A DNA stretch of 64,000 bases, taken from the NCBI RefSeq assembly GCF_035083965.1, contig NC_089726.1:6701501-6765500 (forward strand), given 5' to 3'. Made by a program: the position numbers and the translations under genes. The notes beneath the pieces are model-generated. The model made no database searches. It was not told the DNA's origin and saw nothing but the letters and a program-made list of their open reading frames with translations. This document shows, piece by piece, positions 1 through 64,000 of the stretch. The DNA is from Branchiostoma lanceolatum (lineage: Eukaryota; Chordata; Leptocardii; Amphioxiformes; Branchiostomatidae). Numbering within the stretch: position 1 is the stretch's first letter; every line of letters begins with the position of its first letter.

Positions 1-129
1 TGTTATCCTTACTTAGACTATTCGTATCATTCAGTTACATCAAAGTTATGCAGACTTTAATAACGACGAACAAGCATTTCTGAACACGTTTGAGCATTTT
101 TCAACACAACATTAAGGTGTCCAGGGCAA

Positions 130-2509
130 ATGGCTAGTCCCTCCATCAATTTGGAACAGCCCAGTAACGTTACCACGCGAATCATCATCAACATGGCTGC
201 CGCAGAGCAAGAGAACCACGACAGACCAGTTCGCCCGCGTTCCTACAAAGACAGCGTCGATAGACATGGGTTTCTTGACAGAATTGATGACTTACAGAAA
301 GCTGGGGTACTGCAAGATGTTATCATTGAGGTCGAGGGCCGCCAGTTTCCCTGCCATCGGCTTGTTCTGTCCGCGGCCAGCCCCTACTTCAGGGCCATGT
401 TTACCAGCGGTATGGCGGAAAGCCGACAGAAAACAGTTGTTTTGCAGGTAATATGTTAGGGTTGGCGTGACGTGTGGTTAGAATAGATTGACACATGAAA
501 CTTTCAAATATGCTTCGTATCTTAGAGAACCCATCAAACAAGGGAAGTCCATTGTTTCCTCAATAAATGTAACAGTGTGGTTCAAACTTCACTGTTACTG
601 ACTAGTCTGACTCTCTAATGGGTCCGGACTTTTTACTTACTAATAGGTTTTAGCCTTGTGGTGTTGCGTTGGCGGCCCAGGTTCGATTCCCGGGAGCCAG
701 AATACTGCACTACTCACCTCGTGCGTTTCAGTGGTACCCATGGCCACACCGGTCATGTGAGTAATGGCAAATGTGCCGCACAGAGTTTCGAGGACAAAAT
801 ATCTAAAAAGACAGCGGCTATTGACACAGGCTAGCCTGTCAATTTTCCCCAGCTATTGACAGGCTGAATTTTTCCCCAGCTATTGACAGGCTTAAGCATT
901 TATATACTTGTACATACATGATGTACTGTGATATACTTCCATGCTGTTTGGTAACAGTCTGAACATTGTCCTGCAGGGTTTGGATGCAGACATGTTTGGG
1001 GAGATTATGAGTTACTTCTACTCGGGAAACCTCCATGTGTCCCTGGACAAAGTACAGCTACTGTACCAAACAGCCGACTTCCTCCAAGTGGGATATGTGA
1101 AAGACACCTGCAGCAGCTACATGGTCATGAACACTGAGCGCTCCACATGTATGGACCTGTACCAGTTTGCTGATGTCTTCTCCGTAGATCTTGTCCGGAA
1201 GCGTAGTCTGCAGTGTATCTGTAGGCACTTTGCTGAGGTTGCCTTCACCGAGGAGTTCTACAGCCTGAGTGTGAATCAGCTGACTGAGATCATCAGCCAT
1301 GATTTTCTGGATGTTGAAGAGGAGAGAACAGTCTGGGAGGCTGTGTTGAGATGGGTGCAGCACAGCAGGGAGGACAGAGTGCACCACCTACCCAGCATCC
1401 TCCCTCACATCCGCTTCATTCTGCTGACCAAAGATGAAAGAGCAGCCATCATGGAACACCCCCTGGTCAGGGAGAATCCTGGGTATTCTGTGGTCAGGAA
1501 TCCGATACTAAGGTTCTACCTGAACCCCAGTACTACTTTTTTGAAAAGAGTTGGTATGAAAGCAGAGGAAATGGTCATAATTTTCAGGAGAGTGGTAGAT
1601 GACAGATTTAATACTGAAATGTTATGTGTGAACCCTAGCAGTAGTTGGGTAGGTTGTGGCATCAAGTACAGCTACAACCTGCCTGAAATCATCACGGCAA
1701 CAGCTACCAGCGAGAATGATATCTACATCCTCACAGAAGAGTCAGACTCAGAGGAAGTCGTGTCTGTGCTACAGTACAACCATGTGGGCAACGTGTGGGA
1801 GCAAAAGTCCTCAATTCATAGGTACACCTCGGAACACCGCGTGGGTAGGCCTGTTGAATATCTCATTGAAGTTGGTGGGCAGCTTTATTACTTGGCTATA
1901 CATACCATGCCGTTATCATCGACAAAGAGTGTTACTACGGTGTTGAAAAAGTATCAGTGGCTGACCGATCAATGGCAGGACTGTTTGAAGCCTACAAATG
2001 ACAATCTGCGCTTCCTTGTGGCCGTGCCGTGTGGTCAGCATCTCTACTTTTTCTCAAATACAGAAATGCATCGCTATGACCCAAGCCAGGACCGATTAAG
2101 CAAGGAAACCATGCCAAGAACCCTCAATTCGCCGATTACTGCCGTTGCCATTGGAACAGAGATCTTCTGCGCAGACGCTACTTTAGAAGAGATTGTGGTG
2201 TATGATGTTGAGGCAGATAGTTGGCGCGAGCTTCCAGGGTTGTTGGACCCAAACCGAACAATCTGTAAAAACCTTCCAAACAGTCCCACTTTCTTTGCAC
2301 ATAAAGGCAAGCTACATGTGTTGGTGGAGTTTGACAGACCAGGGGAAGATCAACACCTCTATGTGTATGATATATCAGCAGGGGCTTGGAAAGACTTGGA
2401 GTTCACCCTACCTGAGGGACCTTGGGAGGTTTGTGAAACTGTGTTACCCGTGGCGCGAGTGTACACGTGCGTGCGCATGCCAGATGAGAATGACGGTACA
2501 AGGAACTGA
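130..2509 (+). CDS. BTB-BACK-Kelch (KLHL-family) protein, two exons
   Basis: Exons 130-447 and 977-2509 join in phase 0 (donor gtaat at 448, acceptor ctgcag ending 976) to give about 616 residues, a normal length for the family. The BTB domain spans roughly residues 45-165 and is cut by the intron after VVLQ; the sequence LQDVIIEVEGRQFPCHRLVL is the typical BTB strand-helix start. A BACK domain follows (about 170-270), and then a divergent Kelch beta-propeller region to the C-terminus. Known family role: substrate adaptor for Cullin-3 ubiquitin ligases, where BTB and BACK bind CUL3 and Kelch binds the substrate. I cannot assign the KLHL subtype or the substrate. Translation could start at residue 1 (position 130) or at a second Met about 20 codons on. 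A polyadenylation signal AATAAA lies at 2955-2960. Confidence 0.9.
630..800 (+). repeat. SINE-like fragment with tRNA B box in the KLHL intron
   Basis: The intron contains the motif GGTTCGATTCCCGGGAGCC, a good RNA polymerase III B box, near 680-700. The A box upstream is degraded. It is followed by a tail rich in short repeats (tattgacaggct occurs twice near 848-892). This looks like an old tRNA-derived SINE rather than a tRNA gene, because no cloverleaf can be formed. Confidence 0.4.
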
Positions 2510-4273
2510 TACTATCAGTATCATTAGGGGAGCCTTTGGCCTCACGGTAATTTTTTGCAAGACTCATGTGCTGCTTAAGCACGTACTTTGATCTCCACCA
2601 TGGACCAGCAACAATAGAATGATATACTACTCAAATTTATCCCTGCTGAAGAAGATTTTTGCTGCCTTTTGGCAACATAATTTGTATTGATTCCAGTGTT
2701 AGTCGGCAGGAGATCTAGATATAGTATACAGTTAAGGAAAAGGGACAGCAAAGAGAAGCATCACATCCTCCAAGGTCCAGTAATGTTTCCTGTTCTATAT
2801 ATGTAACAAAGTTAATGTTGTATGATTATCATATTACAGAAAATGTGTTCCTTGTTTAGTAGATTAATCTTTCACTGCAAGGATGAAGAATACAATGGTC
2901 ATTGTTAAGTCATGATGGCATATCCCGACTTAATTTGTTAAAGAAGTAGAGCGAAATAAAAGTTGTCAAAATACATCTTCCAAACTGTGAACTGTGAACC
3001 CCAACATATGAATGTCAGAATTTAAGTTATGATTAATGATTTAGCAAATGTACATTCATCAAACAGGGCAATGATTTGTTATCCTATGGTCTTATTACGC
3101 GACTTCATAGTGGCACCTGCAGCTTGAATTCAAGTCCATGTATTTTCACTCGGGGCCTCGTTACAAGCCCCAAAGTTTCTGATATCAGTCTTTATGGATG
3201 CATGTACATCGACCAATATTAAGTCCCCCGAAAAGGAGCAAAAGATTTTGTATGTAGTTAGCGTTCAGCACCAAGGACAGGTCACTTGCTTGAGTTTGGA
3301 CATCAGGTCTGAGTGAATATTTTTGCGTTCAGAAGAATATGTTCTGCAGTAGTAACATTTGTTCTGTATAACTCAAACTCCCACCGTCCGGGGCTTTTAA
3401 TGACCCTCCCGGGCGGCCCCTATAAGCGCGATTCAATCAGGCTAAGCAACATTATGCTCATGGATCAAAAGCGTCACCTAGCAATCCTTACTGGCTACGT
3501 TCTACGTTATAAAGACGCTTCATCCTCATGGATCAAAAGCGTGACCTAGCAATGTTGATCAGAACTGCAATAGTTTGCGCCAATCTGTTGAAAAGCATGA
3601 TACTGTTTACAAGCAACACATTACAAACACACGTATACTATACCTGATGTACGAACTAGCTATCATGTTTGATGTATGCCAGTAGGGATTTTCATTAGTT
3701 CCCGGGTCTTGTTACGGGAATCCGTGAATAGCAACACAGCCATTCATCAAATCGCGGTCGAATGCACCCAGGAACCACTCCGCGTTAAAATCAATAAATC
3801 TGCCACATGGCAAACACCCTCATCGTTGTTGGTCGTATTCGTCCCTTTGTTTCCAACAAGACTACAACAACACGCTCATGACATTCTCATTTGAACCTCA
3901 GAAGTAACCAACCATCATTGTGTGCATTAATACGGTGTTAACATGACTAGTCTCAACATGTTCTTGATTCTTTTGGGCAGATTTCAGTTGGGTGCTGTTG
4001 TTTTAGCTCGCGTGTTCTTTCTATTTGAACAGCATCGAAATATAATGTTTCAGAACGACTATATCTACTTCCTTTCAAAAAATACACGGTCAGCGTATGT
4101 ATCACACGTTTTTGTTCTGCAAGTTTGTCAAACAAGTTTATAATAGCTGTCATCTAAGAATGTCCATCTCTGACAAAAATGCACAACTATATAACGCGTA
4201 TCCACGTAACGAATACACGCATAATTCCGCCATGCTTAAGAAAACGTATACCGATTTAGTGAAGTAGCAACAC

Positions 4274-4535
4274 ATTCAGGGGCACCAGTCTTGTCGGTAT
4301 GTCATTCAGCACCAGGGACAGGGGCACCGGTCTTGTTGGTGTGTCATTCAGGGACAGGGGCACCAGTCTTTTTGGTGTGTCATTCAGGGACAGGGGCACC
4401 AGTCTTGTTGGCCTATCATTCAGGGACAGGGGTACCGGTCTTGTTGGTGTGTCATCCAGCACCAGGGGCAGGGGCACCGGTCCTGTTGGTGTGTCATTCA
4501 GCACCAGGGACAGGGGCACTGGTCTTAATCTTATT
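4274..4535. repeat. Minisatellite, 36/45-bp units
   Basis: At least seven head-to-tail units share the core ggggcaccagtcttgttggt followed by gtgtcattcag, and some units carry an extra CACCAGGGA block. Copies differ by a few substitutions. Open frames on both strands are a by-product of the repeat and are not genes. Confidence 0.85.
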
Positions 4536-6756
4536 TGTGAGGCAGGGCTCGGAAGTGTTTCATATGCATGAGGAGATATTATATATAGCGTATTGTGAAT
4601 GAGAAAATTCCGACGTGTTTACAGCGGGTGTTACTTGTGAAATGCCATGTCCAATCTCCAGACAATTAAGTGCTGTAGGCGTTTGCGTGTAGAGCTCAAC
4701 AGCGCTCAGAACCTGGTTGGGTGTGGCCCGAGATGGCGGATACTCCGTCAAATGGTGCGACGTAACCGTAAGCGGAAAAGACGTTTTTTTCTCAAGCCTT
4801 ACTGTTTTTTTCTAATTCCATTTAATCCACAACAGGTAAATTCCTGTATAACATCAGCGCACGCATTGCTTTTTGCCTGATACGAAAAAAAAACAGATTT
4901 GTTTTCCTCTGCAAATGGTCAACATGACAAGATAATACCGAAAATGGGATTATATATCGTGTAGTAGCCTTGTATTCGTAGAATTGACGATAGTGAGGTA
5001 GCCACGAGTGAAGTAACTGTTGTAGAAGTGAACCTAGTTTGGGAGTTGTAACGTTAGAAGCAACACTATTGTGGTAGGCGTACAATTTCAGTGAACTAGT
5101 GGTTCATAGTGGTTGCCAGCTTGGTATGTCTCTGTCTTTGGAACAGCTTTAGCAAGTCATTAAAAGAGTGTCCGTCCTTCGGCGTATTCAAAACCTACAT
5201 TAATGCATATTTTGTAAATAACTCCAATGATATGTCTACCGGATTTGTTTTTTTGGAGGGTTACTTTTTCTTTGCAATTTCAGTTGTATTTCCACACTTA
5301 GTATCTCCATTTGGTTACTTAAATTATGAGTAAATGTTCCTTGTATTATAACCTTGTTAGGAATTTTGGTGTTCTCTCTTTTTGTATTAAGTTGTTGACT
5401 TTTGTGTAAATCTTTATGTCTACGTTTAGTTTCACTTATGTTTAGTTTCATTCTTTGAATTGATATTTTCATAATGTAACATTTATCACTTAATTTGATT
5501 GATTTCATTTACTCTGTAATCGTAGTTACCTGGGTGGCCAACATATAAGCTTGCAAGCTTTCGACCACTCTTGCACATTTGTATCATGATTTTATTATTA
5601 TTTTCTCTTGTATCTGGATGTGTTTGAATAAATCAATAAATAAATAAATAGAATATGTGATATGCTATGCTACCGGACTAGTGTCCCATTCTGTACTTCT
5701 TGAATACAGGAATAAAACACTTGTTTCCTGTGATATCGTATTTTGTAGCTTCAGTTCTTGTTACAACTTGCGTTTATGGTCTCTGGTCTTGTTTTTCTGT
5801 ACCCATCCATCACATTAGATTTTGTGTCTGCAGAGGATGTCATCCATGAACTCTACTTCCTTTACCATCGGCAGATTATATTTTTAGAGTTTTTGAAAAC
5901 GTCTTATTTTGTTGTACCTGATAAATTATGCAAATAACATAATCTATGTCCACTGAAGGTCTCTTCTATCCAAATTAAGCATAACGTTTGTGCGAACTTC
6001 CTATTAACCATCATGCTAATGCCATCGAAATTTACATAATCCATGCATGGTGATGTTTACGCCTTTGAGGCTTTAACTAACCTGTAACTAATTTCCTATG
6101 TTACAAGCAAAAAAACTCTTTATACAGTAGCACTAAGGAATTATGGAAAGTTTCAATAATTATTCCTAACTATTGTGTCTTTATTTGCATAACTGGTGAT
6201 ATCAAAGGTTGTTCCAATTATCTAAACTGATAAATATGACTTATCTCAAAGTCCTATAATGAAATGTTCTCACACGTATGCAAATTAAGTTCTAATTTCC
6301 ATAATCTGCATCATATCATGTGCACCTTTCATTCAGCTATCCACGTGTCCTAAGCAAAAAAATCAATTCATCCTTTCTATAATTATCCGGTTTCAATGTA
6401 TCCTGCAGTTCCATAACGAGCCGCCGCTCGGAGGACTGAACCTACACCACTTTCTCTGACGGTCAAGAGCTAACAGTCACCACACAATCAAGACCACACA
6501 AAAACAAAACGTTTCGCATAAGCTAGTACCTACCCTTGCCTAAGTACCAAGGGCGGCCACTAGGTGGCTCATATTTTTGTACGTCGACGTCTATTTTTTA
6601 ATATAAGAATGACATGGTGATGTGTCAAATGAGGTTACAATAACGTATGGCGGAAGCAAAGTATATAAACTGTTGATCAACGCGGAACCCTGTAACAAAT
6701 AGATGCCGTGCGCTAATCGTGCGGCACCGGAAGGTAAGCCCTAACGTACCCGGCAG

Positions 6757-6876
6757 TATTCTCCAAGCAGAGGTTTTGGTCGGGGGGGTAGTAGTGGCCG
6801 GGTTTTTTTACGGAGGCCAACGTAAAAAACCCCGGCCACTACTACCCCCCCGACCAAAACCTCTTCTTGGAGAATA
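6757..6876. mobile_element. Foldback MITE, TATTCTCC family, copy 1
   Basis: The element is almost all inverted repeat: arms of about 56 bp begin TATTCTCCAAGCAGAGG, end with the reverse complement, and enclose a short loop. It is flanked by an 8-bp target duplication, CCCGGCAG, at 6749-6756 and 6877-6884. It lies about 90 bp past the stop codon of rolling-stone gene 1, so a transcript of that gene could include it as a hairpin. No coding capacity. Confidence 0.85.
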
Positions 6877-6967
6877 CCCGGCAGTCCACCGGGACAAATT
6901 TGTGGCTTCGGGGCCCGGCCACCGGACTACACCCCCTACGGGCATCGGCGCAATTGGTACCTAAGCA

Positions 6968-8548
6968 TCACTGGGATTTTGCCTTTCCAAGATACCCGCT
7001 TTGTGTGGTGGATACAAATATTTTGTCCCGGAGAAGGGACAGATAAAAGATGATTGCGTGAGATACCAAAAACAGACAAGCCACTGCAGCGGTGAATCCA
7101 GCGGCACGTGAAAGATTCCCCCTGAAGTCGAATACTTCGTATATGTAGTGTTCCCCATATTTGTCTGTACCCCCGGCTTCGACATATACAACGGTGAATA
7201 AACTGTACCACAGCAAATAGACAATAGGATATACCGCGTGGAGTAGCCTTACGGGAAGCCCAGTGATAAACAGTTCCAGGAAGACAGTGACACAGTTCAT
7301 AGCGTGGATGAGAATATCAAGGCCGTCTATAGGACCCGCAGCTCTAATGAATGACCAAAACACGAAGGTTATCGGAGGGGCACTGACTGCAGGCACGGTG
7401 AAGAGTACCCACTGCCAGGCTAGGTACCACGGAAGGCGGGGGTCCGGCGGAGAGGTCTCGGTATCGGTTGGTGGACGGCTGCTGACGGTGACGTCGTCAG
7501 ATGAGTCCTGGACATCTTGGTTAAAGCCATCCGGAGACATCAGACTACAGGGTTCTATCTGACGACCGACCGGATGGTTATTGGAGCTTAAGTACCAAAC
7601 AAAGCAAACAACCGCGCTCCAGGTTGAGTAAACTGTCCACAGTATGTAGGTCTGGTAGCTTAACGTTGTCAGGACTTTGGGATTCCAGGCCCAGTAACTC
7701 CCCCCAGCGTACAGCACCAGGACTGCAATGTTGTAAACGCACAGGAGGAGACGGTAGACCAGGAATGGAGCCTGGTTCATCAACCACTGAAATAAAAATA
7801 TTACGGAGAAAAGATTCAGTGTATCGAAATCATTAAGTGAAAGGCGCCGGCGTAAAGTGTTATCATGGATGTTAGGAGAGAATGGCTTAGTGCCTGGATC
7901 TTTGTTCACAAAGAAACGTCAACATGTCGTATAAGAGCAACGCGATGTCAGCCCTATCCTTAATTGATACGTACGAGCGTGCACAGCATGGTCATAGATT
8001 GCAGCCAGTCTGAGGTACGAGTGTCAGTTTTACGTAACGCGCTATGGAGGTGGGTCATCATGTACTATGGATAGATTCAACTACATTCTAGGAGACAACC
8101 CTTACTGTATTCCCAAGCAGAGGTTTCGGTCGAGTGGGGTAGGAGTGTTTTGGATTTTTAACGTCTCTCTCTGACTCGACCGAAACCTCTGCTTGGAGAA
8201 TACCCTTACTGTGCACAAAAAGGAAAATATATCAAAGAATGTTTAGACTTTAGAACTAGCAGTGTAAGTGATACGTAAAAACTCGACATGTTGAAGTATC
8301 CATATACTTGAACGTAGGTACGTTTGTTTGCATGAGTAGTTGTAGAAGACGTTACGAAAGTCACTGTACTTGTGTTGTGTCAATTAAGTCAGCAGGCTTC
8401 AGTTGACGTGAAGCGATCTTAACGTGATTGGAGTCTTGTAACGTTCTAAACATCTTACCGGAGTTGTGTAGAAACGGGCTGGATCATGATGACGAGGGAA
8501 GAACTGATGCAGACGAAACTTGCCCCGGATCTGCCGCAGTAGAGGCAT
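6968..8548 (-). CDS. rost-like: Rolling-stone-like multipass membrane protein 1
   Basis: Exon 1 is 8459-8548 (ATG at 8548, donor gtaaga after residue 30) and exon 2 is 7786 down to 6968, joined in phase 0 for about 302 residues. Exon 1 ends FYTTP and exon 2 begins WLMNQAPFLVYR, the same junction type as gene 2 near 58 kb. Exon 2 has about six hydrophobic segments (FLVYRLLLCVYNIAVLVLY, YILWTVYSTWSAVVCFVWY, VLFTVPAVSAPPITFVFW and others) and a hydrophilic loop of about 50 residues after the second segment, longer than in gene 2. The ...HAMN... and ...SHAII... motifs fit the rolling stone family, known from Drosophila myoblast fusion. The molecular function is unknown. A start inside the intron (7909) would read through an acceptor and is rejected. 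Confidence 0.8.
8108..8202. mobile_element. Foldback MITE, TATTCTCC family, copy 2
   Basis: This copy begins TATTCCCAAGCAGAGGTTTC and ends with the matching inverted sequence GGAGAATA. It has a 9-bp target duplication, CCCTTACTG (8099-8107 and 8203-8211). It sits in the single intron of rolling-stone gene 1. The centre differs from copy 1, so only about 30 bp at each end define the family. Confidence 0.85.
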
Positions 8549-9217
8549 GGTGAAGACTGAAGACCCTTTTAACTAAAATCCCACGGGATAGATCACATTT
8601 ACCCTTACCAAAGGTTAAAGTCCAGGAGAGCGCTATCTTCTTATTACCCATATTCACCTGCGGCAGTAATAGATAAGAACAACGCCCTGTCAGAGGAACC
8701 TGGCAACCACAAGATGTTTGAATGACTAGTCTTATGTCTCGTGTTTGAATTGGCCTTTGTTCTCTAGATGGTATAATCATAATGTACATTTCACATATCA
8801 ATAGAAAACTTACTTATAACCCTTTTACAATGATAGCATCCCATATGGAACGATCGTACATTTTGGGGTCGAGCACGAGGGCTTATTATGATAAGTGGGT
8901 CGTGAGAAAAAAATGTCGAAATTTCCCTTCATCATGCGTATATGTTCTTTTCAATGCTGAGCATTGAGTCAATAAAAAGGTTCTCTAGATGTACTGTTCT
9001 TTAATATGGCACCTGTTACATTTGTACTGGATATGCTTTTGTTGGACAATAACAGAGCCACATAAGTCTACAACGTCAACATCGCCACCATAGACTGTAC
9101 ATATATGAGGCGGATGTTTACTGAACTGATACTAGCCATGTACACAATCGTCACTCATATTTGTTATTTCACACACCCTCTCCGTAATTAGTATATGGTT
9201 ACTCTACTTCGGCCATG

Positions 9218-9601
9218 TTGATTTGATCATATGGATTACATCCTCTGGGGACCCCAAAGCTGATGCGAGCGTGCGAGTACAAAAAAAAAGTTTGGAAAAA
9301 AAGTTGCCTTCATTGTAAAATCTACGTGGTCTGGAAGGATTCAACACACAGAGCATGGTGTACCGAAATAAAGGTTCTTCAGTTTTGTTCTTTGAAAACT
9401 TTTTTTTTGGCTTTGGAATTGACTTTGGCTTTTTACGACATTAATATCTGTTTTCCGAAATATGTTTTTACAATTTACAGCATGTATTTTTGTCATATTT
9501 TGCAACGGCTTTTTCCGATTTACAGTATGGTCGAATATATATTTTTTTGTGTGGAAACGGACGAAAATTGATGCGCGCGTGGATGTCATCCATAGAATCA
9601 A
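9218..9601. mobile_element. MITE with TIR TTGATTNNATNATATGGATG, copy 1
   Basis: The ends are inverted repeats: ttgatttgatcatatgg at the left, and gtcatccatagaatcaa at the right. Internal blocks such as gatgcgagcgtgcga and acggacgaaaattgatgcgc recur in the copy at 63384-63805, 54 kb away, in the same order. No coding capacity. Confidence 0.75.
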
Positions 9602-9618
9602 CATGGCCTTATCTCTGA

Positions 9619-9905
9619 GAAAAATGTCTGTATGTGTGCAGATGTGCGCGTCCGGGTGAATATCTCAAGAACCGCTGGATGGAATGCGATGGTATTGGGT
9701 AGGTGGGTAGGTGGGGTGAACCCGAAGGTCAAGCTCGATGCAGGGCTTCCTGGTGGGTGACCTTGGTACTGCAGCAGGAATTTCTGTCTTTGTATCTTTG
9801 GTCCTGGACGTACTGCGACCTTGATTTTAAGGTGGCAGACAGTTGTTGAATAAGGGTGAAGTGGTGCAAATTTGACCCGCCCCCCTAGCAGGTTGCTGTG
9901 AACCT
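9619..9905 (+). repeat. Interspersed repeat, aatatctcaagaacc type
   Basis: The left part (gcgtccgggtgaatatctcaa) recurs at about 10141-10200. The right part (gaccttggtactgcagcag, then cccccctagcaggtt) recurs at about 48112-48250. These look like pieces of one dispersed, non-coding repeat family. Boundaries are approximate. Confidence 0.5.
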
Positions 9906-11915
9906 GCATGATACTATCATGTACTGCAATATCCCTGAATTTCAATCTCTTGGAGATGGTCCTATAGTAGACGTAGTGCTAAGGTCCTTACTATGTTACT
10001 AAGCACTGTTGTGAACAGTTAACTTTGTTACTGCGGTTAATATGGAAAAATAAAGTGCCGTGGTCGGACACGGACCTGTTTGAAAAAAAAAAGACAACCT
10101 GCAGGGTCGTTTCTCCTTTTGTGTTTTTTTTGTGTGTGTGTGCGTGTCCGGCGGAATATCTTAAGAACCCTTCGATTGATTGCGATGATATTTGGAAAGA
10201 CTTCAGAATTTTCCCGGGGGAGCATGCCCACGGATCACATTAGGATTGCGACTTCGGTACATGTTCCTCCGTCAAACAAAATTGAGATCATAGCAGCATT
10301 AGGTTGTCATGTTTGATTAATGAGTAGTTCTACGAACTCTGACCTGCCAATTCCTGCATCTGACCTTTGGGGTTATCTTCTATCACCTTTGACCCAACTT
10401 CCGATCAGTGTCGACGTTCCTAACATTCAAATACCAATGTGTGAAACGACAGCACTCTCACAAACGGCCGTCTGGGCAAGATTTTTCTTATCAAAAGTGT
10501 CTGCGATCAATCAGCGGCTATTCCGCCGTTGTCTGAAGATATTAAACGATAGATATCGTAAACATAAGTTTATTCCGTATGGGGGGCAATTCCTCATAGC
10601 GGTGCCATACCATGAAAAATTGCCCCCCCCCCTACCAAACTTATAATTGCCCCCCCCCTACCAAACCCTAATAATTTTGTTTCACTAAGTTTAAGTAGAG
10701 GACCCAAACTTATGGCACAACACAATCCTGACCATTGCTTGTATAGAACACGAGATATGAAAACCGGAGCTTCGAATTCTACTGCAGTACCAAGGACATG
10801 ACCTAAATACAAGTTTCAGGACAATCCATCCATAGCTTCTTGAGTTTTGCTGCTAAACCACATACGAACATACAAACGTTACCAAAACTGGCATAACCTT
10901 CTGTGCGAAGATAGCTAACACACCAACTGCTTGAGTAACTGTTTTGTTGAGTATCGTATTACCTGGATGTCTAACCTTTATCTAAATAATATGTTAACGT
11001 TACATATCCGTAAATAAGTTTGTGTCCCGTTCTTTTCGTGTTATGCCTAGCCCTGTGGCGTTGTAAAATTGATTTTCAAGCGGATGATACGGTAGATCTG
11101 GCACACGCACAATTACTGACAAGTATCATGATGGAAAACACTCTAAATGTGTCTCAATATATCTCATCTTGCGATCTGGCCCCGCTTATTGTGAGCTCCT
11201 CGTAATTCAGCCCCTGGCTACGAATATTTCCATAATTTATTTCTGTTCATGTTCCTCTCTCGCATGCAGCTACGTATGTCACATTGTTGAATAGTCCTAT
11301 CATGTAACGCATTGGATTTGATTTCCATGATTTCATTTGATTATGTCATCCATCACTCAAGCTACCTACTACCAAAACTAATGACGACCGGGGTCCACTT
11401 AAAATCTAATCATTTCCAGTTTTTGTCCGACAACCTACTATACTAGCACACCAAATATAAAACCATTAACGTTACCAATCCAGTTCTCAAGTTATCTTGG
11501 TGACGAACAGACAGACAGACAGACAGACAGGCAAACGCTGCCTAAAAGATAGCCTTCTTAAGGTAACGATGAAAGAAGAATATATACTGTTTCTGTTATA
11601 GGTTATCCCAATAAGCACAGGCAGGCACAGCTAGAGCAGACCCGTTTACGACATCGACACGTTTTGCGACATTTCCACGCAGGTGGCCCCTGTGATAACC
11701 TCCTCAGCAGACTCCACCACGGAGAAACTTCGTTGAATTTTCTGCCGATTGCGTACTGTTTTCTGATTTCTACATAATTTCTATCTCCTATCCTTTAATG
11801 GTATAGTACATGACCAGAAAAGGGCAGGAAAAGACAATAGTACGTAATCAGCAAAACGTGACTTTATGGAACAGCCGTAGTAGAGTCTGCTGTATAGACT
11901 ACTTGGAATGAAAAC

Positions 11916-14900
11916 ATGGCGGCCCCAGGTTGGACCAGTTTTGGGGTCCTGGCACTATCCCTTGTGTTCTTCTTGTCTGTAGTGTGTTCGGAGGCTCTGT
12001 CATATCCTTCCAAGAACAATCTCGATTCAGGGAGTTCTGTAGAGTATGTGAGGCACATGAAAAGGGTTGAGAGGACACCGGAGAAGCCGCTAGGACGGCG
12101 ACAGAAGAGGGCTGCCGACCAACCCGACGGGTCTTCTTCAACCAGGTGTGACAACAACGACTACACGGAACAAGTTAAGGGAGGCGCCACGAAAGTAAGC
12201 CAACTTGTGTTTACTAAAATAAATTGATTGATCTTTATTTGCACATTTTTGCCCAAATGGGGGAAATGCAGTAGTTAACTACATACATTAAATGATCAAG
12301 GTAAAGTATCATTACTAGTACTTGTATTAAATGTTGCTGATTGTACGATGGGAGAAACAAAACAACTATTTAAAGCTATGCGAGCACTGAATCTACTATT
12401 TACAAAACAGTTAAACATGTAAAGCTATGCTACCACTAATGTATCGTTTACATGTCTCTTTTTAAAACAAGTGTATACGAATTAAGGTTAAACATTCTGT
12501 TGAAACTTGAATTATGTTGTCTATGGAATAATGTCTTTAACGTTAATAGACTAACTTAGTGTATGATACCAAAAATCGTCTTTTACTAACTGTTTAGATC
12601 ATGCATCTTCATTTAGGACACTGGTAAAAGAATTACATATGTCACTGTATAACATACACTCTAATACATGTGTACAATATATGCACTCATAGCCGTGGCG
12701 ACTAACGAAGGGAGTTTTTGCTTGATATTACATATACTTTCCCTTCTTAGTCGTGGGGCACGACACGATTTCACTTCTACTCTAGCGACGCCGGCCTTCA
12801 AACTTGCACGCCGGGCCCGATTCTTGTTCTCCCTGAACTCCTAAAACCCTTACCTGCGACGCCGGTCACTAAAACGACGCCGGAAACCCCATGTTAATCC
12901 ACAACAGGGCTTGATGCGGCAGAAGTCAATGGAAAACAACATCGGGTCCGCCATTTTTGGTCTGAATTTTGAAGGAGAGGAACGTCATCGCTACGTCAGC
13001 ACTTGTACAGCCTGATTGGTGCGTTTACTCAAATGACTGGGCTTGACCAATCAGGCTGTACAAGCGCTGACGTAGCGATGACGTTCCTCTCCTTCAAAAT
13101 TCAGACCAAAAATGGCGGACCCGATGTTGTTTTCCATTGACTTCTGCCGCATCAAGCCCTGTTGTGGATTAACATGGGGTTTCCGGCGTCGTTTTAGTGA
13201 CCGGCGTCGCAGGTAAGGGTGTTAGGAGTTCAGGGAGAACAAGAATCGGGCCCGGCGTGCAAGTTTGAAGGCCGGCGTCGCTAGAGTAGAAGTGAAATCG
13301 TGTCGTGCCCCACGACTAAGAAGGGAAAGTATATGTAATATCAAGCAAAAACTCCCTTCGTTAGTCGCCACGGCTAATGCACTCATTGTATATACATTTT
13401 ATTCACTTCAGAAATGTACAAAGTCTGTTACTACTAGTATTTGAGTGCACAACTTATAAAGAGTGCACAACATAAAGTAGAATGGCAGCAAGACAAAATC
13501 ATTAACCTTACTGATCCTCTTCAGAGCTGGAATCGGAAATTCTATGGCTAAACTTTAAGTAACATACTACTATTACTAGGAAAGATTTTTTTTTTCTGAC
13601 ATTTAAATGTCAAGAATATGCTTGTGTACAATTATGATACCTTTACATACATGTATGTTACCTTACACAAATACATCTAGGTGCACCCGCAGTAAAAAAT
13701 TAGGTGCACAGCTCCAATTTTGGTTGCAGAAAAGTGCATATTCACCCTGTATTTCAAGTCCTGATACATGTATTGCTTACAGAGTAAGTTGCATGAACAC
13801 GTATACCCTCTTTCTGGACCCGGAGGGCAGTTACATAAACCCACTGGCACTTCTGTTAAACCTCTGTCAAATTCTTTAAAACATGGAAGATTTAATGTTA
13901 AACCCCACCAACGTTATACATGTGACTTATGTTACAATATTCAATAGCTGTAATTCTGTTGTCTGTCGAGCTGTTTAAATCGCCTCAAGGCATAACACAC
14001 CAGTTTTGTACCTAATGCTAATTAGCAGTCAAGCTGACGTGTTACATAAGACCATCTATACTGTAATTCATCCATTCACACTGGGATGCCTCCCAAGTGT
14101 ATAACAGCAATTACTGTAATTGCAGAAATGTTCACTGTGGTTTTATGTTCACGTTTTTCTCGCTTTACAGTGTGTCAATTCAAAACTGTGTGCGAACTAT
14201 ACTATTGTATTGTATTGTATTGTAGTTGTATTGTATATTTGTTGAGGAGTCGGCCCTGTAGAGAAACCAGGTTTCTGTTGCCGGCTCTTCACAGATTGCC
14301 CCCTTGCCTAGATGCTACATTTACGGTTGTTTTAAAAGTTTGCAGTTAAGAGGTCACCGGTAACATAAAACCACCGCAAATATTTCTCCTTTTACAGTAC
14401 AGTATTTGATGGCGTACTATATAGGTCAATGATCAGTTGCAGCAGCTGTATGCATCTTTCTATGTAATTGTCGAATTGCCATATCTTTAAGTTTAAACAT
14501 CATAATTTTTTTTTCCAGTTTACATTTCATAATGAGACCAACCTGAGTGTGTCCATGACATGGGCAGGAGAGAACAATGGGGTAAGTACAGTTCCTTTTT
14601 GGCAACCCTTCAGGAGCAAGGGTATTATGTCTAGGAATTCGTGTAATGTGTCTGCGCATCATACTCTGTGTGTCATAATATGTTCAACCTTCCTGACCAT
14701 GTAGATTTCATAATGAAGGCAACTTTTTTTTTGCCGAACTTTTTTTTTCTTGCATCATCAGTTTTGGAGTTCCCTTAGGATGTCATCCACATAATCAAAT
14801 GTCTAAATTTTCTGTGTTGCAGGTACTGCTGGTGCTTACAACAGATGAATGGGGACCATTTGTCGGACCAACAATGCTCTGGAGGAGGTATGGCTTAATC

Positions 14901-17900
14901 CCATGGGTTTACATTTAGATCAATGGAGAACAAGAGAAATCATGATAACATACATGCACAATTGTCGTGCAATAAGATTCTACAAATTTAGGCTACTTTG
15001 TACTCTAGCCAGCATCCCAGCTGCTCATAAAAGCTCCACATTTTTTTCCTTTCCATCCCACTATTGCCTTAAAGTGCAAAAACACAAATTAACATTACGA
15101 AAAATAACTGAGTGACTAGATAGCAAGGTTCTTTATTCATAACCAGGATCTGTACACAGCCACAGTTGATGTTTTGGTGACTGTCTGAACATTACCTTCC
15201 TCATGCAGGGAAATAACTGACTGATACTATTTCACACTGCAGCTAGGTGTCACTGCTAACAATGCAGTCTCAAACGTATTGTCATACCATAGCTACTGTA
15301 CACTTATACAGCTGCTAGTGTGGAATAATAGTATAGTAACAGTAAGTATTACCCTGAGGAAGGTCACAGACGATCACTGAAACGTCGGCTGTTGATTGTA
15401 TATAGATCCTTGTGTGAATAAAGACCCTTGTTATCCAGTGATTTTCCAAACTGATGCAATTATTCACCAATATTGTGGGACTATTTGGCCAGAAATAGGG
15501 AACTGAGGTATCCTTCTACATGTATATCAGTCATGGAAAAGGTATTGTACATGTGTTACATACTAAATTTTTGTTCCTATTCCCACCAGTGCGGACTATG
15601 GGAAAACCTTCCAGAACATCAGTAAGAAGATCAACAATGCCTACATCAAGAAGGACAACGGAATGTACAAAAGCTTGCTAGACCCTGGAAGAGTAAGCAT
15701 TTATAGTGTCATTCATTACTAGCTGTACAGTCAGCTATTGTAAATAATAACAACAGAGTGAATATATAATATCATAAATAAATTAGTTTGACTTACTAAG
15801 TTGACATCTGCATTATGTAAATTGTTCCATGCCAGTCAACTCAGCAGAATATTGCACTGGAAAACAAGCGCTGAGTCAAAGCTCAGCACTGGAATTTTAG
15901 CTAGGATTTATAGACAGGGCATCCAAAAATTGCGGGGGGCGGGGGGGTTCTATGGATCAACTATTGCCTGGTAGCTTTGCATGTGAACAGTCGCAGTTTG
16001 TGTGGGGAGGAAACATGTACATGTGTATGTAATTACCAGGGAAGCAGGGTGTGCTTAAAAGTTTTGACATCCCCTGCGAAAGGAGAGGGCCTGTTTTCTT
16101 AGTTTAGGGCATCTAAGAGACGCCCCAATACCCTGCTAGCTAATAGCTTGACTTCACTCTCTTTAAAAAAACAAGCTATTTATGCTTAGGATTGATTCCC
16201 TGTTTTCTGTCTTGACAGGTTCTCCTCGTGTCGTACATGTCAGACGGTGAGAGTGCAGGCTCCAGGATCTATGTTACCACAGATGGGGGGGAGACCTTCG
16301 ATGGCATCACTCTCAACTTTAATGTGGACACTATACAGTTCCATCTGAAAAACAAGGACTATCTCCTGGCACACACATCCCAAAATGACGTAGGTGGTAC
16401 TGTTCAATTTCATGATTTTTGTTGTTGTATTTTTGTATTGTTGTAAATGCCGTGCGTCTAAAATGGTAGAAGACGAAACACATTTTGTAACATGCGTTCA
16501 TACAAATTGTTCATACTTGTATCTGTTACATCATAAAACTTTGAAATTCATTTTTGTATATTCCAGCACTCTCTCTACCTGAGCAAGGATTTTGGCCGTA
16601 CCTGGTCTAAGGTGCACGACTATGTTGCTGACTTCAAATGGTAGGTATCAGTCAATGCTATAAGTTGTAGGTTGTCAATTTGACAAGATGACAGTTCCTC
16701 TTAGCTTAGTATGATCATCTTGTAAAATAACTTGCATCATACACAATGTATGCATTTGTATGTGACCTATTGTGGCTTCTGTCAGAGATACACAATATAA
16801 AGTATAAACAATTGGTACAGGATCTTGACTATTTGGTTTTTTTTCAGCGTCACGCTTGCAGGGCTTGAAAGTAATTTTGGGGAATACACATGTTGTAGAT
16901 GCACTGGTGCACTTACCTGAAAAATTTAGGTGCACAACATAAAGTAGAATGTCAGCAAAACCTTATCACAAACCTTCCTAAGTAAAATAACAAAGATTTT
17001 ATCATTTTTCTGACACGTAAATGGTATTACTGATAAGACTATGCCATATACTGGACTAAGTGTACAATAGTGCCTTATAGTACGTAACCCTACACAAATA
17101 TCTATGTGCATTTGTGCACCCACAGTCAAAGATTAGGTGCATAGCTCCAATTTTGGTTGCACTAAAGTTTCCCTTGTACCCAATATTTTGAGTCCTGTAC
17201 AGAAGGCTACATTCTAAGTAAATGTTTGACATTTCAAGAAGTGTTATGCTTACATGCAGTTGTGACTTCTTTTGCAAAATCAGTCAAATGTTACAGTTGT
17301 GACCTCTCTTGCAAAATCCATGAGAAATGCTATAAGTTATATGATTTTTGTGTGTTTTTTCCATAGGGGCACTGCCAGCTATGACACAGAGAGCACAATA
17401 TACCTGACATACGACCCCAAGCACATGGCTTCAGGTTTGTTCACTTAAGGTTTCCTTGAGCTATACAATGTACAATGTATCAATAATTATAGACCATTGC
17501 AGAAAATATGCCTCTTCAGAAGAAGAGCATTCAAAGCACAGAGAGGTGATTGGCTGCCTGTTTCAGCCAATCAGTGAACAGTTTAACAGTGCCAGTTGAA
17601 ATTCATTATAGAGAAATACATGAACAATACACGTTGCATCATGTTGTTAATATTTCATGCAGTGAAAGAATGACATAGATGTTTGAAAATTGTTCCAAAT
17701 AAAGATATCTTTGTGCAGTTACTTTCAAAATGTATTAAACAAACTGAGTAAAGTCAAACACTTTCAGAATCTCATTTTCATTTGCTCAAGAAATTTAGAA
17801 CTATGGTGACTTAGATGTTCTTTTTTCCAAATTAGTTCAAACTCAAACTTCAAACTCATTACAAACATTATCTAAAAACTCTTGTTGTGACTTTGAATTG

Positions 17901-20900
17901 TCTGTAAATCCATATGCAATTGTTTTCACTACAAAAGACAGTCTAATGTATTTGTGTTAAAATCTCTAGGAGGGGGATCCTAATATCCCAGGAAGGGCTG
18001 GGTTAATGTCGTTGTGGGCATTCGTAGTTGGCCACCATTTGGTGCCAAAGTCTATTTAGCTTATAGACTAAAGCCTGGTCGAACACAGATTGTCCAATTC
18101 CTTGACTGACGTTTGTCCACTTGTGTACAGCTGGTATGTATCCTCCGTCTAACCTGAATTCAGACATTGACTACTATGATGACTATGGAATATGGGGACT
18201 TGAACACCCAAGGCGTAGGTCCAGTTTTGTCTTTCATTGGTATGATGGACTTGTGGGGGTGGGTTGGTGGAAGAAGTGGTCCGGTCCGGATGGTGAAAAA
18301 CATGATCCAGTGGGGTCAAGGGGTGGAAAATCCAGTCCAGCCTTTTCATGTTGGGATAAAAGGGAACACATGAGCGGGTACCAGTTTGCTTGCAATCTGA
18401 CTGTTTTCTGCCATGGGGCACAACCGCATTCAGGTATAGAAAAGATTGGATTGGTTTTTCCTTCCCTTGATCAGACTGGCTATTTCACCGTCACAACCCA
18501 GACATGTTGGTTGCTGGTGATGGGACAGCTAACCAGCTATGCCATGAGTGCAACTAAAACCCGAAATTATCACAAATTGGTGTGAGTCCCAAATATCAGC
18601 CTTGGAGGAGCATGTACCTTTAAGTTGATCCGTAGTCTTTAGAATAAATGTACAACTTAACATTTTCTTCATTTTGCTACAGCGGAAAGTTATAACTATG
18701 ACCTATTGAAGAGTACTGATTTGGGAAAAAACTTTGTTGGTGAGTATTGCTGAAATATTTATTTATTTATAACCTCATTGCTGAGATACATCACAGTATA
18801 CATTACTGTAAAAATCAGAACTTTGAATTTACTACTAGGAATATATTTTTATTGCCCACAATTTTGTAAGCTGTGACAGTAAGACGCCAATGGATTTCAT
18901 GACGCGTATGAAACCCTGGTTCGAAAGCCAAAATGCTACGTCATATTCTACATGGATGTCAGTTGCTTACCGGTGCTGTTGACTCATGACCTCATGGTAT
19001 TTGTTTTTGTTAATTGCCAAATAGGAATTTTAGTTCTTAGTCAGATACAATGTTATTGTTACATTCACACTGATTATCCTCCCAATGACTTCACACTGAT
19101 CCTGTCCCTGGTGCTGAACTTACATTCACACCGATTATCCTTCTGCTGACTTCACACTGATCGTTTCCCTGGTGCTGAACTTACATTCACACTGATTATC
19201 CTCCTACTGACTTCACACTGGTCCGAACTTACATTCACCCTGATTATCCTCATACTGACTTCACATGGGTCCTGTCCCTGGTGCTGAACTTACATTCACC
19301 CTGATTATCCTCATGCTGACTTCACATTGGTCCTGTCCCTGGTGCTGAACTCACATTCACACCAATTTCCTCGTACTGATTTCACACTGGCCCTGTCCCT
19401 GAACTTACATTCACACTGATTATCCTCCTACTGACTTCACTCTGATCCTGTCCCTGGTGCATAATTTGCATTCACACTAATTATCCCGCTATTGACTTCA
19501 CACTGGTCCTGTCCCTGGTGCTGAACTTACATTCACACTGATTATCCTCCTACTGACTTCACACTGGTATCATGTGTCTAGTAAAAGCACTGTTAGATGC
19601 ATACAGACCTCATCCTCTTGATTTTAATTCTTTTCAGTGGTGGCCGAACATGTGTACAGCTTTGGTCAGCAGGGACAGTTCCTATATGTTTCCATTGAGC
19701 TGAATGAAGTAAGTGAACACTTAGATTTTTGGTAAGATTTATAAAGATTGATTTATCAACTTTGAATGTTTGATTGCACCCAGTCCTTTGTCCATGCTTT
19801 TCCTAAGATTCTGATGAAGTAGAAACCCTTGGACTAACTCATGTTTTATGTAATCCGATATCATTGTTTCTCTGCAGAACAACTTTACCAGAGTGATGCA
19901 TGTGTCTAGAGATGGTGGAGGGACATGGGAACTGGCCCAGCTGCCCTCCATAACACCAGACAGGGTGGGTACAAACTTTGGCCTGATTTTGTGAGATTTG
20001 TGAAAATAGGCAAAAATGAAATGAGTGTGACAGAAACTACTTTAAAGCTGGAAACATACCAGCTTTCATGCATCCATTGATTTTGGCCAGTTGCAAAAAA
20101 CGATAACACAGCTGTAAACAAGGAATCATGTTCTGAATGTAAGGCAAATTAAGTTTTGTGACACTGGCAGTTCTGGAAATTATACAATCGAATGTCAACC
20201 ACTTTAAGCATTGTTTTTAGCTTTAGCTACTTTGTTTGGTGAATCTCAAGGAATATGATGATTGATGATTGTCATGAAAGTGCCGCAAAGTTAGCAGGTG
20301 CAATGTTTACTCTTAGACTAGCATATTAATGAATAAAATGTAACATTCTCTGTCCAATGAATGAAAGATATCCTACTCCCTTCCAGTTCTATTCTATCCT
20401 GGACATGTCGGAGGGAATGGTGTTCATGCATGTGGACGATGAAGGAGGTGAGCGCTCAGTTGTATTTATTTGTTCAGACCCTTGTAGTGCCGCATAGGCC
20501 AGAAAGTTTCCTTGCTGTTCCAGTAAGTTAAGTTAAAGTGACCCGGGCGTCCTGAAAAGACGCATAGGGGTGGCGCCCATCTCCATTTCTATAGCCCTTG
20601 GGCCACACACATTTGTGCAAGTCACTACAGCAGGGGGCTGATCCACTGGTAGTGATGTATGTGTTTAACTACCATGTATGTTATATACTCTTTCCCAAAT
20701 GCTGAGTGCTAAGCAGAGAAAGCAGTATGTACCATTTTTTAAGTCTTTGGTATGGCCGGGGTTCAAACTCACGACCTACCGTGTACAAGGCGAACACTCT
20801 ACCAACTAGGCCATTGCACCGGTCCTGAGCATGATATATTTTCACTGGGAGGGGTTGCTAGCAAAGTCGTTTTTCTTTTGTTTGCATACTGCTTAATGGT

Positions 20901-23900
20901 TACCCTAATAAAGATGTTGTCTTTCTTCAGACACTGGAACTGGGACCATTTACACTTCAGGTGCAGATGGGATCATCTTCTCTGTGTCGCTCACATCACA
21001 TTTGGTAAGTGAAAGTTGAAGTGAGAGTGATCTTAGAACAGTTTAGCTCAATGATTCAGATTAGAAGAGCTAATCTTCCACTGGTCATGACGGAGAAGAC
21101 AGATGCTACATGTATGTACAGTATTTACAGGTTCTTTGTACAGCGGAAATGCCCCTAGCTCTTTTCGACAAGCACAATGAACAGTGGACCATGGTGTAGC
21201 ATCCCGCCCTAAGGACTACAACCATTTCCAGTAGCGTGCATGTTTGGTGTTAGTGACAACAGCCGGGATTGAACTCAAGTTGCCTACCACTCTAGACTAT
21301 GCATGCTACTTATAAGACTGGCAGCAGATCTAAAGATATTCGGAATAACACGATGTTTCATATATCCAGCATTTATACAAACAGCATGTAAGATGTATGC
21401 TAAATGTATGCTAAATATGATGTAATTTGCATAATCAATTATGTAGTGATATATATGTATAAAATATGTACAATGTATATGTTTTATTACAATTGCCCAC
21501 ACAGTACCCAAACTTTGAAAGTGTGACAGACTTCTACAAGGTCAAGTCCCTCAGAGGAGTCTATTTGGCCAGCCAAATTAGGAAAGGTACGTTGACTTCA
21601 AATCATCTAGCAATACATCCAGCAGCAATAACTATGTCATGAACCATGATGAGAGGTGGTATGGCCTCAGTTAAGTTTGGGACAGCATCTAAAGTAACTG
21701 ACAATGTTTAACTTCCTTATTTATTGCAATGATTACTCTTATACATGTATATTTGACAATGTCACAATACTGTATATTTGGGACTACATATATCAAAATA
21801 CCTTATGTTTGTGACCGCATTGTTAGCAGCAACACCTAGCTGCAGCGTGGAATAGTGCCAGTCGGTATTGCCCTGAGGAAGGTGACAGACGGTCACTGAA
21901 ACTTCCGCTGTTGACGATATAGATCCTGGCTGTGAATGAAGAACATAATGTTATCCAGTGGTTTTACAACCTGATGGAATTATTCCCGGATGTCACTCTC
22001 TTTCCAGACAAAAGCATCAGGACAATGATAACGTACGACAGGGGAGGGGTGTGGCAGCCTGTCCCTACTCCAGCAGGAATGTCGTGTGAGAAGCCCTCTG
22101 ACCAGGTGAGCCTGTACACACCCGACTGACTTTTACATGCCATCATTGGTTTCAGTGGCGTCTTCTTGGCGTCACGGTTAGGGCGTTTGCCCAGAACCCA
22201 GAGCTCCTGGGGTTCAAATCCCCTGATATGCCACCAAAGTTGTGCCCTTGGGAGAGGCACTTATAACAACTTTACTCACTCCAACCAGGTGTAGAAATGG
22301 GTAACTGACTTTGGTTGGGAAGGTAAAAAGCAGTTGAAGGAGAGGGTTGGGCTCTGCCGTCGAATACCATGCCCCTAGACACACTGGATAACAACTCATT
22401 GCCCCTACAGCCTCAAAAATGCAATGGGACTTACCTTTACACATGTAACTATCTTTTTTATATTGGTTTCTATATTATATCACACAAACTCTCACTGTTT
22501 GGAATGAAAGAAAGAAAATAATTGTATGCTTCCAGAATTTCTGCACATCATGTACGGTAACTATTGATTATTGTTTCCTATTCCAGTGTGGGCTGCAGAT
22601 TCACAATCAGTACAGCAGAGTGAAGGGTATCAACGCTCCCATGGGTCCACTCAGTGAACCTAACGCAGTAGGCCTCATCCTGGTCCATGGTAGGTGATGC
22701 TGTCTTATCAAAGAATGAATGTGTACAATGTGTGTTTCGGTAAGGTTGCATGAAACTAATCCAGGTGCAGAAGCCAAGAAGGTTATGTATTTCTTGCTGT
22801 TTGTGGTTGGGTTTGTTTGTTTGTTTGTTTGTTCGTTTGTGGACTACTTTGGAGGAGTATAACTCAAGCACTGGGGTTGATGATAAGTGTCACAATGAAA
22901 TGTATGTTACCTGAATCAGGATGCGGTTAGCAATTAAATACTTACAATAAAATCAAGTATATGAGCCAAAAGAGCAGCAGGCTCATGTTATATACATGTA
23001 TTGTAGTTAATGTGTAAAAGAGAATGATGCTTTGTAATCAGGCACCGGTGTTGAAATTAAAGAGGGTGATCATGTTTACTGTTTTTGTTCTAGGTCATGT
23101 GTCTGATGCGCTGCAAACAACAAACCCGGATGTTTACATCTCTGACGATGGTGGCTACAACTGGTTTAAGGTAACCTTTTCATTACATTTCACTCCATAC
23201 CATAGGTATAAGTTAGAGTGAAATATATTGGGGGCAGAGAGCGAGTGGTGTAGATTTTGGCCCCCTAGTGGTTTATGTTTTGACTGCAGGGACCAATTTT
23301 GTTTCAAATTTTGAAAGAGAATAACATGATTTTTGGTATGTAGCTTAAATGATGTTTAACATATCAAATAATAACTATGCATATCAGGAGCTAATGTGCA
23401 TAATCAAAGTCTAGATAAATCTTGCTTAAGCTCTAATTTCCTTCCAACATCAAGAAAAAATTAACATTCCTGTCCTTAGCATGGCCTGATTTACCAGTCT
23501 GCTTGTTCCTCTAGGCCCTGGATGGTCCCCATCACTATGCCATAGGAGACCATGGAGGTTTGCTTGTTGCTGTGCCCGTATCTGCAGACCGCTTGGCTAA
23601 CACTATCAGGTATATACGTTAGGTTCAACTTCTTCTCTTCATATCAGAAAGTAAAGTTGTCAAACACTCCGGGGACTTTAACTCTCTGAACTGTAGTATT
23701 CTGCGGAATTTTGGCTGACTCTCTCAGAATTCTGCAGAAGTGTCCCTGAAAACATCTCATTGTTACCTGGATATTTACCTTTTGTTGCATTGTCTGTAAT
23801 TCATTTGGTCAATCTACTCAGAAAAAAAATCAAAGTTTAGAGTGTCTTGCCTGATTCATAGTGTCGCCTGTTATAATAATTTTAACAGATACTCCTTTGA

Positions 23901-26900
23901 CGAGGGCCAGTGTTGGAAAGACTACAAGTTTACTGAGGAGGAAATAGTATTCACTGGACTGCTGACAGAGCCAGGGGCCAAGACCATGAAGGTCGGGATC
24001 TGGGGATTCGGCCGCGATGACCACAAGTGGAGGGTCACTGTCATTGACTTCGAAATGGTTGTTACAAGACAGTGTAAGTATGATTGTTATACTTGACTTC
24101 AAATGTACCACGATGGTACATGCAGGTAGCTATAATGTGTGTTTGTATGCTGTAGGCACTGAAAAGGATAAGGTGTGTGTTTTATACTGAAGGCACTGAT
24201 GATACTGTTGATGTTTATGTTTGTGATGTATGTAGATACTGATGATGTGTCTTTATGGGCTGAAGGTTCTTATGTTATTGTTAATCAACTTTGTTTGTTT
24301 GTTTGTGTTCTTAAAGAACTTAATATGTTGATGTGTTTTTGTGTGCTGTAGGTTCTTATGTTAATGTGTGTTTGTGTTCTTAAGTACTGATGTTGATGTG
24401 TGTGTGCTGTAGGTATTGATGACGATGTGTGTTTGTTGTAAGTCCTGATGTTGATGTGTGTTTTGTGTGCTGTATGTAGATACTGATGACGTGTGTTTAT
24501 GTACTGTAGATTCTTATGCTGATGTGTGTTTATGTACTGTAGGTTCTTATGCTGATGTGTGTTTATGTACTCTAGGTACTGATGATGACTATGACACGTG
24601 GCTGGCCCATGAGGAGTACCATAAGGAGGGGCTGGAGGATGCCTGTCTCCTGGGTGTGAAGGAAACCTATCGTAGGAGGAAGAAAAACACAATGTAGGTT
24701 TGATTCATATCCAATGCTAAATAAAACATCTAGTATGAATCATACCAGGGTTCGCTCATGCTGTGCAACTCTTACTTAAATGTAGGACATTGAATAATTA
24801 TATCATTTGTTTTCTCTTCCCAGGTGCAAGAATGGCTACAGCTATGAGGTTCAGGGTGAAAAGCATCGGTGTACCTGCATGGATGCTGACTATGAATGGT
24901 ATGTATGTTCTCATGATGCCAATTACAGCTATGACATATTAAGTGATTTGACAGTTTTTGCTCTGTGGCCCCAGCTTGGACATAATGCAAGGGATTGCAT
25001 TTGTCACATTGGAAGGTCACCTGCATCCTGTGAATGAGGAATCTTCAGTGAGTTGTAAGCCTCAAGGGTCAAACCTCATGGAAAATAACCCAACATACTT
25101 ATCAAGAAGACTACATGTAGGTGTGCTTGGCAAGCTGTTGCTAAACCGAAATGCACTTTTAACAAAAGAGCATCATATTTCATCTTCAGTCTGACATTTG
25201 ACTTTTACTCCGACGATATCAGTGACCTCTCACAGCTGCAGTAGTATTGGTTTTGCCTGTGTTTGTGTGTTCAAGCTATAAGATCCTTTGGATGGATTTG
25301 TTTGAATTTCGGCATATGGGTAGTTTGATTGAGGTCCTGATGATGCATGGCAATTTTGGACACTGTTGCAGTGTTTTGATAACGTTTATGTTTCTGATGA
25401 ATTGTAGTGAGTATGGCTTCCATCGGGACAGTGACAACAGGTGCACAGCAGATAGGGACTATATCAGCAAATTTCCAGAGGTCTGCGAAAATGGAGAATT
25501 ACAGGAGATCAAAAGTAATGGGTAAGTACATGATTATACATGTTTTATAATAGTAGAAATCGGCCAAACTCATCAAGTACATGACCATATGTTTTGCCCC
25601 TGGCACACATAAACCACATAAACTCAAGAGCCTGAAGTTCAATTTAGACACAGCCTTACTTAACTAGAGTTTGGCAACCTTGGCAGGTCTGCATTGTACT
25701 TTTATGGAATATTTTAACTAACTTACACTTGTTACAAGTATGAAATTCCCATCATTTACCACTAAGGAGTTGTGGTATTTTCATACTTAAATATGTAAAT
25801 TAGTCCATTATTTGCATGTTTGTTATCTTACCAACAGTACTGTTTACCTAGACTGACATACCGAAAATCTGCAAGTTTGAAGAGGCCATGATTGGTTTAT
25901 GTTACAGGTATCGCCTAATTCCTGGTGACGAATGTGTCGGTGGAACACCGCCCCAGACTTCCCTGGTAGACCTGAGAGAACGCTGCAATAAGCAGGAGAG
26001 GTTTGAGGAGGGCTACGGGCTGGCAAACTTCAAGACTTATTTCAACAGAGAGGTACTTTTTGTCAATACTTTTAACAGGTGACACTATGGTTATCTCAGA
26101 CTTCTGCCAAAAAATTTTCTAAGTAGATTGACCAAATTGATTGATATCTACAAGTCTGATGTATATTTGTAACAAAAGGTTGTCAATATCAAGTCTGAAA
26201 TTAATAATTAGATGTTTCCATGGACATGGGCAGTTTTTTCGAATTGTGAAGATTTCTGAAAGATGAGCCAGAATTCTACAGAATTCTGTGAACCTCAGAC
26301 ATAATTTGGGCAAACTATATCATATTTGAATATCAGATTAACAATGTTTGAAATTCCTTTTAAGTTATTAGTATCATGATCATCATCAGTATCAGATAAT
26401 GTTATAGTTTTCCCAAAAAGAATTTCTTTACGTTTTCTGGAATCAAACTGTTCAGAATTATACTGTGTCACCTGTATTTTAGAGTTAAATACACGCTATA
26501 AACTCAGAAGGCTAAAAGCATGAAAGGTCATCTGTGTTCAACTTGATAGCTAGATGTGATGAGGAAGTAACTTGTCATGTATCTTTGATCCAAGACAAGA
26601 AATAAAGTCACAACTGTCGTTGAATGAATGGCCAATTATTATTAATAATAAGGAAAACGTTCTGATATTTATCATTTAAGCATGTACATTTTTTGGTCTG
26701 TCCACTTTGTGTAAAACTATTGTATGCTTACTTCTAGGGAGTTGGAGGTAAAGTAGTGGCCGGCCTGACTGTCACTGTCATTCTTACTGCTCTCCTCATC
26801 ATCCTTGTGTACTATGGAAAGAGATGGTGGCGACGTAAACAGAAGTAAGTAACTAGATAAATAAACACTGTAGTAGAGTCTGAAGTAGTAAGTTCTTTTT

Positions 26901-28010
26901 TGCCAGAAAGTTATGTTTTCTGTTTAAAGTTGCCAAAGTTATGCAGAATTTTGCATAAGGTTCCAAGAGTAATGCATAATTAGGCATGCTAAGGTCCCGA
27001 GTGTCATGCATAATTATGCATAAGGCTTGAAATTTGAAACGTTATAATTTTTTGGAACCTTGAAACCTTATGCATAATTATGTATAATTATGCATAATCA
27101 TGCATACTAGAATTTATCCCTATTGGGTCATTAATGGCTACTATGTAATTCTTAGTAATTTTTGCTTACAGTTTTTAACCCATCTAGTATTAGCCCATCT
27201 GAGTGTAAAATTGCTGAGATATGGGAGGTCACTCCAGACTGGAACTGCAAAATTAAATCAAAGGGTGTTAATGATTGTTTTGGTTGTTATATAGTTGCAT
27301 CAGTGATGGTTATTACTTTAAGCTGACACTGTAGATTCCTCTATCTTTCACCAGCCAAGAGGTGTACCGGTATTCGGAGCTGAACCAGACTGACGATGTG
27401 TCGTTGGAGGAGGACCACTCTAGCAAAACTTGGGTCTACCATGATGACTCTGATGTTGTAAGTCATCCTCACTTCTAATGACAACATAATGATATTGTCA
27501 TTTTAAAACCACATTTGCATGTACATTGTGTACAAACAAGATCGAGCTATAGCTTCATAGTTACATATACATGTACTTATAGTATACAAAAAAAGTAGAG
27601 TACCTGCCAACATTTGGGTAAAAGATTGTCCCATGGCCTTTTTGAGGTCATTCATCCAGTGTATCTAGCTATAGGGCACGCAGAGCCCATCCTACTCCTT
27701 CACTGCCTATTATCTCCCCAACTGAAGTCATGTACCCATTTTTACACCTAAATGGATTGAGGAAAGTTGTGTTAAGTTTAAGTGCCTTTCCAAAGGGCAC
27801 TAACATTTGGGTGGTATATATAAATATACCCATTACCTTTTTCTCTGGGCAATAATGACTTCTAGACAAGAAACTTTGGTAGGTACTTTTCTTTTCATTG
27901 CATTATAGAGAAGATCTGATGCTTAGCCTGGCTTTACCTGACATCCAGTCTACCGTAGTTTGGCCGGTTTGACATGACATTTCCATGATTTGCAGGATTT
28001 GTTGCCTTGA
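11916..28010 (+). CDS. SORT1: Sortilin (VPS10-domain sorting receptor)
   Basis: Exons (all GT-AG, phases consistent): 11916-12194, 14519-14581, 14823-14887, 15590-15692, 16219-16389, 16567-16640, 17367-17434, (18131-18214 optional), 18683-18739, 19638-19708, 19878-19964, 20387-20447, 20931-21004, 21505-21586, 22008-22105, 22587-22689, 23094-23170, 23515-23609, 23889-24073, 24576-24693, 24824-24898, 25408-25521, 25908-26052, 26738-26844, 27355-27457, 27996-28010. This gives about 829 residues (857 with the optional exon); human sortilin has 831. Signal peptide about 1-26; a propeptide ending at the furin-like site RRQKR (61-65); VPS10 propeller with Asp-box motifs (SKDFGRTW, STDLGKNF, SRDGGGTW, SDDGGYNW); cysteine-rich 10CC region; one membrane helix (VVAGLTVTVILTALLIILVYY); and a cytosolic tail with YRYSEL and C-terminal DDSDVDLLP. 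The last fits the acidic dileucine signal that GGA and AP-1 adaptors read. Known role: Golgi-endosome-surface sorting of ligands. AATAAA at 28120-28125. Confidence 0.95.
12690..13376. mobile_element. 687-bp near-perfect palindromic transposable element
   Basis: Two 331-bp arms (12690-13020 and 13046-13376) are reverse complements with only two mismatches that I could find, and no indels, around a 25-bp loop. The termini read TAGCCGTGGCGAC and GTCGCCACGGCTA. Flanks carry a 9-bp target duplication, ATGCACTCA (12681-12689, 13377-13385). The arms contain several GCGACGCCGG-type words. Nine-bp duplications and long terminal inverted repeats fit a Mutator-like foldback element; the superfamily is inference. 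It lies in intron 1 of sortilin. Confidence 0.9.
13461..13765 (+). repeat. Intronic repeat 'gtgcacaacataaagtag', copy 1
   Basis: This shares blocks gtgcacaacataaagtagaa, ttaggtgcacagctccaatt and tcaagtcctg, in the same order, with 16858-17200. Both copies are in sortilin introns on the same strand. The left end is unclear here. Confidence 0.65.
15121..15475. repeat. GAAAC-core repeat, type 1, copy with two inverted arms
   Basis: The left arm (ttctttattcataaccagg ... accttcctcatgcaggg) and the right arm (ccctgaggaaggtcacag ... gtgaataaagacccttg) are diverged reverse complements, so the unit resembles a MITE with about 100-bp ends. The right arm has CTGAGGA (15354-15360), a weak hairpin and GAAACGTC. 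Non-coding; in a sortilin intron. Confidence 0.7.
16858..17200 (+). repeat. Intronic repeat 'gtgcacaacataaagtag', copy 2
   Basis: Possible short terminal inverted repeats are cagggcttgaaagtaatt at the left and aatattttgagtcctg at the right. The interior matches 13461-13765 at about 70-80% by eye. Probably a non-autonomous DNA element. Confidence 0.65.
18131..18214 (+). CDS. SORT1: Possible 84-nt cassette exon of sortilin
   Basis: Between exons 17367-17434 and 18683-18739 there is an open segment with a good acceptor (tgtgtacag) and donor (gtaggt). Its length is a multiple of three and its phase (1) equals that of the junction it would interrupt, so it can be included or skipped without a frame change. 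It would add 28 residues rich in Asp and Tyr (SDIDYYDDYGIWGLEHPR). The flanking exons join properly without it, and human sortilin shows a variable loop at this point. Whether it is constitutive, alternative or unused cannot be told from DNA alone. Confidence 0.55.
19065..19566 (+). repeat. Minisatellite, about 61-bp unit, in a sortilin intron
   Basis: Eight to nine units contain ctgattatcctcctactgac, then ttcacactg, then gtccctggtgctgaacttac. Copies differ by substitutions and a few are shortened. It ends about 70 bp before exon 19638-19708. Confidence 0.9.
20512..20828 (-). repeat. tRNA-derived SINE
   Basis: On the minus strand the 5' head reads CAATGGCCTAGTTGGTAGAG (A box) and then GTGAGTTTGAACCCCG (B box), at 20747-20825. 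A non-tRNA body follows, which ends in the GTTAAGTTAAAG region. It lies in a sortilin intron. Confidence 0.75.
21125..21300 (-). repeat. Probable SINE with tRNA-like B box
   Basis: On the minus strand the sequence includes TGAGTTCAATCCCGGCTG, a B-box match, followed by a body. The A box is poor. It sits between sortilin exons 20931-21004 and 21505-21586. Confidence 0.45.
21825..21990 (+). repeat. GAAAC-core repeat, type 1, single arm
   Basis: CTGAGGA at 21873-21879 is followed by GGTGAC, loop AGACG, GTCACT and GAAAC. Upstream is gttagcagcaacacctagct and downstream is gtgaatgaagaac. The repeat ends within 20-30 bp of the acceptor of sortilin exon 22008-22105, so it may overlap the branch-point area. 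Confidence 0.7.
22150..22440 (+). repeat. tRNA-derived SINE
   Basis: The head has an A-box-like GGCGTCACGGTTAGGGCG and a B box GGGGTTCAAATCCCC. The body contains gtgcccttgggagaggcac, a phrase related to the minus-strand SINE at 35035-35285. In a sortilin intron. Confidence 0.75.
24110..24575 (+). repeat. Minisatellite that reiterates a sortilin 3' splice site
   Basis: The unit is approximately gtgtgtttatgtactgtagg followed by ttcttatgctgat. Near the exon the period is exactly 33 nt, and three AG acceptors stand at 24508-24509, 24541-24542 and 24574-24575 with the same upstream context. Units farther upstream are longer and more degraded. The exon at 24576 uses the last acceptor (tactctag). 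Confidence 0.85.
26935..27110. repeat. AT-rich cluster of TGCATAATTATGCATAA words
   Basis: The palindromic word ATGCATAATTATGCAT and variants occur repeatedly between sortilin exons 26738-26844 and 27355-27457. It could be a degraded tandem repeat. ATGCATAAT also resembles octamer (POU) sites, but nothing else supports regulation. Confidence 0.6.
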
Positions 28011-31000
28011 GACCAGCTGGGTGATCTGCAGGCTGGCTGTCCAGGAAAACTCTGGAGAACTACAAGCAAGACCACAAGAATGCCCCATGTGTATGTTACA
28101 CAGGGTGTGTAGATTAGACAATAAAGCACCAAACTTAGGAGAGGCGAAGTAATATTCAGTTTTGGCTCCTAAGCTTGTTCTTCAGTAGAAAACAGGCTTT
28201 TCTATCCTGGACAACTCTACGATGGAAAGTCTGGCTGAGAGTTGTTTCTGCCCTGGCCTCTCCCATTCAACATTTTGTGTTCCTTAATCCTTTTATGGGG
28301 ACATGTCTGTGGTTCACTCTCCTCACATTTCAATGTTTCTCATTGCTGAATTGCTGACTTGGCCTCTTTTTCTGCACGTGTGTTACTGGCCTTTTCTGAG
28401 GAGTTCGTGAAAGTCACCTTTCAAAAGTGTAAGACTTTAAATCTGTATGGCCACTAGATTTTGGGTTTGACTGGCTAGATCCCAAGCCAGGAAAACACAG
28501 TAAAATTTTTTTAGGATAGTGAACTTTGTTTAGTGAACAGCGCACACTCTATACTAGGTCATATTCCAGATCCTTTCATATGCTGGTAACAATGGGGTTG
28601 ACAGAAAGAGAGGTCCAGTGTGAACTGTGGAAAAAGCTTTCCAGTCTGGTTATATATGATAGAGGTGGAAAAAGCAGTCTGATCTTTCCTGCTTGTGGTA
28701 ATGACCCCTGGCAGAAAGTGATAGAATTGCAAGCCAAATGGTATGTTTCCATATATTCCAACAAGCTATTTCAGACGTCTGGGCTGAACCACTCTTTCTG
28801 CCAACCTGTGAACAATCGAAAATTGTTTAACGCAAATCATTGCCATGACAACAGAAACAGTGCACAAGTTGTTGTGCTAATTGCGCCCTTGCATTACCCA
28901 CATGTTATGTTATCTGGAATATGACCTATTGCCTGTGTTTTACTGCAGGGGTATTATGTATATATTTTCTGTCTTTAAGTTACAGGTAGTTATTTGTCAG
29001 GTGGTTGTTACCTATGCAATTGTCTCTCAACACAGAGGAGCTGCTATTCTATTGTATTGCATGACTTTAATATATTCAGAGATTTAAAGAGAGACTATCC
29101 TCTTTCTGTTTGTATATATTTTGGTGAAACATGGTACTGGGTCTAGTTGATATGAACGTGTGCAATTTCTATTATTTCATAGATCTGTGTTTTCTGCGTG
29201 TGTTTTCTGTTTTTCCAACCTGTAACTTTTAGTATAAGTGGATCTTGATCTTTCAGTATCAGAAAGAGTGATTTAAGGGCTAATTCAAAAGAACATCATG
29301 ATTACATTGCAAGTTTTACTTTGCACTTGCCAGGGCTGTCTCCAGCTTTAAATTTGTTTCCATCTCACTCATTGGTTGGGAGCCCATGTTGTTAATTTTT
29401 ATCGTGAAATCTGTCATTCTAAGCTTAGATCTATCAATGAGAATACATTTTCACCAAGTTCATGTCATGATTTTCTAATGGATGGGGTGAAGTTTATTTC
29501 CGTCCCAACAAGCAATTTTCCGTCCTGGAACGGCGGGATGGGTCCTGGAGACAGCCCTGGCACTTAAGCTCAGATTTATCAGTTAAGTTTCATGCTTGGT
29601 AAGGGTTTCCATAATTCAACCGTAAAATTATGATTTCTTTAAGCTAGAGATACATGTACACTCAGCAAAGGCTGGTTTAATTTGTGAGTTGTCATCTTTA
29701 TGCATTTACCATCAATCAGTTGTACAATCATCGTGATAAATTCAATCACGAGCTACCTTTATATTCCCGGCCTGCATGGGGACAAGCCTCTTTCATAGAC
29801 TTCTAGGAGGGCTGGCTTTCATTTGTGAGGGGAGTGCTGATTCGCAGTTTTCAACATGGGCCAGAGTCTCTAAATGCTGATGGGATAGTTTCTGCACCCC
29901 CAAGAAATGCCAGCACTGCTAGAAGTCTGCAAAGGAGGCTAGCTGGGGATATTATATTGTGTTGAGCCTTGGTCTTACTAAGTCTTAGGTGGCCTGGGTG
30001 CCATCCTAGTTAGTCTTCTGCTGCTCCCATACTCTATGATGGCATCCCGGCTAGCTCTTATAAGGTGCTGTTATTACCGTGAATTCTTTAATGTTCGTGG
30101 CACCTTTATTTTGCATCACAGTGAAAATCAAGTTAGGGTTGACTTCATGTACCTTGCAGTTAGAAAAAGTAGTAGCAACACAATGGAAAAGCTGAGAAAT
30201 GACCACAAAAACTGCAAATTTAAAAACCACTAAATGTTTTAAGATTTACAGTATACATTCCTTCAGAATTTATGAACAGTTTTCTGTTGCTGTGAATGGA
30301 ATTTGCTGATATGAATATCTTTGCTATTTACACAGAATGTCTTGCTTTACTGCATTTGTTGCTACATGATTTCTGGATTATTCAAATTTAAGGTGTAATT
30401 GATGAATAGACAATCCTCATATATAATTCCACTATTACAGTATTTTTTCTGATAGGTTTACCACCTGTAATGTACAGGTTATGGCATATTATACAGCCTT
30501 TGCTAGATCCGATATGCATGAACTTCCAAATGTACAATGAACTGCCCACATCATATCTGCATTTTAGTGACAGAACCCATAGTTGTACATGTAGTTTAGG
30601 CCTAGGAAAATGAGTGTTGTGTTTCCAATTATGGTCCTGACAAAGTTAGGGTTCCTCTTCTTTTTTTAGATTTCATCCAGAACAATCCTTAATTATACTC
30701 TCCAAGCAGATGTTTGGCTCTGGCTGTTTTTTAGGCATTTTTGTTGGGCTTTCTTTTTAGTCCAGTTTTCTTTTGGTGCATCACTCATGTCATGTCCCTT
30801 GCCAACAGTCAGTCGATCAAAAATAGGCTAGGACCGGTCATGTAACCGAAAACACAGCATTTCTTTTCCTACGCCTTAGCAGTGTACCAATGTTACGTTT
30901 TGCAGAGTTCAGTGAAAATCTGTTCTTACACAAGCGAAAAGGAAACAGCAAAAAATGTGTTACTGAGTTCAAGGAGGTCTTATTTTAACCTCCTTGCTGA

Positions 31001-32554
31001 GTTCTTCCAAAACTCATACTACAAGCCGTACATACGTATATTTATGTACAAATTGTACATGCAGGTAACTTTGGTGTAAATAGATGAGTCTGTTTTATAT
31101 AAGTATGAAGAACAGTACACTGTCATAAATAGCAGAAACTACAAATGTGAATTTAAAGGAAGCTCATGTATGCCAAAAAGTTACTCAAGCAACTGGATAA
31201 AATTTTGAAACAGTCACTTTGACTGTTTCAAAATTTTATCCAGTTGCTTGAGTAATTATTTTCGGCGTATTTTATTACCTGGATGTCTAACCTTCATCAA
31301 CGAAGCTCATGTATATCTGGATTTGAATAATAGAGAAGTAAGCTCAATATTACTGGTGTATAATTGTTTGTGGATTTAGGCCATCTTAGAGGATTTCTTT
31401 GTAGAAAGGGGTGTGTCAATATAGAATTCTTCACAAAATTTAAAGTGTGTTCATCGTCTTTTTGCCATCCACACAGCATTACAAAAAGGCTTAGCACACA
31501 TTAGAGCCCACCTACAGTGTGTGGAATGGACCTATACATTCATGTCCCACTATAGTCATACACATGTACAGACATGGTCTGTACAGTATGTCCTTACTAT
31601 GTAGATGCACAATTAGAGGGGTGACCAATAAGTTCTGCTCCTCACCAAGAAATAAGAAGTACAACTCAAATTCCAGGGCATAATTATAAGTACTGTATAA
31701 AGCCTTTTAGGAATGACTGACAAAATTCAAGCCATTGTGATCAGTACTACGAGAGCGACACCCAGTAAGAAATAAGATATTGTAATGTTAGGGGAGAGAG
31801 AAGAAACACCACTACACACACGACACTGATACGAATGCTTTCAAAAACATAATGTTGTTCTTGGCGAAGGTAATAACTAAACCAAACCTACTATTTACGA
31901 TAATACGGACAAGCCTTTCCCACTACATGTATTTGTTAATGACAGGCTTATTTCAGTCACTGTCAATGAAAAAATGATCACATCATCAGATTTCCCTGGA
32001 CAAATATTGGGCACTTTTTGGGTCTCATATATAAATCTTCATCAGTGTCGATAACAAGTATTTCACAGGCCTGTTTATGTATCAGGATCCCTTTAAAAAC
32101 AAAACAAAACAATAAAACATAAGGTCGAATATCAAACCATCATATACTTAGTCAAAAGCATCTTTTGAAACATATTCCTTTTGAATATGACATTCAGACA
32201 GTGGCTAAATACATACAATGTATATGTTCATGGTATGTAACCATACACATAGTAGTTACTCCACATAGTCAATTGACTTCCTCCAGCATTTTATCATGCA
32301 TGTGCCGCGCACCGGTCAACTTATATGACTTTATGAAAAGCTACATGTATACAACCGCAAGATAGATGGAGGCTGATGATGCGACCACAAAAGTTACTTC
32401 TCAAAATGGAAGGAAATGAACAGGATATTGTAAATAAAGAAATACTGGTCCACCAATAGCATGTGGCAAAAGAATGTTCTTTACAAAAGAGTATCTTGTG
32501 TCTTCCTAGGTGCAAGTTGCCATACAAAATGTAGATATCGTTTTATCGTTTTGA
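28011..32554. other. Sortilin 3' UTR and spacer to LSM3
   Basis: The sortilin transcript may end near the AATAAA at 28120 or farther on. No exon of another gene is seen. A diverged end of the TATTCTCC MITE family is at about 30694-30730 (ctctccaagcagatgtttgg), and a perfect hairpin is at 31181-31255. Confidence 0.55.
31181..31296. repeat. Perfect 36-bp hairpin made of type 2 repeat tails
   Basis: Arms 31181-31216 and 31220-31255 are exact reverse complements around a 3-nt loop. Each arm reads TTACTCAAGCAACTGGATAA and on to GAAACAGTCA, or its complement. The right arm continues with attacctggatgtctaacc, the usual tail of the type 2 GAAAC-core repeat. It seems to be two repeat tails in inverted order. 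Confidence 0.85.
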
Positions 32555-35500
32555 CTAGAAAGCTCCAGATCTGAGCGGTGGTGCTACAAGGATGACACCG
32601 TCTCCTCGGACGAACAGCATGGGAATGTTTCGCTTGGTGGTCTGGAAAAAAGAACAGAATGGAACGTCAACATTCCGTGAGCAATTTCATCAGGTTTGTA
32701 AGTCATAAATGCAAGTAGAGTTACAATGTTCGCGAACAGTTTCATTGGGTTGGTAAGTCACTGGATAACAAATTTCTTTGTGTACAACCAAGTGTTGTAT
32801 TCAATACCGACGTTTTGGTGACCTTCTGTCACCTTCCTCAGGGCAATACTGACTACCAATATAACTTACTATATTAACCCTTAAAGGACGGGATAAAATT
32901 TTCACGTGCATACAGGAATCGTAACTAAAATTTTCGGGTTTCAGGTGCCCCCACCTAGGAATTGTTTCGGGGCTGTAAAGTGCTTAATATTAATGCTAGA
33001 TAGGTAAAACTATACATTTCTGGAAAGCTGAGAACCTGTAGAATATGAAAATAACAAGAAAAAGACTGTATCTGGTTTGTAAGTAATGATACTGCACAAA
33101 AAAGACAGAAAAAAGGTCTTCGTTAAGTATCAAAAAATATTTGAAATGTATATGACATCACCCAAAAAGTCTAGAATCACTTTGAAAGTCACAGAAAACT
33201 ATTCTTAACTGCCTTGCTATTCTTCCTGAAGCAATAGAAACATCAAACAGTGTATGTAAGTAACTGTTAACTGTTTTATTCTTGCTAGCAAAGATAGTAC
33301 CTAAAGCCTTGGCCACTTGTAAAATGATGGGCTTCATCAGTGTTCCTCTACTGTTTGTCCAGGAAAATTTCCCCAAAAATGATTTGGAGGGAAGCCAGAA
33401 TAGGCTTTGCAATCGCAAACCTGTAAATACATGTCAAAACATGCCCCCCTCCCCATTGGCGAAGTAAACAAACATGAAGCACAGATTTGGCTGGATCAAA
33501 AAGTTGACAAAAAATTTCAGACAATCATGACCCTCACTCAATTACAATAAACCCCCATCCACTCGATTTTTTCATGGCAAAGAAAGAAAACAAAGGTTTG
33601 TAGCACTGTTACCTAGCATAGGGCCGGCTCTGAGCCTTCAAAATGCCGAAGTTTTTATCAATTTACTGTCTCTTCTGATGCTAGAAACATCGCCAATCCC
33701 TTCCTCAGTTGTGCCAACATTCCTTCTGGGTTCTTCATCCGACTCGGACATCGAAAAATTGTGATTTTGAGCTAAAAAAACACGGCAAAAACTTCCCAAA
33801 CACACTTGGGATCTTCCGTCAGATTTGGGCTTCCCCTGACGCATGCTAATGAGGCTGTATCCGACCTTAGCCGAGGGTCACCGGAGAATACCGAAACCCA
33901 AGCCAGTTGAGCCATCCCTGGTGGCGCATCGGGTGGAAGGCTGCAAGTCAGCCCTGATGGCTCATCGTGCTTTAAGGGTTAAGGAAACCTGCATATGATA
34001 GTGGACTTTTGAGCATTGTGTAGCGTACTACCTATGAAAGTATGATTTTCTCACTTTGTATATTTCCTCATATGTTTCCTCGTCTATCTCCACTGTTGTG
34101 ACTGTCTCCTCCACATCCCCAAGGATCATGTTCAAATGTTGATCGTATGCCTGGAAAAGAAGAGAATATATGCAGATTACTTCCTGTTGTCTGATATCCA
34201 TGCAGATTATAATGCAACTATGATATTGATGTTGGGATAATGAGTCAACAGTTGAGCAACAAATAGCCTGACATAAGACATAAAGTAGGTGAATGTGTGG
34301 CTAATAGTCTGTGTTTACACAAGCTCTCCGGCAGAGGTTAATGATGCCCACCCTATGGAGTGGTTACAGTCGTGCCGGCCGCTAGAAGCACGATTTTGTC
34401 AGGATAGTGTGGCTAACATGATATTTAAAAAAAAAATCATTCTTACATGAAGCCTTCCCCTCAGTTCTCTGTCATTCCGCATCTTCACATAAATTCTCTC
34501 ATCCAGGCTGAGGCGAATCAGGTCCAGCGGCTCTTCAACTACTGCTGTCTGCGGTTGCTGTAGAAATACAAGTTATCATCATCAGATAGGTACAAACTCA
34601 TTTGAAATTTACCTACAAGTACGAGGGACTAGCTATAGCCTCCATTGCAGACTCCCACGCCTTTTTTGTTATTGTTATCATTATTGGGTGGGCCAACTAA
34701 GTTACTCTCTTCAAAGCCAGGGGCTGAATTGCGAGGAGCTTACAAATACAATTGGCCTACCACAAACTAAAGCATCGGTGGACACAATTTTAAGTAAATC
34801 CTGTCTCAAAGATTACAGTTTTGATAACCTTACACTACACAGTTGAAAATTAAGAAAACTTGCCAATAGACTTATTTTGAGATTTACATACGTAAATCCT
34901 CAAAGATGACAATTGGCAACTAAAAGTTGACTACATGTTTACTTACAGATAATTGACCAAATTTGTTAAGGTACAAGTACAGGTCCGAACCTAAACTGCC
35001 AGTGTACCTGAATTCTTGTTTAGGTACAGCGCTACACAGGACCCCCATACAATGAAAAGGTACACAGCCTACACAGTACCCCCATTTGATGTCTTATCTG
35101 AGGGACGCCCCTTACCGAAGCTAGGTACTCATTTTCACCTGAGTGAAGTGAGGAAATTGTGTTACGTGCCTTTCCCATGGGCATAACGTCGGGGCATGTC
35201 AGATTGTCAGCAGTGTCAAGGGATTCGAACCCAGGACCTCTGGGCCGAACACCCTGACAATTACCCCATGTGGTGCGAGGTTAATTTTACTATTCACGTT
35301 ATTAGATTAGATTAAATGAACTTAACTCTTGTTTAGTTTTGTTTATGAAAACTGTCGCGCTATGGTTGAGCTTAACAACGTTTGCTGGCTCGCACGTGTT
35401 TTATCAGGTAACGTTAACGTTTTGTGGTGATTTCGCCGCAAACCGGTATCCCTCGGCCTCGGAGCACAGTGCGACAACAGCCTTCATACGAGGATAATAA

Positions 35501-35627
35501 ATGTACGAGTAAATAGAAAATCCAACGTCAAAGGATACGCGTGTAACTATACGTTAAACGTGTGCAAGAATTTTGTAATAATCCTTTAGATATGAGACAA
35601 AAAAATACAAACCTCTTCGTCCGCCAT
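32555..35627 (-). CDS. LSM3: LSM3, U6 snRNA-associated Sm-like protein
   Basis: Exons on the minus strand: 35613-35627 (MADEE), 34447-34557, 34055-34150 and 32555-32641, all GT-AG and in phase 0. The product is 102 residues, the same length as human LSM3. Sm motif 1 lies in [20 protein letters not shown] and [19 protein letters not shown]; Sm motif 2 is [18 protein letters not shown]. The family forms the LSM2-8 ring on the U6 snRNA 3' end in the nucleus, for splicing, and the LSM1-7 ring in the cytoplasm, for decapping and mRNA decay. It is divergent to XPC, with 685 bp between start codons. The ATG is fixed by a first exon of only five codons, as deduced from the frame and the conserved MADE start. 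Confidence 0.97.
32755..32875 (-). repeat. GAAAC-core repeat, type 1
   Basis: On the minus strand it reads CCCTGAGGAAGGTGACAG, loop, GGTCACC, then AAAACGTCGG. The hairpin stem GGTGAC/GTCACC is intact, but the GAAAC motif has become AAAAC. It lies in the last intron of LSM3. Confidence 0.7.
35035..35285 (-). repeat. tRNA-derived SINE
   Basis: On the minus strand the head carries a B box CTGGGTTCGAATCCC with an A-box-like region ACATGGGGTAATTGTCAGG. The body contains AAGGCACGTAACACAATTTC. It lies in the first intron of LSM3. Confidence 0.75.
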
Positions 35628-36312
35628 TTTTCAAAGGTCCCTGGGGACTTAAGAGATTCTATTTTTTCAGGGGGAGTGTTGTTACCAAACATATTTTGGT
35701 ATCATTGCACAACTATAAAATATATGAACGCAAATATTAGTTGAGAAATTTCAAATCATATTTTGTTCTAAGATGCAAGGTACTAGAAAAATATCAATTT
35801 GTGAAAGCATGTAAATAAATAAATGAACAGAAACGGGGGTCCCGTGCTCGAGGAGGTGCCTCGAACACGTTAAACAGCCTCATTACCCTACACATTGGGT
35901 ACCTGCCTGTGGCACTGGCTGCAAATACACCTGATATTATTATTATTATTGTCTCCCTTGTGCAAAGTGGTTTCAGCTTTGGTAGATTCTATTTTCTTTA
36001 GGGGTCTAAAATTATCTGCCAGGTAAAAAAGTATCAACTATTTTATCTAGTTGTAATTCAAAAACTGTTCGATAGCAAAAAATGACAATTAAAATAGTCT
36101 TGTGTAATTTCAGCTTTTTAAAGATTCATAACAAATGTTTTAAGAACGTATAAACAATATCAGCTTCCCTATTCTGAAGTGGTTTCATCGGCTGAGGTTA
36201 TACAACAAACACATGTATTTTGTGTACTTTTTCCTCGGGATTGAATGATGCAGCGTTTTTCATACCTTCAAGCTTTAGTTCCGTAAAACCCCGAATCCCT
36301 CTCTTTGAAATA
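35628..36312. promoter_or_regulatory. Shared divergent promoter region LSM3 / XPC
   Basis: The two start codons face away from each other, 685 bp apart. The interval holds a repeat piece at 35836-35990 (tgggtacctgcctgtggcac) and no clear TATA box. Human LSM3 and XPC are also head-to-head neighbours at 3p25, so the shared promoter is probably old. Core sites cannot be fixed by reading alone. Confidence 0.6.
35836..35990 (+). repeat. Repeat 'tgggtacctgcctgtggcac', copy 1
   Basis: It begins ggggtcccgtgctcgaggag and includes tgggtacctgcctgtggcac and ctggctgcaaatacacctga, then an (ATT)n run. A second copy is at 36536-36640. The start also matches the tail of the SINE at 38580-38880, so this is probably the 3' body of a SINE. 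Confidence 0.65.
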
Positions 36313-39300
36313 ATGGGGAGGCAAAACAGACAAACACGGAGATCAACAAGGACGACGGAGCAAAACGGAGGCGGCGGTGAGCTGATTCATGTTGTGCAAA
36401 ACTTTCCCTTTTACTTCGCCCCAAATTATCTACTCTAGTGTAGTATTACTACCTCCATGGCAAATGGAAGATATTTTTTCGTGTGTGTGTGTGTTTCCTT
36501 CCGTTAGTTAACAAGGCCTTCTGATTTTAACCTCCTTCTGGTTAACACGATTACCCTACCATTGGGTACCTGCCTGTGGCACTGGCTGCAAATACACCTG
36601 ATATTATAGCTCAGCTCAGGAAGGGCTGGGTGGACTGTTCTATTTTGGTATGTGTAGGGACCTCAAAAAATTATTAGACTTTGGGCCACCTGGCGGCTTG
36701 TTATAGTACAGCAGCTGATTTTCCGGTTTTTACATCTCGTGTTCTGGACAAGGCATGGCCACGATGTTCGGTGTTGGATGTCAACTAACTTTTACATGTC
36801 ATGAGTATCAAATTCCATTGAGGAATTAAGCTTGGGCATGAATTATGCATATTAGCCTCTTATTTGTAAAATCTGTATCTGTGAATATTTCACCTGCCAT
36901 AGATTATATTTATTACATGTTTCAAAGTCCTTTTATAGAAAACACTGGAATTGAATCTCCTCATTGATTATGCAAATTAAGTCCTAATATGAGTAAGTTA
37001 ATTTTGTATATCTCTGTTTGAATTTTCCTATATTTTTAATGCAAATTAAGTCATGATATGGGTAAGTTGATTTGTGTATCTCTATTGTCATTCCTTTGTT
37101 CACTGTTATTGTCTTTCAAAGATACATGTATAACAAGAACACCTACAGCTGGTAACAAGTGATAATAAATTCATGATGTTTGTTATGTCTGTCCACAGAA
37201 TCAGAACAAAAGTCATTATCAGCTGATGATCACAAGTCTGCAGTTAAGAGAACTTCAGTTGCAGCAGGATCAAGAAACAAAACATCCAGAAAGGTTCCAG
37301 TTGTTGTACTGGAAAACTTGGAAGAGTCCGACTTAATGCCCCATAAAGACCTCTCCAACAAGAGCAAGAAACAAACAAATAAAGTTCATGATGACAAATC
37401 TAGAAACGGAAGTTCTGTTAGCGTTAGGAAGCAGAAGACTGTGACAAATGGTTCTGAGGCGGAAACATGTGTGGCAGGAAAAGGGCGGGGGAAGAGATGT
37501 GCAACAAAATCTTCCAGTGGGGTATCTACACAGATAGGTAAAGAAGACAAAAAAGGGATAACCAACAAGAGGAAAGCGGCAAGGAAGACGAGGGGTCAAG
37601 AAACAGACTGGATTGAAAAGGACGATGATGATGACTTTGATGATGATGGACCAACAACCACAAGGGTCAAAAAGATGAAAACAAATCAAGAACCAGAAAC
37701 AAAACAAGACATTTTAGGGAAAGAAAAGACAAACAGCAAGAAAGGAGCAAGGAAGAAGAGAAGTCAAGAAGCGGACTTGATGGTAAAAGATAATGATGTT
37801 GAAGATGATGGACCAGGAACTTCAAAAGTCAAAAAGATGAAAACAAAAAGTCAAGAATCTGTCAAAGATGCGAAACACCATACAGCAAAAGTTGAAGAAG
37901 AAGAGGCCAGTACTAGTAGTACTAGGGCAGAGATGGCTGATGCACCAACAAGGCATCCAGCGGGACTTAAGGAGACCCATGAGTCCTCAGACAGTGAGTT
38001 TGAATGGGAAGAAGTAGAGGAAATTCAGACAGCCACGAAGAGCCCTGAGAAGAAACTCCAAGACATCAGCATCGAGCTATCAGAAGACGCCATCCCTGGA
38101 TTGTTCAAAAAGAAGAAGAAGCAGTTTGATTGGAGCGGTTACATCAAACGACAGATTCGAAGGATTAGTAAAGAGCAGAGAGAGAGCCTTCACAAAGCGC
38201 ACCTGTTAACACTGCTGGCCTGTGCACTGTACAGGAGTAGGGTATGTAACGACACAGACTTGGCAGGCCTGGCTTTGTCTCTGACACCGCCGGAAATCGT
38301 TCGCAGAAGAAGGTGGGATCTTGGCTTCTTGAGCAAAGTGGTCAAGTGGTTCCGGTCCAAATTCCCATTGGTTTTAGATGAGGAGGAAGAATGTGAAGAC
38401 AACAGTAACTGTGCGGTAGCAACGCTTGGAAGGAGACTACAGGAAGGGACGGTGAGATCTGAGAACGAGCTGGTCTGGCTGTTAATCGTGGTCCTGAGGA
38501 TGTTACAGCTGGACACACGACTGGTCATCTCCTTACAGGTGAGTATTAGATTCAATGTCACAAGAGTGATACATACATGTAGTAGGGATGTCCCTGTAGC
38601 TCAACTGTTAGCAGCCTCACAGTTGAGCTCCTGGTTCCAATTAGTTGATAGCTTGGAGACCTCGGTTCAATCCTAGGCAGGGCATCTCGGTTGGGGTGCA
38701 CTCATCTTTCGCAAGGGACATAAAATGGGGATCCTGTGTTTGAGGAGGTGCCTCCAGCACGGGAAGGGCTGAGCGACCACTCCCTGTAAAAAATATACAA
38801 AATGTACCCTATATTGAAAGAGCAAGGAAACTTGCTGCCCTATGTGCCACTAGGCACTACAAGGTGAATAGTTAAAGTTCATTTATCTCTTGCAGCATTC
38901 TTAAATGTATATGTTTCTTTTGTGTTGTTGGACGTTTACAGCCTATCCCTCTAAAAGAGTCATCCCCATCAAAGTCCAAGCGGAATACGTCTGCACAAAA
39001 GAAGACATCAAAGTCTGCACCAAAGTCCAGAGGAGGCACTTCAAAAACTCAAGCTTCTAAGTCTGCGAAGCAGACTAAAAATGCAAAACAAGCCAAGCCA
39101 GGGAAAAGAAGAAAAATGACTGAATCTTCAGATGACTCGAGCACGGAACGTTCGTCAGGGAAGACATCCGATCCGCCTTCAAGGAGGCAGCAGAAAACAA
39201 AGAATTCAAGACCAAGGAGACGTGCATCCAAGACAAAGCCAATGGTCGAAGTGTCAGAATCTGACAATGAAGAGAGCGATGATTCAGACTATGTTCCTGA

Positions 39301-42300
39301 ATCCAGTACAGATGTGAAGGATTCTTCATCTAGAGAGTCTGACGTGTTGAAAGTCGAAGAGATAAGCATTTCATCAGACGACAGCGATCTTGAAATCATC
39401 GACGTATCGAAACTCAGGACCAAGAAGAAACCAGGCAAGCCAAACCAGCAGCCTAGCAGAAAGATCATCTCTGAAGATTCAGACGAAAGCGTGGTAGAAC
39501 TGACCGGTGAAGATTCAGAAATCTGTAACGAGTGGGTAGAGGTGTACTTAGCAGATGAGGAGAGATGGGTGACAGTGGATGTGGTCAGTGGTCTGGTGGA
39601 CAGGCCAGAGGTGTTGGAACAGCGGGTGACCCGACCGATGGCGTACGTCGTTGGGGTGGACACTGAAGGCAGCGTGAAGGACGTTACCAAGCGTTACGCG
39701 GCGGGATGGATGACGTCTACACGCCTGCTGAGGGAGGATCGGTGGGGCACTTGGTGGACAGATACGCTCGGACTGTACTCATCGTCTGATAAGGACAGGT
39801 ACGTATATCAGCAATGAATTAATCTTCATTTAGCCAAACTTTTTATCTATTATCGAAATACGAAAGGAAAAGCATCCAGGGATTCATCTAAATCAGGAAA
39901 GAGGGGCGCTGCGCCCTCTTGTTTCAGCCCAGCACCCTCTTGTGGAATTCAGATTCTAGCTTAATATCCAGCATACAGCCTTCACTCAACAATCAATTCT
40001 TCCATAAATAGATAGAATTCGCTCCCTTGCCTGTGTGTGCTCCCTCTTATTAAATTTTTATAGAAAAAGCCCTGCGCTATCTAATTACTTAAACAAAAAG
40101 CATCTATTAGCTTACAGGTCTGAACTCAAAATAGCCAACAGGAAAAACAAATTGATGGTACACAATATCAGATGGGTGGAATTGTGCTGATGCTACCACA
40201 ATCAAAATGTGCAAGTCAACGAGTAACATTCTTACTCAAGTGAAATTAAATTGCAAAAGCAATGGCTGACTTTAAAACGCCAAAAACTAGGACTAAAGTA
40301 ATTTTGACCTGTCATTTCTCGACTTACTCAAAATTCCATACAAAATGTACAATCTTGCCGCCACACTTTCCCTGACTGATGTTCATGACTTCCTGTTCTT
40401 ATTCAGGAGCAAGAAGGAAGACATTGAGCTACACAGCAAACTTCTGCAGAAGCCTCTTCCAACCACCATAGGGGAATTCAAGGACCACCCTTTGTACGCC
40501 CTGCGGAGGCACCTGCTGAAGTATGATGCTATCTACCCAGAGACTGCAGCTGTGCTGGGATACTGCAAGGGAGAGCCTGTCTATGCAAGGTGCTGTGAAA
40601 TCAAATTTACACTCACAGGGTGTCCCAGAAAAATGTCCAGAAAGACACCTGTACCCAAGTAATTATAAACCCCATTAACATTAGCTCCTAAAACAACAGC
40701 TTATTGATTCATTAGCATACAACCTTGTCTTAACTTACTTTTCTATTGAACCATCTGAAATTGTCTTCACTTCATTAACATGTCTATTCAGAGTTTTGGT
40801 ATAAAACCTAGTTCTACCAGATCTTTCTTTAGTCACTGACGAAAGATAGCAGATGCTATCTGAAACGAATACTACCCGGAATGGATGGGTAGGGTCTACA
40901 TGGGATTAGTTAGTATCATTTTGTTTCACAAAATACTTACTACATGTAATTCACCACAAGTGGAATTCTGCATAGAGTTGACTGTATTCATTGATACATA
41001 ACCTACTATTGGAAAATAACAACACTTCTGCAGTTTAGTGCTTCTTTAAGATCTCGAGATAGATGGACAACATCAATGAAGAAGACAGACTAACAGACTA
41101 ACAAATGTTTTACTGACCTGTACAGGGAGTGTGTTCACCAGCTTCACACCCGTGACAAGTGGCTACAGGAGGCACGAGTGGTCAGATCAGGGGAGGTGCC
41201 GTACAAGATGGTCAAACACAACAACCCCAACTGGCTGAAGAGGAAGATGGAACGCCAAGGAATTTTTACAACTGGAAACGCTGATGAACCGACTGTAGCT
41301 CTGTTTGTACTTGCACTTTCTTTTGTTCTTTTGCAACCCCTACAAATTATACATGTACAGTACTAGCATTGGGTTGTTTATTTGTTGGTTGGTTGGTTGG
41401 TGTGTATAGTACTAGTACACTTATCATTGCTTTCAATTACCTACATGTCTGTATGTCTACTGCTTTGTGATTTTTACACTTTTAACACATTTTCAGGTTT
41501 TAATCCACGATTGGTTTGTCTGGGAGACTGTACATGTACATGTGGGAGTGTCTGTGGAAGAAGTCATAAATTTATGAGCCCTCTAGCAATTTCCATCCAA
41601 ATTGCAGTCAATGTTTATTGTTGAATTTTCTCTGTTTACTTTCCATTTGTACAGGTGGCAGACTGAGGACTACATGCCGCCTCTAGCTGTGGACGGTAAG
41701 GTGCCCAGGAACGACTATGGCAATGTGGACCTGTACCTTCCCTGCATGCTGCCACAGGGCACTGTGCATCTACAGATCCCAGGTAAGACCAGACAAAACC
41801 AGTTCTAACAAGAGTCCGTAGGACACAAATCTCCTTAATGTAATTATGGTGCTTGCTGTGTGGGCTTAAGTGTTCGGTACCCTCTTTACCAGGAATAATA
41901 AATTCAATAATAAGATCATCAGCAATGGTTCATAACATTTTATTTCATATTACAAAGTAAGTGACAATGAGTAACTTACTGCTTAAGTAACTATTTTTGG
42001 AGTAACTAACAAAGATTTCCCCTCCCACCATTTTGTCCTACTAGGACTAGAGCGTGTTGCGAGGAAGCTGGACATTGACTGTGCCCCAGCTGTGGTTGGG
42101 TTTGACTTCCACAGTGGCTGGTCACATCCGGTCAAAGATGGCTACATAGTGTGTGAGGAGCATAAGGTATGTAACTGGTTTGATTTTCATGAATGTTTAG
42201 AGTTTCCATTTTGGCATCATGTTTGTGTTATACCACTAACACAGAGACATGTACAAAACATTCATTATCATAAAGCCAGAAGGGATTGATCAATCATACA

Positions 42301-43503
42301 TGTTTTTATGTCATACCTGGGCCACAATAACGTTTGATACTTATGTTCCGGACCTGTCAGCATGGTACAGTGCCCCATGGAATCCTACCCGCAATCTGGT
42401 TGGTACCTCAGGTGACCGTGTTGTATTGTATGTGTACACTTCATGTGGTGACATTAGGCCTTCTCAATTCCTACAAGCCACCTCACAGTTAATATCATGG
42501 TGGTTATAGGAGCCCAGCAGGCCATGATTGTCACCATATACACCTCAGGTCAGGGCATTAACCCATAGCTTTGTCTGATGGTACACATGAACATGCACAT
42601 CTTCCAGGGCCTGCTGATAGCGGCATGGGAAGAAGACAGGCAGAACAGAGAGCAGAAAGTGAAAGAGAAGCGAGAGAAGAGATCCTTGGACAACTGGAGA
42701 AAGTTAACAAAGGCCTTGCTGATCAGTCAGCGTTTAAAAAGAAGATTCCAGGTACATTGATTACGCTTTATTTAAGTTATAGCATTAGTAACTTCATTTT
42801 CCACTTTACTTGTTTCTAAGATCTAATCTTAAAAGCAATTATATTAAATGTGTGCACGAATAGTTGACTTGTTCATGAATGTTTAACCATGACAATGTAA
42901 TTCTCTACTTGCTTGGAGCCAAAAAACGACCTTGACTTGACTTATGTTGGGTGCCATTCTTCATCTGTCACCCGAACCTCCATGGCCGCCCAGAAGTTCC
43001 TGTCCTAATCTTAAGCAATTATCCCATAGGAACGCATACTTGATGTCTGGACTATTCCCATCATGCCCACTTATGGGTCTGCATGGGGGAAACTAATTAG
43101 TTACTGGATTAGAAATGGTTCATTTCCTTGTTAATCTGTGTCGAAATTGTACAAAATTTGTTGTACAGATTTTGTATTAATAAAAAAAGTGGTCTTAAAG
43201 AAAATAACACCTGCTTCTGGGGTCCCCCTTTAAAATGCCTGAAGTTTTAACAGTTGTGTCAATTATGTGTTACAGATCCAGAATGAGTCCAAGGTCAAAT
43301 CATCGGAGGAAGGGGAGGACATCGATGATGATGATGATGATGATGACAATGGTGACGAGACTTCTGACCGTGCTGTTGATGTTGAGAAGTCCTGGCCGAG
43401 AAGAGACTTTGGTCAGGAGGCTACCAGTTCTAAAACCCATCGGTCCAGAGGAAAGAAGGGACAAAAGGAGGATGCTCATTTATTCCCATTTGAGAAGTTA
43501 TAA
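36313..43503 (+). CDS. XPC: XPC, DNA damage recognition protein of nucleotide excision repair
   Basis: Exons: 36313-36376, 37199-38538, 38942-39798, 40407-40589, 41126-41306, 41655-41782, 42045-42166, 42608-42751 and 43276-43503. All are GT-AG; phases agree except between 41306 and 41655, where one or two bases, or a micro-exon, are unresolved. The product is about 1080 residues against 940 in human; the excess is in two Lys/Ser/Asp-rich disordered stretches. The first part of the Rad4-type transglutaminase fold is at the end of exon 2 ([17 protein letters not shown]). Its second part is in exon 3 ([34 protein letters not shown]). BHD1 ([20 protein letters not shown]), BHD2 and BHD3 ([36 protein letters not shown]) follow. 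The C-terminus HLFPFEKL is like the human end. XPC finds distorted DNA together with RAD23 and centrin and loads TFIIH. AATAAA at 43886-43891. Confidence 0.96.
36536..36640 (+). repeat. Repeat 'tgggtacctgcctgtggcac', copy 2
   Basis: This matches 35880-35945 almost exactly over about 60 bp and then continues with tagctcagctcaggaagggc. The two copies flank XPC exon 1, about 650 bp apart in the same direction. Confidence 0.7.
38580..38880 (+). repeat. tRNA-derived SINE
   Basis: The A box is TGTAGCTCAACTGTTAGCAG and the B box is TCGGTTCAATCCTAGGC. The body includes tgaggaggtgcctccagcac and ends near ctacaaggtgaatagttaaa. It lies in the XPC intron after the large second exon. Confidence 0.8.
40785..40905 (+). 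repeat. GAAAC-core repeat, type 2, copy 1
   Basis: CTGACGA at 40836-40842 is followed by a perfect 7-bp stem AGATAGC/GCTATCT (40844-40850, 40855-40861) with loop AGAT, then GAAACG. The upstream block ttggtataaaacctagttct matches copy 2. It lies in an XPC intron. Confidence 0.8.
42303..42450 (+). repeat. Degenerate fragment of the 59.5-kb foldback family
   Basis: The words ttatgtcatacctgggcc, acgttt..atac and gttccggacc occur in the same order as at 59509-59570, and accgtgttgtattgta follows. It lies in the XPC intron before exon 42608. Confidence 0.55.
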
Positions 43504-44614
43504 AAAAGGTGGCCTTGCAGATGGGTACCAGGCCAAGTCAGAAACAGAGTTGGCACTTTAGTTTTGTGATGTAGTGGCATAGTCAGCTCTTGTGTACAAA
43601 CTTTGATTAGAAGATCATGACATATATTAAATATGGGATCATTGTGAAGGGTGATAAATAAGCTTTCCGATGATAAAGTAAAAGGAAAGGAAAGTGATCT
43701 TGATCCAGTTTAGCTCACCGAAGAGCTTATATTCCACTAGTATGGAGCAATGGAGATGCATGATTCATTGATTGATAAAATGCAAGTTTCCCACCTTTTT
43801 TGTGTTGATCATTCCCTTATTAATTCAATATCAAGAATCATTTTTACATGGTTGTGGCCAAAACGCTTTCATACTTCTTACTGACAATAAACTCGACCTG
43901 CTTGTAACTGTATGTTCAATTGTTACTGTTCTATGTATTTGCTCACCTTTGGTTGAAGAAGATACAGGCAATTTGAATCTTTGAATAATAATTTCCAGTT
44001 GTGTTCATCCCTACTGGTAGTATTTGTGATATTAAAATCCAGCAAAAATCAGAGTTGCAGAAGTCATTTAATGATCATTTTGCATTGCACTTACATTGTA
44101 TCGATCATACATTCAACAGTTGGAGGCTGATGAAGGCATTACTTTTGTTTTACCACATTAAACACAGTCATACAAATATCTTTGATCCAAGTAAGGCCAC
44201 ACTGACTTGATTTGATGGTAGATGACATAAACATACACAAGGATGTTTGTTCCTTTTCAAATCATGACTTTTTCAATAATTATCATGGTTGTAAGTACTG
44301 GAAAAATCATTACAAAAATGTCAGAGAATATGTCAAAACATTCAGATCTGAAACAAGACAACCTACATGTACCTCCAGTCCTGAAGAATAAGGAGTACAT
44401 GATTTCTTGTTTTAATTTTTTTGTTTTATACCATGTTTTCAAAATAATTTTTGTTTCTTTTGCCCATCACAACCTTTTTTTCACCCGCTCTTGTCAGGTT
44501 TGGTGTGCAGAGGATGTCATCTTTAATCAGAAATCAAGTCAGTGTGGCGTAATGGATCAGAGTTGGACAAGTCAACCTTGACTACAAAGTGAGTTCTGTT
44601 CTATCCGCAACTGG

Positions 44615-44745
44615 TAGCCTATACCAGGCTCCGTGGAGGCCATATTGGACCCTCTCTCCGTAGCCGACTCCCTTAGCATGCTATTCACTCTATTTGGCCA
44701 ATTTGTACTATTTTTCCAGCCATCCGCGGAGCCTGGTAGAGGCTA
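44615..44745. mobile_element. Short TIR element (TAGCCT...AGGCTA)
   Basis: The left end tagcctataccaggctccg and the right end cggagcctggtagaggcta are inverted repeats of about 19 bp. Flanks carry CAACTGG on both sides (44608-44614 and 44748-44754), a plausible 7-8-bp target duplication. Confidence 0.65.
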
Positions 44746-45979
44746 CACAACTGGTACAGATTATGGAAAGGTCAGACGCTTGAATATGATGTGGTCAGTA
44801 TGGGCAGGTATCACATGAAGGTCATGCACGGTTGTAATTTGAGCCAGCCACGTTGTCGTTCGCTGGGCGTCTATGGGTAAAACTTTAGGGACCAAGAAAA
44901 AGCAATCATCATGCCTAAGTGGCCAGCTTGGAGAGCTTGTTGCTCGGGCAGGTTTGACTGTATTTCATGATCACCCCAGTCCGAAATTTAATGTTCCAAA
45001 TTTGAGCCCCCCACAGGCAGGACATTTAATGCAGCCCCAAACAACAAAAGTTGAATCCAGTTGACCTAATAGCCAAACATTATAGCAAGTGTTGTCTCTG
45101 TCAAAAAGAAATGTGATTGTATCTAATAATAAGGAGTAACATACACAATGTAGTTTGACCAAAGTTCAGACATACAGTTACTTGGTGCTCTGTGATACAT
45201 GAACACAATAATGTAAATGACTGGAGGAATGTTACAATGTTGTGTTGATTGTATTTGCTGCTGTCAATATTTTTTTCTGAAATGGGGATTGATTTACATG
45301 TACAAAACATAAGTAAAATCTCAAGAGGTAATGAGAGGCACTTGTTATCTAACATGGTCCACATAGTACTTTGTATTCTGTAATTCCTGTTGAACTACAT
45401 GTATGCCTACATACACACACACATCAATTAATAACGTTGTGAAATAAAAAAAGTACATACACACCATAGAAGCAGGTAATAAATACCTTTAGTTTGTTGT
45501 ACTAACAAGTATGTTGGATGTGACCAGTCAAGTACATATAATTCTGGTTGGATGCCGGTAGGTGATGGCCTAGCAAACAATGTGTTGATTTGGTATGCAC
45601 TTAAAAGAGATCTCTAGCAGTGTCAGGGATTGTAGGATACTGTCTGTGCTTTCTGCCCATGGCCATGCTATCCTGGTCCACTATATATATTTACCAGAAA
45701 ACACCGAAATACGATATTATGTACATCGAAGGGGTTAAAATGTAGCTCAGGTATTGGATATTGGTACAATCCTGTGATGCAAGTCAAGGTTAACTATCAT
45801 TGGAGCGACATTCCAAAACATAAGAATGCTTATTGGCTAGGTACATGTATCAACTCTTGGTTATATTGAAGAAACCAATCATTCCTTTGTCTCATTACCT
45901 TCGCCAAAATTGCAACTACATTTCCTTGGCCATTTGCTGATTTGTGAACAGAATACTAGTAACATACATTTGTATTTTT

Positions 45980-46115
45980 TCAGAGATCTGGTATAAAACC
46001 AGGTTTCCCGGTCCTTTCCTTAGTCACTGACAAAAGACAGCGGATGCTGTCTGAAACGTCAGTTTCAAAATTTTATCCAGTTGCTTGAGTAGCTATTTTT
46101 GGAGAATAACTGTGT
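45980..46115 (+). repeat. GAAAC-core repeat, type 2, copy 2
   Basis: The order is ctggtataaaaccagg, then tagtcaCTGACAA, a perfect stem AGACAGC/GCTGTCT with loop GGAT (46035-46052), GAAACGTCAG, and ttttatccagttgcttgagt. Compared with copy 1 the stem has changed on both sides (AGATAGC to AGACAGC with GCTATCT to GCTGTCT). Confidence 0.8.
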
Positions 46116-47810
46116 GTTTATATTGATATTAAATGATTTTTAAGGTTTCTTCCAATGACAGTGATGAAATTTTGGAGTCATTTTGGGCGTTATATTTTCA
46201 ATAAAAGCAAAACTCCTTGTGTTTAGCAATGAAAATCTAATACACATGACCAATGTAAATTACTTAATATTAGTAACCCTTTGTCTATCTGTACACATCA
46301 TGTACACCCCTTGGCATCAAATATAAAACTAACTTTTTGGGGCCCTGTCTCTACACAATCCACTCCTTTTTGTGTTGGAGATTACAGTTGAACTTTGTTT
46401 CAGAATGACTTCTACTAGCACTAACTTTCAAGTGATGATGAACAATAGATTGACAGAATCTCGTGTAGTTTGTTTTCCAACCTCTTTTTCCTGCTTTACT
46501 CCACACAACGTAAGTGAAAATTGGCATACATACACATGTACATACATGTATAGTGCAATAAAAACATAATGACACAGAAAAATGATTGTTACTACTTGTA
46601 TTGACAAATAAATAACAAATGAATACACAGAGCGGACCGGTTTGGACTGATACAACACGCAAGAACACTGAAAAGTGAAAGCTGTGGACTGGTCTTTGAG
46701 CCAGAAAAAAAGTAAAAATACCATGAAATTATGTCTTATAACACATTGCTATCTAGACATCCTATCAAAACTCTACTACAGCTGGCAATGTAAGATGAAA
46801 AAAATAACACTGAATCAAATCAGATAATAGCCTAAATTCATATTCTTTCTGTAACAGTCGGCACAGTTTTAGGTCAACAATGAAATGTGCGATGAAAAAT
46901 CATACAAGTTTACCATGAGGTACTGAGTGGAATCACAACCACCCCTATAGTTCATACTTCTCAATATCAATATAAAAAAACAAACACGCTTATGTGTCCA
47001 TCATTGTTTGGAGTTGTCGCTTAAATTGCTGAAGCGCGTGTCTTAAAGATTTACATCATCTTATCATTTATCTATACTGTACTGACTGTACACTTTATTG
47101 AGATTCATTTGTTTCAGTTTCTGTAGACAATTTAACTGCATGATTTAAATGTCAAACTTGTGCTATCTGACAAAAGTTACTGCAGCTTTGGGTGCTTAAC
47201 TATCTACAACATCTTCATTATGAATCATCAATAACAATGATTATGGAACTTATATATTAATTCAAATAAATTATGGCTACTACTTCATTGATTCTGTTCC
47301 ATTTTACTGCAATTAGATTTAATTAGACGGCATAAATACCACAATGGTGCATAATAGAATAATACATTTCCACCTCCGATAATCAAAAATTCTTAAAACT
47401 GCCTGAAAACTGCGAATTTTGGAAGACTTCGCACACTAACGCTAGGACAGCATTGTCTTTAGAATACCACATAACGATAAACCACATTTACATTGTTTGT
47501 GCACATTGGAGTAAGACTAAGTGCAATACTGAAGACAAGTTGTAAGTCTACCTTACATTCAACCGAAGACATCCCACTATAAAGCAAGTCTAAAATCTTA
47601 ATGCGTAGCAACATCTGGATACACCTTACACAAACCAGAATGTAGTTGGCTTCTGAATGATTGTCAGTTTCTTTAATTAAACTCACAACACACTTTTCTA
47701 GTCACTAACTAGAGTCACATTTCAGCACTATATGTTGTTCATTTCAAACATGATAGTTGTTAATAGTTGCCTATCCTGAGGAATTTGGAGAAATGAGAAA
47801 AAAAAGACCT

Positions 47811-50800
47811 TCAGTTTGCATCTTCAAAGTGCAGTAGCTTTTTTGCCTCGACAACCAAGGCTTCAGTTCCCCGAGGGACTTTCTCCCTGCAGTACCTGTG
47901 GGGAGAGACAGGGGCATATTGATGAGTTATACATCATTGCCTATGATGCAAATGCTAATATTATGTAATATTGAGAAATCATGAAATGCAAGACACAAAA
48001 ATGCCTTACAAACATACTGGCAGTAACATCTACTGTCATATGATGCTGCCAGGTATATGCTATAAGACCACCACATCAAAAAGTATTGAGGCCCTCTCAA
48101 GATAGACTAGCCCCCTAGTATGTGACCTTGGTACTGCAGCAGAACTTCAGTTTTTTCTATCTTTTGACCTGGATGTGCTATTGATTTTTTTGTTGGCAGG
48201 TAGCTTGTGATGTACTAGTAAAGAAGTGCAGTACCCCGGTAAGTTATGGCCCCCAAACAGCTTGTGGGTTTTTTTTCATTTTTGTTATACGGGTGGTTTC
48301 TAGAATGGACACATATTATCACTGTTCAAAATACTTCTTCAAGCCTGCTTGCTTGCTGCTTGCTGGGAAACCTACAAATGTACATGTAGGAGGAACAAGG
48401 GTTACCTACAAAACTTTTTGAGTTGGACACTTCCAGGTTTATGGGTTTTGTAGACTATGTCACTAACCTCTTTAAGTCGTATAAAATCTTGTAAAATACA
48501 AATTGGAAGGGGAGGTAAGAAATATAGCATTACAGAACCTACACATAATCTTAAAGTGCGTGTGTCATCCATGACAATAGAATACAACAGTTTCTTATTA
48601 CAAGCAACCATCATAAATATTGTTCAACGAACAAAGACGTTTGTACAAAATATACACCATTCTGATGTTATTGAACATCGATAGAATCTTACAAATCATA
48701 CTTCCACTTCTTCATTCCAGCCGCCAGGTAATTAAATTTTTGTAACTCACGACGTCAAAATAAACACAGCAGTTGGTTCGGAACCTGGTACCGTCACACT
48801 TAAAAACATTCTTTTAAGAAGCAAGCAGTCAATCATCATAAATTACATACAATTACGAGTTTCCAGTTTTGTTTGCTTTTGTGCTTCTAAAAAGAACGTT
48901 TCCAAGAGTCGTGGCACCAGGTTCTGAACCGACTGCCGTGTTTAATCAAGAACTGGAAGTATGATTTGTAAGAATCGATGTTCAATATATATATAACATC
49001 AGAAGGGTGTATAGATGTATTTTGTACAAAACTTTTTGTTCATTTAACAATACTTGAATGTGCACTTTTCTGATGGTTGCTTGTAAATCAGGAACTGTTG
49101 TATTTCAGTGTCATTTGTGACACAAATACTTTAAAAAATTTACCTTTCATCCAGTAGATTTTAATTGACCAGCATTTTACATGACAAAGTGAACGATCAA
49201 GATCTTAATTTTATCAAATAAAACACTCAGGCTATGTGTACAATGAATAGCATAACCTTATTACAAATTGATTTAGACCAACAGGAAGTCACTAATGCTT
49301 TTTACACAAACTTTCTCCAAACTCCCATCTACATGTACACCATGTTGCACAGGTACTCACCACAGTTCCTGTAGCTTTGGGTGCTTCATGGCTGCCCTGA
49401 CCACAGCTTGAAAGCCCTCGAGTTGCATGGTGATCCACCTCAGCTCCAGCCTCTCCAGACTTGGCAGACGGCCGAGTAGTTGCGCCAGGACCAGCGCAGC
49501 CTCGTTGCTCAGGTGGAACGACTGCCACCCTGCTCCCGACATGTTTAGCTGTTTGAGCGCCAGCATGGGTTCCATGCTGCTCGCAAAGTTCTTTAAGCCC
49601 TCTTCTGAGATCGGGTTACTGCTGATGTCCAACACTCTCAGATGGCCCGAGACTTGGTGCAGTCGTCCCGCCAGGTCGGCAACTGCTACGTCGGCCAGCT
49701 CGTTGTAGCTCACGTTGAGGTTTGTCAGGTCCCTCGCCTGGTGGAGAGCTTTGCCGAAGTAGTAGATGCCGTGGAAGGAGATCTCGTTTCCGCTGACGTT
49801 CAGAGATTTCAAGTACTGCAGCTGCACCAGGTTTTCTTCCAGGGCTTCCATGGTTTCGTTGGTGGCTTCGTTGTAGGCAATGTTGATGACTTCCACCGCG
49901 GTGTGGATGAGGCTCTTGACGAGGAGCGTGATGTTGTGGGAGCCGATCAGGCAGCGACTGACATCCACCACCCTCAGCTTGGGCAAGTGGCAAACATTCT
50001 GAACCAGGTCTTCCCAGCACCCTCTATAGTTCCAAGCGTCCACTTCATTCTGAGCAAGGTGCAGCTCCTCAAGTTGCTTCATGTGTTCGAGCGCCTTGCC
50101 AATCGTCTCGATGGTGTTGAACGTCGGCGACACGTCGCACATACGGAGGATCCTCAGCGAGGGCAGGTCGACCAGCTTGTTGACGAGGTTAGAGACTCCG
50201 TTACCAAGCTCGTTGAAGGACACGTCCAAGTCTTCGAGGGGGACGTGGTACAGGTACTCAGCCATGGCTGTCACATCCTCGCCACTCAGCCCGCAGTCTT
50301 GTAGCTTTATCGTGGTAAGGCACGGGAGGTACTTGAAGTTAGCCGCCACCCTCGCTAACCTCCCTCCCAACTGTACATCTTGCATAGTCAAGCTGGTGAA
50401 GCTCTCGGACGGTTTCAGGAAGGCAAAGGACAACCCGGTGAATCGTCTGGCATCCCCGGTTATGTGGACAGAGCAAAGTTCTCGGAGACAACCCAGCGGC
50501 TGGTCCAGAAGGCTCAAATCTTCGCATTCTTTTTCCAAACAGCTACCAAGATGTACAGTGAGATTCTTCAAGTGGGGGACATAGTGGAGAATGTTGAATA
50601 GGTACTCTGGTTTCTTGAGCGAGTAGTCGTGGAATGACAGGGTAAGGTCAGTTACAGCACTTTTGGTGCCCTCCGTGGCTGTGAGACATAGGAAACATTG
50701 TAGGGCAACACTTTCCTGCGAAGGGACCCCCATCCAATCTAACCTCACTCGTCTGGACAGGAAGTCAAGCATGCAACACTGACACAGCTCCTTTCTGACA

Positions 50801-52767
50801 GGGCTTTCATACAGACACCTCAGACAGAGGACGATGAAGCTTCTGAACTCTTCAAACTCAGCAGTTTGCAGCTGCTCACCATAGTAGGCTTCTTCGTGCT
50901 CTCGGAGCTCATCTGCGTATATCTTTGCCAGATGAGAGAGGATGACTTTTCCCGCATTTGCTGTTGTACCGCAGGCGAACAGAATGACATTCTCGAGCGC
51001 CAGGGCATCTTTGACTGTGTTGAAGGGCAGATGCTCGTGGGGACCATCTTGTGGCAGTCTTGTAGCAAGGTACCTTCCTGCTACAAACTCCTGCATCGTT
51101 GTGTGCGAGAAGAGCAAAGTTGACGGTGCCATGATGTCAAGCGACTTCGATCCCGATCTCAAGATGCCAAGCTCTAACAACAGGTTGATGCCGTCCTGAA
51201 TCGGTTCCAAGTCACAGAGGTTGAACATGGCTTTCTTCCCAAGAAGCCCGTCCATCGCTATCTTCCCAAACGGATTCAGGACTGCCTCGACGTCCAGTTC
51301 TTCCCTCGTCAGCTCCTTGTGATGACGGATGACGCAGGACAAGAATTCGCTGTAGAGCCGAGTCATCGTCTCCGGAAACGCCTTCTTTGGGTTGTCGTCC
51401 CACAGGACGCACAGAAGCCAGATGTGCAGGGAGGTCCGCTTCACGTCAACGGCAGTCACATTCTCGTACTGCTTCAGAGCTGCGATCAGTCCTGCTGCCT
51501 TGTGAGGGTTATCTGGAAAGTAGTTGTGAAGCAGCCTGTACGCACTCCGAATGGAGAAACCGGATATCTCGACTCTTGTGTCCATCCACTGCATCAGGTC
51601 TGGATAGTTGACGGGACGGGCGAAGACGATCACGCAACTGTCGGGGAAGAGCCTGCCCTGAATCAGCTTCCTGATGTCACCGTTGATGTCGGCACGTTCG
51701 TCGTAGCCGTCGATGAGAAACAGCGTCGACCACTGCGTTTCCTCGTCGAGAAGGAAGGCTTTCACGCTTTCAACGGAAGCAGCTGCCAGTGGCTGTGGAA
51801 ACTGCCTTCTCAGGGTGTCCCACAGGGTATCTTCAGCAGTGACATCTAGCAGATTTATGCTGAAGAGCAACTGGAAACGCTCCACTAGAAACATCCATCG
51901 CCCCCTGCTCCACTCTACAGGTACTTTGTTCAACAGAGTGGCCTTTCTAACCCCTGGGATGCACTGGAAGAAAATACGTCTTGGACCGGGCAGTCCCTTA
52001 CACTCAAACACGTCTTCGAATCTCTTGAGGCGGACCCTGTGCATGTCACCGGGCCTCTTTCCTTCCTGCAGGACTTCGTAATGTAGACTGACGTCTCGCA
52101 CGTCGACTAAGAACTTGCTATTCCACGGCAAAGGTGTTATTTGCTGCATGGTGCTAATGTAATGTTTGGCTAATTCATCCCTCACAGCATGGATTGAAGT
52201 GTCGGAGGTTGCAGAGGGCACCTCCCCTTTCTCTGCATAGGATCTGAAAGGACTATGGGGGCTGGTGTCCCCACTACTCTGGCCATAAACAAATCGTTCC
52301 CCTCCAATGAGAATGTCTATTGCCCTCCTCGGAGGTTTTGAACTACTGTCTGTGTGCTCAGTGATTTCCTGGTTAAGACTTGCGTTAGGGGAATGGGGAA
52401 AGGAATCATCCAGTAGACTTTTGAGATCAACTCCACTTGGCATTGGACTTATGCTCGCGAGGCTGGTATAACTTGAGGGTGATGCGAGTGATTTGGGACT
52501 GAGACACTGGCCACTTTCCTCTTGTTCATCAGAATGTACGTCAGCTCCACTGTCTGATGATACCTCGGCCTCTATCTTAAGACTAGGGGAGAGCAGCATG
52601 TTGTGACATTTGTCGGTAGTCTGTTGCAGGCACGGGGACTCCTCCATCTTAACTGTTCTATTCTGCCCACCCGGCGCTACAAGACAGGCCCTGCTATCTA
52701 GGCTTTTCCTCCTCTTCTGCAAAGTCTCTTTTGATTGTCCGATTCCTACAGGCAACTGCCTTCTCAT
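47811..52767 (-). CDS. NACHT-LRR (NLR-type) protein with degenerate P-loop
   Basis: One large exon, 52767 down to 49361, ends at donor gtgagt and joins in phase 2 to a last exon, 47895 down to 47811, for about 1163 residues. If the large exon were read through, a stop would come at once, so the splice is preferred. Residues 1-190 are Ser-rich, probably disordered, with no visible death, CARD or DED domain. A NACHT-type region follows (about 260-430): Walker B LFLIDGYDE (349-357) is good, but the Walker A position reads CIPGVRKA (269-276), so two of three glycines and the Thr/Ser are lost and only Lys is kept. A helical region follows, then ribonuclease-inhibitor-type LRRs (about 700-1135; e.g. 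LEDLDVSFNELGNGV, LKSLNVSGNEISFHG). NLRs are cytosolic immune or scaffold proteins; amphioxus has many. The ligand is unknown. A 5' exon may exist: an acceptor lies about 60 bp upstream of the ATG. Minus-strand ATTAAA at 47672-47677. Confidence 0.85.
48555..49120. repeat. Long imperfect foldback in the NLR intron
   Basis: The left arm (about 48555-48835) and the right arm (about 48885-49120) are diverged reverse complements. Pairs include gaatcttacaaatcatactt with aagtatgatttgtaagaatc, ggttcggaacctggt with accaggttctgaacc, and gcaaccatca with tgatggttgc. The only intron inside the NLR coding region contains it. Confidence 0.75.
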
Positions 52768-54869
52768 CGTCGCGTTGGAAGTGGGATTTCAGTCGCTGCG
52801 TTTCTGCCATTCTCATCAGCACCTGCAGGGACAAAATGTAGACATATACATGTAAATACAGATGTCAGAAATGGATATAATCAAAACTAGCACCAATGGG
52901 TAGAATTGAATGAAAAAAAAAAGATTTCTACTCTGTGGATATCATTGCACAATGACATGTCTGACAAAAAGTCAGCTTCTCAGACCCAATATCTAAGATG
53001 ATTAAATCATGATCCTGGAAATGTCCTAAGATGGATCTGGCCATGCTTGCTTGATGCTTGGTACAATGAAACTATAGGATGGCTGAGCAAAAAATTGAAA
53101 TAAAAATTTACATGAAATAGCTGTCTGATATGGTATTTATTTGTCTATATATGCCTTTATGGCTTATAATTTCTGTCACATTTTGACCCCGAATTGAACG
53201 GTTTAGTTTTACTCTAACTTCTAAGCGTTTAATGACTCAGCTGGGAAGGGATATCATAGAAAAGCCCATATATGGTCCCAGATGATGAGAAAGTTGGAAA
53301 ATAAGGGGGCTGGGGCAATCAGGCTGCACTATATCATGGATGATGACACGACCCACAGCGTTTACAATATGTACCTGGCCGTACCATGGAGAGTGTGGAG
53401 TGTAATTGATACTAACAATAGTTCTGCATGGTGTGTAGTTGAGCTGGTGTATTAACAAGCATGACAATGACAAAAGACCCAATTTTCGCAAGTCCAGACC
53501 TGGTTCCTGACGTTCGTTCTTTTTTTTTTTTTTTACCTGAACCTAAGCGTTTTTACAAGTCCAGATCAGGTCCAGGATTTAAATACGCAGCACTATAATC
53601 AACATACCTACAGGTAACACAAAAAATTTTAAGAATATGTTAAGTAGAAAACGAACATGAGAAAAACCATGTAAACACCGCTGCTGTCAGACAAGGTTGT
53701 TTTCATGCAGGTACACGGCCATGATGGTGACGGGACACTGTCTCCTATCAATTACGCTCTAACATATGATTGGCATTGCACATGAAAAGGAAATTTTGTA
53801 GAGAGATGTCGAAGACACAGTAATTCCAAGTATACAGGACTTGGACCTGATCCTCTGGACCTGGATCGAACCTAAGCCTGTACCTGAATTTTATGTAACA
53901 GTACCCCTAAGCACAGATATGTCAATAAACAGAACAAAGAAGTGCAATGTAAACTACACATTCTTAAATCAACTATTCAAAGCCATCATTTGTTAACAGA
54001 GTGTGAAATACAGGAACCCTGTTTTGAATTTCATGACTCAGATCAAAGATGTATTGTAACAGATATCCTTTGCCAGTGGCCGACCAAAAAAAGGGTGGGG
54101 TCGGCAGTTTTGGCCAGAGTTGGTCGAGTATTCCTATTCCTTGTCAGGTCTGTCTGCCATGACTGTGTTCCTGACTTTATTCATAGCAGAAAGGACTTCA
54201 AAGGAGGTTTAAACCTCTTTGATTACTACAGGGTGTCTTCTGACAGAAAAGACTCATGATTCTGCATTCTTCAGGATTAGTCATTGAGAGATGTGGTGAA
54301 GGAGTTAGTCACAAGAGTGCTTGACAGCCTAAAGTTGCCTTGCACAGACTTGTACTAAGCTTAGTCATCATGCATGGGAGACAACAATGGACAACTTACA
54401 GTCACTAAAGCAGATTCATATTGTTTACCTGGCCAGCGACAAAATGAACTGGGAGAAACTTACAGTCCCCCACTGTGCAGCTGACCAATGATGATGATGA
54501 TTAGTCATACTCATACACACAATCATGCAGTGTACATTTCTCAGAAAGCTAGGATTCTAGTAAGCACTAACTTTATAATATATTACACAAACTGTTCACC
54601 TTCAAGAAGTGTTTTGGAACAAAGTTGATGAATTTGCCTGCTACAAGTGCATGTATTTAAAATACATTTGGAGCATTCACAATCACATTAAAAGTGATCA
54701 ATCACATCAAATGAATCGGTTTGACTACATGTACCAAATCAATGTACATGTATATCAATTTACAAACACACACAGACACACACACACAATGACACACACA
54801 TACAAGCATGCACACACATGCACACACATGCACACACATATACACAGACACAAGCATTCACACACGTAA

Positions 54870-54901
<32 letters not shown>

Positions 54902-57575
54902 TTGTAGACACTTCAGTTCAAAATTATGTTCTTGCGCTGGGTTATTAGTCAGCAGTTTTTTCTAGGTGAATTGCCAGCTCAACTGCCACAATGATGTATA
55001 CTTCACACAGCCCCTCATAAAGCCATATATAATGTAATTAACAACCAGGTGGGGTCCAGGCCATGGCAGCCTTCACCTTTCCCCAAGATACAAAAGGGGG
55101 GAGGGGGGCAACAGTTTGGTTGCACCACCGGAAATACATTTTTTTCTTCACGCCAGCAGCCACGTGTCCTTGTCTTCAATTTCTTCGACTTCAAGGGCAT
55201 GCCCTTGCCCTTGTGGCCTCACGAAAGCGGGGTCAGCCTGACCAGCTTCCTCCATAAACCCTGAGTTCGGCAGATCCACTGGAAATTTCCATCGTCCTCC
55301 ATTCAACTGCGCCATAATATTTGCGCCATGACGAGAAAATAGCTTCCTGTGATCGTTCACAGCAAAGTGGCGGCTTCATAATCCATTGCTAGCCTTCTTT
55401 ATTTATCTCTAAACGTGATGTTGTAGCCTACCTTAAAATCCAACAACATCTGACGTTCTCAACATCGTCAGCAAGGGAGCTGTATTTTCAGAGCACTGCG
55501 GCTGAATGTAGCTGAATGGATAGACCGGTACCGGACAGGACTATGCGCCTGTGCGCCGGGTGTATATACTTTGTTGGGTCGCGGTCAACAAAAGACTGGG
55601 CACAACTAGTCACCACCGGAACCGGCCACTTGATATTCGTCCTGCGTTCAGAAAGAAAAAAAAACGCCCGTAAAAACGCCACTGAATCGACCTATCGACG
55701 AACGGGACGTCCGGTGATGACGAGGTGGCGCTTTTTTGCTTGGTACCTACGTCCTCTCTAAGCCACGCCCATAACTGTCAATCAAACGTCCCTGAGCACG
55801 CGTGCAAAACGTGACTAACGTGTCTGGCGGAGTTGCGCAATCCCTGGCTCTGTGTAATCCCAGCCGGCTGGCTAGGTCGTTGGGGACAAAAGAGGAGAGC
55901 TCGTATACTTCCCAGCAGTCAGTCCAGAATGTATCCTTATGTGGCAGTGCTTGCAATACACATCCCACAATATGACCGACTAGAGTTCCACGACCTCATA
56001 CCTTCGCCAACTGATGTTAGTCGTTACGAGTGACATATCATAAGACCCATCAAAAATGTCTCTGATTTATTATGCAAATAATGAACTCATTTGCATGAAT
56101 TATATCAGTTAATCATCTTCTCTACAAAAGAAAACACAAGTTGCTCAAAGTATGAATGTCTCTTATCTTAGCAAAGGAGCATATTGTAGCATTGGCGTAT
56201 AAATTATGTAATGAGGCCCTAATTTGCATGATCTATGTCTAATAATGTCAAATGTCCACATTTTTATCTGCTAAATCCTGCAAGCATGAAATCCCCACCA
56301 TTTATATCATTTGCATAATTACATAATGAGTTATTGCTGGTCTGCCTTAATACCTGTCCCAGGAGGTGTGAACAAGGTGAACATACCAGGATGGCTAACA
56401 GTTCACCAAAGAAATTAATTTTGAGCCTTTGATGCAATGAATGTTTCTGGCAGTCAATCAAAATTCGCAATTCGACCAATTAGCTGCAAGGCATTCAAAT
56501 TTGTGCACTACCAATTAATTAGAGGCTTGACCAATGAGAGATCGGCTGCATGTCGGCGTCAAATATTTGCATTTCTACGTTTGATGTGGAGGTGGGCGGG
56601 GCTACATGATCGGTCTATTGTCACCACCCACCCAGCAACTGGTGCCCTTTTCTGCAGCTGATTAGAGGTTTGTTACAGCTGACCAACGAATTAACATTGA
56701 AATAAGACACCATTTGTACTCTTAAGCAACCAGAAGACGACATATGCAGCCATCTACATCGCTGCCACTTATCTTTATCGATCAGTAAGTTTTTCTGTCT
56801 CTATATCTCTAGACATAAAAGTGTCTTCTACACAAAGAAGCGATGCTTGTAAGTCATATGATATATGTGTATTGCAAAGCAGGCGCAAAATCAGCACTTG
56901 CACGGCAAACGCATCCTACTTTTAGCCAGATTGAAAGGGGAGGGGGAGACTTTTGTGAGCTGAGACGAACTTGATATTGCACAAAAACGTTTTGAGAAAG
57001 AACGTGTTTGATATTTCCCTAAAGACTTCCAAACATTGAGACTTCCATACACTGTTCAAATGGCTATATAACACTAGTTAGATAGACCAGGTTCCCAACA
57101 TCAAAGGTTTTGGCGAACTTGAATCTGTCTATTTACATGTATGTTACCGCAGTGAAAGATACCTTTCATCTTCGACTTCGTGACACCAAGTCTTGTACAG
57201 ATCAGTAGAATTGGATTGGTCCAGTTCATAATGCTCTTCAGCTTTCGTGCAAGAGATTTGGCACATATAATAACAATGCATATACATGTATCCCCATGTC
57301 AACATAGGAATTTGCTGTGTTGCAACTAAATTCTGAGAGTTTCCAGTTCGGTTTGAAGTGGCTCTCAGATGGATGAATTCATGTCTATATCTCTAAGCTT
57401 TAGATTTCAGATTGTTGAAAAGTTTCAAATGTTATGGTATATTCATCTTTCATGATGTTCATAGATCATGAAATATCTGACTTCAGAAATAATTGAATTT
57501 TTGTTTCAAATTTTCCATATCTAATACTTGATGCATCATTTTCCAGCTGAAGAATCTGTGCCAACCACTTGAAGA
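52768..57575. other. Spacer upstream of the NLR gene and of rolling-stone gene 2
   Basis: I see no recognisable gene. It contains a pair of blocks with gaacctaagc and aggtccagg words at 53490-53580 and 53820-53900 (similar words also at 34980-35040), and a CA/ACAC microsatellite at 54768-54900. A G/C-rich area at 55050-55360 and several AT-rich tracts follow. A minus-strand open frame at 55148-55360 (70 codons, with VEEIEDKDTW near its end, then a possible donor) might be a first exon, but it does not join in frame to the NLR gene by a good acceptor. Confidence 0.5.
54768..54900. repeat. CA-rich microsatellite
   Basis: Imperfect (CA)n with GA, TA and TG interruptions, ending in an uninterrupted run of about ten CA units. 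Confidence 0.9.
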
Positions 57576-59305
57576 ATGCGGACGACATCGCTATCAGAAG
57601 GCTCTGTTAGGGGATGGCGGAACAGGTGTTCCATGGAGTGGCCCAACTACAGCTCGTTCGTTACATCACCGGTAATGGTTAACAGTTCAAAATATTTTCC
57701 TAACTTGGATATCAATGTTCTTTGTACACAACCAAGTGTTTTATTCAAGACCAACGTTTCGGTGACCGCCTGTCACCTTCCTCAGGGCAATTCTCACTGG
57801 TTCTGAACATCACGCAGTGCGAGAAGCTGTCGCTGCTAACGGATGCGGTCCCAAACGGAAAATATTTGGTTGCGTACAACGAACTTTGTTATCAAGTGAC
57901 TTACCAACAAGATTAAACTGTTCACCTATTAACTTGTTTACATTTCTACCCATTGTCTACATTGGCTATCGTCGTGATAGTGAACAACACACTGTTTTCT
58001 CTCAGTATCATTTATGATTTTAGATAAAACCCTCTAAAATTCAAAATCCCTAGCCGACATGTAACGCTAATTGAAAACAATAAAACCAATATTGTACACA
58101 CGTAATTGTAATACCTTGGCCACGGCCTGTTATATATCCTTCAAAAGTGCAAAGCTTGGTATACTAGTGTTACGTTAATTGACGTCTGTGCAATGTTGGT
58201 TTTTCATACCGCTAGATTTATATGCTAATCCTAGTGTGTTGCGCCGAATGGTGGTTAAACTGGCTAACGTTAGCTGGTTCTATTCATTCAGATTCGGAAT
58301 GCGTCTCTTTGTACACGAATAACGGGCGGGGGGCGACATCGACTTCCAACAACCTTTGACCCTTTGGTGATGTCATACTGGCGTGAATAAAACTCACGTA
58401 TCCAGAGCGATTGGGTCAGAAAGCTTAGGAAGACTGGGCGAATGAGTCGAAAATTTCGATAAGCACATTCTTTTTTTAGTTGGAGGACAGTTTAATTCTT
58501 CATAACGACTAAACGTGTTCTATTCCAGTGGTTTGCCGATCAACGGGAGTTTGTCATCTACCGTGCGGTGTGCGCCCTGGTCACCCTGAGTATCCTGGTC
58601 TACAGCATCCCCACGGACAGCAACAGGTGGTACACGTACTTCACCAACTGGGCGTACACAGCTTTCGCTCTCCACTTCTGCTGGGCCGCTGCCGTCTGCT
58701 TTCTAGACTACCGTAACAACCCTGATAACAAGCGGGGCAAATCGAGGGGTGGCCCGGCTAAAATGGCGTTGAAGATCGGCTGGGTAATCTACAACATCGC
58801 CATGCCAAGCGCGTTTTTTGTCTCGTTTGAATACTGGGTGTCTCCTTGGCCGGTGACTCTCGGTTTCCGCAGCTTTTTGCGTCACACTCTGAACTCCATC
58901 ATGGCAGTCATGGACATCATGGTAAGCGGGATCCCTTCACGTCTTGACCACGTGGTTTTCAGCGTGCTCTTCGGAATCGTCTACAACACCTTCGTGGTTC
59001 TATACTGGCTGCTCGATTGTCGTGGATACTTCGGGAAACCGTACATTTATTCTTTCCTGGACCTCAACACGGTTCCGCTCCAAGCTGTTGTCATCATGAC
59101 CGGTAGTAACTTTGTCATCATGCCGGCCGCTCACGCCGTCGTCTGTCTCTTGTACCAGACCCGCCTCGTGCTTTTGGCCAGGTTCAGGAAGAGGACAGCC
59201 CGCGAGGTCAAACTCACGCCTTGGCAGAAAAGCATCATTCCTATTGAAGTCCATGAAGATGTGGTCATGGATATGTTATCGAGTACAGACGAGCAGATTG
59301 TGTGA
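57576..59305 (+). CDS. rost-like: Rolling-stone-like multipass membrane protein 2
   Basis: Exon 1 is 57576-57671 (32 codons, donor gtaatg) and exon 2 is 58529-59305 (acceptor tattccag), joined in phase 0 for about 290 residues. The junction SFVTSP | WFADQREFVIYR corresponds to FYTTP | WLMNQAPFLVYR in gene 1. About six membrane segments are visible: FVIYRAVCALVTLSILVYSI, WAYTAFALHFCWAAAVCFL, IGWVIYNIAMPSAFFVSF, SIMAVMDIMVSGI, HVVFSVLFGIVYNTFVVLYW and VIMPAAHAVVCLLY. YFTNWAY and RHTLNSI are family-like. Function as for gene 1: known only from Drosophila myoblast fusion; not assigned here. A type 1 GAAAC-core repeat lies in the intron. Exon 1 is short and poorly conserved, so its start is less sure than exon 2. 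Confidence 0.8.
57713..57875 (-). repeat. GAAAC-core repeat, type 1, best stem
   Basis: On the minus strand it reads CTGAGGA, A, GGTGAC, loop AGGCG, GTCACC, GAAACGTTGG. This is the only type 1 copy here with a fully paired stem and an intact GAAAC. It lies in the intron of rolling-stone gene 2. Confidence 0.8.
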
Positions 59306-59359
59306 AACATCACTTGGAGCCTCGTGGCATACCTATCTTAATAACAACAGATGTTTTGG

Positions 59360-60625
59360 TTGGTTAACAAAGTTCTTTATTCACAACCAAGACAGCCAAT
59401 CACAGCCGAAGTTTCGATGACCGTCTGTCACCTTCCTCATGCATTCTGATTAGTACACTGCAGGCTAGGTGTCGCTGCTTACGATGCGGTACCAAACGTA
59501 TTGTCATTTATGTCATTATGGCATACCTGGGCCGCGAAAACGTTCGATACGGGTGTTCCGGACCGTGTGATAAATATAGAATACAACACGGGGTATTCCG
59601 TATCACCCGAGGTACCAGCCCGACCGCGGGTCGGATCGCCCGACGGCCGTAGGCCGGAGGGCGATCCGACCCGCGGGAGGGCTGGGACCGAGGGTGATGC
59701 GGAATACAACGTGTTGTATTTTATTTATGTCATACCTTGGCCATACCCACCCGAGAAAACACACATTTCAATGCGGAATGCGCCAGAAGTTGAGGGAGTT
59801 TTGTGTCCTCGAACAAGAAACTGTAGCAACATTGATTCCAATCTCCGAATCCGGTATTCGAATTTCCGACGGCCGCGCAACCGACGCGTTCGAAATGCGT
59901 TCGAAATATTCTATGGAAGCCTGTGTGATAACCCTCCCGAACCCTATGTGATCCGGATAGTTATCACACGGTCCGGAACACCCGCATCAGGCCCAGGCAT
60001 GACATAATTTTCCGTATCACACGGGGTTCTAAGTTGTTGTATCACACGGGCCTCCATAGAATATTTAGAATAAATTTCGAGCGCGCCGGTTGCACCGCCG
60101 TCGAAAATTCGAATACCGGATTCGGAGGTTGGAATCGATGTTGTTACAGTTTTTTGTTCGAGGACACAAAACTCCCTCAACTTCTGGCGCATTCCGCATT
60201 GAAATGTGTGTTTTCTCGGGTGGGTATGTCATAAATAAAATACAACACGGTGTATTCCGCATTCCCCTCGGTCCCAGCCCTCCCGCGGGTCGGATCGCCC
60301 TCCGGCCGATCCTACCCGCGGTCGGGCTGGTACCTAGGGGGATATGGAATACCCCGCGTTGTATTCTATATACCGTCCCAAACGCAAAGTATTGTCATCT
60401 ATACAAGAATAATTATTGTCATGCATACAAATATTAATATTGTCAAGCACCAATGAACATTGTCAGTTACTTCGTGAGAATAGTACCAGTCAGAATTGCC
60501 CTGCTGAAGGTGACAGACTGTCAACATAACGTCTGCTGTGATTGTATGTCTTGGTTGTGAATAAAGATCTTTGTTATCCATGTCAGTGATTCCATATCCA
60601 GCCTGATAAAATTATTCACAGATGT
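59360..60625. mobile_element. Type 1 GAAAC-core element interrupted by foldback insertion(s)
   Basis: The left arm (59360-59505, minus orientation, gtcaccttcctcatgcat) and the right arm (60470-60625, plus orientation, ccctgctgaaggtgacag) are the two ends of one inverted-repeat unit like that at 15121-15475. Between them is the foldback complex. The sequence caaacgtattgtcat at 59489-59503 resembles caaacgcaaagtattgtcat at 60381-60400, possibly a remnant of the target. Confidence 0.65.
59508..60400. mobile_element. Nested GC-rich foldback complex
   Basis: A unit 59508-60009 has inverted ends (ttatgtcat..catacctgggcc and ggcccaggcatgacataa). Inside it is a strong hairpin with arms near 59576-59723 (gggtcggatcgcc / ggcgatccgaccc). 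A second, partial copy lies in inverted order at 60035-60375, so arms of more than 300 bp pair with each other. Open frames here come from the repeats. The superfamily is unknown to me. Confidence 0.8.
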
Positions 60626-61379
60626 TTTGGTTCATTTTCAAAAGATTTCATTGATTTAGAACATTCAGTGCGCAGTGAATGAAATGTAGCAGATAATTTG
60701 TGGTGTTCTCGTCTCTATTCAGGTTCATGAATACAGGACGTCAATGATAACAAATCAAGCAATTCATGGGCCTTATCAAAATGACAACCAGTGCTATAAA
60801 AGTTGATTTCTTGTACCCGCAAAAGAATATACATAAATCTGTATATCGGTCATGACTCAACTCAGGCTTATCAGGATTGTGAAGACAACTAACGGTATGT
60901 CGAGCCTTTGTCCTTTGTTTTGCTAGATTTAGGTAAATGATGCTTCCTGCCTTAATGGTGTGCAAAAATACAATTATTACAGCTATATGTTATAGGCGTA
61001 TTCAATTTTGAAGGTTATCTTCCACGATAGCGTGTGGATCGGTAAGTTTGCAGATTTCCTCGGATTACTGGTGGATGGAGTGGTGTGTGTCCCCTATCAG
61101 ATTGTTCTGGAACTGCAGGGTCGTTTTTGTTAAAATCTTTGTGTTTTACCATGATATTCGACATGCAAGTAGCTGCGACAAAAATGTAACATAACCAATA
61201 TTGTAAATTAGGACTTTATTTGCATAATTGATGAGTACATTATATAATTCCAGTGTTTTCACCAAAGATTCCCACACTCTGCCAGGGCAATCGATAAGAC
61301 CCTGCCAAACAATAGGAACCTGGCAGCTATCAGAAAATGCCCGGCAAAGTCTGCAATGAAGAATGGATTGCACCATGAC

Positions 61380-62225
61380 TCACAACGCTACTGTTGGGAG
61401 TGTCATCTCGCTACATTTCATCTCTAGACAACAAAATGCATCCTGCAGGGCAAATTCTTCCTGTACCCGCTTAAACCAGCAGTCAATCTGCTTGGTGAAG
61501 TCTTGCTTTACATTCTTAGGAATACTGAATGAGTAGAGTTTGTGTTTGTGATTATTCCTCCCATCTGGACAGTCGCATACTGACTTCTCACCCAAAGCAG
61601 TCGCAGCTGTTGTTGCTGAATTATGGTCCAAACACACATAAACATTATACACAAGCAGTGGAACCATGGACAGGCATGTACTGTCTTCTGTAGGATCATA
61701 CCAGTAGAGAACTGGGTATCCCACAAGGAGTCCAAACAGTGTGGAAATATTCCAACTTTCTCCTGGTGTAATATTGCCCTGCAGTATTGAAGTCTCCCGC
61801 ATGGTGGCAGCAATGTACTGCACCACATCACGGGCACAGTAACGCACAGTCTGCGTACACAATCCTGTCGCTGGTCTCGGTTCTGGTAAGCTGAACGTCA
61901 CGTCCACCACGAAGCTGTCCCAGTCCGACTGCACGGCCTCTAAATGAGCCACACTGGTGTCTGTATTCAGTACAAACACGTCAGACCCTACAGTTAAAAC
62001 AGCCAGTCTGTGTTGAACGAGCCCTGATCGTAGCAGCTCCTGGGCGAATTCCGTCATCTTCAGGCAACCAAAACCACCATAATCGACAAGGAACATAGGT
62101 TTCAGACCTCTGTCCACGGCTAAGATATCACACATCAAATCTGCGGTGTGCTTGGCCGACTTCTTGCCGAGAATGTTGCGGACAACTTGCCGCCAACGCG
62201 TGAGGAGAGGGGGTGCGGCGGCCAT
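61380..62225 (-). CDS. C1orf74: C1orf74 / UPF0739 family protein
   Basis: A single-exon frame of 281 codons, ATG at 62225 and stop at 61380; vertebrate members are about 270 residues and also lack introns in the coding part. Shared family features that I recognise: ILAVDRGLKPMFLVDY near the N-terminus, WNISTLFGLLVGYPVLYWY, CLSMVPLLVY in the middle, LYSFSIPKNV, and the C-terminal EMTLPTVAL. No signal peptide or membrane helix is clear. The function of the family is not known. A minus-strand AATAAA lies at 61215-61220, about 160 bp past the stop. Divergent to the gene at 62408. Confidence 0.88.
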   Translation of the reverse strand: MAAAPPLLTRWRQVVRNILGKKSAKHTADLMCDILAVDRGLKPMFLVDYGGFGCLKMTEFAQELLRSGLVQHRLAVLTVGSDVFVLNTDTSVAHLEAVQSDWDSFVVDVTFSLPEPRPATGLCTQTVRYCARDVVQYIAATMRETSILQGNITPGESWNISTLFGLLVGYPVLYWYDPTEDSTCLSMVPLLVYNVYVCLDHNSATTAATALGEKSVCDCPDGRNNHKHKLYSFSIPKNVKQDFTKQIDCWFKRVQEEFALQDAFCCLEMKCSEMTLPTVAL

Positions 62226-62407
62226 CTTTGTTTGTGACCTCCTCTGACCCTCCTACCCACAGTTCCGTGGCGTCTGTCGCCATGGAAACACAGGTGAAGC
62301 CATCGCCACCGCCACACAACACACCACCTGCCCATTAGTACCCTGCAAGTGGCCTGTAGTTTACACAAGTCGATTTGGGGAACTGTGTGGCTTAAAAACT
62401 TGACAAA
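62226..62407. promoter_or_regulatory. Short divergent promoter with RFX X-box-like site
   Basis: Only 182 bp separate the two start codons. GTCGCCATGGAAAC at 62276-62289 fits the X-box consensus RYYRYY-N(1-3)-RRNRAC with a 2-bp spacer. It lies 119 bp upstream of the right-hand ATG. X-boxes bind RFX factors, which drive ciliary genes. No TATA box is seen. Confidence 0.55.
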
Positions 62408-62769
62408 ATGGTGCGTGAACTGAACATGGACACTCAGCGCCAGAACTTCTGGAAGGAGTCAATCAAGAAGGAGGCGTACGTCCGGCTCCACTGGCTCGAG
62501 AAGTACAACAAGGACTTCAACCGGGCCAGGAGTTCTCTCAACCGCCCCCGTCGGGAGGTAGCCCCGCCGGTCGTGCCAAAGAGTCAGAGTGCCTCACTAC
62601 CTGCTATCAAACGTCAGGGTCCATGGTACGGCAAAAAGAAGGAAAAGGCCTCCGACTTTCTGTTGGAAAAGGAAGGGGACCCGAACGCCCTGTTGGTGGA
62701 GATGAGACCGGTGTCCTCACAAACACGGAAGCTGCTGTACGACGGGTTCAGTAAGGAAGGAACCGGGAG
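62408..62769 (+). CDS. Probable cilium/sperm microtubule-associated protein, first exon
   Basis: The exon runs from ATG 62408 to donor gtaaga after 62769 (120 codons, phase 2); no matching next exon is found before the window ends, so the gene is partial. The start DTQRQNFWKESIKKEAYVR is Arg/Lys-rich and helical. The end MRPVSSQTRKLLYDGFSKEG is followed by TGR, where related small proteins continue with GR-Y-x-YL. This pattern recalls small ciliary/sperm microtubule inner proteins such as ATP6V1FNB (SPMIP1); I am not sure which member. No membrane segment or signal peptide. The X-box-like site in its promoter supports a ciliary role (inference). Confidence 0.6.
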
Positions 62770-64000
62770 GTAAGAATTGTTCACTTTATCATGTCGTTCA
62801 TAACTTATTTGTCGGGCTAGATCTGACCAGAATTCTTCACCTCAGTCAACTTGCCCCATCCTCATCTTGAGAGTCGGGGACTATGGTCTTCTAATTCTAC
62901 ATGGTTCCGAACAACAACAATGTCGATGATAATCATCAATCATGATCATGATGATACCATCAAAATCGTTATCATCATCGTGATTCCTCCCCGTTTCCTT
63001 ATGTAACATGGGAATATTCAACTATTCGGCTCGATAGAGAATAGCTGATGTAGGAAGTATACTTCAAATCAGCTAGTTAATCGTTAACGTTAATTATACG
63101 CTACAGAGTGAAGTGACTGGCTATAGATTTAATTGATCTTTAACAGAATCTGGGTTGCATGATCCCAAAGTTCATGATATAATGATGATTGACATAGTAA
63201 TACATTTTCCCATAGAGTTACACTAGTGCGTGACTCTCACCCCCTTTTCACCGTTCTTTCACATCATTCCCACGATTATATAAACCTCAATGACAGGCAC
63301 CATGGTCGGCGACCAAGGACTTAAAATAAATCTATTTTAACCTCCTTGTCGGCGACTAAACAATTTCTGCTGGTTAGACCAAGTTGATTCGATTATATGG
63401 ATGACATCATTTGAGAACCTCAAAACTGATGCGAGCATGCGAAAACAAAGTTGCCTTCATTATGAAATCCAAGCGGCCAGGGAGGTTGAAAAAAATGACA
63501 GAACTTTCAATAAGTCGTTTATCAAACAACGAATATATGTTCTTTATCTTTGACATTTTCTTGGAAGACTTTGGAAAACTTCGCTATTTATGCAAGGAGT
63601 CAATGTTTACGACAATATCAGTACGATTGTAAAAGAGGCATTGTGTGACATTAGTATCTATTTTCCGATATCCTTTTTCTTTGTTTTATGGCATATAATT
63701 GCTCCTTTTGCGGCTGCTTTGTACGATTGATTGTATGGTCGCAAAATTTTGTTTTTGGAAACGGACGAAAATTGATGCGCGAGTGGATGGCATCCATATA
63801 ATCAATTTAGCGTGGCCTTACGTTATCAGGTTGCTAACATGTTTGGTGATGACGCACCGTGAAAGTCGTGTCCTCGCATCATGATCAGGATAATACCCCG
63901 ACCCCGTATACACTAGCAGTTTACATGTAGTCGCGTTCAAAGAGAAATCTGAAGCAATGTTGACATAACAAACATCGCCCCCTCTGATGCCCTCCGCATC
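62770..64000. other. Intron or spacer at the right edge
   Basis: No exon could be supported. It contains ATCATCATG-rich simple sequence at 62925-62985 and the second TIR element. Confidence 0.5.
63384..63805. mobile_element. MITE with TIR TTGATTNNATNATATGGATG, copy 2
   Basis: The ends ttgattcgattatatggatg and gcatccatataatcaa are inverted. Blocks gatgcgagcatgcga, gttgccttcatt and acggacgaaaattgatgcgc match copy 1 at 9218-9601 in order. A solo end (gtcatccacataatcaa) is also seen at 14781-14797. Confidence 0.75.

Follow-up and report, generated by a model that had tools for sequence, protein, structure and literature searches.

Dispersed repeats with a minimal hammerhead-like motif in a Branchiostoma lanceolatum locus as candidate relics of Penelope-like elements

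Repeats of Penelope-like elements (PLEs) from other animals often read CTGANGA-A/T-GG, and the minimal type I hammerheads carried by such elements, for which a 2017 study by Lunse, Weinberg and Breaker is said to be the source, are among the closest known systems for the repeats investigated in this study. The motifs in question lack helix III, and the parts of the literature considered here describe them as dispersed in metazoan genomes and as residing in the pseudo-LTRs of PLEs (PMC7761336; also PMC6155905), where they may cleave via dimeric motifs in a role that is called unknown (PMC7761336). Penelope elements, as far as the cited section goes, contain an inverted pseudo-LTR at their 5' end, mostly in a head-to-head arrangement, and are flanked by duplications of 8-10 bp in the quoted cases and by none in others (PMC3846280). 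In PAc, a Poseidon element of Anolis, the motif overlaps with the start of the ORF, mutants of the hammerhead are reported to still insert in vitro and the cleavage site coincided with neither the start nor the end of any RNA-seq read (PMC11167929), which renders the role of the hammerhead doubtful even in a known PLE. Metazoan non-LTR retrozymes, in turn, are portrayed as being arranged in tandem, with motifs that are canonical for the most part (PMC7229834).

The repeats described here are located in a window of 64,000 nucleotides from the lancelet B. lanceolatum, the whole stretch of DNA that was analysed, and they are best read as a further case of this already known kind of minimal PLE hammerhead. 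Both share the type I order, the absence of helix III and a GAAAC with a palindromic ACGU, and both are dispersed in non-coding DNA within pseudo-LTR-like units that are accompanied by an inverted arm. A possible difference from the minimal PLE hammerheads is the extra A after A9 that all nine copies of the window contain. Furthermore, we found no PLE ORF among the 20 ORFs that were scanned out of 87, and no full tandem copies among the profile matches. The arrangement also differs from the one described for PAc, since the motif here leads into a tail, several copies contain an AATAAA, and an ORF was not found. Among the literature matches listed, as judged by titles and abstract openings, none concerned a hammerhead element in Branchiostoma, amphioxus, lancelet or cephalochordate.

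A first-pass annotation of the window had listed eight places on both strands where a hammerhead-like core is found. All eight were confirmed upon inspection of the core, with small shifts in position that place the start of the respective motifs at 32841, 57785 and 59440 on the minus strand and at 60501 and 46027, and an inverted ninth copy (core 15204, minus strand) was added, together with an inverted arm consisting of tail sequence only (57866-57928), both of which had been overlooked. The repeats are thus real, but instead of the proposed single dispersed family they constitute two, with six of the named places belonging to the family termed type 1 and two to type 2. Eight independent occurrences are ruled out by the alignment of the type 1 places across about 210 bp and, since the seven type 1 copies form one family, the recurrence of the core among them reflects descent.

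Exact matches to CTGANGA-gap-GAAAC are found seven times in the 64,000-nt window compared to 0.94 expected, a number that was reached in none of 100 shuffles. Four of these matches fall within the repeats (15354, 21873, 40836 and 57785 on the minus strand) and three outside (19811, 51860 and 52800). If the exact core has to be combined with a stem II no shorter than 5 bp, three matches are left (21873, 40836 and 57785), compared to 0.08 on average across 12 dinucleotide shuffles, and tolerance of one mismatch in the core increases this number to 12 versus 3.25 in the shuffles (the largest count being 8), with half of the 12 matches being members of the repeats. A search for relatives by the loose pattern CTGANGAAGG-N6..24-CCGAAACGTC retrieved 36 stretches in genome_contigs, where about 36 are expected by chance according to our own arithmetic based on 19 fixed bases, 19 gap lengths, both strands and 257 billion bases. 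A version of the pattern ending in CCGAAACGT retrieved 15 stretches in viral_contigs, and five other patterns had no match in the same collection. Stem II reaches 5 bp in only two of these 51 stretches, so that we regard the whole set as chance matches.

The seven type 1 copies are distributed over five loci and score 133-189 bits in nhmmer, compared to a best score of 7.6 in five shuffled windows, with a profile that was built from the same seven copies. Their pairwise identity ranges from 57 to 76% over the motif and 75 columns on each side and from 53 to 72% on a separate alignment of the arms, and the length of a unit is about 210 bp, with one two-arm element of 385. At 15 kb, a right arm on the plus strand (15284..15494, 166 bits) contains a core at 15354-15386 with all 12 tested positions preserved, a damaged stem II and an AATAAA at 15417, and it is preceded by an inverted left arm on the minus strand (15061..15279, 161 bits), whose core from 15204 is changed at C3 and G12. 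The highest-scoring copy (21803..22014, plus strand, 189 bits) harbours a core with 12 out of 12 positions at 21873-21905, and a degenerate inverted tail can be discerned upstream by eye only. On the minus strand, the copy at 32703..32911 (154 bits) shows a change of G12 to A in its core from 32841. Behind this copy, at 32665-32705, a short piece of its 3' tail occurs once more, with scores of 8.8 and 11.1 bits that barely exceed the best of five shuffles (7.6 and 10.2). Another copy on the minus strand (57645..57860, 162 bits) retains all 12 positions in its core from 57785, with U at position 17, and is joined at its 5' end by a head-to-head arm, an inverted copy of the 3' tail on the plus strand (57866..57928), which was detected by two nhmmer models with 34.9 bits (E 3.3e-10) and 37.4 bits (E 1.2e-10). 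Finally, inverted arms and a flanking duplication define a single two-armed insertion at 59347..60632 with palindromic filler at about 59565-60371. Its inverted left arm contains the core at 59440 on the minus strand, where C3 is replaced by A, and its right arm the core at 60501 on the plus strand, where A6, G12 and A13 are changed. The filler between the arms is a GC-rich fold-back element composed of inverted repeats, and a Pfam search on seven ORFs of this insertion did not return any match better than E 0.26.

Type 2 consists of two copies of the motif on the plus strand and a palindrome that contains only the tail. The first motif (40836..40869), identified by the core check, is changed at U16.1, and the second, which was defined by the core check and a direct repeat, is changed at G8 and followed by the type 2 tail (46027..46107); the sequences on the 3' side of the two motifs are unlike each other. 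In the palindrome (31174..31301), recognized by its inverted and direct repeats, a 42-nt inverted tail is positioned head-to-head with a direct tail. Both families have in common the plan of core, stem and GAAAC, and the motif TATCCAGT follows the core at 46027 as well as in three type 1 copies out of seven, and recurs in each arm of the type 2 palindrome. Homology between the two types would nevertheless be putative, and the previous comparison of stems across subfamilies sets side by side two families that may be unrelated.

The resemblance to a hammerhead was evaluated at 12 core positions (C3, U4, G5, A6, G8, A9, G12, A13, A14, A15.1, U16.1 and H17). Three of the nine copies retain all of them, four retain 11, one retains 10 and one 9, in agreement with the changes in the core that had been noticed in several copies and that amount to one to three in six of nine cases. 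In the type 1 consensus all 12 positions are intact, and the core CUGAGGA, followed by the extra A, leads into stem II (GGUGAC/GUCACC) and further into GAA-ACGU-C. Stem I, which had been considered unclear, is formed in this consensus by GCC/GGC, an internal loop or a 2-nt bulge and CAGTCA/TGATTG, but it is weak in single copies. When the arms are shuffled, the consensus stem I obtains a P of 0.009 with an 8-nt 3' arm, 0.017 with longer flanks and 0.00015 with a 9-nt arm, compared to values between 0.01 and 0.79 in single type 1 copies. The longer 3' arm is found in the copies 15354 and 21873 and the shorter in 59440, 60501 and 15204, whereas 32841 and 57785 possess diverged arms. The same test did not detect a stem I in type 2, and its absence rules out type 2 as a working hammerhead. 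As already suspected, neither the type 1 consensus nor single copies contain a stem III of their own; the palindrome ACGU, a candidate for a stem III within a dimer, is present in five of nine copies.

When the type 1 consensus is folded without constraint, the pairs of stems I and II reach probabilities of 0.92-1.00, no matter whether the shorter or the longer 3' arm is used. The minimum energy fold adds pairs within the core, and the form with an open core has a probability of 0.012 in a model that is ignorant of the hammerhead core. Type 2, at minimum energy, adopts a plain hairpin, where ACTGAC pairs with GTCAGT using part of the core. With respect to conservation, the mean pairwise identity within the core stretch is 82% (600 of 732 cells), compared to 53% (712 of 1353) in the 75 columns upstream and 70% (820 of 1177) in the 75 columns downstream, and none of 20,000 column permutations reached this level. 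The best-kept window of the length of the core begins 5 columns upstream of it, with 84%, and a stretch of the tail around AATAAAGAA shows a mean identity of 82%.

A search with the Rfam hammerhead models, as had been proposed, returned no match up to an E-value of 10 in the window and two short stretches, in runs that took the DNA of the window rather than a consensus and with models that might miss a motif without stem III. Covariation was not detected in type 1, neither in the outer part of stem I (35 of 42 cells paired versus a mean of 34.6 after shuffling) nor in stem II together with inner stem I (82.3% versus 81.7%), where no pair was changed on both sides. The earlier statement that the stem stays paired upon divergence thus holds for a single compensated pair of stem II between the two type 2 copies (T-A in 40836, C-G in 46027) but for none in type 1. 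Since dead copies that decay neutrally are expected to show this pattern as well, the absent covariation neither supports nor excludes an active ancestor. Taken at the level of sequence, the motif is a candidate for self-cleavage, and its assignment to the hammerhead class is provisional, with stem II separated from A9, no stem III and no hit to a curated model. The initial hammerhead reading is therefore upheld with respect to core, stem I and stem II of the type 1 consensus but not by Rfam, covariation in type 1 or the plain hairpin of type 2.

These features could alternatively reflect a conserved stem-loop in the tail of a retroelement, such as a hairpin close to the poly(A) signal that serves the reverse transcriptase for recognition, whose likeness to a hammerhead would either be accidental or a dead relic already in the active source. 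We regard this explanation as rather unlikely. It would conform with the missing Rfam match, the stems of type 1 that do not covary, the pairs formed inside its consensus core at minimum energy and the ACTGAC/GTCAGT hairpin of type 2 without stem I, as well as with the nucleotide that separates A9 from stem II in each copy. However, the type 1 consensus retains every core position and forms a stem I in addition, and few stretches of the element are as well preserved as the core. The extra A has a counterpart between A9 and position 10.1 in the plus-strand hammerhead of CChMVd, although the latter is an unrelated viroid ribozyme of type III with its own stem III. According to the cited part of its characterization, this hammerhead works with A10, which lowers trans cleavage moderately, with U being better and C or G bad (PMC3705267).

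The insertions themselves offer a second line of evidence. An exact duplication of 15 bp flanks the two-armed type 1 insertion (59347-59361 and 60618-60632) and an exact duplication of 13 bp the type 2 palindrome (31159-31171 and 31302-31314), both unequalled in 300 random pairs, and at six of the eight loci tested flanking duplications did not go beyond chance. At three of the five type 1 loci (15 kb, 57.8 kb and 59-60 kb) a second, inverted arm is found head-to-head on the 5' side, so that the 3' ends face outward, and the type 2 palindrome is joined in the same manner. The left arms at 15 and 60 kb are closer to each other (72%), as are the right arms (69%), than the two arms within either element (63% at 15 kb and 64% at 60 kb), a grouping with a bootstrap of 0.998 on identities and in weak agreement with a tree of seven arms (79/88), and the change of C3 to A is common to both left arms (15204 and 59440). 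The two arms at 15 kb fold into one long hairpin (-156 kcal/mol, z -11.1) that buries the motif, whereas self-pairing is weaker in the element at 57.8 kb (z -3.1) and the copy at 21.8 kb folds no better than shuffles (z 0.13). The inverted arms and the duplications of 13 and 15 bp resemble PLEs as portrayed in the cited sources and thus agree with the suggested link to Penelope-like elements, but neither a reverse transcriptase nor a GIY-YIG domain was found in the 20 of 87 ORFs of the window that were scanned. Ten of the scanned ORFs are free of any overlap with the repeats.

We consider it reasonably probable that the repeats are truncated or non-autonomous relics of PLE type, whose ancestor bore a minimal, dimer-dependent hammerhead. 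In such a scenario, the repeats would be old and non-coding, with pseudo-LTR-like units of about 210 bp, and the type 1 ancestor would have contained a minimal type I hammerhead devoid of its own stem III. Two motifs within a multimeric transcript could then pair via their palindromic ACGU to generate stem III, and the hammerhead formed by the dimer may cleave after C17 and cut the transcript into units, by analogy to what was proposed for PLE hammerheads. Most of the copies in the window, having lost core positions or stems, are probably inactive today. The centre of the type 2 palindrome (31217-31225) is located within a few bases of the predicted cleavage site of a type 2 hammerhead, which is perhaps the trace of an RNA end made by cleavage or else chance. 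Since the inverted tails of type 1 begin elsewhere, we do not claim 5' truncation at the predicted cleavage site.

An elaboration of this proposal, which appears improbable, would assume a two-arm lineage of PLE type with a hammerhead on each strand, one arm being alive (CTGAGGA) and the other dead by the replacement of C3 with A, where A10 would be obligatory and the arms would conceal one another within a hairpin as long as no multimers have formed. It is likewise improbable that the repeats, rather than being a piece of a PLE, derive from a non-LTR retrozyme of metazoans, in which a small unit is mobilized in trans via circular RNA. As in the retrozymes described in part of the literature, the units are small, with no coding sequence seen, the motifs are of type I and the RNA of the 15 kb and, to a lower degree, of the 57.8 kb element is self-paired, and the large duplications are reminiscent of the 15 bp listed for Nematostella repeats in the cited text (PMC4918200). 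In contrast to retrozymes, the copies are single and inverted and their motif is minimal, the tandem copies that the first-pass annotation had advised to look for are not encountered as full units among the profile matches, the 21.8 kb copy lacks the pairing, and inverted arms, which are described for PLEs (PMC3846280), are absent from the retrozyme descriptions consulted. A very improbable origin of the head-to-head arms as terminal inverted repeats of a DNA transposon or MITE would suit the likeness of left with left and right with right arms, as if the pair had moved as a unit, but conflicts with duplications that are not of a short fixed length, the unequal lengths of the inverted arms and the copies where no second arm was detected. 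We thus retain the relics of a PLE-type element as the preferred reading.

For the window alone, the result is mainly one of ordinary annotation, describing old retroelement relics. Beyond that, a family of this sort, with one more nucleotide in its core, a consensus that can be recovered and clearly duplicated flanks at some insertions, would allow one to ask whether A10 is tolerated by PLE hammerheads as a class, and whether each insertion generates its inverted arm anew or the element carries it along.

The neighbourhood contains further repeats. Between 12690 and 13376, an inverted repeat with arms of 331 nt, which are 99% complementary and 25 nt apart, forms a young-looking palindrome. 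Two hairpin elements at 6756-6877 and 8098-8212 have ends that appear similar upon visual inspection (CAAGCAGAGGTTT-GGTCG and its complement) and are perhaps members of one MITE-like family; matches to Rfam microRNA models at both sites are below the gathering scores. Tandem repeats are located at 18998-19629, with a period of about 61 bp, and at 4235-4554, with a period of 36/42 bp. With respect to coding regions, ORFs with a Pfam Rost domain (rolling stone family) are found at 6968-7918 on the minus and 58496-59305 on the plus strand, about 51 kb apart, and the window also includes an ORF with a Rad4 domain (40297-40662, plus strand) and a NACHT-LRR ORF (49357-52788, minus strand).
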